A stretch of 40,555 bases of DNA. It comes from Nitrospira sp. GTDB taxonomy: Bacteria > Nitrospirota > Nitrospiria > Nitrospirales > Nitrospiraceae. Positions 1-40,555 of this stretch are shown here, piece by piece. The stretch is from contig JAHFEW010000038.1 of assembly GCA_023248215.1 (NCBI GenBank), forward strand, positions 1-40,555, in the 5' to 3' direction. Position 1 is the stretch's first letter. Every line of letters begins with the position of its first letter. The notes under the pieces are model-generated. The model was not told the origin of the DNA. It did no database searches and saw only the letters and a list, made by a program, of their open reading frames with translations. Made by a program: the position numbers and the translations under genes.

Positions 1-576
1 CACCACCTGGAATTCGAATCTGCCCGCAGCCTCGTTGTAACTGATCACCTCCAGGATATTGGCTTTTTCCTGATAGCCGAGAAACAGGCGATCTTTGAGG
101 AGCAGGCCCGAGAAACCGGCACGCATCGACGGCTCGCTATCAACTCCGATGACGGCTCTTGGGTATGTGAAATACTCCGGCTCGGCCGCGTTTCTCTGAA
201 GCGAGCGGTTCAGGGGGATCAACACCCGCTTGAGGTGCGAGATCTGATCACCAGCCCCAAGTTCTTGCTCAACTCGCCGAACCAAGGCGGTAAAGGGGAA
301 GGGCACCTTGTACCGCATCTGCTCCCCATTCTCTGCGGTCACGAGATAGTCGAACAACGACCGCCCGACTGGCGGCACATCAGGTCCAGGATCTGCAGGA
401 TCCACTACCCACGCTGGTCCTGACGATTGTTTCTGGTCCGTCTGTCCAGCCTGGACTGCAGACAGCGGCCCTCGTTCGGCGGTCTCACGATCACAGGAAA
501 CCAGAACGGTTGCCATTATCAGGCCCATGAAGAGCAGGCTGCAGGGCAAACAATACTTCGCCGCCTGCACCGTCAT
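1..576 (-). CDS. Putative lipoprotein, 3' part outside window
   Basis: Open frame of 192 codons without a stop, running off the left edge, so the C-terminus is missing. The chosen ATG at 576 follows a GAAAGGA ribosome site. The N-terminus is a lipoprotein signal: hydrophobic stretch and lipobox LVSC with the acylated Cys at about residue 28, followed by a polar, low-complexity spacer (residues 30-60) and then a folded-looking region. I do not recognise the family. It lies 28 bp after the preceding lipoprotein gene and is probably the third gene of the diheme cytochrome operon, so a role as an envelope-anchored accessory of that cytochrome is possible but is only inference. Confidence 0.75.
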   Translation of the reverse strand, partial: MTVQAAKYCLPCSLLFMGLIMATVLVSCDRETAERGPLSAVQAGQTDQKQSSGPAWVVDPADPGPDVPPVGRSLFDYLVTAENGEQMRYKVPFPFTALVRRVEQELGAGDQISHLKRVLIPLNRSLQRNAAEPEYFTYPRAVIGVDSEPSMRAGFSGLLLKDRLFLGYQEKANILEVISYNEAAGRFEFQVV

Positions 577-604
577 CACCGCATGGTCCTTTCACAAGCT
601 CCCG

Positions 605-1477
605 TCACTTCGCCATCGCCGTCGTCCGCTGAGAACCGACCCAGCAGTCTTCCTGCAGGTTGCCTGAAGTCCGAAACGCCCCCGAGTCTTTTTCAGCCAC
701 CGCCGGGTTAGAGAGGGTGAAATTCAGGACGAACACTCTCTTCATGTAGGCGCGTCCCAGGTAAAAGCCCGGCCTGATCATGCGAATCTCGTCCCGGATC
801 TCGAATCCGTCCCGTCCGGCCAGCGCATCGGGCTTTTCACGATATCCCGAGAGGTCATCGGTAAAGGCGTAGTCGATGATGATGGATTCCCGCCGCCCGT
901 CCAGCAGGCTTTGCCCGCAATAGAGCTTTGCCGGGAAGAGCAGCCACGTGTCTTTCCCGTCCACGTCGAGTTTCTGAATTGTGGCGACATCAGGCCCCAG
1001 CAACGGTTTCAGAATGGCGAGATCGTTGATCCTGTTCCGCAGAATGCGATGGGACCGGTCAAACACTTTTCCCTTCCAGACCGCTTCGGCGACATGCTCG
1101 AGCTTGGCCGTTTTCAGATCGACCACGAGTCCCTTCAGACCGCCGCCGATGATCTCGGCAAAGCGCGCGCGGCCGCTGCTCCCTTTGGGGAAGAAGGCCT
1201 GGCCTTGATACGGCCCGTCCGGGATAGGGCCCGCGCTCAACCGGGCATAAATTTGATCCAGCTGTTCCTGCGTCGCTTCTTCCAGATTGGCGGGCGTAAT
1301 CTTCATGAGATCGGCAGGGGTCAATGGGAGGTCGTGCTCGAGGCGCGCGAAGTCAATTTTTTTCGCATAGCCTTCGCCACTCTCCCCGAACTTCACCGGT
1401 GGCGGTTCATGGTCACAGGCGGTCAGCAGCGTCAGGAGCAACGCAGAATACACAAGCGAGCCATATCGTCGCATCAT
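605..1477 (-). CDS. Putative lipoprotein of unknown function
   Basis: Encodes about 290 residues. A longer in-frame ATG exists at 1516, overlapping the end of the upstream cytochrome gene, but the ATG-ATG pair at 1477 is preceded by GGGAGGGA at good spacing and gives a clean signal peptide, so I prefer 1477. Lipobox LTAC, acylated Cys near residue 21. The mature protein is soluble, mixed alpha/beta in appearance, with no catalytic motif I recognise. It is the middle gene of a minus-strand operon between the diheme cytochrome and a second lipoprotein. An outer-membrane or periplasmic partner of the cytochrome is plausible from context only. Confidence 0.8.
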   Translation of the reverse strand: MMRRYGSLVYSALLLTLLTACDHEPPPVKFGESGEGYAKKIDFARLEHDLPLTPADLMKITPANLEEATQEQLDQIYARLSAGPIPDGPYQGQAFFPKGSSGRARFAEIIGGGLKGLVVDLKTAKLEHVAEAVWKGKVFDRSHRILRNRINDLAILKPLLGPDVATIQKLDVDGKDTWLLFPAKLYCGQSLLDGRRESIIIDYAFTDDLSGYREKPDALAGRDGFEIRDEIRMIRPGFYLGRAYMKRVFVLNFTLSNPAVAEKDSGAFRTSGNLQEDCWVGSQRTTAMAK

Positions 1478-1512
1478 CCTATCCCTCCCTATGTGGGGCG
1501 GCACATCCGGCG

Positions 1513-3948
1513 TCACAACGTCGCCAGGAACGCGATGAGGGCATGCTTATCCTTGTCCGAGAGATCTTCACCAAAACGATGTCCGTCATCCTCCCGTAAC
1601 ATCAGGCTGTTGCTATACACCTCACGCAGTTCAGCGCCGACCACCAGAAGTTTCTTCGGATCGGTTATGAGGTCCTTCCCCTTGTCTCGAATAGTGGCTG
1701 CCACGGTCTTTCCTCTTTCCGGGCCATACCGAGCCACATATTTGGCTTCCAGTTTTCCGAAGTCCACCTTTGATAAGATGAGATCGTTGGCAAACTCTTT
1801 ATGACGGAAATTTCCGATCCGTGACGAGGGAGTGTCGCTGGGTAACACAATCGCCGCATCGAGATATCGCTGGATGTTCCCATCCGACAATTTGGGGAAC
1901 AGTTTGATGACGACATCCCGGTTGAACCTGGTGATTTTCGGGACGCGCTTGCCCGGATTGAGCAGATCTTCCATAGACGCCTTGTACAGCTTGAACCGGC
2001 CCTCCACCGTCGGATCGAACGGCCAACAGGCCGGCGGATTGGCCAAGCGTTCCATATGCTTCTCGTCGGCATAGGGTGGATTGTAGTGTTCATCTTCCGG
2101 CCCGCCACAGAGTTCGGGGCCGATGGCATTGTTGTGCATGAACGGCGCATGCGCCCAGACGCTCAGCAGTGAAATGTTGCGATAGTAGCCACGCCCACCG
2201 TCGGATGGCTCCTTGATGTTCGGGTCCAGCGGTTTGGCGCGCAGCGTTTCCGATCCATATTCTTCCCAGACATGGCCGGCCATATGGTTGGAATGCAGCG
2301 CGCGCGCTTGGTGCGTGCCTACTTCTGTGACCGGTGTGAGTTTGTCGTTCCCGAGCCAGTCGATCCGCATGCCCGGTTCTTTGGGATCTTTGGACAGCTC
2401 GCGAACATCACGATTCCCGAATGGTTCCGATTGAGAGGAATGGCAGCGCGCGCAGGTCTTCGCGAAGAGGACTTTCCCGCGATCCACGGAGCCCGGCCCG
2501 AACTCTTTATCCAATTGCTCAACCAGGTCGCGAATGTCTTTCAATCCTCTGGCCTTATACAAATCGGACGGTCTCGCTGAAGCCAGAAAGTCAAAGATAT
2601 TGGCAAGGCGGTCCTCAATCGCGCGGAATTGCGGACAATCGCGGCGGGCTTGACCGATGTCAAAGGGGGTCTGCCCAAACCCCCGCTGCGCCGGATCCAG
2701 TTGCCGCATATCGGTGAGGTGATTGACCCATGATTCCTCCGAGCAGCTCCCGATGTTGAAATACACGCGCTGGATCGCTTCGAAGGCGCCAATGCTGTCT
2801 TCCCCGCCTTTGAGGATCTGATGGACCGATCCTTCCTTCTGTCCTCGCTCCCAACACTTCCCCTCTCGTCCCGGTTCACACCAGCATTGCCGCCCGTCAC
2901 TGCCGGCCGGACATTGCTTCGCCGGTCGCCACTTGGTGACGACATGAGGGTGCGTCGGGCGCTTGGTCAGATTGATCAGGGCGTTGATCGTCCCCGGATT
3001 ATTGATCTGGTCGTTGGGAATCGCGGACGTATCGACGATGCCAGGCCTCGCATGGGCGAAGACCTGGTATTCGATGGTTCTTGGATCCATGCCGGATCCT
3101 AAGATTTGCGAGAATCGTGAGTACTGATTCCCGACCGTTCCCGAGAGATTCTCCCACTTCGGATGCGCAGGATTCTTTGGCGGGCTTAGAGGATTGAATG
3201 CAATATGACAGGACCCACAGGAGATCCCGACCAGGAAAGGAGGTTCGATGGATCCATCCGTGATTCGACTGCGCATGGGCTGCGTGGCATCTGCCGGTTT
3301 GCCCCGCTCGTTGTAGCCGGCCCAGGTTCCCAATCGCCCCTTGTTGACGGTGAGCCACTGCTCTTTATTGAATCGCGGGTTCGGAAACTTCCGGACCCCC
3401 ATCGCCCCTGTCGATGTGCCGAACCGCAGGTCACAAGCCGACTGCCGCTGATCTGTTGGGCCATGAGGATCATTGTGCGCCAGCACGGCGTCCTTGAACT
3501 CACAAGCAGGATCTTGATATCCGTCCATCCCGACATAGCTCAGCAGCACGTCATCGCCCGGGCAGTAATCAAACCCGTAGGTCTCGTCGTCGCTTTTTGC
3601 CGGACAATTGGGATCCCCCGGCTTGCAGCAGTCGGGGTCATTGATGAGCCCCCACCGGTTAAACCGCTGTTCCCGAATGTTCGTGCCCAACACGCGATAC
3701 CAATCGACCATCACCCCGAATCGCTGTGGGTACACATAGGTGAAAAACCGTTCGTTCCCCGCTGTAGCCTTGAACCAAATTTCCGCTCCCGCTCGCTCCG
3801 AGTCGGTGAGATTACCGCCGCCGTAACGAAAGCCGGGGCTGTCCTCCTTCAACACCATCGCAGGCGGCCCGGCGGTATCTTTGCCGTTCACGATGCCGAC
3901 CAGACCGACATAGAGCATGATGCCGATGGCAATCATGACATGCTTCAT
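1513..3948 (-). CDS. Exported diheme cytochrome c, RoxA/MauG-like
   Basis: About 811 residues with an N-terminal signal segment. ATG at 3948 is chosen over ATG at 3954 because the AAGGAGGGG site is only 2-3 bases from the latter. Two heme-c attachment motifs are visible: CGSCH at residues 244-248 and CARCH at 499-503. Downstream there is a WAHAPFMHNN segment, equivalent to the APFLHNGS motif that follows the second heme in the diheme peroxidase/MauG/RoxA superfamily. The Cys-rich stretch around residues 350-375 is unusual. Length exceeds typical RoxA (about 680 residues). Known relatives are periplasmic or secreted peroxidases and oxygenases; the substrate here cannot be read from sequence. 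First gene of an operon with two lipoproteins. Confidence 0.8.
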   Translation of the reverse strand: MKHVMIAIGIMLYVGLVGIVNGKDTAGPPAMVLKEDSPGFRYGGGNLTDSERAGAEIWFKATAGNERFFTYVYPQRFGVMVDWYRVLGTNIREQRFNRWGLINDPDCCKPGDPNCPAKSDDETYGFDYCPGDDVLLSYVGMDGYQDPACEFKDAVLAHNDPHGPTDQRQSACDLRFGTSTGAMGVRKFPNPRFNKEQWLTVNKGRLGTWAGYNERGKPADATQPMRSRITDGSIEPPFLVGISCGSCHIAFNPLSPPKNPAHPKWENLSGTVGNQYSRFSQILGSGMDPRTIEYQVFAHARPGIVDTSAIPNDQINNPGTINALINLTKRPTHPHVVTKWRPAKQCPAGSDGRQCWCEPGREGKCWERGQKEGSVHQILKGGEDSIGAFEAIQRVYFNIGSCSEESWVNHLTDMRQLDPAQRGFGQTPFDIGQARRDCPQFRAIEDRLANIFDFLASARPSDLYKARGLKDIRDLVEQLDKEFGPGSVDRGKVLFAKTCARCHSSQSEPFGNRDVRELSKDPKEPGMRIDWLGNDKLTPVTEVGTHQARALHSNHMAGHVWEEYGSETLRAKPLDPNIKEPSDGGRGYYRNISLLSVWAHAPFMHNNAIGPELCGGPEDEHYNPPYADEKHMERLANPPACWPFDPTVEGRFKLYKASMEDLLNPGKRVPKITRFNRDVVIKLFPKLSDGNIQRYLDAAIVLPSDTPSSRIGNFRHKEFANDLILSKVDFGKLEAKYVARYGPERGKTVAATIRDKGKDLITDPKKLLVVGAELREVYSNSLMLREDDGHRFGEDLSDKDKHALIAFLATL

Positions 3949-4181
3949 GACCATCCCCTCCTTCTGCGAAGATCACCCTGCTGTATTTCGCATGCCGAGT
4001 GTTTCCGGTTAGTAGAAACGGCCATTCCCGTTGAAGGAAGCGCATCGTGCCGTCGGCTTGAATCGAGGACGTCGTTCTGTAACAACCATGCAGAATGGCG
4101 GTGTCGGCCGAAATTCCCTGCGTTTCTCGGTTCAATTTAAGCAAGCATTCTGCCTGGGCGCCGCGCGGAGCATTTGCTGCA

Positions 4182-4194
4182 CTATTTCAAATAG
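4182..4194. promoter_or_regulatory. Short perfect palindrome
   Basis: CTATTTCAAATAG is a 6+1+6 perfect inverted repeat, AT-rich in a GC-rich genome, about 234 bp upstream of the cytochrome start and 38 bp from the tandem operator pair. A possible dimer-binding site; no regulator can be named. Confidence 0.35.
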
Positions 4195-4231
4195 ATGAAC
4201 AAAGAGGTATTGGGCAGGATCACCTCGAATC

Positions 4232-4270
4232 TGTATCTAACAAGATAACGGTGTATCTAAGAAGATAACG
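4232..4270. promoter_or_regulatory. Tandem palindromic operator-like repeat
   Basis: Two 19-bp units at 4232-4250 and 4252-4270 match at 18 of 19 positions with a 20-bp period (two helical turns). Each unit contains the inverted repeat TATCT-N4-AGATA. This is the layout expected of two co-operatively bound dimers on one DNA face. It lies 284 bp upstream of the diheme cytochrome operon and downstream of the signalling operon stop, so the cytochrome operon is the natural target. The binding protein is unknown. Confidence 0.55.
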
Positions 4271-4475
4271 CCATGTCGTGTGACTGTTCCAGAAGAGGCC
4301 ACACGAATAGTCTAAGAATGCAGCGGTTCGTCGCTATGGATCAGCGGGTTCCGTCGCGTATGCTGATCTTATCGCATTCTCGAAGGCTACAACGTCACGG
4401 TGCTGCTGTGGTCAACAGTCATGGACGCGGCACTGGTTCGTGTTGAAGAAATGCCTAAGCGGATGGGGAATGGAT

Positions 4476-4805
4476 TTACCGCTTGCAGACGACGGTCACC
4501 CTGGCAAGAAAATCCCGCAGGTGTTCCTGTTGTTGCTGTAGCGTGATGAGGTCTCTTGTCAATGCGGCCTGTTCGAGGTGGTGGCCGATCGTGCTGATTT
4601 GATCGAATCCATACCCCCCGCCGTCGCCTTTCATGCGATGGCCCAGCAGGCGAATGGTGTCGAGGTCGCCTTGCTTCAGACAGGACTCAATGGTGGAGAG
4701 GTCGCGCCTCCGGTTCTCGAGGAAGCCGGGCACGATCGCTTTGAGGTCAGGATCGATCTGCACTACGATCTTGTCTTGGCCGGCCTCGGGGCGTGCCTGC
4801 GTCAT
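4476..4805 (-). CDS. HPt phosphotransfer protein
   Basis: 109 residues forming a stand-alone histidine phosphotransfer domain. The phosphorylatable His is H56 in [14 protein letters not shown], the usual HPt signature, flanked by predicted helices. Its ATG overlaps the stop of the hybrid kinase gene as ATGA, implying translational coupling and a fixed ratio with the kinase. It would shuttle phosphoryl groups between the receiver domains of that kinase and other receivers, most simply the two response regulators encoded upstream in the same operon. The partner assignment is inference from operon structure; the domain identity is clear. Confidence 0.9.
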
Positions 4806-6568
4806 TGCGGTCGCCTCCTTTCATAGGCTGCGAGCAATTCCAGGAGCGTGGTTTTCTTCAGCGGTTTTGTCATGTGAGCGTTGCAGCCCGCCTCGATAAC
4901 TTTCATGGCTTCTTCTTTGAGTGCCAACGCAGTCAGGGCAACGATTTGAACCGCGGGGAGGCTCTGTTCCTGTTCCCATTTTCGAATAGTTCTCGTTGCC
5001 GTCAATCCGTCCATAACCGGCATCTGCATATCCATGAGGATGAGGTCATAGTGTCCGTTCTGAAACTTGGCCACGCCTATTTGCCCGTTATCGGCAAGGT
5101 CCAACCGATGGGGCGTGTCCTTGAGATAGGACTGGATCAGGACCTGATTGTCCGACGAATCCTCGACCAGCAGAATCCGCAAGGACCGGCCTGGGGGAGC
5201 GGGTGCGTGACCGCCTTGGGCTGCAGCCGAGAAGCCGCTCTTGCTCCGGCCCAAGGCGATACTGATGGTTTGCTGGAGATCGGAACGCCGGATCGGCTTG
5301 ACCAAATATCCGCCCAGACCGAGGTCGTAGGTCTTGGCGATATCGTCGGCCCAGCGGTCGGAGGCCAGCATGATGATGGTGAGACCGCTGAGCCGAGGGT
5401 CGGCATTGATCCGCTCGATGACTTGAAACCCATCCATTCCGGGCATTCGGCAATCCAGTAAGAGGAGGCCGAAGGGTGTCTCCGAGTTCAACGCCTCCTC
5501 CAGCACGTCCATCGCCTGCTCGCCGCTGTCGGCTTCCGCCACGGAGGCGCCCCAACCGAAGAGGGTTTCGCTCAGGATCAGCCGATTGGTCGGGTAATCG
5601 TCCACCACCAGACAGCGGAGCCCTGTCAGATTCAGTGCGACGGACACCTTCGATGGAGGCGGGACCGCCTGTATGCCGAACTGGACGACACAGTGGAATG
5701 TACTGCCCTCGCCGAGTGTGCTTTCGGCCCAGATCCGTCCGCCCATGAGTTTGGCCAGTTGTTGAGAGATCGATAGTCCCAGGCCTGTGCCGCCGTATTG
5801 CCGGGCAATCGCGCTGTGCGCCTGCGTAAACGTCTCGAAGATGGTCTTCAACTTGTCCGGAGGCACTCCAATCCCCGTGTCCGTAATCGAGAATCGAATC
5901 ACGCCTGGTTCTCGACGGTCGGGATCGTTGGTGACCGTCATGACCACCGAGCCCGTCTCCGTGAACTTGATCGCATTGCCCAGCAAGTTCAGCAGGATTT
6001 GGTACAGCCGGTTCGGATCGCCGATCAGATGGCAGGGCACGTCGTTCGACAGGTGAGAGACCAGTTCGAGGCCTTTCTCATTGGCCCGAAGCGCCAGCAT
6101 CTCGCTTGCTTTGTCGATCAGCTCGGACAGATCGAAGTCGATGGTGTCCAGGTCCAGGCGGCCGGATTCGACTTTGGAGAGGTCGAGAATATCGTTGATC
6201 AGGCTCAGCAGGCTCGATCCCGCGCGACGAAAGATGCGCAGGTATTTCCGTTGTTCAGAGGTGAGGGTCGTCTCCCACAACAGGTCGGCCATGCCGATGA
6301 TGGCATTCATCGGTGTCCGGATCTCGTGACTCATGCTGGCCAGAAATTCACTCTTGGCACGGTTGGCCACATCGGCGGCATCCTTCGCGGCTTGCAGCTC
6401 CTCGACGCGGCGTTGCAGCTCGTTCGAGACGCGTTGGAGGGCACGTTCGGCGCGCCGACGTGCGGTTTGTTCACGTTGCAGGGCCGTGGGTGGGCGGGAA
6501 GGAGTGCGGGGAGTCCGTTTTGAGGAAGCTGCTGTGGCTCGCCGGGATTGGGCTGTGCGTTTCGCCAT
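4802..6568 (-). CDS. Soluble hybrid histidine kinase, HisKA-HATPase-REC-REC
   Basis: 588 residues. Order: Arg/Ser/Thr/Pro-rich tail (1-30), coiled coil (35-72), HisKA dimerisation domain with phospho-acceptor H81 in SHEIRTP, HATPase with N198, D230 in DTGIG and GGTGLGL at 259-265, then two receiver domains with phospho-acceptors D372 (DCRMPGMDG) and D513 (DMQMPVMDG). No signal peptide, membrane segment or PAS/GAF sensor domain is visible, so it is cytosolic and must receive its input through the coiled coil or from the upstream response regulators. Overlaps the HPt gene by 4 bases and follows the diguanylate cyclase gene by 90 bp. Confidence 0.93.
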
Positions 6569-6658
6569 GTCCTGGTCCGGTCGTCTCCAGCCCGTTGTGA
6601 CAGCTCCTGCCGCAGTGTGCGTGGAATGCGAAGCGGACTTCGCGACGGCGGGAGGGAA

Positions 6659-7663
6659 TCAATCCTTGTGAATGTGTTGCACGAGCGAAAGGACTCCGGC
6701 CTGCTTGGCGCGATTGCGCCCTTCTTGCTTCGCTTGGTACAGCGCTTGGTCGGCAGCCCTTATGAGATCGGTCGGTGCGGCCACGCGGCTTGGCACGGTG
6801 CTCGCGAAGCCGAGACTGATGGTCACGGGATCGCCGTTGGGATGTTTGATCTCCGCTTCACAGACTTTCCGTCTGAGCGTATCGGCGACCTGTGCCGCGC
6901 CTTCCACCGTGGTTCCCGGCAGCACGATGACAAACTCGTCGCCTCCATAACGTGCGACCAAGTCACCGGGACGGTTCACATGGCTCGAAATAAGGTGCGC
7001 AACCTGGCGGAGACACTCGTCCCCAGCCTGGTGCCCATGGCTGTCGTTGTACGTCTTGAAAAAATCGATATCGAGCATGATCAGCGACAGCGGGGTAGAT
7101 TCGCGCGCGGCCCGCCGCCATTCCTGGTCGAGGAAATCGTCGAACTGCCGCCGGTTGGTAATCCCGGTCAAGCCGTCGAGGCAGGAGAGGCGCAACAACA
7201 TCTGATTGGCTTCCTGTAGCTGGCGCATGACTTCAAGAAGTTCCTGCTCGCGTGCACGGCGACGTTCGATTTCGTGGACGAGGCGCAGCACGCAGCGGAC
7301 ACGTGTCAGGAGCTCGATCTTGCTGAGAGGCTTCGCGACATAGTCGATCGCGCCCGCGGCAAAGGCGAGCTGCAGATCCACCGGGTCCGTTTTGACCGTG
7401 GCCATGATGATGGGGATGTCGCGATATCGTTCGACGGCTTTAATTTGCCGGCAGGCTTCGATGCCGCTGGTGGATGGCATGACGATATCCATCAAAATCA
7501 GATCCACCCGGCCGGCCACCTGTTTCCCGCCGTCGAGCCCCAGCAAGCGAAATGCCGCCGCCGCGGATTCCGCGACGAAGGTCTCTTCGTAGCCGGCATT
7601 CGCGAGGATGGATTGCATCAAAAGGCGATCGTCCGCCGAATCATCGACGATCAGGATACCCAT
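6659..7663 (-). CDS. Response regulator diguanylate cyclase, REC-GGDEF
   Basis: 334 residues: receiver domain with acidic pocket DD7-8 and phospho-acceptor D59 (LILMDIVMP), a coiled-coil linker (130-158), and a GGDEF domain with the intact catalytic motif at 240-244. RPGD at 231-234, exactly five residues before GGDEF, matches the RxxD inhibitory site, so product feedback inhibition by c-di-GMP is expected. This is the WspR/PleD-like architecture: phosphorylation promotes dimerisation and c-di-GMP synthesis from two GTP. It sits between the Cys4 response regulator and the hybrid kinase in one operon; phosphorylation by that kinase, directly or through the HPt, is likely but unproven. Confidence 0.93.
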
Positions 7664-7708
7664 GGCAACATGTCTCCGTGAGAGTGTGTCGTAGGGGGAT
7701 GCTAGCAG

Positions 7709-8356
7709 CTAGTCTGCGTAAACACCAGGGTAAAGCTTTTTGATGCAGGGGGTGCAGAGCCCGTGGCTGAATTCAGCTTCCGAATGTTGTTGGAGATATT
7801 CCTCCAATTGCTGCCAGAAGCCCTGATCGTTCCGAATCTTCTTGCAGGAGGCACAGATCGGCACGAGGCCTTTCAGGACCTTCACTTCGCGCAAGGCCTG
7901 TTGCAGCTCTTCATTGCTGCGACGAAGCTCCCGTTCGCGGGCTTTGCGGCAATCCATTTCCTTCTTCAGCGTGAGCGCGGAGTTCACCCGGGCCAGGAGT
8001 TCCACGCTGTTGACCGGTTTCGTGATGAAGTCCATGGCGCCGGCCGAAAAGGCTGCTTGTAGATTATTCAGATCAGTTTTGGCGGTGACGACGATGACGG
8101 GGATATCCCGTAGGAGGTCCAGGCTCTTGATATGGCGCGTGGCGGCGACGCCGTCTGTGCCCGGCATGAGAAAGTCCATGAGAATGAGGTCAATGGAATG
8201 TGGAAGGTCGGATGACGGGGGATGAGTGACGCCGAGCGCGTCGTATGCAGCGGGGGCCGAATCCGCGACGAGAAGGTCATGATAGCCGGCTCTATTCAGA
8301 ATCGCTCGGAGCAACAACTGTTGGTCCGGCGAATCGTCAACGATTAAAATACTCAT
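7709..8356 (-). CDS. Response regulator with coiled coil and Cys4 tail
   Basis: 215 residues. N-terminal receiver with phospho-acceptor D61 (LILMDFLMPG) and conserved K113, then a coiled coil (130-163), then a short C-terminal domain with C168-x2-C171 and C201-x2-C204, which could hold a zinc ion or respond to redox state. The signature PICASCKKIR and HSEAEFSHG is a known but functionally undefined tail of bacterial response regulators and kinases; it is not a DNA-binding domain. First gene of the four-gene signalling operon, 45 bp ahead of the diguanylate cyclase. Output is therefore probably protein-protein contact. Confidence 0.88.
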   Translation of the reverse strand: MSILIVDDSPDQQLLLRAILNRAGYHDLLVADSAPAAYDALGVTHPPSSDLPHSIDLILMDFLMPGTDGVAATRHIKSLDLLRDIPVIVVTAKTDLNNLQAAFSAGAMDFITKPVNSVELLARVNSALTLKKEMDCRKARERELRRSNEELQQALREVKVLKGLVPICASCKKIRNDQGFWQQLEEYLQQHSEAEFSHGLCTPCIKKLYPGVYAD

Positions 8357-8518
8357 ATGGCGACCTCATCCGATGGTTGGCCTGTGAGACGTCGAGAGAC
8401 GTGCCGATGGGATAGGCTGGACAGTCAACATCCTGCGGACCGACACCTGCTTCATGTAGCCCGGCAAGATCCCTATCGGCAGAATCGATGGATAGGTTGA
8501 GTCTAGCAGCCGGGGGAG

Positions 8519-8968
8519 TTATCGCTGGAGCGCCGCTTTCACCAAATCGCTCACAAGTTTTCCGTCGACGGATTGACCGGCCAGGCGTGCCATCACAGCT
8601 TTCATTACGTGCCCCAGATCTTTGAGAGACGACGCGCCGGATTCCTTGACCACGGCCTCGACGATTTGGGTCACCTCGTCGGAGGAGAGCGCGGTCGGAA
8701 GATACCCCTCGATGATGCTGATTTCCTGCCGTTCCTTTGTAGCCAGGTCTTGCCGGTTGCCCTTCTCGAACTGCTCGGCCGCTTCTTTCCGCTGCTTGAT
8801 CAGTGTGGTCATAATCCGGCTCATCGCGGCATCGTCCAAGTCTTGTTTCAGCTCGACTTCCTTGTACTGCACGGCGGCCTTAATCATGCGGATGACGTCC
8901 ATGCGTAGTTGGTCCCTGGACTTCATCGCCAATTTCAGATCTTCGCTCAACCGGTCATGCAGTGACAT
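8519..8968 (-). CDS. yqeY: GatB/YqeY domain protein
   Basis: 149 residues, the standard YqeY length. The all-helical fold is recognisable from the N-terminal amphipathic helix with the conserved MKSRDQ..LRMDVIRMIKAA stretch and the C-terminal tail GHVMKAVMARLAGQ, equivalent to the tail domain of GatB. The family is thought to bind tRNA or aid tRNA-dependent amidotransfer, but its precise role is not established. Encoded alone on the minus strand, 162 bp from the signalling operon, so probably transcribed separately. Confidence 0.93.
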   Translation of the reverse strand: MSLHDRLSEDLKLAMKSRDQLRMDVIRMIKAAVQYKEVELKQDLDDAAMSRIMTTLIKQRKEAAEQFEKGNRQDLATKERQEISIIEGYLPTALSSDEVTQIVEAVVKESGASSLKDLGHVMKAVMARLAGQSVDGKLVSDLVKAALQR

Positions 8969-9183
8969 GGGATTCCTTTCGGGTAGGGACGCGTGCTGTC
9001 ACGCAGAATAACTTCTTTGCCGGAGGCAGTCAACGTGTGAGAAGCTGGATGGTATCGTGGGGAACAGAGAGATCGGGAGTCACCCTGCGGGCGCGTTTTC
9101 ATCTTGAGAGCCGCGGAGGACTGTCCCATAATGTGACGTCGGCAAGGCCTGTGAGAGGTGGATTCATCGAAAGGGGGAACGGC

Positions 9184-9396
9184 ATGGGTGACAAGAATGG
9201 CAGGGTAGGCGCAGGGGTGCGGCTTGTCGGGGTTCTCTGTGGCATGATCGTCGCCATAGTGGTGGTCGTGGGTTGCGCGAGCGAAAAACCGAAACCGATG
9301 GCCCAGCCTTCATCGGAGCAGGTGAAAGGTAACGCGGATCGCGCCTTCGATAAGCTCAAGCAGGAAGAACGGGAGCGCAAGCCGGCAGGAATGTAA
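9184..9396 (+). CDS. Small lipoprotein of unknown function
   Basis: 70 residues. The ATG at 9184 is preceded by AAGGGGGAA at good spacing; the longer open frame starting at 8962 has no ribosome site and overlaps yqeY. A strong hydrophobic stretch ends in lipobox VVGC (Cys near residue 30). The mature part is about 40 residues, charged and probably one amphipathic helix (KGNADRAFDKLKQEERERK). No family is recognised. It points towards the oppositely oriented MFS gene, with only 34 bp between the stops. Confidence 0.7.
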   Translation: MGDKNGRVGAGVRLVGVLCGMIVAIVVVVGCASEKPKPMAQPSSEQVKGNADRAFDKLKQEERERKPAGM

Positions 9397-9430
9397 GTTG
9401 CGCTAGCTCGAGACGTGCCCCGCCACCAGG

Positions 9431-10840
9431 TCACGCGGGATTTCTCCAAGGCCATAGGGCCGCGAGCGGTTTGACCAGCGGCAGTTCCCATACCAATTGC
9501 CGGTGAGGCGGCGGGACGATGCGTCGCGGCTCGCCGAAGGTTCCCAATAGGCTCATGGTAATCAGCAATCGCAGCGCACCGGAGAGGCAGAAGACGAACG
9601 GCAGGTTCGATGCGGGTGTCAATTCCCACAGGCCGAGCGAGAGCTGGGTGGGTATGATCGTGGCGAGCCAACTGCCGGTCAGGGCTCCGATACCCCATCC
9701 GATCGCATTCATGGCATTGGCGAGCGCGACGCCTCGGGTGCGCTCTTCAGGCCGGAGAGAATCGAAGACGTAGTTCTGCAGTCCGAGCGACAATCCCGCC
9801 CAAATCACGCCGCCCCCAAAGTTCCAGATCAACAAAAACAAATAATGCTCGCTCAGCAGGTACCCCATCGGAAGCAGCGGAACGGCCAATCCGGTGACCA
9901 TCAGCAGGGTCTTATTGCCGTATCGATCGCCAAGTTGTCCCCAGGCGGTGAGGGTGAGGAACTGCGCTGAGATGCTGCTGGCCATCCATCCGGCATACTG
10001 CAGATAGGTCCAATGCAGATCCCGCAGCAAATAGACCACGAAGAACGGTCCCGAAATGAGCACGGCAAAATGCATCAAACCAGAAAACAGCAAGAAATAG
10101 CGAAAGTCGACCGTGGCGGTTTCGATAAGAAAATGGCGGAAGCCATTCGGGGCCTCGATCTGGTGCCCCGGTACCAATGTTGAGATCCTGGTTTGACAGC
10201 GGGTGGCTCCCACTCGAGCGGCTGCGGCGCTCAAGAAAATCACCACGAACCCGAGCCAACTGATCTCCCATTTCTGGCCGATCGTCAAGACCGCCCCCGC
10301 CACCCCCAAGGCAACAAAACTCGTCAATGCTGTGATGCGAGCTCGGTGTGCGAAGTAGGCTCCCCGGCTGCTTGTATCGACCAGATCAATCAGCAGACTG
10401 TTCCAGACCGGGGTCGTGGCGTGCCCGAAGGCGAAGTACAACATGGCGCATCCGATTAAGAGCCAGGGGCCATGCTCGGGCATGAGCAAGGGCAGGGCGA
10501 GGAGCGGGAGCCAGCAGAGGGCCTGTCCCCAGCCGCCGGCGAGAATGAGGTGGCCGGGCATGCGGAGGTACGGGAGCAGTTTCACCGACGACAGCTGAGC
10601 CACCATTCCGACCAATTGAGGTAGCGCGGAAAGAATGCCGATGTGGAATGGAGAGGCATGCAGGAGCAGGGCAAAGGCCGAGAAATAATTTTCTCCGCCT
10701 CCCTGCGCTGCCGCTTGAAAGGCCGCATCGCGGAGGCCGTATTGCCGGCTTTGGGCCTTGGGGTCTAGTTCGGGCGAAGTCTCTCGGCTGCATGAGGAAG
10801 GAGTGAGAAGAGTTTGCCGATCGGCAGGTGGCTGGTTCAT
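9431..10840 (-). CDS. Major facilitator superfamily transporter
   Basis: About 469 residues with roughly twelve hydrophobic segments and the MFS loop motif GQLGDRYGNK after the central membrane segment. The start is uncertain: ATG at 10840 is chosen, but neither it nor an in-frame TTG at 10867 has a convincing ribosome site. The first 40 residues are polar and cytosolic. Substrate cannot be deduced. It is monocistronic, converging with the small lipoprotein gene and divergent from the exported protein gene at 10999. Confidence 0.85.
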   Translation of the reverse strand: MNQPPADRQTLLTPSSCSRETSPELDPKAQSRQYGLRDAAFQAAAQGGGENYFSAFALLLHASPFHIGILSALPQLVGMVAQLSSVKLLPYLRMPGHLILAGGWGQALCWLPLLALPLLMPEHGPWLLIGCAMLYFAFGHATTPVWNSLLIDLVDTSSRGAYFAHRARITALTSFVALGVAGAVLTIGQKWEISWLGFVVIFLSAAAARVGATRCQTRISTLVPGHQIEAPNGFRHFLIETATVDFRYFLLFSGLMHFAVLISGPFFVVYLLRDLHWTYLQYAGWMASSISAQFLTLTAWGQLGDRYGNKTLLMVTGLAVPLLPMGYLLSEHYLFLLIWNFGGGVIWAGLSLGLQNYVFDSLRPEERTRGVALANAMNAIGWGIGALTGSWLATIIPTQLSLGLWELTPASNLPFVFCLSGALRLLITMSLLGTFGEPRRIVPPPHRQLVWELPLVKPLAALWPWRNPA

Positions 10841-10962
10841 GGAGCCACACAGGGCATAGGGCCTCAAGCATACATGGGTGTAAAGAGCTGTGTTTTGGGG
10901 ATCGTTAGGATTATACCAGAGCCAGGGCCGGTTCCCCCTGAGTATCGCGTGACTGCAAGCCG

Positions 10963-10992
10963 GTTGACCCCTTGGTCAACAGTGAGTACGAT
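10963..10992 (+). promoter_or_regulatory. Candidate promoter with overlapping palindrome
   Basis: GTTGACC-CCTT-GGTCAAC (10963-10980) is a perfect 7+7 inverted repeat. It contains a -35-like TTGACC (10964-10969) that lies 17 bp before a weaker -10-like TACGAT (10987-10992). The arrangement resembles an operator covering the promoter of the gene at 10999. The start point would then fall almost on the ATG, giving a nearly leaderless mRNA, which weakens the promoter call. Confidence 0.35.
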
Positions 10993-10998
10993 AATCAT

Positions 10999-11694
10999 AT
11001 GGATGGGAAGATGTCATGGCCGGGTGCGAGTCGATCCGTGGGCGGCGACTGCAGCCTATCGGTTTGTCGGCTGGTTTCGGCGCTCCTTGTGACGGCGGGG
11101 CTAGGGTTGTTGCACACGGTGGTGGAGGGTCGCGATCTGATGGTTCCAAAAGAGCAGGCGACGACGGAGTATGAGCCGACCGAGGCGCCGTCGCTGGATG
11201 TGCAACGCAAGGGTGTTCCGCAGTCGCTCTTCACCTGGATCAAGATGGCGCGCGGCTACGATGTGGAGTGGGATTCGTTTGGGCGAAAGGGCTGGTACAC
11301 GCAGGATCCTCGTCTGAAACCGGTTGATCCGGATACGACAGTATTCACTCCTGACACAGCGGCGGTATATATCGTCTTTGAGGTCGCCCCCCTTGAAGAC
11401 CCGGCTCAGTTTGCCGCACAGGTATTCCCCGTGGGCGCGGACGGCAAGACCGGTGACGCCGCGATCGTGCGTGATAGTCTGGAAGTGCCGGGCCATGAGC
11501 GGTATGGTTTCTTGGAGTTAAAGAAACCGTCGGACCAGTGGCCGTCAGGGAAATACCTCGTCAAGATCTACATCACCTCGCTGGGGCAGCAGCCCTTTCA
11601 TGCCGTCAATCAAGTCGGCACGATGCATTTTGCCGTCACCGACCAACCGACTCCCGGTGCCTCCCCTGTTGTACCTGATTCCACGACACGTTGA
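10999..11694 (+). CDS. Exported protein of unknown function
   Basis: About 231 residues. Possible starts are TTG 10972, ATG 10999 and ATG 11011; none has a strong ribosome site, and 10999 is a compromise. After a short polar N-terminus comes a hydrophobic export segment (CRLVSALLVTAGLGLL). The mature protein has a beta-rich look with the segment TAAVYIVFEV and a C-terminal strand pattern, compatible with an immunoglobulin-like or C2-like domain in the periplasm. No catalytic motif is seen and I do not recognise the family. Confidence 0.7.
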   Translation: MDGKMSWPGASRSVGGDCSLSVCRLVSALLVTAGLGLLHTVVEGRDLMVPKEQATTEYEPTEAPSLDVQRKGVPQSLFTWIKMARGYDVEWDSFGRKGWYTQDPRLKPVDPDTTVFTPDTAAVYIVFEVAPLEDPAQFAAQVFPVGADGKTGDAAIVRDSLEVPGHERYGFLELKKPSDQWPSGKYLVKIYITSLGQQPFHAVNQVGTMHFAVTDQPTPGASPVVPDSTTR

Positions 11695-11784
11695 AAATCT
11701 CCCTCCGCTTGGTCTAATGTGCTCTCATCGTCCGCTCCAGTCGAGCGTGGCGGCGACCAGTCGATTTTACTTAGGAGCAGGTGT

Positions 11785-12060
11785 ATGAAGGAAACCGATA
11801 CGGAGAAGTTGGCGCTGTTGTACGAGCGTTTTCGCGATGTCTGTTTGGTCGAGAAGGAAGTCTGGACGGAAATCTATATGCCGCGGACATTCAAAGACGG
11901 CACTGCCGTCCGGACGAATATTCAGGACCGGTATGATGTGGTGATCGATGAGCAGGCGGTAGAGGACGCCTTGGAAGCGAACATCCCTCTTGGACAGGCC
12001 GCGTTAGGTGCGGCCATCCAAGAGTATCGAGCGCACATCAGTTTTGTGAAAAAGGCTTAA
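11785..12060 (+). CDS. Small conserved-looking protein of unknown function
   Basis: 91 residues. ATG at 11785 has TAGGAGCAGG at good spacing; the open frame begins earlier but without a ribosome site. Soluble, acidic, mostly helical, with a central segment VWTEIYMPRTFKDGT. No signal peptide or membrane segment. 90 bp downstream of the exported protein gene on the same strand and ending 6 bp before the oppositely oriented glutathione peroxidase stop. A short inverted repeat TTAAC-GGGC-GTTAA covers the junction. Confidence 0.65.
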   Translation: MKETDTEKLALLYERFRDVCLVEKEVWTEIYMPRTFKDGTAVRTNIQDRYDVVIDEQAVEDALEANIPLGQAALGAAIQEYRAHISFVKKA

Positions 12061-12066
12061 CGGGCG

Positions 12067-12687
12067 TTAATTCTTCGCGAGAAATCGCTCCACGTCCTTC
12101 ACCACCTCATCGGCCAACGGTTTCGTCCGGTGATGATAGCGAGCCACAACATTGCCGGAGCGGTCGACCAAATACTTCTGAAAGTTCCACTCAACTTCCC
12201 CTGGAAACGGGCTCTGTTCAGTGAGGTATTGGTAGAGAGGGTGTTTGTCGTCGCCCTTGACGCTGATCTTGCTGAAGAGCGGGAAGCCGACACTGTACTT
12301 CGTCAGGCAAAATCCCTTGATCTCCTCGTTGGTCCCTGGCTCCTGCTGGCCGAAGTTGTTGGCGGGGAAGGCCAGAATCTCGAAGCCCTTGTCTTTGTAA
12401 GTCTCATACATTTTTTCGAGGTCGGAGTATTGCGGAGTATTGCCGCACAAGCTGGCGGTGTTCACTAGCATGATCACCTTCCCCTTGAACTGACTCAGCG
12501 AGACCGGCTTCCCGTCGATATCGTTCAGCGTGAAATCGTAGACGGTTGAGGACTTGGCAGCCATATGCAGCACTCCTTGTTCCGCCGCACCGACCCGATC
12601 AAAGCCCACGAAGGCGCCGAGTCCGAGACCCATGACGAGCCCGACGACCAGCACGTTCCAGGAACAAGAGGGCCTAGTGAGCGGCAT
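12067..12687 (-). CDS. Glutathione peroxidase family protein, exported
   Basis: 206 residues with an N-terminal hydrophobic export segment (residues 11-35), then a thioredoxin-fold peroxidase domain. Catalytic residues are present: peroxidatic C81 in NTASLCGNTPQY, Q114 in NNFGQQEPG, and W167-N168 in EWNFQKYLVD. C127 in GFCLTKY is a second Cys typical of thioredoxin-dependent members, so the reductant is probably a thioredoxin-like protein and not glutathione. Start ATG has AAGGAG. It begins 15 bp after the htpX stop and is almost certainly co-transcribed with it, giving an envelope-stress pair that removes peroxides outside the cytoplasm. Confidence 0.93.
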   Translation of the reverse strand: MPLTRPSCSWNVLVVGLVMGLGLGAFVGFDRVGAAEQGVLHMAAKSSTVYDFTLNDIDGKPVSLSQFKGKVIMLVNTASLCGNTPQYSDLEKMYETYKDKGFEILAFPANNFGQQEPGTNEEIKGFCLTKYSVGFPLFSKISVKGDDKHPLYQYLTEQSPFPGEVEWNFQKYLVDRSGNVVARYHHRTKPLADEVVKDVERFLAKN

Positions 12688-12702
12688 GTGAATACTCCTT
12701 GG

Positions 12703-13620
12703 TTAGAGGCGTTGCAACGCCGCGACACGCTCCTCGATTGGCGGATGAGTCGCCAGTAAATGCATAAAGGCGGATGTGTTGCCGGAGATCTTCATGGTGG
12801 CTAAGGCATCATGAGTCGAATACTCGAACTGGGCGCGATTCACCCAGCGATCGATCGCCTGCAAGGCTTTAATCATCGACTCTTTCCCGTACACCTTCGC
12901 CGAGAACGCATCTGCGGCATACTCTCGGTGGCGGGAATGCCAGCTGACCACCAGCATGGCGAGCACGGACAGCACGACCTGTAAAAAGATGTAAACGACG
13001 AAGCCCAAGATCGGACTGCCACTCTGACCCTCCTCACGATCGCCGCCTTGTGGCTGGGCGACCAGTTGGTACACGAAGTTGCTGATGTAGTGAACGAAGG
13101 TGTTCATCAAACCAGCGAGCACCGTGGTGGAGAACATGTCGCCGTTGAAGACGTGGCCCATCTCGTGGGCGAGTACCGACTTCACTTCGTCCTCGCGCAG
13201 GTTGGCTAGCAAGCCGGTCGACACTGCGACCATCGCATTATTCTTGCTCGGGCCTGTCGCGAAGGCGTTGGGGTCCGGCGATTCATAGACCCAGACTTCC
13301 GGCATTGTGATGTGGAGGCGTTGCGCGATCTCCTGCACGGAGCCATAAATAACTTGTTCGGCGTTCGTGCGCGGCTGCGTGATCTTGGTGCAATCCAGCA
13401 TGGCACGCGCCATCTGTTTGGAGAAGAGCAAGCTGATGAACGCCCCGCCGAATCCAATGACCAGCGACCAGACCAGCAGCTCTTGGCTGAATGCCCCGCG
13501 GACATCAATGCCGAAGGCCGGTAGCACCACGTTGATCAGGACCCTGACGGTAATCGACAGGGTGAGATAAATGAGAACGTTCGCAATGAGAAGCAGCCCG
13601 ATACCCTTCAGCGACTTCAT
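12703..13620 (-). CDS. htpX: HtpX-family membrane zinc metalloprotease
   Basis: 305 residues. Membrane segments near 5-30 and 48-68 precede the catalytic motif HEMGH (152-156), and a further pair of hydrophobic segments at about 165-185 and 205-225 precedes the third zinc ligand in HREYAADAFSA. This is the M48B layout. HtpX degrades misfolded inner-membrane proteins together with FtsH. Start has AAGGAGG. Gene order htpX then glutathione peroxidase with 15 bp spacing suggests a stress operon. A TATAAT box lies about 70 bp upstream. Confidence 0.96.
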   Translation of the reverse strand: MKSLKGIGLLLIANVLIYLTLSITVRVLINVVLPAFGIDVRGAFSQELLVWSLVIGFGGAFISLLFSKQMARAMLDCTKITQPRTNAEQVIYGSVQEIAQRLHITMPEVWVYESPDPNAFATGPSKNNAMVAVSTGLLANLREDEVKSVLAHEMGHVFNGDMFSTTVLAGLMNTFVHYISNFVYQLVAQPQGGDREEGQSGSPILGFVVYIFLQVVLSVLAMLVVSWHSRHREYAADAFSAKVYGKESMIKALQAIDRWVNRAQFEYSTHDALATMKISGNTSAFMHLLATHPPIEERVAALQRL

Positions 13621-13688
13621 GTATGTCCTCCTTGGAGGTCCGTTCTCCTCACTCCATGTCCTACGGAGAGGAACGAACCTTGGATGTT

Positions 13689-13694
13689 ATTATA
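13689..13694 (-). promoter_or_regulatory. -10 box of the htpX promoter
   Basis: Perfect TATAAT on the minus strand about 70 bp before the htpX ATG. No good TTGACA is found 16-18 bp upstream, so either another factor helps or an alternative sigma factor is used. Confidence 0.4.
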
Positions 13695-13872
13695 CCGAAT
13701 CCAGGCGCCATTATCGGCCGATCCGCCCAGGGCGCGATCGGCTCCGACCTCGGTGTTGTCAGATAATACCATTTCACCACTCAGTCAAGGCGACCATCTC
13801 AGGTCAGCCTAGTGTGGGCGGGCATGGAAGGCGGAATGGTCGGTTGACCTATTCCTGAGCCTTCTGCTAACA

Positions 13873-14328
13873 ATGGCTGCTATGGGTAGAGTGTCGTTTG
13901 TGCTTCGGTTGGGCATCTTTTCTATCCTCATGGCGTGGAGCGTAGCCGGTCCTGCGCTTGTGAGAGGGGCCGATCAGGCGCCGCAAGTCCCGCCATTACG
14001 GGTGCCGGTCGATCAGTTAGATGGCATTCAACGTGCCACCATCATTCTAGACAGCTACTCTTACACGCCGAATCATTTGATCGTCCAGGCTGGAAAGCCG
14101 GTCGAGCTGCTCCTGACCAGCATCACCACCATTACTCCGCATAATTTCCTGTTGAAAAATGAGGCCGCGGGGCTGTCGATCGAGCGTGACGTGGGGGCTG
14201 GGCGAACGGTCACCGTGCAGTTCACGCCGATGAAGCCCGGCATCTACCCCTTCTATTGCGACAAGAAGTTGCTGTTCTTCCCGAGCCATAAAGAAAAGGG
14301 CATGGAAGGCACGTTGGAAGTTAGATAA
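13873..14328 (+). CDS. Cupredoxin-domain protein, exported
   Basis: 151 residues with an N-terminal export signal (to about residue 33) and a plastocyanin-like beta barrel. The four type-1 copper ligands are visible: H90 (TPHNF), C129 (FYCDKK), H139 (PSHKEKG) and M144 (GMEG). It is expected to carry one electron in the periplasm or to bind copper. The HNF and YCDKK contexts resemble the cupredoxins near cytochrome and nitrite-oxidation genes of nitrifiers. The stop is followed directly by the squalene/phytoene synthase reading frame, in the same frame and probably in the same mRNA, although the two functions are unrelated. Confidence 0.88.
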   Translation: MAAMGRVSFVLRLGIFSILMAWSVAGPALVRGADQAPQVPPLRVPVDQLDGIQRATIILDSYSYTPNHLIVQAGKPVELLLTSITTITPHNFLLKNEAAGLSIERDVGAGRTVTVQFTPMKPGIYPFYCDKKLLFFPSHKEKGMEGTLEVR

Positions 14329-14340
14329 GAAGGTTGCTCC

Positions 14341-15381
14341 ACGTCTATCGATTCCGCAAGACACGAACTTCTTCACGGCATCCTCAAGCAGGTTTCCCGG
14401 TCGTTTTATCTGACCCTCAACGTGCTGCCGGCGAATGTACGCGACCAGATGGGCTTGGCGTATCTCTTCGCGCGTGCGGCCGACACCATTGCCGATACCG
14501 ATTTGATCGGCCGTGAGCAGCGGCTTCGGTATCTCCAGCAGTTTCGGGCGCAGTTCACCACCGACGATGGGCAGCGACGGGACCTGCAGGCCATTCAAGC
14601 CGCACTGGTCCCTCATCAAGCGGACTCTGCAGAACGTGTGCTGCTGCAGCGGCTGGATGAGTGCCTGACGCTGTACCACGAGTTCGACCCAGGCGATCGA
14701 GAACGGATTCAATGGTTGATGGGGGTGTTGCCGGATGGGATGACGATGGATCTCACGCGTTTTCATGGGGAGTCGGCGCAGGATCTGACGGCTCTTCAGA
14801 CCTTGGACGAATTGGATCGGTACATCTATTACGTCGCCGGTTGTGTCGGAGAGTTCTGGACTAGGATGGTCTGTGCCCATCGCCCGGCTATGGCGCCGTG
14901 GGATCTGAAGCAGATGTCGGCCATTGGCGTGCGATTCGGCAAAGGCTTGCAGCTCACAAACATTGTGAAGGATATCGCCCGGGATCTTCACCGCGGCCGC
15001 TGCTATGTGCCGGAACCGCTCCTCCGCGAAGCCGGACTCACGCCGGCTGACTTGCTGAATCGAAACAGCCTGCCGAAGTTCAGGCCGGTTTTAAATCAGC
15101 TGATCAGACTCGCCGTGGAACACTTGGACCAGGGCTGGATGTACACGATGGCGATCCCACGCTTAGAAGTTCGTCAACGATTAGCCTGTATGTGGCCGAT
15201 TCTGCTGGCCGGCGAAACCCTGAAGCGCGTAGCGGCCGCTCCTGATCTCCTCGACCCCACCGTCAATGTCAAAGCGCCGCGCTCCGTCGTCTATCGCGTC
15301 CTGGCGCTGACCATCTTCACCGGCGCCTGCGGCTACGTCGGCACTGCCTATTGGGGACGATTGCGGAAGCAAATTATATAG
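14341..15381 (+). CDS. Squalene/phytoene synthase family protein, ACG start
   Basis: Condenses two prenyl diphosphates head-to-head (squalene or phytoene class), feeding hopanoid or carotenoid synthesis. Aspartate motif 1 is in ARAADTIADTD; motif 2 is in NIVKDIARDLHRGR. A C-terminal hydrophobic segment (VLALTIFTGACGYVGTAYW) could anchor it. The first ATG/GTG/TTG in frame is GTG 14422, but 27 codons before it already encode family-conserved sequence, including SRSFYLTL. The only codons after the upstream TAA that sit well behind the AAGAAGG site (14327-14333) are ACG 14341, seven bases away, or ATC 14347. I chose ACG; the protein would be 346 residues. A sequencing error (ATG to ACG) is the main alternative. 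Confidence 0.82.
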   Translation, partial: TSIDSARHELLHGILKQVSRSFYLTLNVLPANVRDQMGLAYLFARAADTIADTDLIGREQRLRYLQQFRAQFTTDDGQRRDLQAIQAALVPHQADSAERVLLQRLDECLTLYHEFDPGDRERIQWLMGVLPDGMTMDLTRFHGESAQDLTALQTLDELDRYIYYVAGCVGEFWTRMVCAHRPAMAPWDLKQMSAIGVRFGKGLQLTNIVKDIARDLHRGRCYVPEPLLREAGLTPADLLNRNSLPKFRPVLNQLIRLAVEHLDQGWMYTMAIPRLEVRQRLACMWPILLAGETLKRVAAAPDLLDPTVNVKAPRSVVYRVLALTIFTGACGYVGTAYWGRLRKQII

Positions 15382-15618
15382 CAGGAGGCTGAAACAGTCT
15401 GCCAGCAGCGTTCTCGCCTCGTTCAGACCCTCAACGTACTCCCATGGTAGAAGCGTCCTGTCCCGGCAGGCTCGGGGTGGGCGGGTAAGAAGGTGACGCC
15501 TCGGGCCGGGACACCGCCGGTTCGCCGCCTCACCGGCGTGAGCAAACGTGACGCTCTTTATTCATCGCGTCGCGCACCTCGCTGCGGCCTTGCTGGACGG
15601 CTTTTTTGAGCCTCCTGC
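15381..15618 (+). repeat. Dispersed palindromic repeat, copy A (long form)
   Basis: 238 bp. The ends are imperfect inverted repeats: left starts GCAGGAGGCTGAAACAG, right ends GGCTTTTTTGAGCCTCCTGC. The body shares long blocks with copy C (38158-38394, opposite strand), for example the identical 19-mer at 15542-15560, and a conserved hairpin CGCCGG...CCGGCG. The first base is the G of the TAG stop of the preceding gene. It fills most of the 373-bp gap to the next gene; the remainder, 15619-15754, holds nothing I can assign apart from a TATAGT near 15724. Confidence 0.85.
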
Positions 15619-15754
15619 GGAAGTGTTCTCCTGTAGTGCCACACGATGCGGACCATCGGAGCTCTTGTGTGCCGAAATAGTTTTTTCGCAGCCTTCTAGG
15701 CACGTCGATCTCGTCCGCTCTGCGGTATAGTTGGGGAGCAAGGAGGACTCGCGG

Positions 15755-16636
15755 ATGGGGATGATTCAACGGACACAGGCAACGTGGACGCAGCGGGTCG
15801 CGAGGACACAGGCGATCATGTCGGCCGCCTGGCAGCTCTTGAAAGAACAGAAGCAACTCCTACTGCTTCCCATCGCATCGTCCGCCTGTCTGCTGATTCT
15901 TACGGCCACATGGGCGATTCCCGTCGTTCTCGGGAGTTTCATAGACGCAGCGTGGCCGGATGCCGTACGACAGAGCGAGTCGTTGTCCTCTGTGGGCGTG
16001 TTTCTGTTCTACGTGGTGAGCTACGGGATCGGGATTTTCTTCAACGCCGCGCTCGCGATCTGTGTATTGCGGAAGCTTGAGGGAAGACCCGTCTCGATGC
16101 TCGCCGCCTTGCGCGAGGCCGTGACATTGCTCCCGCAAATTCTCGGCTGGGCAGTATTGTCGGCAACGGTCGGCGTAATCCTGAGAGCGATCGAACGCCG
16201 GTCAGGGTTTATCGGTGGGGTTGTGACGAGTATGCTAGGGCTCGCGTGGACCGTCGTCACGTTTCTCGTGGTGCCGGTCCTGGTCGCTGAGCGGAAGGGT
16301 CCGCTCGACGCCGTACGGGAATCCGCGCAGTTGTTGCGGCGAACGTGGGGAGAAGATCTCTTAGCGGGAATGGGATTTGGGGCGCTCTATTTCTTGTGGG
16401 CTATTCCAGGAGTTTTGGCCTTCGTCATCGGGGCAGCTATGATCGCGTCCCATCTGGTCATCGCCATCATCGTCATGGTTCTGGCGATCCTGTATTTCCC
16501 GCTGCTCGGCCTTGTGCTCTCCACTCTGTCGACGATCTTCGACGTCGTCCTGTACCGCTATGCCAAGCTCGGCACGATCACGCCAGGTTTCGACCGCGAC
16601 CTCCTCGAATCCTCGTTCGTCACCAAACGGGCCTAA
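15755..16636 (+). CDS. Multi-pass membrane protein, DUF6159-like
   Basis: 293 residues. The ATG at 15755 follows AAGGAGG at eight bases; an in-frame TTG at 15731 is rejected because it contains that site. About six hydrophobic segments, starting with LLLLPIASSACLLILTATWAIPVVL, and the cytosolic motif AERKGPLDAVRESAQLLRRTWGEDL, which is typical of DUF6159 proteins. Function unknown; these are inner-membrane proteins of roughly this length. It is monocistronic in this context, following repeat copy A. Confidence 0.75.
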   Translation: MGMIQRTQATWTQRVARTQAIMSAAWQLLKEQKQLLLLPIASSACLLILTATWAIPVVLGSFIDAAWPDAVRQSESLSSVGVFLFYVVSYGIGIFFNAALAICVLRKLEGRPVSMLAALREAVTLLPQILGWAVLSATVGVILRAIERRSGFIGGVVTSMLGLAWTVVTFLVVPVLVAERKGPLDAVRESAQLLRRTWGEDLLAGMGFGALYFLWAIPGVLAFVIGAAMIASHLVIAIIVMVLAILYFPLLGLVLSTLSTIFDVVLYRYAKLGTITPGFDRDLLESSFVTKRA

Positions 16637-16669
16637 TCGCTGCACCACTCTGACAATTCTCACTTCCGG

Positions 16670-16798
16670 TTGCGATTCTATGAGTTCGCCTACTGGTGCC
16701 GTTCAGGGGGGCGGCTGCATCAGTTCTTGGGGGAGTGGATTGCTTCTAGTCAGGCAGTGTGGGGGGCCGCGGCATCGAGAGCAGTGAATGAGCGGTGA
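16670..16798 (+). pseudogene. DUF2934-like remnant or tiny gene
   Basis: A 42-residue open frame with only a TTG start and no ribosome site. Its sequence RFYEFAYWCRSGGRLHQFL followed by GEWIAS resembles the DUF2934 pattern (a Tyr-Glu-Leu helix, then G-R and a D/E-W-L helix). Lack of a proper start and isolated position suggest a decayed gene. The resemblance is from memory of the family and should be treated as tentative. Confidence 0.3.
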
Positions 16799-16876
16799 AA
16801 CGGAGTACCGAGCCTTGTCACAGCGAGTAGCTGAGATGATGAGGAAGAGGTGAGATCGTTATCGGGTATGAGCTAA

Positions 16877-17173
16877 TTAGGCAGAAACGCGTTCCCATTC
16901 CCTGGCGCGAGCCGCAAAGGCTTCCTGGTAATGAGGCCAATCGTGAAGAGTCGCAGGATCGAAGTCTGCTCCGTTTGGCCATACGAGCGTCTTCACCTCC
17001 GGATCAATAGAGACTCGGTTGAACATCTGTAGGTCAAGAAGCGGACGATACAGTTCCCCCGCAAGGACTGGCCTAAAGTCAATCACTTGTTCCGCATTAT
17101 CGGTGAATTGAACGCGAAGCATGTATGGTCCGACAACCTCAAAGGCGCAAACTTGATAAATAGGATGATTCAT
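16877..17173 (-). CDS. DUF2442 domain protein, putative antitoxin-like partner
   Basis: 98 residues. The order PYMLRVQFTDN, DFRPVLAGELYRPLLD, FNRVSIDPEVKTLVWPNGADFDPATLHDW is the DUF2442 signature. Six bases downstream of the DUF4160 gene, with which it forms the well-known DUF4160-DUF2442 pair, widely scattered in bacteria and often proposed to be a toxin-antitoxin-type module. Which partner is toxic, if any, is not established here. Confidence 0.88.
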   Translation of the reverse strand: MNHPIYQVCAFEVVGPYMLRVQFTDNAEQVIDFRPVLAGELYRPLLDLQMFNRVSIDPEVKTLVWPNGADFDPATLHDWPHYQEAFAARAREWERVSA

Positions 17174-17179
17174 GGTTTT

Positions 17180-17449
17180 CTACGTCAATGGAGCAATGGG
17201 CAATGCTTTGTGGCCGGTTTGTAGTCTGTCCCAGTCGGCGACCAGTTCTGCTTGATGCAATTCAGCCCAGGCTTCGACTAGCCGCTGCTGGCGCTTCGGC
17301 AACATGCCAGCCAGCAGTTCGACAGGTTCAATCCCATACACTGCCACATGCTCCTGGTAATACGCGTGAAAATGTGGCGTATGATGCGAGGCCTGAACCT
17401 CGACGAACATTCTGATGATAATACCAAAGAAACGGCAAAGTTCAGGCAC
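17180..17449 (-). CDS. DUF4160 domain protein
   Basis: 89 residues, starting at GTG. RFFGIIIRMF followed by HHTPHFHAYYQEH is the diagnostic DUF4160 N-terminus with its His cluster, and the C-terminal helix WAELHQAELVADWDRL is also typical. Divergent from the AbiV-like gene and directly upstream of DUF2442 on the minus strand. Probably the first gene of a two-gene module, possibly a toxin or RNA-binding partner; function is not known. Confidence 0.88.
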   Translation of the reverse strand: MPELCRFFGIIIRMFVEVQASHHTPHFHAYYQEHVAVYGIEPVELLAGMLPKRQQRLVEAWAELHQAELVADWDRLQTGHKALPIAPLT

Positions 17450-17627
17450 AGTCCCATTCTACTCGCTCGCATAGGGGGCCGCAAGAAACTGCATTGTGGG
17501 GCGTAAGGCATGTGCCTGATTTATGAGCAAGGAAGAAAAACTTCGCCTCCGGTACGTCAGAACCGCCTGTGAGGCCGGTTGCGGAAATGGATTGCGTGAC
17601 CTATTTATTGTTGGGAGGTGTATTCCT

Positions 17628-18473
17628 ATGCGGCCCAAAGCAATAAAAGATCTCAGTCGTCTGACTGATCGGGACCTGTTTAAAAGCGTAGCCGAAGGAC
17701 TTAGTCTTATTCTCGAGAATGCACAGCACCTGCGGGAAGATTCTGAAAAGTTGGCCGCCGATGGTCGGTTCAGTGGATATCAAGTTCTGCGTACAGTCGC
17801 TGAAGAGGAAGCCTCAAAATTCCTTATTCTAATAGATGCCATCAGATGTCCCCGGACCCCAGCCGATCGTTGGTCTGGGCAGTTAGAGCGCTTTCACAAT
17901 CATGTGTCGAAGGGACTTTATAGCTGGGCCTGCAATTGTCGCCCTGCTACGTTCGGTCGGCTTCAGGAATATCTCAACTTAAAACGTCAGGAATTCTATC
18001 TCGATGGTCCAAACGATGTGGATTGGATTTTCAGGAACGATATTCTCCAGCGGCGAGAAGAGGCTCTCTATGTTGACTATGTCGAGACGGATGAAGGTCA
18101 TGTATGGTTAGATCCATCGCGTTACTCTCGGAGTGACCGGCCTATTTCAAGGGGCCTTGTCTTGCCAGGATTAATGATAAGTGAGGCACTTGCTAGTGTT
18201 GGAGCATCAAGTGCCGAAGGGTTAGCAGTGCTTGCTGATGTATGGCGGGCGACGTCCCCAAGCTTTGATCTTCACTGGGATGTGATTCGTGACCTTAACG
18301 GAGAGACGCTCATTCAGCTAGAGAAAAGGGGCCTTCTTAGGGAAACCTCTCATGAGGTACGCGAGAGGATATTAGATCGCTGGCAGTTTCCCATGTACGA
18401 CCTTGATCTCTCTTTGGTTAAGGTGAAGAAGGAGGAACTGCGTGAAATGCAGCGAAACTGGTACCCATCCTGA
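17628..18473 (+). CDS. AbiV-like abortive infection protein
   Basis: 281 residues. ATG at 17628 is preceded by GGGAGGTG at seven bases; the frame is open back to 17523 but without a ribosome site. The N-terminal 100 residues match the AbiV helical pattern: ENAQHLREDSEKLAADGRFSGY, then RTVAEEEASKFLILID, then RFHNHVSKGLY (the His-x-x-Lys element). AbiV in Lactococcus aborts phage infection by blocking late phage translation. The second half is unlike the short AbiV proteins and I do not recognise it. The local base composition is more AT-rich than neighbours, fitting horizontal acquisition along with the divergent DUF4160/DUF2442 pair. Confidence 0.6.
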   Translation: MRPKAIKDLSRLTDRDLFKSVAEGLSLILENAQHLREDSEKLAADGRFSGYQVLRTVAEEEASKFLILIDAIRCPRTPADRWSGQLERFHNHVSKGLYSWACNCRPATFGRLQEYLNLKRQEFYLDGPNDVDWIFRNDILQRREEALYVDYVETDEGHVWLDPSRYSRSDRPISRGLVLPGLMISEALASVGASSAEGLAVLADVWRATSPSFDLHWDVIRDLNGETLIQLEKRGLLRETSHEVRERILDRWQFPMYDLDLSLVKVKKEELREMQRNWYPS

Positions 18474-18542
18474 AATAGGGAAATGACTCGACGGAACAGT
18501 GTGCGATCGAGGCCGCGCGCCGTTCGTCAGCCGCGACTCCCT

Positions 18543-18839
18543 CTACTTCTTCTGCGGCTCCAGCAGCTTCTCGCCTTTTTTGAACACCGCATAGATCGCT
18601 TGCGACGGGCAGGCGTCCAAACAGAGCCGGCAGCTTTCGAGACAGCGAGAGGGATCAAACTTGTACGGCGGCGTGGAGAGCCACGCGCTGGTCGGGCAAA
18701 TGGGGACGCAAATGGCTTGATGGGTACAACGATCGGGATGACGGACAAGGTGATCGCGAATGACCAGCATGGGCTTCACTCCTTCGAAGAGACCTTGCGA
18801 GAAGATCTCGAACATGTTTTTTTGAGGTAGACTGCTCAT
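18543..18839 (-). CDS. Ferredoxin-like iron-sulfur protein with seven cysteines
   Basis: 98 residues. ATG 18839 overlaps the upstream stop (ATGA) behind AAGGAG; an in-frame GTG at 18845 is less likely. Two cluster motifs: C38-x5-C44-x3-C48-P lacks the second Cys (Gln at position 41), while C66-x3-C70-x2-C73-x3-C77-P has four. The Cys pattern suggests one 3Fe-4S and one 4Fe-4S cluster, as in 7Fe ferredoxins, though the spacing in both motifs is not standard. Last gene of the four-gene redox operon; likely an electron carrier for an unidentified oxidoreductase. Confidence 0.82.
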   Translation of the reverse strand: MSSLPQKNMFEIFSQGLFEGVKPMLVIRDHLVRHPDRCTHQAICVPICPTSAWLSTPPYKFDPSRCLESCRLCLDACPSQAIYAVFKKGEKLLEPQKK

Positions 18840-19249
18840 TTCCACTCCTTGACCAAGTCTTTGAGCCGGTCTTTCAATTCCGGGATCTGCTCCATATTGT
18901 TTCGAATCGCCCCGAGAATATTTTCAAGGCGTGCCAATCGTTGAGCGTCTTTGTCTCTCGTGACCAGCTGATCGTACTCGGTGTACGCCTCGCGGTGCCT
19001 GGGTTCGAGATAGCGGCGGCTTGCCTGCAGAGCTTCGCCCAATTCGTACGGCTCAGCCGCCAGCGCAGGGGCCACGATAAATGAACCGTCTGTGAAGACT
19101 AAGGCTGCCACTCCGGCTTTGCTCTTGAGCGGGGTCACGGCTTCTACCGTTTTCCCGGCGAGCTGCTCCCAATTGTGGAGCAGACCGGGAAAAGCTTTGA
19201 TGTAGGCCACTTTTTCCATGTTGGCCTTCCATTTATCGTCGGCTGGCAT
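18836..19249 (-). CDS. Protein of unknown function in redox operon
   Basis: 137 residues from ATG 19249; the frame extends to TTG 19288 but the shorter start gives a normal N-terminus. No cysteines. The first 75 residues look like a small beta-rich domain (GVAALVFTDGSFIVAP, reminiscent of a ligand-binding or regulatory strand pair), and the rest is helical and charged (a coiled-coil-like C-terminus, NNMEQIPELKDRLKDL). Overlaps the ferredoxin-like gene and sits 35 bp after the 2Fe-2S protein gene, so it is probably an accessory of those two proteins. Not recognised. Confidence 0.75.
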   Translation of the reverse strand: MPADDKWKANMEKVAYIKAFPGLLHNWEQLAGKTVEAVTPLKSKAGVAALVFTDGSFIVAPALAAEPYELGEALQASRRYLEPRHREAYTEYDQLVTRDKDAQRLARLENILGAIRNNMEQIPELKDRLKDLVKEWK

Positions 19250-19284
19250 AGAGACCTCGCGAGATGCAGCGGGCCGTGCTGGGT

Positions 19285-19635
19285 TCAACCTTTCAATGGA
19301 GAGAGGAGCGGGAGCGGAGACTGATCGGCCATCAGGAGTCGTTCGACAAGCTCCCCCTTCACGATGTGGCGCTCCATGATTTCCTTCACGTCAGCCTCGG
19401 AGGTGACGCGATACCAGACGCCTTCAGGATAGACCACCACGCTCGGACCTTGGGCGCAATAGTCCAGGCAGCCGGATTTGTTGGCGCGGACGATCCCTCT
19501 CAGGTTGAGTCGCTTCGCCTCTTGCTTGAAATAGGCGTGCAGCGCTTCGGAGCCGAGCTTGGAACAGCTGCCTCGCGGATCGTCGGGTTCCCGTTTGTTG
19601 GTACAGACGAAAATGTGTCGCCGGTAGCCTGTCAT
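19285..19635 (-). CDS. Thioredoxin-like 2Fe-2S ferredoxin
   Basis: 116 residues. Four ligands C11, C24, C56 and C60, in VCTNKREPDDPRGSCS and KSGCLDYCAQGP, match the (2Fe-2S) ferredoxins with a thioredoxin-like fold (Aquifex Fd4 and the NuoE-like family). C-terminal VVVYPEGVWY is the conserved core strand and loop. Role: one-electron transfer. The operon pairs it with a second iron-sulfur protein and two unknown proteins, one of which has CxxC pairs. Confidence 0.92.
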   Translation of the reverse strand: MTGYRRHIFVCTNKREPDDPRGSCSKLGSEALHAYFKQEAKRLNLRGIVRANKSGCLDYCAQGPSVVVYPEGVWYRVTSEADVKEIMERHIVKGELVERLLMADQSPLPLLSPLKG

Positions 19636-19671
19636 GCTGTTTGTTCCAGGAATGCAGTCCGATGTGAATGG

Positions 19672-20040
19672 TCACGCCCGGGCATGAAATCGCTCGATCA
19701 GCTGCTTGACGTCCGCCAGGTTGAGGAGCGGCGAGCCGGGCGCCTGCGTGCCTGCGATCGCGGCAATTTCCTGGAGGCGCAATTGCGCGCGTTGTTTCGC
19801 TTCCGGTTCGGAGAGGGCGGATGCCTGCCCCTCTCCGAGCTTATCGAACTCGGCTCGGATATCGCGAAAATCGCGTTGCAGGTGTTTCATCATCGAGCAG
19901 GGGTCGCAATACCATTTCGGGCTTTGATCCGAGGCAGGTGAGAGACGATCATAGGTGCGTCCAAAAAAATCTTTACCCAGCGACAGCTTCATCAAGGGTG
20001 TGCCTGTGGCGTTGCAGGCATTACAGGATCCGGCATCCAT
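19672..20040 (-). CDS. CxxC-containing protein of unknown function
   Basis: 122 residues. Two cysteine pairs, C6-x2-C9 and C45-x2-C48, could form a zinc ribbon or a thiol-based site; the rest is an acidic helical region (55-100) and a C-terminal LADVKQLIERFHARA helix. No signal peptide. First gene of the four-gene minus-strand redox operon, 36 bp before the 2Fe-2S ferredoxin. ATG is preceded by GGAGAGGAG. I do not recognise the family. Confidence 0.75.
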   Translation of the reverse strand: MDAGSCNACNATGTPLMKLSLGKDFFGRTYDRLSPASDQSPKWYCDPCSMMKHLQRDFRDIRAEFDKLGEGQASALSEPEAKQRAQLRLQEIAAIAGTQAPGSPLLNLADVKQLIERFHARA

Positions 20041-20084
20041 GCGTGAGGTGCTCCTCTCCAGCGGAAGTGATCGATAGAGAGCGG

Positions 20085-20114
20085 ATCTTACCGCACTGAT
20101 CTTTGCCGTAGCAA
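20085..20114 (-). promoter_or_regulatory. Candidate promoter of the redox operon
   Basis: On the minus strand TTGCTA (20114-20109) and TAAGAT (20090-20085) are separated by 18 bp, 45 bp upstream of the first gene of the operon. Moderate match to the sigma-70 consensus. Confidence 0.35.
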
Positions 20115-20159
20115 GGTGGGCATGTCCTCACTGCGCACCGGCGATCGGTGTGTTCCATG

Positions 20160-20165
20160 TATAAT
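20160..20165 (+). promoter_or_regulatory. -10 box of the ald promoter
   Basis: Perfect TATAAT 42 bp before the ald ATG, in the divergent region opposite the redox operon. No convincing -35 is present at 16-18 bp; the TG immediately before the box may act as an extended element. Confidence 0.4.
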
Positions 20166-20207
20166 GGGGTGCAGGGACGAAACAAGTTGGAGTGTAAGGA
20201 GGCGGTT

Positions 20208-21311
20208 ATGCTCATCGGTGTTCCGAAAGAAATCAAGGATCATGAGCATCGGGTAAGTTTGACCCCGGACGGCGTCAATGTGTTACGGCAAGCAGGGCAT
20301 CACGTCTTGCTGGAACCGACGGCCGGACAAGGCAGCGGGTTTTCGGACGAAGCGTATCGTCACGCCGGCGCGCAGGTGGCTCGCTCGAAAGAAGACGTCT
20401 TTCAGCAGGCTGACTTGATCGTGAAGGTCAAGGAGCCGCAATTGTCTGAGTGTGCCCTCTTCCGGCCTGGCCAGGTGCTCTTTACGTACTTACATCTGGC
20501 ATCGTTGCCGGATCTGACCAAGGCGCTGGTGGCCTCACATATCACAGCCATCGCCTACGAAACCGTTGAGGCCAAAGACCACAGCCTGCCGATGTTGCGT
20601 CCGATGAGCGAGATTGCCGGGCGGTTGGCGGTTCAGGTGGGGGCCCACTACCTGGGGCAGGTACAGGGAGGGCGCGGACTGTTGCTGGCCGGCGTCCCCG
20701 GTGTGCCGCCTGGTCATGTGGTGGTGCTGGGCGCGGGAGTCGTGGGGACGTCGGCGGTCAGGATTGCGGTCGGCATGGGGGCGCGAGTCACGGTCATCAA
20801 CTTGGATCTCGATCGCTTGCGGTTCCTCGACGATCTGTATGGCGGACGCATCGCAACTTGTGCAGCGACGGAATCGGCGATCGAGCGCGCCATAGTCGAG
20901 GCTGATCTGGTGATCGGCGCGGTGCTGGTGCCCGGGGCGCGCGCGCCGAAAGTCATTTCGCGCGGCGTCGTGTCAAAAATGAAGCCGGGTTCGGTGATCG
21001 TGGATGTGGCGGTGGATCAGGGCGGGTGCAGTGAAACGACAAAGCCAACCACTCACTCGGATCCGGTGTATGTCGTGGATGGGGTGCTCCACTACTGCGT
21101 GCCCAACATGCCCGGCATTGTTCCTCACACCTCAACGCTGGCCTTGACCAACACCACCCTCCCTTATATAGTCCGCCTCGCATCGGAAGGGGTCGAGCGG
21201 ACCATCCGATCGGACCCCGGTTTTGCCAAGGGTGTGAACGTGACGAACGGCAATGTCACGTGCCAAGCGGTGGCGGAAGCGCACGGCTTGCGTTTTACCC
21301 CCGTCTTGTAA
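20208..21311 (+). CDS. ald: Alanine dehydrogenase
   Basis: 367 residues, normal family length. ATG 20208 follows AAGGAGG; an in-frame start at 20148 is rejected. Starts with [13 protein letters not shown], has the substrate-side Lys in VKVKEP, the His in YLHLAS, the NAD-binding glycine motif [16 protein letters not shown], and the catalytic Asp in VDVAVDQGG. Catalyses reversible oxidative deamination of L-alanine to pyruvate and ammonium with NAD. In an autotrophic nitrifier the reductive direction could assimilate ammonium, but that is inference. Followed by tRNA-Pro. Confidence 0.96.
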
Positions 21312-21345
21312 GACAATCCAAAACTCCTGTTCGGTTCTGCCCGGT

Positions 21346-21839
<494 letters not shown>

Positions 21840-22127
21840 ATGACCAAGGCCGACGCATGTGTGCGTGCAAAAATTCTTGTCAGCGGGCATGTGCAAGGAG
21901 TCGGCTATCGTGCGTTCGCATGCCGCACGGCAGTCTCGCGTGGACTGACGGGTGGTGTAGAGAATCTCGATAGCGGACAAGTTGCCCTGGATGTCGAAGG
22001 AACCAGGGAGGCGCTTGAGGAATTATTAGTGGATCTCAAAAAGGGACCGGTCGGGGCGCGCGTGTCGCAAGTCCAAGTGGAGTGGAGCAGCGCCACGGGC
22101 CGACATCACGATTTCACGATTTGGTAG
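21840..22127 (+). CDS. acyP: Acylphosphatase
   Basis: 95 residues, the family length. [11 protein letters not shown] carries the phosphate-binding loop and catalytic Arg (GYR), and VENLDSGQV holds the catalytic Asn. Hydrolyses acyl phosphates such as acetyl phosphate or 1,3-bisphosphoglycerate. It ends 14 bp before the sigma factor ATG, suggesting co-transcription, though the functions are not obviously connected. Confidence 0.94.
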
Positions 22128-22141
22128 CAGGTCACGACGTT

Positions 22142-23140
22142 ATGGCTCGACGCGCAACAGTTCGCCACGGTGCTGAGATGAATCCGCCCGCTTCGGTTCG
22201 CCGCCCGCGCGCCGCGCGCGGTGAAGAGGATGAGGACGGGGAATCACAGGAGGGCTCTGAGGCGGAAGCGTCCGGAGCAGAGAGTCGTCCTGCGGAATCG
22301 GGACGGGCTGAAGGCCTCGACACGATCAAGAGTTACCTGCGCGAAGTGCGCAAATCGACCCTCCTGAATTTTAAACAGGAACAGTCGCTGGGCAAGCGCA
22401 TCATGGCCGGCGACGAGGCCGCTCGCCAGGAAATGATCGAGGCCAATCTTCGCCTGGTCATCAGCATTGGGAAACGATACATGAACCGTGGGTTCCCCTT
22501 TGCCGATATCGTCGAAGAAGGCAATCTCGGCCTGATCAAGGCGGTGGAAAAGTTCAATTACAAGCGCGGGTTCCGCTTCAGTACCTATGCCTCCTGGTGG
22601 ATTCGTCAATTCATCGAGCGCGCTATCATCAATCAGGGCAAGCTGGTTCGGTTGCCGGTCCATGTCGTGGAGCGCTTGAACCGTTACCTGGGCAAGGTCG
22701 AGCAGTTGGTGCATGAGCTGGGACGGGAGCCTCGGACGGACGAAGTGGCCGCCAAGCTGAAAACCAGCGAAGCGGAAGTCGACGATCTGAAGCAATTGGT
22801 CCGCACCACCTGCTCTCTCGACAGTCCGATCAGCGACCGTCAAGATACCTTTCTACGGGACGTGATTGAAGACCCGCTCTGCCTCACGCCGGCGGAGACG
22901 ACCGAAGGGGTCATGCGGCGAGCGGAGCTCATGGCGTGGGTGAAGGAGTTGCCCGAAAAAGAGCGCACCGTGATTCTCGCGCGATTTGGACTTGACGGAG
23001 CCGAGTCGCGGACGTTAGAAGAGATCGGCCGCGAGATGGGGCTGACCCGCGAGCGGGTCCGCCAGATCGAAACGGCCGCACTTGTCAGGCTCCGCGGGAT
23101 CATTGAACGAAAAACCATGAAGCGGGCGGATCTCTTATGA
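22142..23140 (+). CDS. RpoS/RpoD-type sigma-70 factor
   Basis: 332 residues from ATG 22142 (a later ATG at 22178 is possible). An acidic, low-complexity N-terminus (residues 25-55) replaces region 1.1; then region 1.2 (IKSYLREV), region 2 with the -10-recognition segment [19 protein letters not shown], region 3 ([14 protein letters not shown]), and region 4 [13 protein letters not shown]. Compact size without the non-conserved region of RpoD fits an RpoS-like or alternative group 2 sigma, so it is unlikely to be the housekeeping factor. Co-transcribed with the acylphosphatase, and apt starts 24 bp downstream. Confidence 0.9.
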
Positions 23141-23164
23141 GGACGTCCCGACCTGATTGCGCCC

Positions 23165-23680
23165 ATGAATTACAAGGCCCTCATTCGAGAAGTCCCCGAC
23201 TTTCCTAAGCCCGGCATTCTTTTCTACGACATCACGACACTCCTCAAAGACGCACAGGCTTTCCGCGCGATCGCCGACGAGCTCGCTGCCCGCTACCAGG
23301 GGCAGCGCATCGCGAAAGTGATCGGGATCGAGTCGCGGGGCTTTATCCTGGGCGGAACGTTGGCCGCTCGTCTCGGGGCGGGGTTCGTTCCCGTGCGAAA
23401 GCCAGGGAAACTGCCCGCCGATATCTTTGAAGTGAAATATAATCTTGAATACGGGTCCAGTGCCCTGGCGATCCATCGTGATGCGGTGGCGATAGGGGAA
23501 CGAGTCCTCATCGTGGACGACCTCCTGGCGACGGGTGGTACTGCGGCGGCAACGGTTCACCTTGTTCGCCAACTCGGCGGTGAAATCGCAGGACTGGATT
23601 TCCTGGTCGAGCTGAAGGGCCTGAATGGGCGTGACCGGCTGACAGGGTACGACGTGCATTCGATGATCATCTATCCTTAA
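23165..23680 (+). CDS. apt: Adenine phosphoribosyltransferase
   Basis: 171 residues, the usual length. [17 protein letters not shown] is the Apt N-terminus; [17 protein letters not shown] is the PRPP-binding motif; [10 protein letters not shown] and VRKPGKLP are also diagnostic. Salvages adenine to AMP using PRPP. Follows the sigma factor by 24 bp and is followed at once by an 18-bp palindrome. Confidence 0.97.
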
Positions 23681-23681
23681 G

Positions 23682-23699
23682 TCCCCAAGATCTTGGGGA
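23682..23699. promoter_or_regulatory. Perfect 18-bp palindrome after apt
   Basis: TCCCCAAGATCTTGGGGA is a perfect inverted repeat with no spacer. It starts two bases after the apt stop codon and ends ten bases before the -35 box of the next gene. As RNA it could fold with a GATC loop, but there is no following U run, so operator or transcription pause is as likely as terminator. Confidence 0.5.
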
Positions 23700-23708
23700 G
23701 CTAAGTAC

Positions 23709-23737
23709 TTGTCAAACGATCTGTAGCGTGATATACC
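23709..23737 (+). promoter_or_regulatory. Sigma-70 type promoter of dksA-like gene
   Basis: TTGTCA (23709-23714), 17-bp spacer, TATACC (23732-23737), about 49 bp before the ATG at 23786. Good spacing and 5/6 and 4/6 matches to consensus. Confidence 0.6.
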
Positions 23738-23785
23738 AGCCCAACTTTTTCGCCTTGCACTCATCACGAAAGGGTATGAGACTCT

Positions 23786-24361
23786 ATGGCGACGAAAGTC
23801 CACGCGAAGAAGAAACCACCAACGACGAAAGCAAAAGCCCTCGCTCCTGAGAAGCCTGTCAAGAAAGAGCGACCGGCTTCGGTTACCTCTATGACTCAAA
23901 AAGACGAAGACAGTGTTGCCGCGCGTGTCGTGGCGGCTCTCACGCTCAAGGAAACGCCCAAAGAACGAGAAGAGCGCCAGCATCGGCGTGAAGTTTTGCA
24001 GCGGATGCTGCTCGGCAAGCGTCAGGAAATCATGCGTGAGATCGAGGGAAACCTCGGGCAGTCCCTGACGGAAGATCAGCAGCGCCGCTTGGAATCCGCC
24101 CGTGACGTGGGCGATCAAGCCCTCATGGACCTGGATCGTGAGCTGGGTATCTCGTTGATGGAGATGCGGAACCGGAGGCGTCAAGCGATCGATGAGGCCT
24201 TGACGCGGTTGAACGAGGGGACGTACGGGATTTGCGCAGAGTGCGGCATCGAGGTCAGTGAAAAGCGGTTGGAAGCGGTGCCGTTCGCCAAGCTGTGTGT
24301 CCAATGTCAGTCTCGACAGGAACTTCTCGAAAAAATCGAGAAGGAAGAGGATCGCGACTAG
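23786..24361 (+). CDS. DksA/TraR family zinc-finger protein
   Basis: 191 residues, longer than DksA (about 150) because of a Lys/Pro-rich N-terminal tail (1-60). The coiled coil carries DxxDxA at 107-112 (DVGDQA), the acidic tip that DksA uses to reach the RNA polymerase active site. The C4 zinc finger is intact: C150-x2-C153 and C171-x2-C174. It should therefore act as a true DksA-type modulator of stable RNA and amino-acid promoters with ppGpp. It has its own promoter and a palindrome just upstream. Confidence 0.9.
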   Translation: MATKVHAKKKPPTTKAKALAPEKPVKKERPASVTSMTQKDEDSVAARVVAALTLKETPKEREERQHRREVLQRMLLGKRQEIMREIEGNLGQSLTEDQQRRLESARDVGDQALMDLDRELGISLMEMRNRRRQAIDEALTRLNEGTYGICAECGIEVSEKRLEAVPFAKLCVQCQSRQELLEKIEKEEDRD

Positions 24362-24477
24362 CTCTCGAGGGCTGGCCGCGCCCATTCTCCGGGTCACGTA
24401 CTCTTGCTGCACCTGGGGTACAGCGTCAGTGACCCTCTCGCCGGTGTCGGTGATCTGCCCGTTCCTTTCCTCTACCT

Positions 24478-25176
24478 ATGACTCAGGTCGATCCGAAGGC
24501 AGTGGTCTTGCTCAGTGGTGGGTTGGATTCCACCGTCACGGCCGCCATTGCTCAGCGGGACGGGTTTCGCATCTATTGTATGACCGTCTCTTACGGGCAG
24601 CGCCATGCTGTCGAGGTTGAACGGGCGCAGGCAGTCGCTCGAGCGTTAGGCGCGGCAGGGCATGTCGTGGTGGAGGTGAATCTGAGAGCCTTCGGAGGCT
24701 CCGCCCTCACCGATGACGTCGAGGTTCCCAAGGACCGCACGCAAGACGAGCGGTCAGGGTCGATTCCTGTCACCTATGTTCCGGCCCGCAACACCGTCTT
24801 TCTGTCGCTGGCCGTTGCCTATGCCGAGACGCTCGATGCGCGGACCATATACTTCGGAGCCAATGTCCTGGATTATTCCGGATATCCGGATTGCCGGCCG
24901 GAGTTTATCCACGCATTTGAGGCGGTCGCCAGGCTTGGGACCAAGATGGGCATCGAGGGCCGGGCGATCGAGGTGCGTGCGCCGTTGCTGATGCAGTCGA
25001 AGGCTGAGATTGTGCGATGTGGTCAGGAACTCCGGGTGCCGTTTGAGCTCACGCACAGTTGCTATGACCCAGGCGCTGACGGTATTGCCTGCGGCCGGTG
25101 CGACAGTTGCCGCATTCGACGGGAAGGCTTTCGTCAAGCGGGTGTTGTAGACCCCGTCCCCTATGCGATACCTTAG
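24478..25176 (+). CDS. queC: 7-cyano-7-deazaguanine synthase
   Basis: 232 residues. LLSGGLDSTV is the ATP-pyrophosphatase loop; TVSYGQRH, VPARNTVFLSLA and the C-terminal zinc site in HSCYDPGADGIACGRCDSC are diagnostic of QueC. Converts 7-carboxy-7-deazaguanine to preQ0 for queuosine tRNA modification. The other queuosine genes are not in the window. It lies 116 bp downstream of the DksA-like gene; there is no clear promoter in the gap. Confidence 0.96.
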   Translation: MTQVDPKAVVLLSGGLDSTVTAAIAQRDGFRIYCMTVSYGQRHAVEVERAQAVARALGAAGHVVVEVNLRAFGGSALTDDVEVPKDRTQDERSGSIPVTYVPARNTVFLSLAVAYAETLDARTIYFGANVLDYSGYPDCRPEFIHAFEAVARLGTKMGIEGRAIEVRAPLLMQSKAEIVRCGQELRVPFELTHSCYDPGADGIACGRCDSCRIRREGFRQAGVVDPVPYAIP

Positions 25177-25298
25177 CAGGAATCCGACAGGGGATTGTCA
25201 GCGAGGCGTAGGCGACCGAATCGATGGTGTCGGATCTTGTTTCATCACCGCCATGCCGCTGAGGGAACCGTCACGCAATTTTCTGGAGAAATGTGCTC

Positions 25299-25475
25299 AT
25301 GACACCCGAAGAATTCTTTATGTACCTGATCATCGCCCTGGTGATCATTACGCCGATCGGTGCACGGCTTTACCGGCGATTGACCTTGAATCGCACGACG
25401 CGGATGCTGCGCGAGCAGTTGAACCAATCACAGGGTAACCGGTCGACGGCAACCCCGCCGGAGCCCCCACGATGA
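25299..25475 (+). CDS. Small single-pass membrane protein
   Basis: 58 residues. ATG 25299 is preferred over GTG 25293 because of spacing from GGAG at 25285. One hydrophobic segment FFMYLIIALVIITPIGARLY, then a basic and polar cytosolic tail. The stop overlaps the start of the cytochrome c gene (ATGA), so the two are translationally coupled. A small helper subunit of a cytochrome complex is plausible but not established. Confidence 0.7.
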   Translation: MTPEEFFMYLIIALVIITPIGARLYRRLTLNRTTRMLREQLNQSQGNRSTATPPEPPR

Positions 25476-25894
25476 GGCGAACGATGTTGAGTGGTGTGCA
25501 GATGAACGTGTGGTTGCGCGGAGCCGGGCTGGGCGTGCTGGTTGCGGTGCTGGCAGCCTGTGAGTCCAATGCCACGAATCCGGATGCCGCCAAACCTGCC
25601 GGGGGCGCCACGCCGGCGGACGTTCAGGTGGGCGAGGCGAAGTTCAGCGCCAACTGTGCCGCCTGTCATGGTGTCCGTGCGGTCGGGACGAAGCAAGGCC
25701 CTCCACTGGTTCATAAGATCTACGAACCGAATCATCACGCCGATGTCGCCTTCCAACGGGCGGCGGAGAACGGCGTCCGCGCTCACCATTGGGAGTTCGG
25801 CAACATGCCGAAGATCGAAGGGCTGACGGCCGGGGACGTTGATCACATCATTCGGTACGTGCGATGGCTGCAACGCGAGGCCGGGATTTACTAG
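25472..25894 (+). CDS. Monoheme cytochrome c lipoprotein
   Basis: 140 residues. Lipobox LAAC (Cys30), Ala/Pro-rich spacer, then a class I cytochrome c domain with heme motif CAACH at 62-66 and the likely axial Met112 in GNMPKI. Anchored by lipid on the periplasmic side, it would carry electrons between membrane complexes. Coupled by ATGA to the preceding small membrane protein. Confidence 0.9.
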   Translation: MRRTMLSGVQMNVWLRGAGLGVLVAVLAACESNATNPDAAKPAGGATPADVQVGEAKFSANCAACHGVRAVGTKQGPPLVHKIYEPNHHADVAFQRAAENGVRAHHWEFGNMPKIEGLTAGDVDHIIRYVRWLQREAGIY

Positions 25895-25961
25895 CGTCGC
25901 CGTCTCCTGCCCCTTAAGCTCCTCTTCCGTTGTCGCCTCTGTTCTTCTCCAGCGCCCAGGT

Positions 25962-25991
25962 TTGACAACGCGTCTGTGCGGTTCGTAAGGT
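25962..25991 (+). promoter_or_regulatory. Candidate promoter of the SPFH gene
   Basis: Perfect -35 TTGACA (25962-25967), 18-bp spacer, and a poor -10 TAAGGT (25986-25991), about 88 bp before the ATG at 26079. Confidence 0.35.
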
Positions 25992-26078
25992 ATTTGCATG
26001 GCATAACGAGACCGATAAGTAGCCCAGAAGGCGCAGGGGGTGCGACTCGTTGGCCCGACCTTTTCACAGGAGGAACCT

Positions 26079-26915
26079 ATGAGACAGGGAGCCTGGTCCA
26101 CGTTGAGAGCTATAGGGGCCGTGGGGGCATTGCTGTGCACTTCAGGCTGTGTGGCGATCGAGGCAGGTCATGAGGGGGTGTTGGTCGAACAACCATTTTT
26201 CTTCGGTCATGGAGGGGTCGATGCCGTGCCTTCCAAAACCGGTCGTGTATTGGTGGCGCTGACGACGAAGGTCATTGAAGTTGATATCCGGCCGCTGCAG
26301 TATTCGGAACACTTCGACATCATTTCGGCTGAAAACGCCCCGGTGTCGTTCGATGCCTTCATGATCGCCAACGTCGTCGAAAGCCGCTCACCGGAGCTCA
26401 TCAGCCGCTACGGTCCGAACTGGTATCAAAACAACGTGAAGGAAGCCTTCCGCACCTTCGTCCGAGAAGAAGTTCAACGGTATCCGCTCTTTCAGTTGAC
26501 GACCGACCCGACGACCAGAACGAAGTTACAGGATGCCATCGCGCGCGAGGTTCAGAGCAAGCTCATCGAGAAGCAAAACATGCCGATCCGGCTCAATCGC
26601 GTCGTCGTCGGCAGCATCCTGCCGCCAAAGGGCGTCGTGGAGCAGACGACCCAAACTATCGTGCAGGAACAGCGGAAGATCACGATGGTCGAGTTTCAAA
26701 AGGCGGAAGAAGCGCGTGAAAAGGCCGAGAAGCAGCGCGGGATTGCCGACCGTGCCTACCGAGAATCGTTGGGGTTGACCGCACCGGAATTTGTCGACCT
26801 ACGCCGCATCGAAGTGCAGAAGGAAATCGTCCAGCACTCGCCGTCGGCCTTGACCGTTATCATGGGGTTGGAGCGCGTCGGCATCAACATGCCGCCCCTC
26901 GCAGCGGATCGATAA
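26079..26915 (+). CDS. SPFH/prohibitin-like lipoprotein
   Basis: 278 residues. ATG 26079 follows AGGAGG; the frame opens earlier at 26040. Export segment with likely lipobox TSGC (Cys24), then an SPFH domain (about 28-190; EVDIRPLQYSEHFDIISAENAPVSF has the typical strand pattern) and a Glu/Lys/Arg/Gln-rich coiled coil (200-235). SPFH proteins such as HflK/HflC and stomatins form membrane-bound rings that control proteases and membrane order. Anchoring by lipid instead of a helix is unusual. Its partner is unknown. Confidence 0.82.
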   Translation: MRQGAWSTLRAIGAVGALLCTSGCVAIEAGHEGVLVEQPFFFGHGGVDAVPSKTGRVLVALTTKVIEVDIRPLQYSEHFDIISAENAPVSFDAFMIANVVESRSPELISRYGPNWYQNNVKEAFRTFVREEVQRYPLFQLTTDPTTRTKLQDAIAREVQSKLIEKQNMPIRLNRVVVGSILPPKGVVEQTTQTIVQEQRKITMVEFQKAEEAREKAEKQRGIADRAYRESLGLTAPEFVDLRRIEVQKEIVQHSPSALTVIMGLERVGINMPPLAADR

Positions 26916-26951
26916 TTCCGCGGGCGGGAATTCGTAGCGGGCAGTGGCCAG

Positions 26952-26982
26952 GGGAAAAGCCTGACAGGGCACGGCTTTTCCC
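26952..26982. terminator. Bidirectional hairpin terminator
   Basis: GGGAAAAGCC (26952-26961) and GGCTTTTCCC (26973-26982) form a perfect 10-bp stem with an 11-nt loop, between converging genes. Both strands have a T-rich arm, so it could serve both genes. Confidence 0.6.
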
Positions 26983-26997
26983 AGGATCGTCGGCGGA

Positions 26998-27729
26998 TTA
27001 CTTCACGACCCAGACGCGATAGGTTTTCGTGTTGAGGGGCTTGGCGACCTTTAGGGTTCTGACCTCACCGGGGTTCATCACGTCATCGCCGGTGGCGGTT
27101 TTTCGGGCCGGGTGGCGGGTACTCCGCAGCAGCGTGCCTTGCTCATCGTAGAAATCCACCATCACATCCGCCGTTTCCCGCAAGCTTCCTTGATAGGCTG
27201 TTCCGAGCCAATCGAGGCGTTTAAGCGCTTGGTAAGCGATGACGATGGTGCCGTCCGGGTCTTCGCGCGCGCTGAGAATCTTCAGGGCTCTATTCTGATC
27301 CAATCCCGGTTCCGCTCCGCCCGTCGTTTGAGCGAGGAGCACCCGTTCCACCTCCTCCGGATGGAAGACCGCTTTCACCTTGCAGTACACCGTGCGGCCC
27401 TTTTCGCTCTGTTGTAGGATCTGCTGGTCGCTGACGTGTTTCGTGGCCAGGGTGTGGACCAGATTGCGAAATAATTTTGAATCCACGATCGAGGCGGTCT
27501 GTTCGCGCACCGCCGTCGAGGTGCTGACAGCCTGATGGAGGGCTTCCAGGCAGGCAGTCTGCTTGGCTTCTGCAACGGTTTCGGGCTCGTGGTAGGCGTA
27601 CCGATAATCCCCGACAATATCGACCGTGGGGCTTTCAGAAAAAGCCGGTGGCGGTGCGACGAACGCCAGGCATTGTGCCATGAACGCGAGCAGGGCGCTG
27701 CTTCCTGACATGGACAACAGCGGGGTCAT
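26998..27729 (-). CDS. Exported protein of unknown function
   Basis: About 243 residues. ATG 27729 is preferred over GTG 27738 on spacing from AGGTAGGTG. Cleavable export signal ending near AFVAPPPAFS. The first half (GDYRYAYHEPETVAEAKQTA, then YCKVKAVF) has the pattern of FlgT/LPP20-type small domains that begin with an Ala-rich helix; the second half is beta-rich with a C-terminal strand TYRVWVVK. No catalytic motif. Converges with the SPFH gene. The similarity to LPP20-type domains is tentative. Confidence 0.7.
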   Translation of the reverse strand: MTPLLSMSGSSALLAFMAQCLAFVAPPPAFSESPTVDIVGDYRYAYHEPETVAEAKQTACLEALHQAVSTSTAVREQTASIVDSKLFRNLVHTLATKHVSDQQILQQSEKGRTVYCKVKAVFHPEEVERVLLAQTTGGAEPGLDQNRALKILSAREDPDGTIVIAYQALKRLDWLGTAYQGSLRETADVMVDFYDEQGTLLRSTRHPARKTATGDDVMNPGEVRTLKVAKPLNTKTYRVWVVK

Positions 27730-27836
27730 ACAAGCCACCTACCTTTCTGCGGCCAGTTCCACATCGGCCTTCATTCCGATCGTCGATCGGGACACTCAGT
27801 TATGCTACCACGCATGAGGGTGGGCAGCAATGCGAC

Positions 27837-28641
27837 TCAGTCCGGCAGAGCCGTCAACTGTTCGATGATCGCTTGAATGGTTAGGGGCGCGTTGCCTTCC
27901 GCGCGATTGTTGACGAGCACATACGGCGAGACGCCTTGGGTAGACGCATCCTGAATGTGTGTGGCTGCTTCCCGGCGCATCTGCGGCTGGGGCGTGACGA
28001 TGCGATTGTAGGGGGCATACCGTTCTACGGCTGCGGCATGGGCGAGGCCGAGTGGTGTCAGGAGCTACGCGGTGCGCTTGGAGGATCTCTCGATAGCGAG
28101 GACTGAGGACCGCAGGATTTCGGATCTCCACCGCGTAGGGATATCCGGCGGGAAGCGCGCCGAGAAAACCATCCAAGGCATCAAGGAAGCCTGTCGGTTC
28201 CATACCGGACCGCTGAAACTCAAAAATGAAGGGCCCGATGCGTTCGGGAAGCGCCTCGACAAAGGGTTGCAGCACCAGGTCGCGAAATGCGTCGCTATCG
28301 AGAAAATGGGGATTGGGCTTCCCGGCTTCGGCCCCATAGCGGGGCAGATCGGCGGAGGCGGGAATGGTGAGTTCCTCCCACACCTTCGAGCAAAACTGAA
28401 AGTCGGCGGGAACCTGGCTGCCGAAGTGCGCGAGTTGCGCTGCGCTCGCCGGACGATAGAACGAATGGTCGATGCCGACGGTGCGGAACAGCGGCGGCCC
28501 GTTTACATGATATGCCGCATATTCAGCGAGGCTGTCTTTGGAAAAGCGGTTTGCCGGATAGGTTCGTTGATAGACTTGTTTGGCCCAACCTTCGTAGGCC
28601 CAGGAACTGGTGCCGAATCGTATGAGCCGTCGATCGCTCAT
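27837..28641 (-). pseudogene. DUF72 protein, inactivated by internal deletion
   Basis: The N-terminal part (SDRRLIRFGTSSWAYEGW, PADFQFCSKVWEELTIP, YPYAVEIRNP) is a clear DUF72 (TIM-barrel) protein up to AHRVA. After the junction near 28062-28070 the expected segment of about 35-40 residues is missing and the frame shifts: the family C-terminus, including LLTPLGLAHA and YVLVNNRAEGNAPL, continues in another frame and ends at TGA 27837. In the original frame translation goes on into nonsense to 27805. Gene length and start chosen at ATG 28641 (MSDRR), matching family starts. DUF72 function is unknown. Confidence 0.85.
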
Positions 28642-28821
28642 CAGCGATACCAGCGGAACGGTCTTTCCACGTCTCTGACGGCCAGAATGCATGCAACCAG
28701 AATGGAATGTTCCTGCAGCTGAATGGTATCGATCATAACAGGAATTGTATCGCAACCCCGCGGGAAACCCTAGGATGCCTTGACTTGATCGAGGTCTTCA
28801 CTCACACTCGGGCATCACACT

Positions 28822-31086
28822 ATGTACGATGGCACCGAGCAAGACCTGCTTCGCCTCCTCGCCTCGCGGGCCGGAATATCCCCTGAGTATCACGACATTG
28901 CCGGCGCCCTTCACGTCACGAGTGACGACACCACGCGGGCCATCTTATCCGCGATGGGGTTTCGGGTAGAGTCACGCGAGTCGCTGGCTCAAGAACTCAT
29001 CGCCTGGGACGAGGCGCCTTGGCAACAGCCCTGTGATTCGATTCTCATTCTCCAGCAAGGGTATGACTGCGCGCATTGGTCGCTTCGGCTTCCGTTGGAG
29101 GGCGGGGAAGAGCAGCGCGTGGTGGTGGCGTGGCACCTGACCGATGAAAAAGGTACGGTCATTCACCGTGCGGAAGCCGGTCCGCACCTGGTCCCGCAAG
29201 AGGAACGAGATCTGGCGGGACGCCGTGCCGTGCGTTTTCAATTGCCGCTGTTTCCCGACTTGCCGCTCGGCTACTACGACCTGTCGGTGGTGGCCAGGGG
29301 AAGCAAGGGTGACACAAAGGGATCGCTCCGCGTCGTCGTCGCTCCACCGCACTGTTATGTGCCGGATGGTATGGCCCAAGGCGGACGGGTGTGGGGCCTC
29401 GCAGTGCAACTGTACTCGCTGCGATCTCACACCAATTGGGGTGTCGGCGACTTTACCGATTTGGGCCAGTTGGTTGAATGGGCGGGCAGGGAATTGGGGG
29501 CCGGGATTATCGGCCTCAATCCGTTGCATGCACTGAAGAACTCACGTCCCCACCATCTCAGCCCCTACTCGCCGACCAGCCGACTGTTCTTGAATGAACT
29601 CTATATCGATCTCGAACGCTTGCCCGAATACCGCACTTCGCCGGACGCGCAGCGGCTGCGGAATAGTCCGGAGTTTCAGAAGGAATTGGAGAGGGTCCGT
29701 CAAGCCGATCGCGTGGATTCTGAGTCGGTGGTGAAGGCGAAGCGTACGATGCTGGAGTTTGCCTACCGGCAGTTCCTGAAAGATAACTACACGGGAACTG
29801 AGCCTTCGCTGCAGCCGACCAGTGCGCGCGGCTGGTTGTTGGAACGGTTCATTCGGGACGAAGGGGATTCACTGGAACGGTTCGCGCTGTTTCAGGTGCT
29901 GGAAGAAGAACGGCGTTTGGTCGAACTTTCTCCCAAGCTGTGGCCCGAGTGGCCCGAACAGTATCGGTCCCCTGGTTCAGCCGCCTTGCGGGAATTCGTC
30001 AAACGACATCGCAAGCGGGTCCGATTCTTTCAGTATATGCAGTGGGTAGCGGCCGATCAGCTGAGAGAGGCGAAGGCCCGCGCGGCCCAGGTGCAGATGA
30101 CCGTCGGGCTGTATCCGGATCTGGCGCTGGGAAGCGATCGCAATGGCGGCGAGGCCTGGATGCTGCAAGATGTCCTGGCGTTAGGCGCGGACTGTGGCGC
30201 TCCTCCGGATGCCTTTGCCCCGCAAGGTCAGAACTGGGGCTTTGCCCCGTTTCATCCACTCCGTCTCAAGGCTACGGGCTATCGCTCCTTCGTGGAACTG
30301 CTACGGAAAACGCTCCGTCAGGGTGGAGCAATTCGCATCGACCATGTCATGATGTTGTTCAGGTTGTTTTGGGTGCCCCGCGGGTTGACTGCGGCGGCGG
30401 GGGCCTATGTGCAATATCCCGCGGAAGACCTGCTGCGTCTTCTCGCTCTGGAAAGCATGCGCGCCCAGACCCTGGTGATCGGAGAGGATTTGGGCACGGT
30501 GCCCGATTACGTGCGGGAGCAGCTTGCGCGCTATAAGATCCTGTCCTACCGAGTGTTCTACTTCGAGCGGAATTGGAATGATGGGTCCTTCAATCCTCCA
30601 TCGGCCTATCCAGAGCAATCCTTGGCGGTCGTCACCACGCACGACCTTCCCACGCTTTCCGGCTACTGGAAGGGGGAAGACATCCGATTACGCGCGAGTC
30701 TCGGCATGTATCCGAGCGATGAGGCCCGTCAACAAGCTTGTGATGAGCGGATGCGGGATAAGGGGCATATGCTTGCGGCCCTGCAGCGGGCGGGGCTGCT
30801 GCCATCGGGTCTGAGCGATCAGCTGGAACAGGTGCCGGTGATGACGCCGGAACTGTGCCGGGCAATCCATGTGTACCTCGCGACCTCGCGGGCCTGGATT
30901 GTGATGGCTAACCTTGACGATGTGATCGGCGAAGTGACACAAATGAACCTGCCTGGCACTCTCGATGCCTATCCGAATTGGTCTCGAAAGTTATCGCTGT
31001 CGCTGGAGGAGCTTCAACGGGATGAACGTGTGCAATTGCTCGCCGCGGCCGTGCGTACTCTCCGTTCTCCTGCCGCAACCCCATAG
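28822..31086 (+). CDS. malQ: 4-alpha-glucanotransferase
   Basis: 754 residues. An N-terminal helical and beta domain (1-185) precedes the GH77 catalytic barrel. Key residues are visible: nucleophile D507 in IRIDHVM, acid/base E555 in IGEDLGTVP, and D608 in TTHDLPTLSGYW. Transfers alpha-1,4-glucan segments, typically in maltose or glycogen metabolism. The two-domain length matches the E. coli MalQ type. No glycogen genes are in the window. It precedes a histidine kinase gene with almost no spacing, so some read-through is likely. Confidence 0.95.
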   Translation: MYDGTEQDLLRLLASRAGISPEYHDIAGALHVTSDDTTRAILSAMGFRVESRESLAQELIAWDEAPWQQPCDSILILQQGYDCAHWSLRLPLEGGEEQRVVVAWHLTDEKGTVIHRAEAGPHLVPQEERDLAGRRAVRFQLPLFPDLPLGYYDLSVVARGSKGDTKGSLRVVVAPPHCYVPDGMAQGGRVWGLAVQLYSLRSHTNWGVGDFTDLGQLVEWAGRELGAGIIGLNPLHALKNSRPHHLSPYSPTSRLFLNELYIDLERLPEYRTSPDAQRLRNSPEFQKELERVRQADRVDSESVVKAKRTMLEFAYRQFLKDNYTGTEPSLQPTSARGWLLERFIRDEGDSLERFALFQVLEEERRLVELSPKLWPEWPEQYRSPGSAALREFVKRHRKRVRFFQYMQWVAADQLREAKARAAQVQMTVGLYPDLALGSDRNGGEAWMLQDVLALGADCGAPPDAFAPQGQNWGFAPFHPLRLKATGYRSFVELLRKTLRQGGAIRIDHVMMLFRLFWVPRGLTAAAGAYVQYPAEDLLRLLALESMRAQTLVIGEDLGTVPDYVREQLARYKILSYRVFYFERNWNDGSFNPPSAYPEQSLAVVTTHDLPTLSGYWKGEDIRLRASLGMYPSDEARQQACDERMRDKGHMLAALQRAGLLPSGLSDQLEQVPVMTPELCRAIHVYLATSRAWIVMANLDDVIGEVTQMNLPGTLDAYPNWSRKLSLSLEELQRDERVQLLAAAVRTLRSPAATP

Positions 31087-31116
31087 GCCGTGGCTCCTGC
31101 GCGGTCCGGAATCGCG

Positions 31117-32271
31117 ATGAAGAGCCGGAATCACGTCGTCCTCGCCATCGCCGGGTTCTTGTTCCTCCTCATCGTGTTGATGGAATGGATGTTCCCTCTC
31201 AATGTGGTGGGCGCATTCGGATTCGTCCTGCCGATTCTGCTGGTGGCCACCGTTCGTAGTCGACGGCTCATGGTCTTCACACTGGCGTTGTGTATTCTGG
31301 TGACGTTTATCGGCCTCTTCCAGCCGGGGAAGAAGCGGGAGCGATTCACCGCTGTTGTTTTCAATCGCACCATGGTGGTCTGTGTCCTGGCAGGAGTTGC
31401 CTATATCGGCATGACATGGGAAGAACGCAAAGCCCGCGAAGAGGCGGCCAGATCCGCGTTGGCGACGCAAACCGAACACCTCCTGCGGGCGAATACACAG
31501 CTCGTCGAGATCAAGGATAAGCTGGCACGATCCGAACGGCTGGCTGCCGTGGGGCAGTTGGTGACTTCTGTGGCGCATGAAGTGGGGACGCCGTTGCATT
31601 CGATCGCCTGGCATGTGGAAGCCTTGAAGGAGGAGTCTGGTGTCACTGCCGAGATGCAAAAACGGATCGGCATCATCGATGAGCAGTTGAATCGCGTGGT
31701 GCGTATCATTCAAGATCTCTTGTCGTCGACCAGACAACGTAAGCCGGAGCCGACGTGGTATCCTGCAGAGCAATTGATCGGGACAGTCGTCGCCTTGATG
31801 GAGCCCGGATACCATGCCAAGGGGGTTACGCTTCAGACCGAGATGGCGCAGCCAGTGCCGCTCGTCTGGGCGGATGCCGACAGGATTCACCAGGTGTTGG
31901 TCAACCTCCTGACCAATGCTTTGGTTGCGACGGGGGCGGGAGGGCATGTGATGGTCACCGTGGCGACGCGTCCGGCCTCGACAGAGGAAATAGAGAGTGC
32001 GTCTTGCACGGGCCGGTTCGATCTCGACACCATGGTCACGTTGGCGGTGTGCGATTCCGGCTGTGGGATGCCGCAGGAAGATGTGGATCGGGCGTTTCAG
32101 CCGTTTTTTACGACCAAGGCGATTGGCAAGGGAACCGGCTTGGGGCTATTTCTGAGCCGCGAAGCCGTCGTGGCCCACGGGGGACAGTTGACACTAAAGA
32201 GCGAGGTCGGGGCGGGTACGACGGTCACCGTGGTCCTGCCCGGTTTGCCGTCGGACTCAGCCGCGGTCTAG
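31117..32271 (+). CDS. Membrane histidine kinase, NtrB-like
   Basis: 384 residues. ATG 31117 is used; GTG 31090, three bases after malQ, is possible. Hydrophobic segments at about 8-24, 31-46, 50-67 and 83-98 form a small membrane domain with no visible extracellular sensor, followed by a coiled coil (100-140), HisKA with H154 in SVAHEVGTPLHS, and HATPase with NLLTNA, DSGCGMP and GKGTGLGL. The partner is the NtrC-family regulator encoded after the intervening repeat copy B. Confidence 0.92.
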   Translation: MKSRNHVVLAIAGFLFLLIVLMEWMFPLNVVGAFGFVLPILLVATVRSRRLMVFTLALCILVTFIGLFQPGKKRERFTAVVFNRTMVVCVLAGVAYIGMTWEERKAREEAARSALATQTEHLLRANTQLVEIKDKLARSERLAAVGQLVTSVAHEVGTPLHSIAWHVEALKEESGVTAEMQKRIGIIDEQLNRVVRIIQDLLSSTRQRKPEPTWYPAEQLIGTVVALMEPGYHAKGVTLQTEMAQPVPLVWADADRIHQVLVNLLTNALVATGAGGHVMVTVATRPASTEEIESASCTGRFDLDTMVTLAVCDSGCGMPQEDVDRAFQPFFTTKAIGKGTGLGLFLSREAVVAHGGQLTLKSEVGAGTTVTVVLPGLPSDSAAV

Positions 32272-32394
32272 CAGGCTGTTGAAAAAGTCCGCCAGCGGCG
32301 TTCTCGTGGCGTGCAGAGGTTCCCCGTAAGACAAAAGTTCGCATCGCCTCTTCACTGGCTGCGGCCTTGCTGGACAGCCTTTTTGAACAGCCTG
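32271..32394 (+). repeat. Dispersed palindromic repeat, copy B (short form)
   Basis: About 124 bp. Terminal inverted repeats: left starts GCAGGCTGTTGAAAAAG, right ends CTTTTTGAACAGCCTG. The right half includes GGCTGCGGCCTTGCTGGACAG, matching copy A. Shorter and lacking the central blocks of copies A and C. Its first base is the G of the TAG stop of the kinase gene, and it lies between that kinase and its response regulator. Terminal hairpin could attenuate read-through. Confidence 0.8.
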
Positions 32395-32488
32395 TGGGCT
32401 ATTCTGTGACCATCCGTGAGTGTCTACGGTTCTGGATTCCCACAGATCCAAAATGGTTTTTGAATGCCCTGCTAGGAGAGATATACCG

Positions 32489-33883
32489 ATGAGCCAGGCG
32501 AAACTATTCGTGGTCGATGACGACGATGCCGCGCGCACCCTGCTGGCTGAGGCGCTGCTGAAGGAAGGATATGAGGTCGAAGCGTTTTCCAGCGGCCAGG
32601 CCGCCGTTGAACGTGGCAAACAATCGCGCGCCGACGTGGTCCTGACCGATATTCGGATGGAGCAAGGCGACGGCTTTCTGGTGTTGAAGGAGTTCAAGCG
32701 GTTCAGCCCGGATACGTCGATCGTGTTATTGACGGCGTTCGGGTCGTTGGAGGGCGCGATCGAAGCCATCAAGCAAGGGGCCTACGACTATCTCGCCAAG
32801 CCCTTCAAGAAAGAAGACATCCGCCTGGTGGTGCAACGCAGCTTGGAACATTGTCGACTGGTTCGAGAAAATGCCCGCTTTCGGGACGATGCGCGCTCGC
32901 GCGAACCCTGGTCGCAGTTGGTGGGCAGCAGCCCGGCGATGTTAGAGGTATACAAGCTGGTGGCCCGGGTTTCCGAAGGGCGAAGCACGGTGCTCATTGA
33001 GGGGGAGAGCGGAACCGGGAAGGAGTTAATCGCGCGGGCGGTGCATTTGAACAGTCCCCGTCGGGATAAACCGTTTATTCCCGTCAACTGCGGCGCGTTG
33101 CCTGATCACCTGCTGGAATCGGAAATGTTTGGATATGAAAAGGGTGCCTTTACGGGAGCCGTGGGCGCCAAGGCCGGTTTGTTCGAAGCGGCTCACGGCG
33201 GGACGCTGTTTCTCGATGAGATCGGCGATCTCGGCCAGGCACTCCAGGTGAAATTGCTGCGGGTGATGCAAGAACAGGAAGTGCGACGCGTCGGCAGTAC
33301 CTCGTCGGTGAAGGTTGATGTGCGCATCATTGCCGCGACCAATCGCGACCTGGCCACACTCGTGAAAGAGGGGAAGTTTCGCGACGACTTGTACTATCGT
33401 CTCAACGTGGTGCGCATTGCCCTGCCGTCGTTGGCCGAGCGGCGGGAAGACATTACGATGCTTGCCCATCATTTCCTGCAGAAGTATGCCAAGCAATCGT
33501 TGCATGTGAGGGGGTTTCTGCCGGAAACGATGGCGTTGCTGAAGCGCTACCACTGGCCGGGGAATGTGCGTGAGCTGGAAAATGCCGTGGAACGGGCGGT
33601 CTCCCTCAGCCACGGCCCGCTGTTGCTGCCGGACGATCTTCCGGAGTCAATTAGAGCTGAACCCGATCCGGCGGACTTGCTCAAGGCGGATCGAAGCGAT
33701 GCGGATCCGGACGCGTTATTGACGTTGGACGAGGTTGAGAAACGGCACCTGGCGCGTGTGCTCAAGGAGACGCGGGGAAACAAGGTCAAGGCGGCCAAAA
33801 TTCTTGGGATCGATCGGCGCACGCTGTATCGGATGGCGGAGCGGTTCGGGTTGGATTTCGGCGATGATGCCGAAGAGAAATAG
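32489..33883 (+). CDS. NtrC-family sigma-54 response regulator
   Basis: 464 residues. ATG 32489 follows TAGGAGAG. Receiver with phospho-acceptor D54 (VLTDIRMEQGD), AAA+ domain with Walker A GESGTGKE (172-179), sigma-54 loop GAFTGA (219-224), Walker B TLFLDEIG (239-246), and a Fis-type HTH in KAAKILGIDRRTLYRMAE. It activates sigma-54 promoters after phosphorylation by the adjacent kinase. Target genes cannot be assigned: I found no convincing -24/-12 element in the window. Confidence 0.96.
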   Translation: MSQAKLFVVDDDDAARTLLAEALLKEGYEVEAFSSGQAAVERGKQSRADVVLTDIRMEQGDGFLVLKEFKRFSPDTSIVLLTAFGSLEGAIEAIKQGAYDYLAKPFKKEDIRLVVQRSLEHCRLVRENARFRDDARSREPWSQLVGSSPAMLEVYKLVARVSEGRSTVLIEGESGTGKELIARAVHLNSPRRDKPFIPVNCGALPDHLLESEMFGYEKGAFTGAVGAKAGLFEAAHGGTLFLDEIGDLGQALQVKLLRVMQEQEVRRVGSTSSVKVDVRIIAATNRDLATLVKEGKFRDDLYYRLNVVRIALPSLAERREDITMLAHHFLQKYAKQSLHVRGFLPETMALLKRYHWPGNVRELENAVERAVSLSHGPLLLPDDLPESIRAEPDPADLLKADRSDADPDALLTLDEVEKRHLARVLKETRGNKVKAAKILGIDRRTLYRMAERFGLDFGDDAEEK

Positions 33884-33892
33884 ATCGGTTCG

Positions 33893-34339
33893 TTAGAGCA
33901 GTCGAAGCGCGTTCTTAATCAGGCGAATTTCATTTGCGGCACTCTGCGGCAACGGCGTCTCGGCCTCCTCCCACGAGTCGAAGAGCCCATCCTTCCCACG
34001 ATGAAACACTTGGAGCCGTAACCGTGTGGTGCTGTCGTCTTGCGGGACCACTCGAGCCTCCACCCGGCTCTTGCCCACCCCGAATCTCCAGCGCAGGAGC
34101 CCGTTCCACGGACTTCTGATCTCCTGTCGCATGCCGGTCGTCAGGTTGCCGGCATCGTCTTGATCGACACGATAGCCTCCTTGCGTCAGGACATCTGCCA
34201 CGGCAGTTTTGACTTGGTCGGAAGCAATCGGGAGGGTCACTTCCATCACATCCGGCTCAGGATAAGGAGGTCCTCCCGCGCACCCAGCCACCGTGGCGAC
34301 TAACAGCAGGGCCCTGATACTCGCGGCAGGAGATCTCAT
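33893..34339 (-). CDS. Putative lipoprotein
   Basis: 148 residues. Signal with lipobox VAGC near residue 20, then a mature beta-rich domain (ASDQVKTAVADVLTQGGYRVDQDD followed by RLRLQVFHRGK), which resembles small periplasmic alpha/beta proteins with a helix and sheet. Not recognised. Its ATG overlaps the stop of the preceding RAM-domain gene (ATGA), so the two are coupled. Confidence 0.75.
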   Translation of the reverse strand: MRSPAASIRALLLVATVAGCAGGPPYPEPDVMEVTLPIASDQVKTAVADVLTQGGYRVDQDDAGNLTTGMRQEIRSPWNGLLRWRFGVGKSRVEARVVPQDDSTTRLRLQVFHRGKDGLFDSWEEAETPLPQSAANEIRLIKNALRLL

Positions 34340-34590
34340 TTGGGTTTCCCTTCCTGAAGGCGGTAAACCATATGGGTGTCCGTCTGGTCGACCCCGGGGA
34401 TCGCATGAATTTTGGCGAGCACCAGTTGGGTGAGCGCATCCTGGTGGGGGATTTCGACGATGGTGAAAATATCTGGTTTGCCCCAGCAGGGATCGATTTG
34501 TTTGATTTCCTTAATCGTCGTCAAGGCCTTTACGACATCCGCCGTTTGACCGGGGTGGACATTGATCAACACGTAGGCTTTGTCCGGCAT
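34336..34590 (-). CDS. Lrp/AsnC ligand-binding (RAM) domain protein
   Basis: 84 residues. AYVLINVHPGQTADVVKAL and a C-terminal segment HAIPGVDQTDTHMVYRL form the beta-alpha-beta RAM fold of Lrp/AsnC regulators. There is no HTH, so it is a stand-alone amino-acid or effector-binding module. ATG 34590 is chosen; the frame extends to 34629. Such stand-alone RAM proteins bind amino acids and may modulate partners. Overlaps the lipoprotein gene. Confidence 0.85.
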   Translation of the reverse strand: MPDKAYVLINVHPGQTADVVKALTTIKEIKQIDPCWGKPDIFTIVEIPHQDALTQLVLAKIHAIPGVDQTDTHMVYRLQEGKPK

Positions 34591-34721
34591 GCAGGGGGTC
34601 TCCCATGGTGTGCGCGAGTCTGGCGGCAACGCCTGCCCGCGATTCGGAACCTAGCGGATTGCTTCGGATGAAGTCAACAGAACGTCGTCTATTCGGTGGG
34701 CAGTGATGGTATTGCGTCGCG

Positions 34722-36422
34722 CTATTTTGGGGCGACGATGACCTCCACCATATACGCGTCGCTGATCGTGGTGAGGTCGGCCTCCAGCCCGCGAGGATTT
34801 CCGACTCGACCCTCAGGGTCGTAGATAAAGCATAGCAGGGTGTTTCCGTTCGGTCGTGCAGCATAATGGGCTACGTCTGCCTTCACCTGCTCGGCGAGGT
34901 CCTTCGTGGTCAACCCCGAACGGGTCTGTTTGACGACGACGACCGTCCTGTCCCAGTCGAGAAGGTAGCTGGTCCGTGGAGCGCCGCTTGCATAGCTCGG
35001 AGTCCACTCTTCCGTCCCGACCTCATCGAATTGCAGTCGCAGGAGCGCGTAGAACAGGTCCTGCAGGTCGTATTCGTCGGTGATTTCCAGCGTCGGGCGG
35101 TACTCTTTTCGCAAACGGAGCTGGCGGGCTACCAGGTGGAAACGTGCGCAGATTCTCCGGAGCATGTCGAGTGTTCCGTTCTCCGCCTGGCTACTCTCCA
35201 TGCTCGACTTCTGGGGGGCCTCGAGCGCCGGAGGGGCAGCCGAAAATTCCATGGCAGGTGCCACGGACTCTGTCGGCTTGGGGCCAGGGGCAGAAGGTCT
35301 AGGTGGCTGAATGGATAGCACTTCGGTTGGGACTTCGGGAACAACGGTTACTCTGTCGTGCGGCGGCTTTTCTATCAAAGCATTGGCTGTGGTTTCAATC
35401 GGCGCAGGGGACAGGGGGGTGTCCGTAGTCGAGGTGGATGGCAGGGTGTCTGCTGGTTCTGAGCCCCTGCGTAATGACAAGGGAGGCCCTGTCGGCGCAA
35501 CCGACGCACCCGCAGGATGTTGAGTCGTCTGTGGGACAGGGGGAATGGCTCCCTGCGGAATCACTGTCCGGAGCGATGCTGTTGTCGGAATCGCCGCTGT
35601 GGTCGAATGCTGTTCCGGTGGACTCGACGAGTCTGTGGTGCTTGCTGGGGCCGGTGGGGCAGGAGTTGTGGGGCCCGGAGCCGGCACGGCTAAGGTGGGC
35701 TTGCTCTCGTCAACAGGAATCGAGGCAGGTCCAGTCTGCGTGGTGTCAGGTTGGGGCGACGACGATGGATGGGGCTGGCGAGGCATCGATATTTCGCGAA
35801 CCGGTTGCGGTGAAGACGCCGGATCCGTAGAGATAGGCACTGGATTGACCGTGACCGGTGGGGTCATGACTATCGGCGTGATGGCTTGTGCCGGCGGGCT
35901 GAGGTTGGTCGTCATCGCAACCGAGATCGTCATTGGAGCGCTGGTCATGGTCACGGCGGCGATGGGGGGGGTACTCAGGGCGCCGGGTGCAGGGATTGAC
36001 TCGGAAGGAAGGCGTGGGGGCACTGCCGTCAACGTAGGTCGTTCGGTTGCTGCCGGCGGAGGTGCCACTGGTGAGGCCGGTTTGAGACCCAAGAGCTCTG
36101 CCTTCTGATTCTCCAGCGTGGCGATCAATTCCTTCACGAGTCCAGTGCTCTGTGCGGACTCCGTACGACTGCCGACTCGTAGCTTGTGATTCTTGTGCGT
36201 CTGATACTCCGGCGATTTTTCGCCGAAGAGCCGCCGAATCGTTTCGCGAAAGGAAAGTTCGGTTCTGGCGCGGACCGCTTCACGATAGGGAAAGCCATCC
36301 CGGCTGAGGTCGTCGATTTGCGTGCTCAAGTCACGCAATTTCGCGATGCCGCGGGTGAGTTCTTCTGCGGCGTTTGGTTTTGTCCGGCTGCGCTGCGGTT
36401 CGCTTGGTTTTGCTCGTGCCAT
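34722..36422 (-). CDS. Proline-rich protein with degenerate PD-(D/E)XK domain
   Basis: 566 residues. A helical N-terminal domain (1-115, with DGFPYREAVRARTELSFRE) is followed by a Pro/Thr/Ser/Ala-rich linker (about 116-410) and a C-terminal domain (about 419-566) of the DpnII/MboI-like PD-(D/E)XK nuclease family (TDEYDLQDLFYALLRLQFD, EEWTPSYA, CFIYDPEGRVGNPRGLE). Active homologues keep DFLL then EVK; here the Asp is Ser (S485) and the Glu is Val (V496), with only K498 left. It is probably inactive as a nuclease. A binding or scaffold role is possible. Confidence 0.8.
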   Translation of the reverse strand: MARAKPSEPQRSRTKPNAAEELTRGIAKLRDLSTQIDDLSRDGFPYREAVRARTELSFRETIRRLFGEKSPEYQTHKNHKLRVGSRTESAQSTGLVKELIATLENQKAELLGLKPASPVAPPPAATERPTLTAVPPRLPSESIPAPGALSTPPIAAVTMTSAPMTISVAMTTNLSPPAQAITPIVMTPPVTVNPVPISTDPASSPQPVREISMPRQPHPSSSPQPDTTQTGPASIPVDESKPTLAVPAPGPTTPAPPAPASTTDSSSPPEQHSTTAAIPTTASLRTVIPQGAIPPVPQTTQHPAGASVAPTGPPLSLRRGSEPADTLPSTSTTDTPLSPAPIETTANALIEKPPHDRVTVVPEVPTEVLSIQPPRPSAPGPKPTESVAPAMEFSAAPPALEAPQKSSMESSQAENGTLDMLRRICARFHLVARQLRLRKEYRPTLEITDEYDLQDLFYALLRLQFDEVGTEEWTPSYASGAPRTSYLLDWDRTVVVVKQTRSGLTTKDLAEQVKADVAHYAARPNGNTLLCFIYDPEGRVGNPRGLEADLTTISDAYMVEVIVAPK

Positions 36423-36526
36423 AGTAACGCGCCTCTATTGAGAACAGTCTATCGAAGGAGTGCCTGATAAGAATCCAGTGTCGCCCGTCCGTCGTTCTTC
36501 GGCGAGGAACGTGGTGACGACTGGCG

Positions 36527-37021
36527 TTAGTCAAACCACTCGACATCACCCTTTCCCGACGGCGCCGTTTTCTTGGGATTTGCGGTGGCGGGTGGGCCGG
36601 CCAGGACTTGTCGCACCAGGATCAGCAGCGCATCGGTGGTAAAGGGTTTCCTCAGAAACGGCAATCCGTCTCGGAGGAGGCCACGGTTGCGCAACTCAGG
36701 ACCGGGACTGCTGGACATGAGAATGATGCGGATGTCTCGCTTTCCTTCCAGCAGGCGCTCGACCATCTCGAGCCCATTCACGCGAGGATAGGGATTTTTG
36801 TCGACGGACAGTTGGAATCCAGGCGGTGGCAGGAAGATGTCGGCTAGGATGAGATGCACGGGGTTGGGGTATTCCGCATAGAGTCTGAGAGCTTCGGAGC
36901 TTCCCGGGGCTTGGAGCACGGTATAGCCGGCCTCCTGCAGCGGTTTCGCGCTCAGTAGAAGGGTTGAGGGGTCGTCGTCGACAATCAAAATGGTCGAGGG
37001 CTGTATCAAGTCAGTGGTCAT
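36527..37021 (-). CDS. Single-domain response regulator with loop insertion
   Basis: 164 residues, receiver only. Acidic pocket DDD15-17, phospho-acceptor D61 (LILADIFLP) and K near FLRKPF. Between D61 and the next helix there is an insertion of about 14 residues (GFQLSVDKNPYPR) that normal receivers lack; this loop sits beside the active site. The C-terminus is an unstructured tail. No output domain, so it may act by protein contact, or as a phosphate sink. A weak functional link to the hybrid kinase operon is possible; no kinase is adjacent. Confidence 0.88.
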   Translation of the reverse strand: MTTDLIQPSTILIVDDDPSTLLLSAKPLQEAGYTVLQAPGSSEALRLYAEYPNPVHLILADIFLPPPGFQLSVDKNPYPRVNGLEMVERLLEGKRDIRIILMSSSPGPELRNRGLLRDGLPFLRKPFTTDALLILVRQVLAGPPATANPKKTAPSGKGDVEWFD

Positions 37022-37091
37022 GGTGGACTCCTCTAGGGCGTCTCCTGTGTCCCTCGGTATTTACGGCGGTCGGCGCCTGAGAGACACGGCA

Positions 37092-37940
37092 TTAGAACGG
37101 ATGGGGTTGCTCCTTGAGCCGTTCGTACTCCCGCTGTTCGCAGCTGCCTTGTTTTGCTCGTAGGGATTCAGGGACGTCCGCGAAGCGCAAGGCGCAATAA
37201 CGCTGGGCCTGTCGGCGTCGGTCGAGGTCCTGCTGTTCTTCCAGCTGCTGAAGGCGTGCTGTGAGATCGATGGCTGGAAGATCTTTGCCCGCCGGTTTGT
37301 CCTGACGAGGCGTCATCGACGGGTCGTCGCTGGAACGTGGGTGCGGGCCGTTCAATCGCCAATGTGTCAGTACATCGTCCTGATTGAACACAATGGTTAA
37401 GCCGAATTGGGAGTAATCCCAAATCAGTTCGCCCCTGTCCGGATGCGCCCAGATGGAACGAGGCAGTCCGTACCGGTTCCACACTTCATCGCGCAGCATC
37501 CCTACGCGCGGCGTCAGATTTCGGATCGCCGTGATCTGCGCAAGAATTGGGGAAATGTCCGTCTGCCTGCCGGGGGTTGTGTGTTTTGTGAGGGATTCCA
37601 GCGCGGCGCGAGGGGCGCGCAATAATCGCCACACCGTGACCAGTCCTGAAGCACAGTCGGAGGGGTGCGGGTCTTCGAAGACCATTTGTGTATCCAGCGG
37701 AAACCCTCCGATTTCCTGGGCGCGTGTGAAGTTCTTGACCTCCTGGATGGCGGCCACATAAGCACGTTGACGCCCCTCTTCGACGTTCGGCGCGCAGGAG
37801 GATCGTCCGGTGAAGAATACATCGTCGCCAAAATGGAACAAGGCTTGCTCCGTCCAAAAAGGACGATTCTCAGCAGCCCTTACCATCGAGGTCGTGAGGA
37901 GACCTAGGCTGAGAAGCGCGGTCACAATGCGATGGACCAT
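37092..37940 (-). CDS. Exported protein of unknown function
   Basis: About 282 residues from ATG 37940, chosen because a signal peptide (VTALLSLGLLTTSMVRAAE) begins there; no strong ribosome site is present and the frame is open to 38033. Mature part contains FFTGRSSCAPNVEEGRQRAY, then an alpha-helical segment, then WDYSQFGLTIVFNQDDVLTHW and a charged Gln/Arg-rich helical tail (about 225-250). Five cysteines could form disulfides. I do not recognise the family. Confidence 0.7.
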   Translation of the reverse strand: MVHRIVTALLSLGLLTTSMVRAAENRPFWTEQALFHFGDDVFFTGRSSCAPNVEEGRQRAYVAAIQEVKNFTRAQEIGGFPLDTQMVFEDPHPSDCASGLVTVWRLLRAPRAALESLTKHTTPGRQTDISPILAQITAIRNLTPRVGMLRDEVWNRYGLPRSIWAHPDRGELIWDYSQFGLTIVFNQDDVLTHWRLNGPHPRSSDDPSMTPRQDKPAGKDLPAIDLTARLQQLEEQQDLDRRRQAQRYCALRFADVPESLRAKQGSCEQREYERLKEQPHPF

Positions 37941-38157
37941 ACGCGTGCGAGATGAACAGACGTTATGTGGCGGCACCCCTGCAGTATAACGCGTGGGTCG
38001 ATTAAATCGACAAAAGAGCAATTTCGCGCTCAACCGCCGATAATGTGGAGAACAAGAGGCCCTGTCAGAGAGTCCGTGGGAGGATCATCAGCTCGCGGGT
38101 TCTCGAAGCTTCAGAATAAAAACGGTTAGCAGGTCTTAGCACATAAGATACGAACCA

Positions 38158-38394
38158 GCAGGATGCTCAAAAAAGCCGATCAGCAGGGCCGCAGCGAGGT
38201 GTTCGATGCGAGGGGTAAAGAGCGTCACGTTTGCGCGCGCCGGTGAGGCGGTGAACCGGCGGTTTCCCGACCCGAGGCATCACGTTCCTCCCCTCCGACT
38301 CCGAGCCTGCCGTGACAGGTTCTTCTCCCATGGGGGTACGTTGAGGGTCTGAACGAAGCGAGAAAGCTGCTGACGGACTTGTTCAGCATCCTGT
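38158..38394 (-). repeat. Dispersed palindromic repeat, copy C (long form)
   Basis: About 237 bp and aligned end to end with copy A on the opposite strand: the identical 19-mer at 38216-38234, the hairpin CGCCGG...CCGGCG, and both terminal repeats. By eye identity is roughly 80-85%. Read on the minus strand its first base follows directly, or overlaps by one, the TAA stop of the lipoprotein gene. It and a 124-bp remainder (38034-38157) fill the gap before the exported protein gene. Confidence 0.85.
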
Positions 38395-39083
38395 TAGTAG
38401 TTCGTGGATGTGTTTGAGCTTTGGCTGCTGGAGGCAGCGGGCGTGGCCTGGGGCCTGGGAAGACTCACTTCACTGGTCATGAGGCCGGATCCTGGAGGAC
38501 AGATATTTTCCGGCGCGATGGCCCCAGGGTTGCGCATGCCCCAGGCTGTCGCAAGGGCATGGCAGGTGAGGAGACTGATGCCTTCTTCGATATTGCTGAA
38601 TCGCTCGGTCGACTGAGCCCTTCCGCTCCATTCAATTTCGCCGGTATTGACGTCGACGGCCCGGAGAGCGACCGTGGCCGAATAGACCCTTTGACTGCGG
38701 GGAAAGCCAGCACTCCAGTCCAAAGCCTCCCAGGATCCTATTTCGGCATTGCTGAAGACCACCAGCCGAGCACCCACAAGTTTAGCCATTCGCAACACGT
38801 CTGTTTCAATATACTGATATCCCGTGAGGCTCACCTTTTGATCCGCTGCGGCCTGCAGCACTTTGGTTTGGTCGACGACGAGAATCCCCTTCTTCAGCAA
38901 CCAGGTGCTGGCGCTCTGGATCGTATCAGGGCGTCCACCCCAGACAACTGCCCGGGTGTAGGGAGATGGTAGTTTTGAATGGAAGCCATCCGTCGTCGGG
39001 GTTTCCACAAACGCGTATCCCCGGCAACCAGCTGTTGCCAGCAGGAGTGCACACACAACCATGAGCAGATTCACCGATTTCAT
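38394..39083 (-). CDS. CsgG/LpoB-like lipoprotein
   Basis: 229 residues. Signal with lipobox TAGC near residue 19. The mature domain has VVDQTKVLQAAADQ, then GARLVVFSNAEI, then ALRAVDVNTGEIEWSGRA, a strand-helix order typical of the CsgG/LpoB-like fold in which a lipoprotein binds peptidoglycan or an envelope partner. C-terminal Ser/Thr-rich tail. Assignment to the fold is tentative. The stop codon touches repeat copy C. Confidence 0.75.
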   Translation of the reverse strand: MKSVNLLMVVCALLLATAGCRGYAFVETPTTDGFHSKLPSPYTRAVVWGGRPDTIQSASTWLLKKGILVVDQTKVLQAAADQKVSLTGYQYIETDVLRMAKLVGARLVVFSNAEIGSWEALDWSAGFPRSQRVYSATVALRAVDVNTGEIEWSGRAQSTERFSNIEEGISLLTCHALATAWGMRNPGAIAPENICPPGSGLMTSEVSLPRPQATPAASSSQSSNTSTNY

Positions 39084-39155
39084 GTGTCTCTTAGCTATAG
39101 GGTTTGCCGAGAGCCGTCAACGTGAAACTTTTTTTCATCAAAGACAAGCAGGGGT

Positions 39156-39392
39156 TTGCGTAGGATGGCGTGTTTGCTAATGGGCGACATTATACATGAA
39201 CGATTCTACACAGGTCTGCCGTATTCGTCGAGGCGATTAGGTGAAGTGGCGAAACGGGCACCACTTCATGGCAGAGACGGCAGGCACTTTCTATCGTCAT
39301 GCGAGCGACCTGGTCAGACCTTACCGACCGACCTCGCCGGTCGCATCGAGGTCCTGCGCGAATGGAAAGAAGAGTTGTGCGAAGAGCGCTGA
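39156..39392 (+). pseudogene. Possible frameshifted gene remnant
   Basis: Within the 379-bp gap 39084-39462. One frame gives FMAETAGTFYRHASDLVR before about 39315, and another gives TLPTDLAGRIEVLREWKEEL after it. Joined by a single indel these would read as one plausible helical protein end. Neither half has a recognisable family or ribosome site, so this is weak. Confidence 0.25.
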
Positions 39393-39462
39393 CATGAAGC
39401 CGATCGTAAAAGGCGCCCGAGAGGACGGCGGCCTACTGGTGGCTAGTAGAACCGCCGCAGAC

Positions 39463-39594
39463 TCACAGAATCTCGACCTGGGGAAAGGCGTTCTGATCAC
39501 TTGTCTGTTGTGGCCGGTCAGCCATGACCATGAGCTGAATGGCGATAAATGGGACAAGCGCATAACCGAGCAGGATCAAGGGGAACTCAATCAT
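39463..39594 (-). CDS. 43-residue single-pass membrane protein
   Basis: ATG 39594 follows AAAGGAG at eight bases, the best ribosome site in this gene-poor end. Begins with IEFPLILLGYALVPFIAIQL, a membrane helix, then a short polar tail (MADRPQQTSDQNAFPQVEIL). Too short for a family call. Could be a small subunit of a membrane complex or a regulator; the neighbours do not help. Confidence 0.5.
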   Translation of the reverse strand: MIEFPLILLGYALVPFIAIQLMVMADRPQQTSDQNAFPQVEIL

Positions 39595-40246
39595 GACATA
39601 GACTCCTTTGTTAGGTGGAGTGTCCCAAGGCAAGCGCGGTACCGCCATGCCGTCAACGGATAACATGTTGATTCTCAGCGGGGGCGGAGCGTCCGCATGA
39701 AAGCCGTACAGCGCATGGCGAGGACCGATGTAAGGAACTGTGCAATCAGAACATTTTGCGTTGAGCCAGAAGGCCTAAGGGTGGTCGCGCAGAATGAAGG
39801 AGGGAGTGCTTAGGAAAGACACCGACCCCGGGAGGAGATTGTGCAGCCCGATTTGTCGGCACTGACTCGACATGACAGATACCTGGTGCGGCAAGCAGGT
39901 ATGCCAATGAGTAGACCAGTGCATGCCTCATCAGCTATCTGGAGTGCCGTACGGAAGGGTCTCGCGCACCGGTAATTCACCATCCATCGCGTCAGTAATA
40001 GTCTAAACCTAGTTGAACACAATACACATCTGCAGCTATCTGCGCACTCACGGATTCATAAGTAGGACAACCGTGACATGGACCAATTCAGTGCAGCCGC
40101 CAAACGCGGGTCTGTACTCCAGACCACGGGGAAGCCAGCAATACTGAACCCGAGGGGAGTGGATGAGCGGCCTGGCGCTCGTTCAGCGCGGAAGCGCATG
40201 GTGGATGTTCGGGTCCTATCAGGCAGGTTGAAACGTGTGAAAAGTT
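39595..40246. other. 652-bp stretch without supported genes
   Basis: All open frames here are under 75 codons, lack ribosome sites and look random. No repeat copy, hairpin terminator or RNA gene is visible. It ends at the tRNA-Arg fragment, and may be worn-down DNA next to an integration site. Confidence 0.5.
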
Positions 40247-40291
40247 TGGTGCCCCCGGCCTGAATTGAACAGGCGACCTTCGGTTTAGGAA
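40247..40291 (-). pseudogene. 3' fragment of tRNA-Arg (CCT), likely att site
   Basis: Read on the minus strand: anticodon loop with CCT (40289-40287), 3' half of the anticodon stem, T arm GCCTG-TTCAATT-CAGGC, acceptor strand CGGGGGC, A and CCA. The 5' half is absent: the sequence before the loop does not pair with the anticodon stem. Tyrosine recombinases often cross over in the anticodon loop and leave just such a fragment. The chromosome would lie to the left and the element to the right. Confidence 0.7.
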
Positions 40292-40555
40292 TCAGGACAG
40301 GACAGTTTCTAAAACGCTCGGTGTTACAAATGGTTTCCCCGTTTTAACTGTAGAAACAAAGACATGGGCGATTTCTAGGGAATCGATAGATTCGAGAAGA
40401 ATTAATAGCTTCCGGATATTTTTAGCACAAATTTTATATGGACCCAGCCTCCGGTACAACGGCGGGTCATACGCGATGAACCACCATGCAGGGCTGCGTT
40501 TATATATCCGGCCTCTCGATGGACAACCGATGTGTCCGGGCCTTGATGAAATACG
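40292..40555 (-). CDS. Possible partial ORF at the right edge
   Basis: Minus-strand frame open for 87 codons from the window edge to TGA at 40292-40294, directly touching the tRNA fragment. No start is in the window. A piece reading RGRIYKRSPAWWFIAY vaguely recalls the arm-binding segment of tyrosine integrases, but the following residues do not fit and a frame this long can arise by chance. The stretch 40300-40440 is AT-rich. Confidence 0.25.
   Translation of the reverse strand, partial: RISSRPGHIGCPSRGRIYKRSPAWWFIAYDPPLYRRLGPYKICAKNIRKLLILLESIDSLEIAHVFVSTVKTGKPFVTPSVLETVLS

What the first reader, a model, noticed from the sequence alone, without database searches (positions are those of the whole stretch)
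15381..38394. Dispersed repeat family whose three copies each begin at a stop codon
Three copies (15381-15618 plus, 32271-32394 plus, 38158-38394 minus) share imperfect terminal inverted repeats and internal blocks. In each, the left end coincides with the stop codon of the adjacent co-oriented gene: TAG|CAGG in A and B, TAA|CAGG in C. One long form (A, C) contains a conserved hairpin and an identical 19-mer; B lacks the middle. Either the element targets 3' ends precisely, or it supplies the stop codon and has trimmed the genes. It looks like a non-autonomous mobile element or a structured 3' UTR module.
Basis: seen in the sequence. Interest (0 to 1): 0.75.

Follow-up and report, generated by a model that had tools for sequence, protein, structure and literature searches.

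The report
Nitrospira mini-transposon that inserts at stop-codon motif
The three repeats are copies of a small parasitic DNA element of the nitrite-oxidising bacterium Nitrospira, probably moved by an IS5-type transposase into a four-letter site such as CTAG or CTAA that is duplicated on insertion; because that site contains a stop codon, a copy can land exactly at the end of a gene without damaging it.

Summary
The repeat family is real and much larger than the window shows: 125 left ends in this genome with at most 3 mismatches, 0 in the reversed control, and matches in 24 of 24 same-genus relatives. The genus is Nitrospira (inferred). The element (about 200 or 315 bp) is flanked by a 4-bp duplication, mostly CTAG, CTAA or TTAG: 30 of 32 recent copies in two species have identical 4-mers on both sides. 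Relatives hold a 1.3-kb insertion sequence with the same terminus, the same kind of duplication and an IS5-type transposase. All three window copies have exact empty sites where the gene already stops, so nothing was trimmed. Of 87 insertions outside genes 37 sit on a stop codon; the motif plus loss of insertions inside genes predicts about 27-37%. The left part is a hairpin with compensatory changes, function unproven. Verdict: a new MITE family of a known kind, with a neat, mostly ordinary cause of the stop-codon rule.

The parts
15378..15381 (+). copy A, left target copy ATAG, containing the TAG stop of the squalene/phytoene-synthase-family gene 14422-15381
   Evidence: in relatives this codon is TAG, TAA or TGA, mostly after C
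15382..15695 (+). copy A, whole element, long form; left-to-inner hairpin region 15382-15617, right segment with third terminus 15618-15695
   Evidence: inner end at 236, right end at 315 counting the C of the target copy
15696..15699 (+). copy A, right target copy CTAG
32268..32271 (+). copy B, left target copy CTAG, containing the TAG stop of the histidine kinase gene 31090-32271
32272..32471 (+). copy B, whole element, short form; inner end at 32394
32472..32475 (+). copy B, right target copy CTAG; continues into GAGAG ahead of an ATG at 32489, so the likely ribosome-binding site of the response regulator gene is kept
   Evidence: relative G041 reads CTCTAG then GAGACACATACCGATG with no element
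38394..38397 (-). copy C, left target copy CTAA, containing the TAA stop of the 229-aa ORF 38394-39083
38130..38393 (-). copy C, element, long form; inner end near 38159; right segment mostly missing (about 30 nt left instead of about 78)
38126..38129 (-). copy C, right target copy CTAA
   Evidence: flanks outside 38397 and 38126 abut in relative G041 (gap 5, expected 5)

Best explanation
The copies are a miniature inverted-repeat transposable element (MITE) of the genus Nitrospira. Its outer termini, CAGGNTGNNGAAAAAG on the left and (reverse complement) CAGGCTGCGGAAAAAC on the right, match the termini of an IS5-type insertion sequence, CAGGCTGCGGAAAAAC. The transposase inserts the element into a 4-bp site NTAR (mostly CTAG, CTAA, TTAG) and the site is duplicated. 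Shown: anatomy, duplication, empty sites, recent copies, the IS in relatives, depletion inside genes. Inferred: that this transposase moves the MITE, and that selection removes insertions inside genes. The stop codon rule follows: TAG or TAA lies inside the target, so an insertion at a stop leaves the stop intact in one target copy and the downstream sequence intact in the other. Such sites are a large part of all harmless sites in a genome about 86% coding (sampled). The element supplied no stop and trimmed no gene at the three window loci. The left 125-240 nt pair the left terminus with an internal inverted copy of it, which covaries between copies; the inner copy carries a conserved C where outer termini carry G, which I infer keeps the transposase from using it.
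For: Copy number and specificity. Third terminus and flanking duplications. Recent copies: 16 of 30 complete short copies in G000 and 16 of 22 in G023 have a neighbour at 97% or more; of these 32, 30 have identical 4-mers on both sides and 32 identical 3-mers (CTAG, TTAG, CTAA, GTAG, ATAG; shuffled means 10.1 of 16 and 6.0 of 16; 0.2% and 0% of 2000 shuffles reach 15). Related IS: copies with matching termini and flanks; 9 of 10 distinct two-ended copies of this and the sister IS have identical 4-mers (L245 reads CTAG/CTGG); transposase NF033581 IS5 family 285.4 and 278.9 bits against a cut-off of 140, PF05598 and PF01609; at 86-100% identity in G001 (two loci), G044, G023 (one TGA in the matched stretch) and G019. 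Empty sites: A in G007 (gap 17, expected 17), B in G041 (gap 0, expected 0) and others, C in G041 (gap 5, expected 5) and others. Stop share: of 93 insertions 37 at a stop, 6 inside a called gene, 49 intergenic, 1 at an edge, against 82 stop, 419 inside, 184 intergenic and 2 edge among CTAG, CTAA and TTAG sites in an element-free sample of 399,901 bp.
Against: No intact transposase of this family was found in the window's own genome: only a relic (61% identity over about 156 aa, three stops) without matching termini in its locus, although 16 complete short copies there look recent; the assembly is in 199 contigs. The stop share outside genes, 37 of 87, is above the lower predictions (p 0.001 for 0.267, 0.04 for 0.33, 0.06 for 0.34, 0.17 for 0.371), so some further preference or retention is not excluded. 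In G000, elements face the stop with the left end more often than with the right (20 to 5, p 0.004); G023 shows 7 to 6; pooled 26 to 11, p 0.02; orientation is not explained. The genes were called by a crude script of my own, trained on G000 and also used for G023. Older copies often lack a clean duplication: over all complete copies 35 of 63 (G000) and 19 of 32 (G023) have identical 4-mers; A itself has ATAG on the left and CTAG on the right.
Confidence: 0.9

Rival explanations
1. A REP/BIME-like element moved by a Y1 (IS200/IS605 or RAYT) transposase that recognises a hairpin foot tetranucleotide; the CTAG on the left would be target, that on the right part of the element, and nothing would be duplicated.
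For: Hairpin at the left end, tetranucleotide next to it, high copy number and palindromic arms. Palindromic repeats with a GTAG tag are the title subject of PMC3733652 (seen only in the search listing and start of abstract). How Y1 elements use target and right site is recalled.
Against: Near-identical copies carry different right-hand 4-mers that match their own left-hand 4-mer (CTAA with CTAA, TTAG with TTAG, GTAG with GTAG, ATAG with ATAG), which a duplication predicts and an element-borne right site does not. An IS with the same termini encodes a DDE transposase. I did not search for a Y1 gene.
Confidence: 0.03
2. Active targeting of gene 3' ends: the transposition machinery prefers the ends of genes (terminator zones, transcription-linked) beyond the NTAR motif.
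For: Stop share above the lower motif-plus-avoidance predictions (37 of 87 against 0.27-0.37); left-end orientation bias in G000 (20 to 5). Both G001 loci of the autonomous IS have one end on a called stop (at L252 the called gene is only 192 bp).
Against: The excess depends on the expectation used (p 0.001 to 0.17); recent copies, closest to the insertion spectrum, sit at a stop in 10 of 32 cases, about the prediction (flags); orientation bias absent in G023.
Confidence: 0.1
3. A domesticated structured module, for example a portable bidirectional transcription boundary after the stop codon, kept because the hairpin helps the host.
For: Compensatory changes: 64 cells changed on both sides against 17.0 in shuffles, 0 of 500; covariation score 0.206 against at most 0.076 with slid partners. 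Low folding energy: 38 of 39 distinct short copies below z -2. T runs follow a G+C-rich inner stem on both strands (seen in the sequence).
Against: The terminator scan of one copy found none on either strand; long copy A folds little better than shuffles (z -1.08); G-U and A-C cells are about equally common (15 and 12), so no sign that sense RNA is what is selected; arms could also be kept alike by template switching (inference). Two of the three window insertions (A, B) were seen filled in one relative only, G016, and no relative was seen to share C, which was read in 15 relatives.
Confidence: 0.2
4. The element supplies the stop codon and has shortened the genes into which it inserted.
For: Left end coincides with the stop. 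One relative, G004 (L315), has no stop at the aligned codon of copy B's gene.
Against: At the aligned codon a stop (TAG, TAA or TGA) stands in 26 of 26 relatives read at A, 25 of 26 at B and 14 of 15 readable at C (L332 one codon off; 10 more C loci not readable there); the stop belongs to the target, not to the element.
Confidence: 0.02

Closest known systems
IS5-family insertion sequences (E. coli IS5 as type)
   Same: DDE transposase above the cut-off of an NCBIfam IS5 model and 4-bp duplication of a YTAR-type site; YTAR for E. coli IS5 is stated in PMC10359306 (passages read)
   Different: The Nitrospira IS has ends CAGGCTGCGGAAAAAC; its MITE also uses GTAG and ATAG; the IS1182 model comes second (203 bits, below its cut-off of 270)
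Bacterial MITEs such as Correia/NEMIS, RUP, MITEAba12
   Same: Short, terminal inverted repeats, target duplication, relation to an IS, mostly intergenic (general description partly recalled; passages of PMC10969869, PMC2229807 and PMC6382973 seen)
   Different: Other termini and target; an internal third copy of the terminus; a target motif that contains a stop codon and is found at stops in 37 of 93 insertions
SPRITE, the S. [quoted passage not shown]
   Same: Repeated element with a terminator-like look (named in PMC10969869, passages read)
   Different: Terminator function is not shown here; evidence here is for mobility
REP/BIME elements with RAYT
   Same: Palindromic, tetranucleotide beside the hairpin (recalled; listing)
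   Different: Duplicated target and DDE transposase in the related IS

Membership tests
MITE (non-autonomous DNA transposon) | terminal inverted repeats | tested here: met
   (left and right ends share CAGGNTG and GAAAAA; the 5-nt variable block is rarely identical, 0 of 63 in G000)
MITE (non-autonomous DNA transposon) | target-site duplication | tested here: met
   30 of 32 recent copies identical over 4 bp; all complete copies 35 of 63 and 19 of 32
MITE (non-autonomous DNA transposon) | empty sites in relatives | tested here: met
   A, B, C each with at least one exact empty site
MITE (non-autonomous DNA transposon) | too short for a transposase; related autonomous element exists | tested here: met
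   mostly about 200-330 bp; IS in G001, G023, G019; none intact found in G000
MITE (non-autonomous DNA transposon) | mobilised in trans by that transposase | not testable with these tools
   needs a transposition assay
IS5 family (autonomous partner) | IS5-type DDE transposase | tested here: met
   NF033581 transpos_IS5_4, 285.4 and 278.9 bits, cut-off 140; PF05598 and PF01609
IS5 family (autonomous partner) | 4-bp YTAR-type duplication | tested here: met
   9 of 10 distinct two-ended IS copies, sister IS included, have identical 4-mers, 8 of them YTAR and one ATAG
REP/BIME with Y1 transposase | no target duplication; element-borne right site | tested here: not met
   right 4-mer follows the left 4-mer among near-identical copies
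REP/BIME with Y1 transposase | RAYT gene in the genome | not tested
   no search for a Y1 family was made
Known Rfam RNA family | covariance-model match at gathering score | tested here: not met
   only a tRNA in the window
Intrinsic terminator | G+C-rich hairpin followed by a T run, by scan | tested here: inconclusive
   scan of one short copy found none; longer interrupted stems are outside its definition

The most novel reading that the evidence does not exclude
The Nitrospira MITE is a portable gene boundary: its target motif brings it to stop codons without harm, and its covarying hairpin, with T runs on both strands, then insulates neighbouring genes, for instance splitting the histidine kinase and response regulator of copy B into separately expressed units; hosts keep such copies, so that stop-codon copies outlast others.
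Probability: 0.15. Interest if true: 0.65.

Novelty: new member of a known kind. Interest (0 to 1): 0.42.

Why it matters
It explains, with numbers, why a dispersed repeat can appear to begin at stop codons: a transposition target that contains a stop codon, duplicated on insertion, plus loss of insertions inside genes. The rule should hold for other elements with YTAR-type targets, and it can mislead readers into seeing 3' UTR modules or gene trimming. It also describes a recently active, genus-wide mobile family in Nitrospira, important nitrite oxidisers that are hard to culture (recalled), and points to an autonomous relative with which mobility can be tested.

Tried and rejected
Gene trimming: rejected by empty sites. 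REP/RAYT reading: rejected by matched 4-mers among near-identical copies. Duplication of 2 or 3 bp: the G023 copies with TTAG, GTAG and ATAG on both sides show 4 bp. Autonomous copy in the own genome: the PF01609 search gave only one gene with an internal stop, with no matching terminus in its locus, and the protein search a relic; a contig that begins inside a copy shows the MITE itself, not an IS. Orientation bias as a function signal: seen in G000, not in G023. The first control for stop codons counted all TAG and TAA triplets, element sites included; it was replaced. One right-end count gave 0 because the script masked one base too many; corrected. Paper searches: for a Nitrospira MITE (2 papers, 10 of 21 shown), Nitrospira with IS5 and repeats (3 papers), MITE with stop codon, CTAG and IS5 (none), and related searches. 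No listed title names this element. Opened, passages only: PMC12542641 (its putative MITEs lie in dioxane-gene contigs), PMC2229807, PMC10359306, PMC10969869, PMC6382973; the others were not opened. Only open-licence PMC papers are held; PMC11602168, on conserved prokaryotic MITEs, is not.

Rows dropped or not seen: one search dropped 21 of 133 raw hits; one search dropped 2 of 95 complete copies for short flanks; the alignment used 34 of the 39 distinct short copies (I left out four divergent copies and one near-duplicate, and trimmed a last base beyond the inner end); G023 stretches cover 44 of its 51 listed sites; one search lists 100 of its 125 sites and the other 25 were not sought; some matches without a locus were not fetched. 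'Complete' copies were found by a script that allows 60-95 nt from inner to right end. The 400-kb control sample was chosen from stretches without listed copies and held none. L239 has two terminus-like hits that do not make a pair and was not counted among two-ended IS copies.
Full report
WHAT WAS CHECKED. The three repeats are real. Copies A (15382-15695, plus), B (32272-32471, plus) and C (38393-38130, minus) each begin one base after an in-frame stop of a 319-, 393- and 229-aa ORF. A DNA search of the window's own genome (G000, 4.69 Mb in 199 contigs) with A gave 46 matches and with B 40; both scored only 40 of 184 and 149 candidates. A 25-base left-end pattern with up to 3 mismatches gave 125 places, the reversed control 0.

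The distance from inner end to right end is 75-81 nt in 62 of 63 complete copies of G000 (the script allowed 60-95). Copy C has lost most of its right segment.

TARGET DUPLICATION. Over all 63 complete copies of G000, 35 have the same four bases on both sides and 42 the same three; in G023 19 and 23 of 32. Last-base concordance (G with G, A with A) is beyond chance in both (Fisher p 0.0002 and 0.02). The clearest evidence is from recent copies, those with a neighbour of 97% identity or more: 15 of 16 in each genome have identical 4-mers (CTAG, TTAG, CTAA, GTAG, ATAG) and all 32 identical 3-mers; shuffling right sides gives means of 10.1 and 6.0. Since these copies are nearly identical inside, the right-hand bases are not carried by the element.

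EMPTY SITES. For each window copy the surrounding region was searched in 29 genomes of the genus and the sites were read. A: in G007 the flanks abut exactly and the gene ends CGTCTAG; in G016 the site holds a copy. B: in G041 the sequence reads CTCTAG directly followed by GAGACACATACCGATG, with gap 0; several other relatives also abut exactly; G016 holds a copy. C: in G041 the flanks abut (gap 5, expected 5) and the stop is TGA; L323 and L328 also abut. At the aligned codon a stop stands in 26 of 26 relatives read at A, 25 of 26 at B (the exception is G004, L315) and 14 of 15 at C (L332 is one codon off; in 10 more the printed stretch does not reach the stop). So the stop was there first. At B the right target copy also keeps the TAGGAGAG sequence before the response regulator's start codon, so the insertion fitted between two closely packed genes (histidine kinase, and sigma-54 response regulator) without changing either protein.

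THE RELATED AUTONOMOUS IS. PF01609 transposases were found in 22 of 29 genomes of the genus. Checking the ends of the loci fetched gave an IS of about 1.3 kb with CAGGCTGCGGAAAAAC at both ends, in G023 (flanks TTAG/TTAG), G001 (two loci, CTAG/CTAG each) and G019 (CTAG/CTAG). Its 342- and 363-aa ORFs hit NCBIfam IS5 (278.9 and 285.4 bits, cut-off 140) better than IS1182 (186 and 203, cut-off 270). A sister IS with CAGTGTGTTGACAAAC-type ends has the same kind of duplication. Of 10 distinct two-ended IS loci read, 9 have identical 4-mers; the tenth (L245) reads CTAG/CTGG. One end sits on the stop of a called gene at 3 of these 10 loci (L222, L252, L231; the L252 gene is only 192 bp). In G000 only a relic with three stops was found, although 16 of its 30 complete short copies have a neighbour at 97% or more and groups of 6 and 3 are identical. 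Either the source was lost recently or the draft assembly missed it.

WHY STOP CODONS. Left ends follow TAG or TAA in 83 of 112 copies of G000. In an element-free sample of 399,901 bp of G000, CTAG, CTAA and TTAG sites fall at a called gene's stop in 82 cases, inside a gene in 419, between genes in 184, at an edge in 2 (my own gene caller, 86.5% coding). If insertions inside genes are removed, 82 of 266, 31%, are expected at stops (39 of 105, 37%, for CTAG; 43 of 161, 27%, for the other two). Observed on the restored sites of 93 complete copies of two species: 37 stop, 49 intergenic, 1 edge, 6 inside a gene. The depletion inside genes is extreme (6 of 93 against 128 of 234 for CTAG, p 3e-23). 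The stop share outside genes is 37 of 87, somewhat above expectation (p 0.001 against 0.267, 0.04 against 0.33, 0.06 against 0.34, 0.17 against 0.371). The motif and the loss of harmful insertions therefore account for most of the rule; a modest extra preference or retention is possible. Recent copies sit at a stop in 10 of 32 (flags), older complete copies in 28 of 63 (minus); I do not treat this difference as established.

ORIENTATION. In G000 the left end faces the stop in 20 and the right end in 5 complete copies (p 0.004); in G023 7 and 6. The bias is not reproduced in the second species.

STRUCTURE. The left-to-inner part folds into one long interrupted hairpin; 38 of 39 distinct short copies have z below -2, while long copy A as a whole is unremarkable (z -1.08). 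On 34 distinct short copies the consensus structure has 95.6% of cells paired, 64 cells changed on both sides (shuffles 17.0, 0 of 500 reach it) and a covariation score of 0.206 against at most 0.076 with slid partners. The structure was derived from the same alignment, which favours it against the slid control. The 5-nt variable block of the left terminus is matched by the inner copy in 72 of 100 copies (shuffled 17.6) in G000 and 30 of 44 (14.2) in G023. One position is kept different: base 10 is G in the left terminus (100 of 100) and mostly in the right (57 of 63), but C in the inner copy (97 of 100) in G000, and likewise in G023 (43 of 44, 30 of 32, 40 of 44). I infer that this disarms the inner end. 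G-U and A-C cells are about equally frequent (15 and 12), so there is no sign that it is the sense RNA that is selected; pairing in DNA, pairing in RNA of either strand, or homogenisation of arms by template switching remain open.

RANGE AND NAMES. 24 of 24 same-genus relatives have left ends (1 to 74), 8 of 16 more distant genomes of the order (1 to 17), none in the reversed control. Among them is Candidatus Nitrospira defluvii, FP929003.1, whose length, 4,317,083, equals that of G023, so G023 is taken to be that genome and G000, in the same genus, a Nitrospira.

COMPARISON. YTAR as the duplication of E. coli IS5 is stated in PMC10359306 (passages). The review PMC10969869 (passages) calls it conceivable that MITEs form terminators; it holds the term 'stop codon' nowhere. 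No listed title of the searches (10 of 21 shown) is on a Nitrospira MITE; most of those papers were not opened. I file it as a new MITE family of an IS5-type element: known kind, new member, with an instructive cause for its position.

Noticed in passing
L204, L205, L223, L231, L240 (relatives): A sister IS with ends CAGTGTGTTGACAAAC or CAGGCTGTTGACAAAC, transposase 42-43% identical, also duplicates NTAR sites; L231 has one end on the stop of a 1,023-bp called gene.
   Followed up: partly
G000 C24:32573, C46:38513, C67:10109, C188:26864; G023 L394, L398: Divergent palindromic relatives of about 125-192 nt (such as CAGGCTGCTGAAAAAGGCC...), several without a right segment and with flanks such as TGA or CGA instead of TAR.
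   Followed up: no
L162:1428-1480: A mini-element of about 53 bp made of a terminus-like left piece and the usual right terminus next to CTAG.
   Followed up: no
all copies, base 10 of the termini: Conserved G in outer termini against C in the inner inverted copy, while the neighbouring variable block covaries.
   Followed up: partly
G000: At least 16 recent-looking copies but no intact transposase of the family found in an assembly rated 99.96% complete; two contigs begin inside or just beside a copy (L108, L048).
   Followed up: partly
L161 (G000 C156:49586): A PF01609 transposase gene with an internal stop and no matching terminus in its locus, apparently from another IS.
   Followed up: no
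G036 (same order, other family): 17 left-end matches in a 73% complete genome outside the genus, against 0-6 in the other 15; possible transfer or second expansion.
   Followed up: no
window 21346-21419: A tRNA gene, the only Rfam match in the window.
   Followed up: no

What the first reader, a model, noticed from the sequence alone, without database searches (positions are those of the whole stretch)
40247..40291. tRNA-Arg(CCT) 3' fragment marks an integration edge
A clean 3' tRNA half ends at the anticodon loop and the adjacent DNA becomes AT-rich. This is the classic scar of site-specific integration into a tRNA gene. The orientation places the integrated element to the right of the window; an intact tRNA-Arg(CCT) on the minus strand should be at its far end.
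Basis: partly seen in the sequence, partly recalled or inferred. Interest (0 to 1): 0.65.

Follow-up and report, generated by a model that had tools for sequence, protein, structure and literature searches.

The report
Phage-like island scar with guided IS
The 45-base piece is a true scar left when a small phage-related element inserted into the cell's only tRNA-Arg(CCT) gene, and the same element family has since been hit, exactly at the DNA sites its integrase should bind, by a jumping gene that appears to be steered there by its own guide RNA.

Summary
Window 40247-40291(-) is identical over 45 bp to the 3' half of the genome's only tRNA-Arg(CCT), which is intact on contig C45, 170 bp from that contig's end. 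A close relative (G028) has the empty site: window DNA runs straight into an intact tRNA at base 40291. Complete Nitrospira relatives, including Ca. N. defluvii, show tRNA, integrase, HTH excisionase, Rep, cargo, a conserved 143-bp end, the tRNA fragment, then the window genes.

In this genome the element is a remnant. Both contigs stop inside an IS1111-family insertion sequence. It sits in tandem 11-bp-spaced repeats (TGTGCTAA-ATTTGTGCTA) present in both arms of the element's att site, presumably integrase arm-type sites. Related IS copies hit the same sites next to Arg, Thr, Lys and fMet tRNA scars (7 of 8 right-end flanks, one weak). Their noncoding region carries guides matching this target; a relative with another target carries a 10-nt match to its own flank. 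An RNA-guided IS aimed at integrase arm sites is the new part.

Also new to me: in at least six loci one tRNA gene lies between two integrases, one element restoring its 3' half and the other its 5' half.

The parts
31151..40246 (.). Host chromosome left of the scar; colinear with the empty site of relative G028 and with the far side of the island in complete relatives
   Evidence: 83-88% identical to G028 L090; alignment breaks exactly after 40291; homologs lie beyond the tRNA fragment in L086, L087, L088, L097, L100
40247..40291 (-). Displaced 3' half of tRNA-Arg(CCT), from anticodon loop to CCA (attachment-site scar)
   Evidence: 45/45 identical to the intact tRNA at G000:C45:82717-82793(+)
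40284..40291 (-). Crossover zone TTCCTAAA: shared by the 3' scars of this element family and by the 5' scars of the opposing element family
   Evidence: att comparisons
40292..40434 (+). Distal arm of the element's att site, AT-rich and conserved in at least 12 relatives at 70-79%
40422..40430 (-). TTGTGCTAA, first copy of the tandem (11-bp spacing) putative integrase arm-type site; the second copy is displaced by the IS
   Evidence: alignment of 14 distal arms and 13 proximal arms
40435..40555 (-). Right end of an IS1111-family insertion sequence, continuing beyond the contig; subterminal inverted repeat ATGGACCCAGCCT at 40438-40450
   Evidence: 95% identical to the right end of the complete 1.42-kb IS in G016:C296; transposase Pfam PF01548 + PF02371

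Best explanation
The fragment is the displaced 3' half of tRNA-Arg(CCT), left when a tyrosine-integrase element crossed over in the anticodon loop. The element brought its own copy of the 3' half, so the working tRNA was rebuilt on the far side (now contig C45). In relatives the element is a compact Rep-HTH-Int module with cargo, related to filamentous-phage (inovirus) genomes but without a coat or Zot gene at this site. In this genome the element is a remnant. An IS1111-family IS has inserted between the two tandem repeats TGTGCTAA / ATTTGTGCTA in the att arms, which the integrase presumably needs to bend DNA for excision. It probably found them by RNA guides encoded downstream of its transposase, and it probably locked the element in place. 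Shown by sequence: the repeat, the empty site, the filled sites, the arm repeats, IS insertion at the arm repeats, and guide-target matches. Inferred: that the repeats bind the integrase, that the noncoding region is a working seekRNA/bridge RNA in this IS, and that excision is blocked.
For: Exact 45-bp repeat with the sole tRNA-Arg(CCT). Empty site in G028, where similarity stops exactly at 40291. In G018, G023 (Ca. N. defluvii, FP929003.1) and G025, C45 homologs and C44 homologs lie on either side of a 4-6 kb element at the same tRNA. Integrase abuts the tRNA in at least 13 relatives. HTH_17 and Rep_trans lie beside it. C45 keeps the int 3' end, then the IS. Both contig ends are the two ends of one IS type, complete in G016. 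Arm repeats occur in both arms of elements at Arg, Thr, Lys and other tRNAs. 7 of 8 IS right-end flanks lie about 145 bp from a tRNA 3' fragment (one of them degenerate), and 3 left-end flanks lie about 50-70 bp from an intact tRNA. Guide segments: TTGTGCTAA in the noncoding region matches the left flank over 9-12 nt in five IS copies (shuffle p < 0.001); G024 has a 10-nt guide match to its own, different, right flank. The guide-region outer stem has 3 pairs with changes on both sides.
Against: The middle of the IS and any element body are not in this assembly, so the window's own guide was not read; it lies about 15 nt past the contig end by comparison with relatives. One of 8 right-end flanks (G286) has no tRNA fragment, and the one in G299 is degenerate. 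The guide1 match is weak in three of five copies. The predicted RNA fold is no more stable than shuffles (z 0.55). Two other left-end flanks in this genome (C48, C150) are not near a tRNA; they carry TTGTGTTAA.
Confidence: 0.88

Rival explanations
1. The fragment is a decayed tRNA gene or a random tRNA duplication unrelated to a mobile element.
For: Only the 3' half is present, and no integrase gene survives in the window.
Against: Exact end at the anticodon loop, an intact copy in the predicted orientation, an empty site in G028, and a conserved element end beside the fragment in relatives with an integrase beside the tRNA.
Confidence: 0.02
2. The TGTGCTAA / ATTTGTGCTA flanks are the IS's own termini, not target DNA, and the link to integrase arms is a coincidence.
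For: The flanks are nearly constant in all copies.
Against: The uninterrupted sequence TGTGCTAAATTTGTGCTAA occurs in at least 35 arms without any IS. In the window the right flank aligns with IS-free arms of relatives and reads on into the 143-bp arm. Left flanks vary with the site (CTGCTAA, TGTGTTAA, TGTGCTAA). Flanks lead to tRNA scars of different tRNAs.
Confidence: 0.07
3. Two IS copies, one in each arm, flank a still-present element body that was not joined in this assembly (for example C150, which starts with an IS end and carries an 84%-identical Rep).
For: C150 and C48 also start with IS left ends; C150 encodes Rep at 22111-23025.
Against: No matching int or HTH was found: the PF00589 search of the genome and tblastn give none close to int3, although the assembly is 99.96% complete. 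C150 is mostly tad-like genes with no int or HTH. No second right-end flank was found.
Confidence: 0.35
4. A group I intron in the tRNA-Arg(CCT) anticodon loop explains the split.
For: Such introns are known in bacterial tRNA-Arg(CCT) genes (own knowledge).
Against: The intact tRNA on C45 has no intron; no intron family matched in Rfam; the other side of the split is element DNA, not a 5' half.
Confidence: 0.01

Closest known systems
tRNA-targeted genomic islands as catalogued in Islander (PMC4383910)
   Same: Tyrosine integrase, anticodon-loop crossover, intact tDNA rebuilt by the island, displaced 3' fragment at the far end
   Different: The integrase of this copy is lost and the att arms carry an IS. 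Some relatives also have a second island on the 5' side of the same tRNA (5' fragments are 159 of 3919 islands in Islander).
Integrated inoviruses of the Pf type, which carry tyrosine integrase and HTH_17 excisionase at tRNA genes (PMC7549136)
   Same: Int + HTH_17 + Rep module; integrase type tracks the tRNA used. A full Zot-encoding version occurs at tRNA-Lys in L150 and on the 5' side of tRNA-Arg in G015 and G011.
   Different: The 3'-side tRNA-Arg elements lack Zot and carry cargo (VapBC-like, TIR-HEAT, Fic, helicase), so they look like satellites or mobilizable elements.
IS1111-family insertion sequences with seekRNA (PMC11187229) / IS110 bridge RNA (PMC11208160)
   Same: DEDD + Transposase_20 enzyme, subterminal inverted repeats, noncoding region downstream of tnp with two short segments matching opposite strands of the target, no target duplication
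   Different: The target is the tandem arm repeat of a tRNA-island att site. Known targets named in those papers are attC sites, REP elements and parts of other ISs; integrase arm sites are not mentioned in the passages read.

Membership tests
tRNA-integrated genomic island | Intact tDNA plus cognate fragment in the same orientation at the two island ends | tested here: met
   contig linkage inferred from synteny in relatives
tRNA-integrated genomic island | Empty site in a relative | tested here: met
   G028 alignment breaks at 40291
tRNA-integrated genomic island | Integrase gene inside the element | tested here: inconclusive
   In this genome only the decayed int 3' end remains on C45; a complete int lies beside the tRNA in at least 13 relatives
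Inovirus (filamentous phage) prophage | Zot/pI morphogenesis ATPase | tested here: not met
   Absent from this genome and from the 3'-side tRNA-Arg elements; present in the 5'-side elements of G015 and G011 and in L150
Inovirus (filamentous phage) prophage | Rolling-circle type replication initiator | tested here: met
   Rep_trans PF02486 E 4e-34 and Phage_CRI in G015; 51% identical to the Rep of the Zot-bearing element. For relatives only; no Rep was located in this genome's Arg element
IS1111 family | DEDD_Tnp_IS110 + Transposase_20 transposase | tested here: met
   G016 copy; the transposase of this genome's copy is not assembled
IS1111 family | Subterminal inverted repeats | tested here: met
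   ATGGACCCAGCCT at both ends, window 40438-40450 and C45
IS1111 family | Noncoding region downstream of tnp encoding a guide RNA that matches both target strands | tested here: met
   About 290-300 nt NCR with both segments at fixed places in relatives; expression not testable here
IS1111 family | RNA-dependent transposition to the target | not testable with these tools
   needs an experiment

The most novel reading that the evidence does not exclude
A lineage of RNA-guided IS1111-type insertion sequences in Nitrospirota is programmed against the tandem arm-type sites of tRNA-specific integrases. It homes on the attachment-site arms of a whole class of integrated phage-like elements whatever tRNA they occupy, and so immobilises them.
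Probability: 0.72. Interest if true: 0.72.

Novelty: new variant of a known kind. Interest (0 to 1): 0.6.

Why it matters
The scar itself is ordinary. The neighbourhood shows one mobile element using short RNA guides to hit the recombination machinery sites of another. These sites are conserved across elements that use different tRNAs, so a single guide can reach all of them, and insertion should strand the host element. It gives a concrete, testable case of natural guide programming with an ecological rationale, plus ready-made target and guide pairs. The tRNA genes flanked by two integrases, each element restoring a different half, are good material for asking how a symmetric anticodon-stem core can be used in both polarities.

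Tried and rejected
Group I intron: no Rfam match and the intact tRNA has no intron. Chance tRNA-like sequence: rejected by the 45-bp identity and the empty site. C150 as the missing element body: it has a Rep (84%) and an IS end but no HTH or int and mostly tad-like genes, so not adopted. C48: ordinary chromosomal genes. IMG/VR exact-pattern scan for the fragment: nothing. Rfam on the fragment: only sub-threshold chance matches. Folding energy of the guide region: not better than shuffles, so only the covariation of the outer stem is used. Papers on IS110/IS1111 targeting att arms or on inoviruses in Nitrospira: none found in the held library; most subscription papers are not held.

Full report
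OBSERVATION. The window is the whole of contig C44 of a 199-contig assembly. Its relatives are Nitrospira: relative G023 has the length and locus of FP929003.1, Candidatus Nitrospira defluvii. The minus strand from 40291 to 40247 is identical over 45 bases to the 3' half of tRNA-Arg(CCT). The intact gene is at C45:82717-82793(+), 170 bp from the end of C45, and there is no third copy. No 5' half lies beside the fragment. The next 143 bases are 38% GC against 58% for the window.

INTEGRATION. Three tests agree. (i) Empty site: in the close relative G028 the window's DNA (88% identical) runs straight into an intact tRNA-Arg, and similarity stops after base 40291. (ii) Filled site: in G018, Ca. 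N. defluvii and G025, homologs of C45 lie upstream of tRNA-Arg(CCT); then come an integrase pointing at the tRNA, an island of about 5-6 kb, a tRNA 3' fragment, and homologs of the window. Longer or tandem islands occur in G001, G007, G011 and G024. (iii) att comparison: within each genome the intact tRNA and the fragment share sequence from TTTCCTAA in the anticodon loop to CCA, with differences between species.

THE ELEMENT. Reading out from the tRNA, relatives carry a tyrosine integrase (PF00589), an HTH_17 protein like excisionases, and a Rep_trans replication initiator, then variable cargo such as VapBC-like, TIR-HEAT, Fic or helicase genes. A scan of named genomes shows the same Rep-HTH-Int order at tRNA-Arg(CCT), Thr(CGT, TGT), Lys(CTT) and Val(CAC), and int alone or with HTH at others. 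Rep stays about 94% identical while Int falls to 61-74% when the tRNA differs, so integrase modules are swapped. One Lys element (L150) carries Zot, the filamentous-phage morphogenesis ATPase, so the family touches inoviruses. The Arg 3'-side elements lack it, and I read them as satellites or mobilizable relatives (inference). The window's genome has sister elements at tRNA-Thr(CGT) on C159 (direct repeat at C159:9583 and at the contig end; RND efflux cargo) and at tRNA-Glu(CTC) on C41 with a broken integrase.

STATE OF THE WINDOW'S ELEMENT. On C45 the tRNA is followed by the last codons of the integrase (VSLTC-stop preserved, then decayed), and 45 bp on the sequence changes to an IS end. In the window the conserved 143-bp arm ends at 40434 and becomes the other end of the same IS type. 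A complete copy in G016:C296 is 1.42 kb, with both ends in the order and orientation needed to bridge C45 to C44. Whether one IS now replaces the element, or two copies flank a body missing from the assembly, is not settled.

ARM REPEATS. Both att arms of IS-free relatives contain two direct repeats 11 bp apart, TGTGCTAAATTTGTGCTAA: 47 bp from the tRNA on the integrase side and about 130 bp from the fragment on the far side. The motif occurs at least 35 times in the loci held, near int 3' ends or far-end arms, of elements at several tRNAs. By analogy with lambda-type integrases these are arm-type binding sites (inference).

THE IS AIMS AT THEM. The IS is IS1111-type: DEDD and Transposase_20 domains, subterminal inverted repeats and a downstream noncoding region. 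All its copies, and relatives 67-85% identical in other genera, sit between TGTGCTAA and an ATTTGTGCTA-like sequence. Of eight right-end flanks, seven lie about 145 bp from a tRNA 3' fragment: Arg(CCT) here and in G293, Thr(CGT) in G017, Lys(CTT) in G181, fMet-like in G247 and G016, and a degenerate one in G299. Three left-end flanks lie about 50-70 bp from intact tRNAs: Arg(CCT) here, Thr(CGT) and Lys(TTT) in G017. The fMet and G299 fragments were read by eye from the sequence.

GUIDES. Published work shows that IS1111 noncoding regions give a seekRNA with two short segments matching the two target strands (PMC11187229; PMC11208160). Here the region holds ACAAATT and, about 26 nt on, TTGTGCTAA, matching opposite strands of the arm repeat. 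The second match is 9-12 nt in five IS copies (shuffle p < 0.001); the first is weaker. In relative G024, which has a different target, the first segment at the same place is AAGGGGAGCA, a 10-nt match to its own right flank; its second segment matches its left flank only if wobble pairs are allowed. The stem around the guides has three pairs with changes on both sides, though folding energy is not unusual.

TWO-SIDED tRNA. In G015 (L134), G011 (L151), G004 (L083), G057 (L099), L144 (tRNA-Thr TGT) and L148 (tRNA-Arg CCT) a second integrase, 32% identical to the first, faces the same tRNA from its 5' side. In five genomes a separate 5' half ends at GGTTTCCTA(A) beside host-like upstream DNA. Islander lists 159 islands with 5' fragments among 3919, so 5' use is known but rare; I did not find the paired arrangement described. 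The anticodon arm GCGGTTTCCTAAACCGC is an inverted repeat, which may let related integrases use the core in either polarity (inference).

VERDICT. The scar is a known kind of feature, correctly read. The RNA-guided IS aimed at integrase arm sites is, as far as I could search, a new variant of a known kind; IS1111 members that target other recombination sites (attC) are known.

Noticed in passing
L089/L134, L097/L151, L083, L099, L144, L148: One tRNA gene flanked by two convergent integrase genes of different subfamilies; the 5'-side element leaves a 5'-half tRNA fragment, the 3'-side element a 3'-half fragment, both cut in the anticodon loop.
   Followed up: partly
G000:C159:9583-22690 (L104, L022): Sister element at tRNA-Thr(CGT) with both direct repeats, a truncated integrase and an RND efflux operon as cargo.
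   Followed up: partly
G000:C41:1500-4284 (L021): Sister element at tRNA-Glu(CTC): Rep 81% identical, HTH, integrase with a frameshift.
   Followed up: partly
L085:3850-4034 (G009): The island at tRNA-Arg(CCT) carries an internal arm with a tRNA-Thr(CGT) fragment, suggesting a tandem or recombined element from another tRNA.
   Followed up: no
G000:C150 (L103, L116): Contig with an IS left end, a tad-like gene cluster and a truncated Rep (84%) next to a RelE-like toxin gene; its link to the window's element is unresolved.
   Followed up: partly
window 34722-36422 (-): 566-aa protein with a C-terminal DpnII/MboI-like restriction endonuclease domain (PF18742), about 4 kb from the scar in host DNA.
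   Followed up: no
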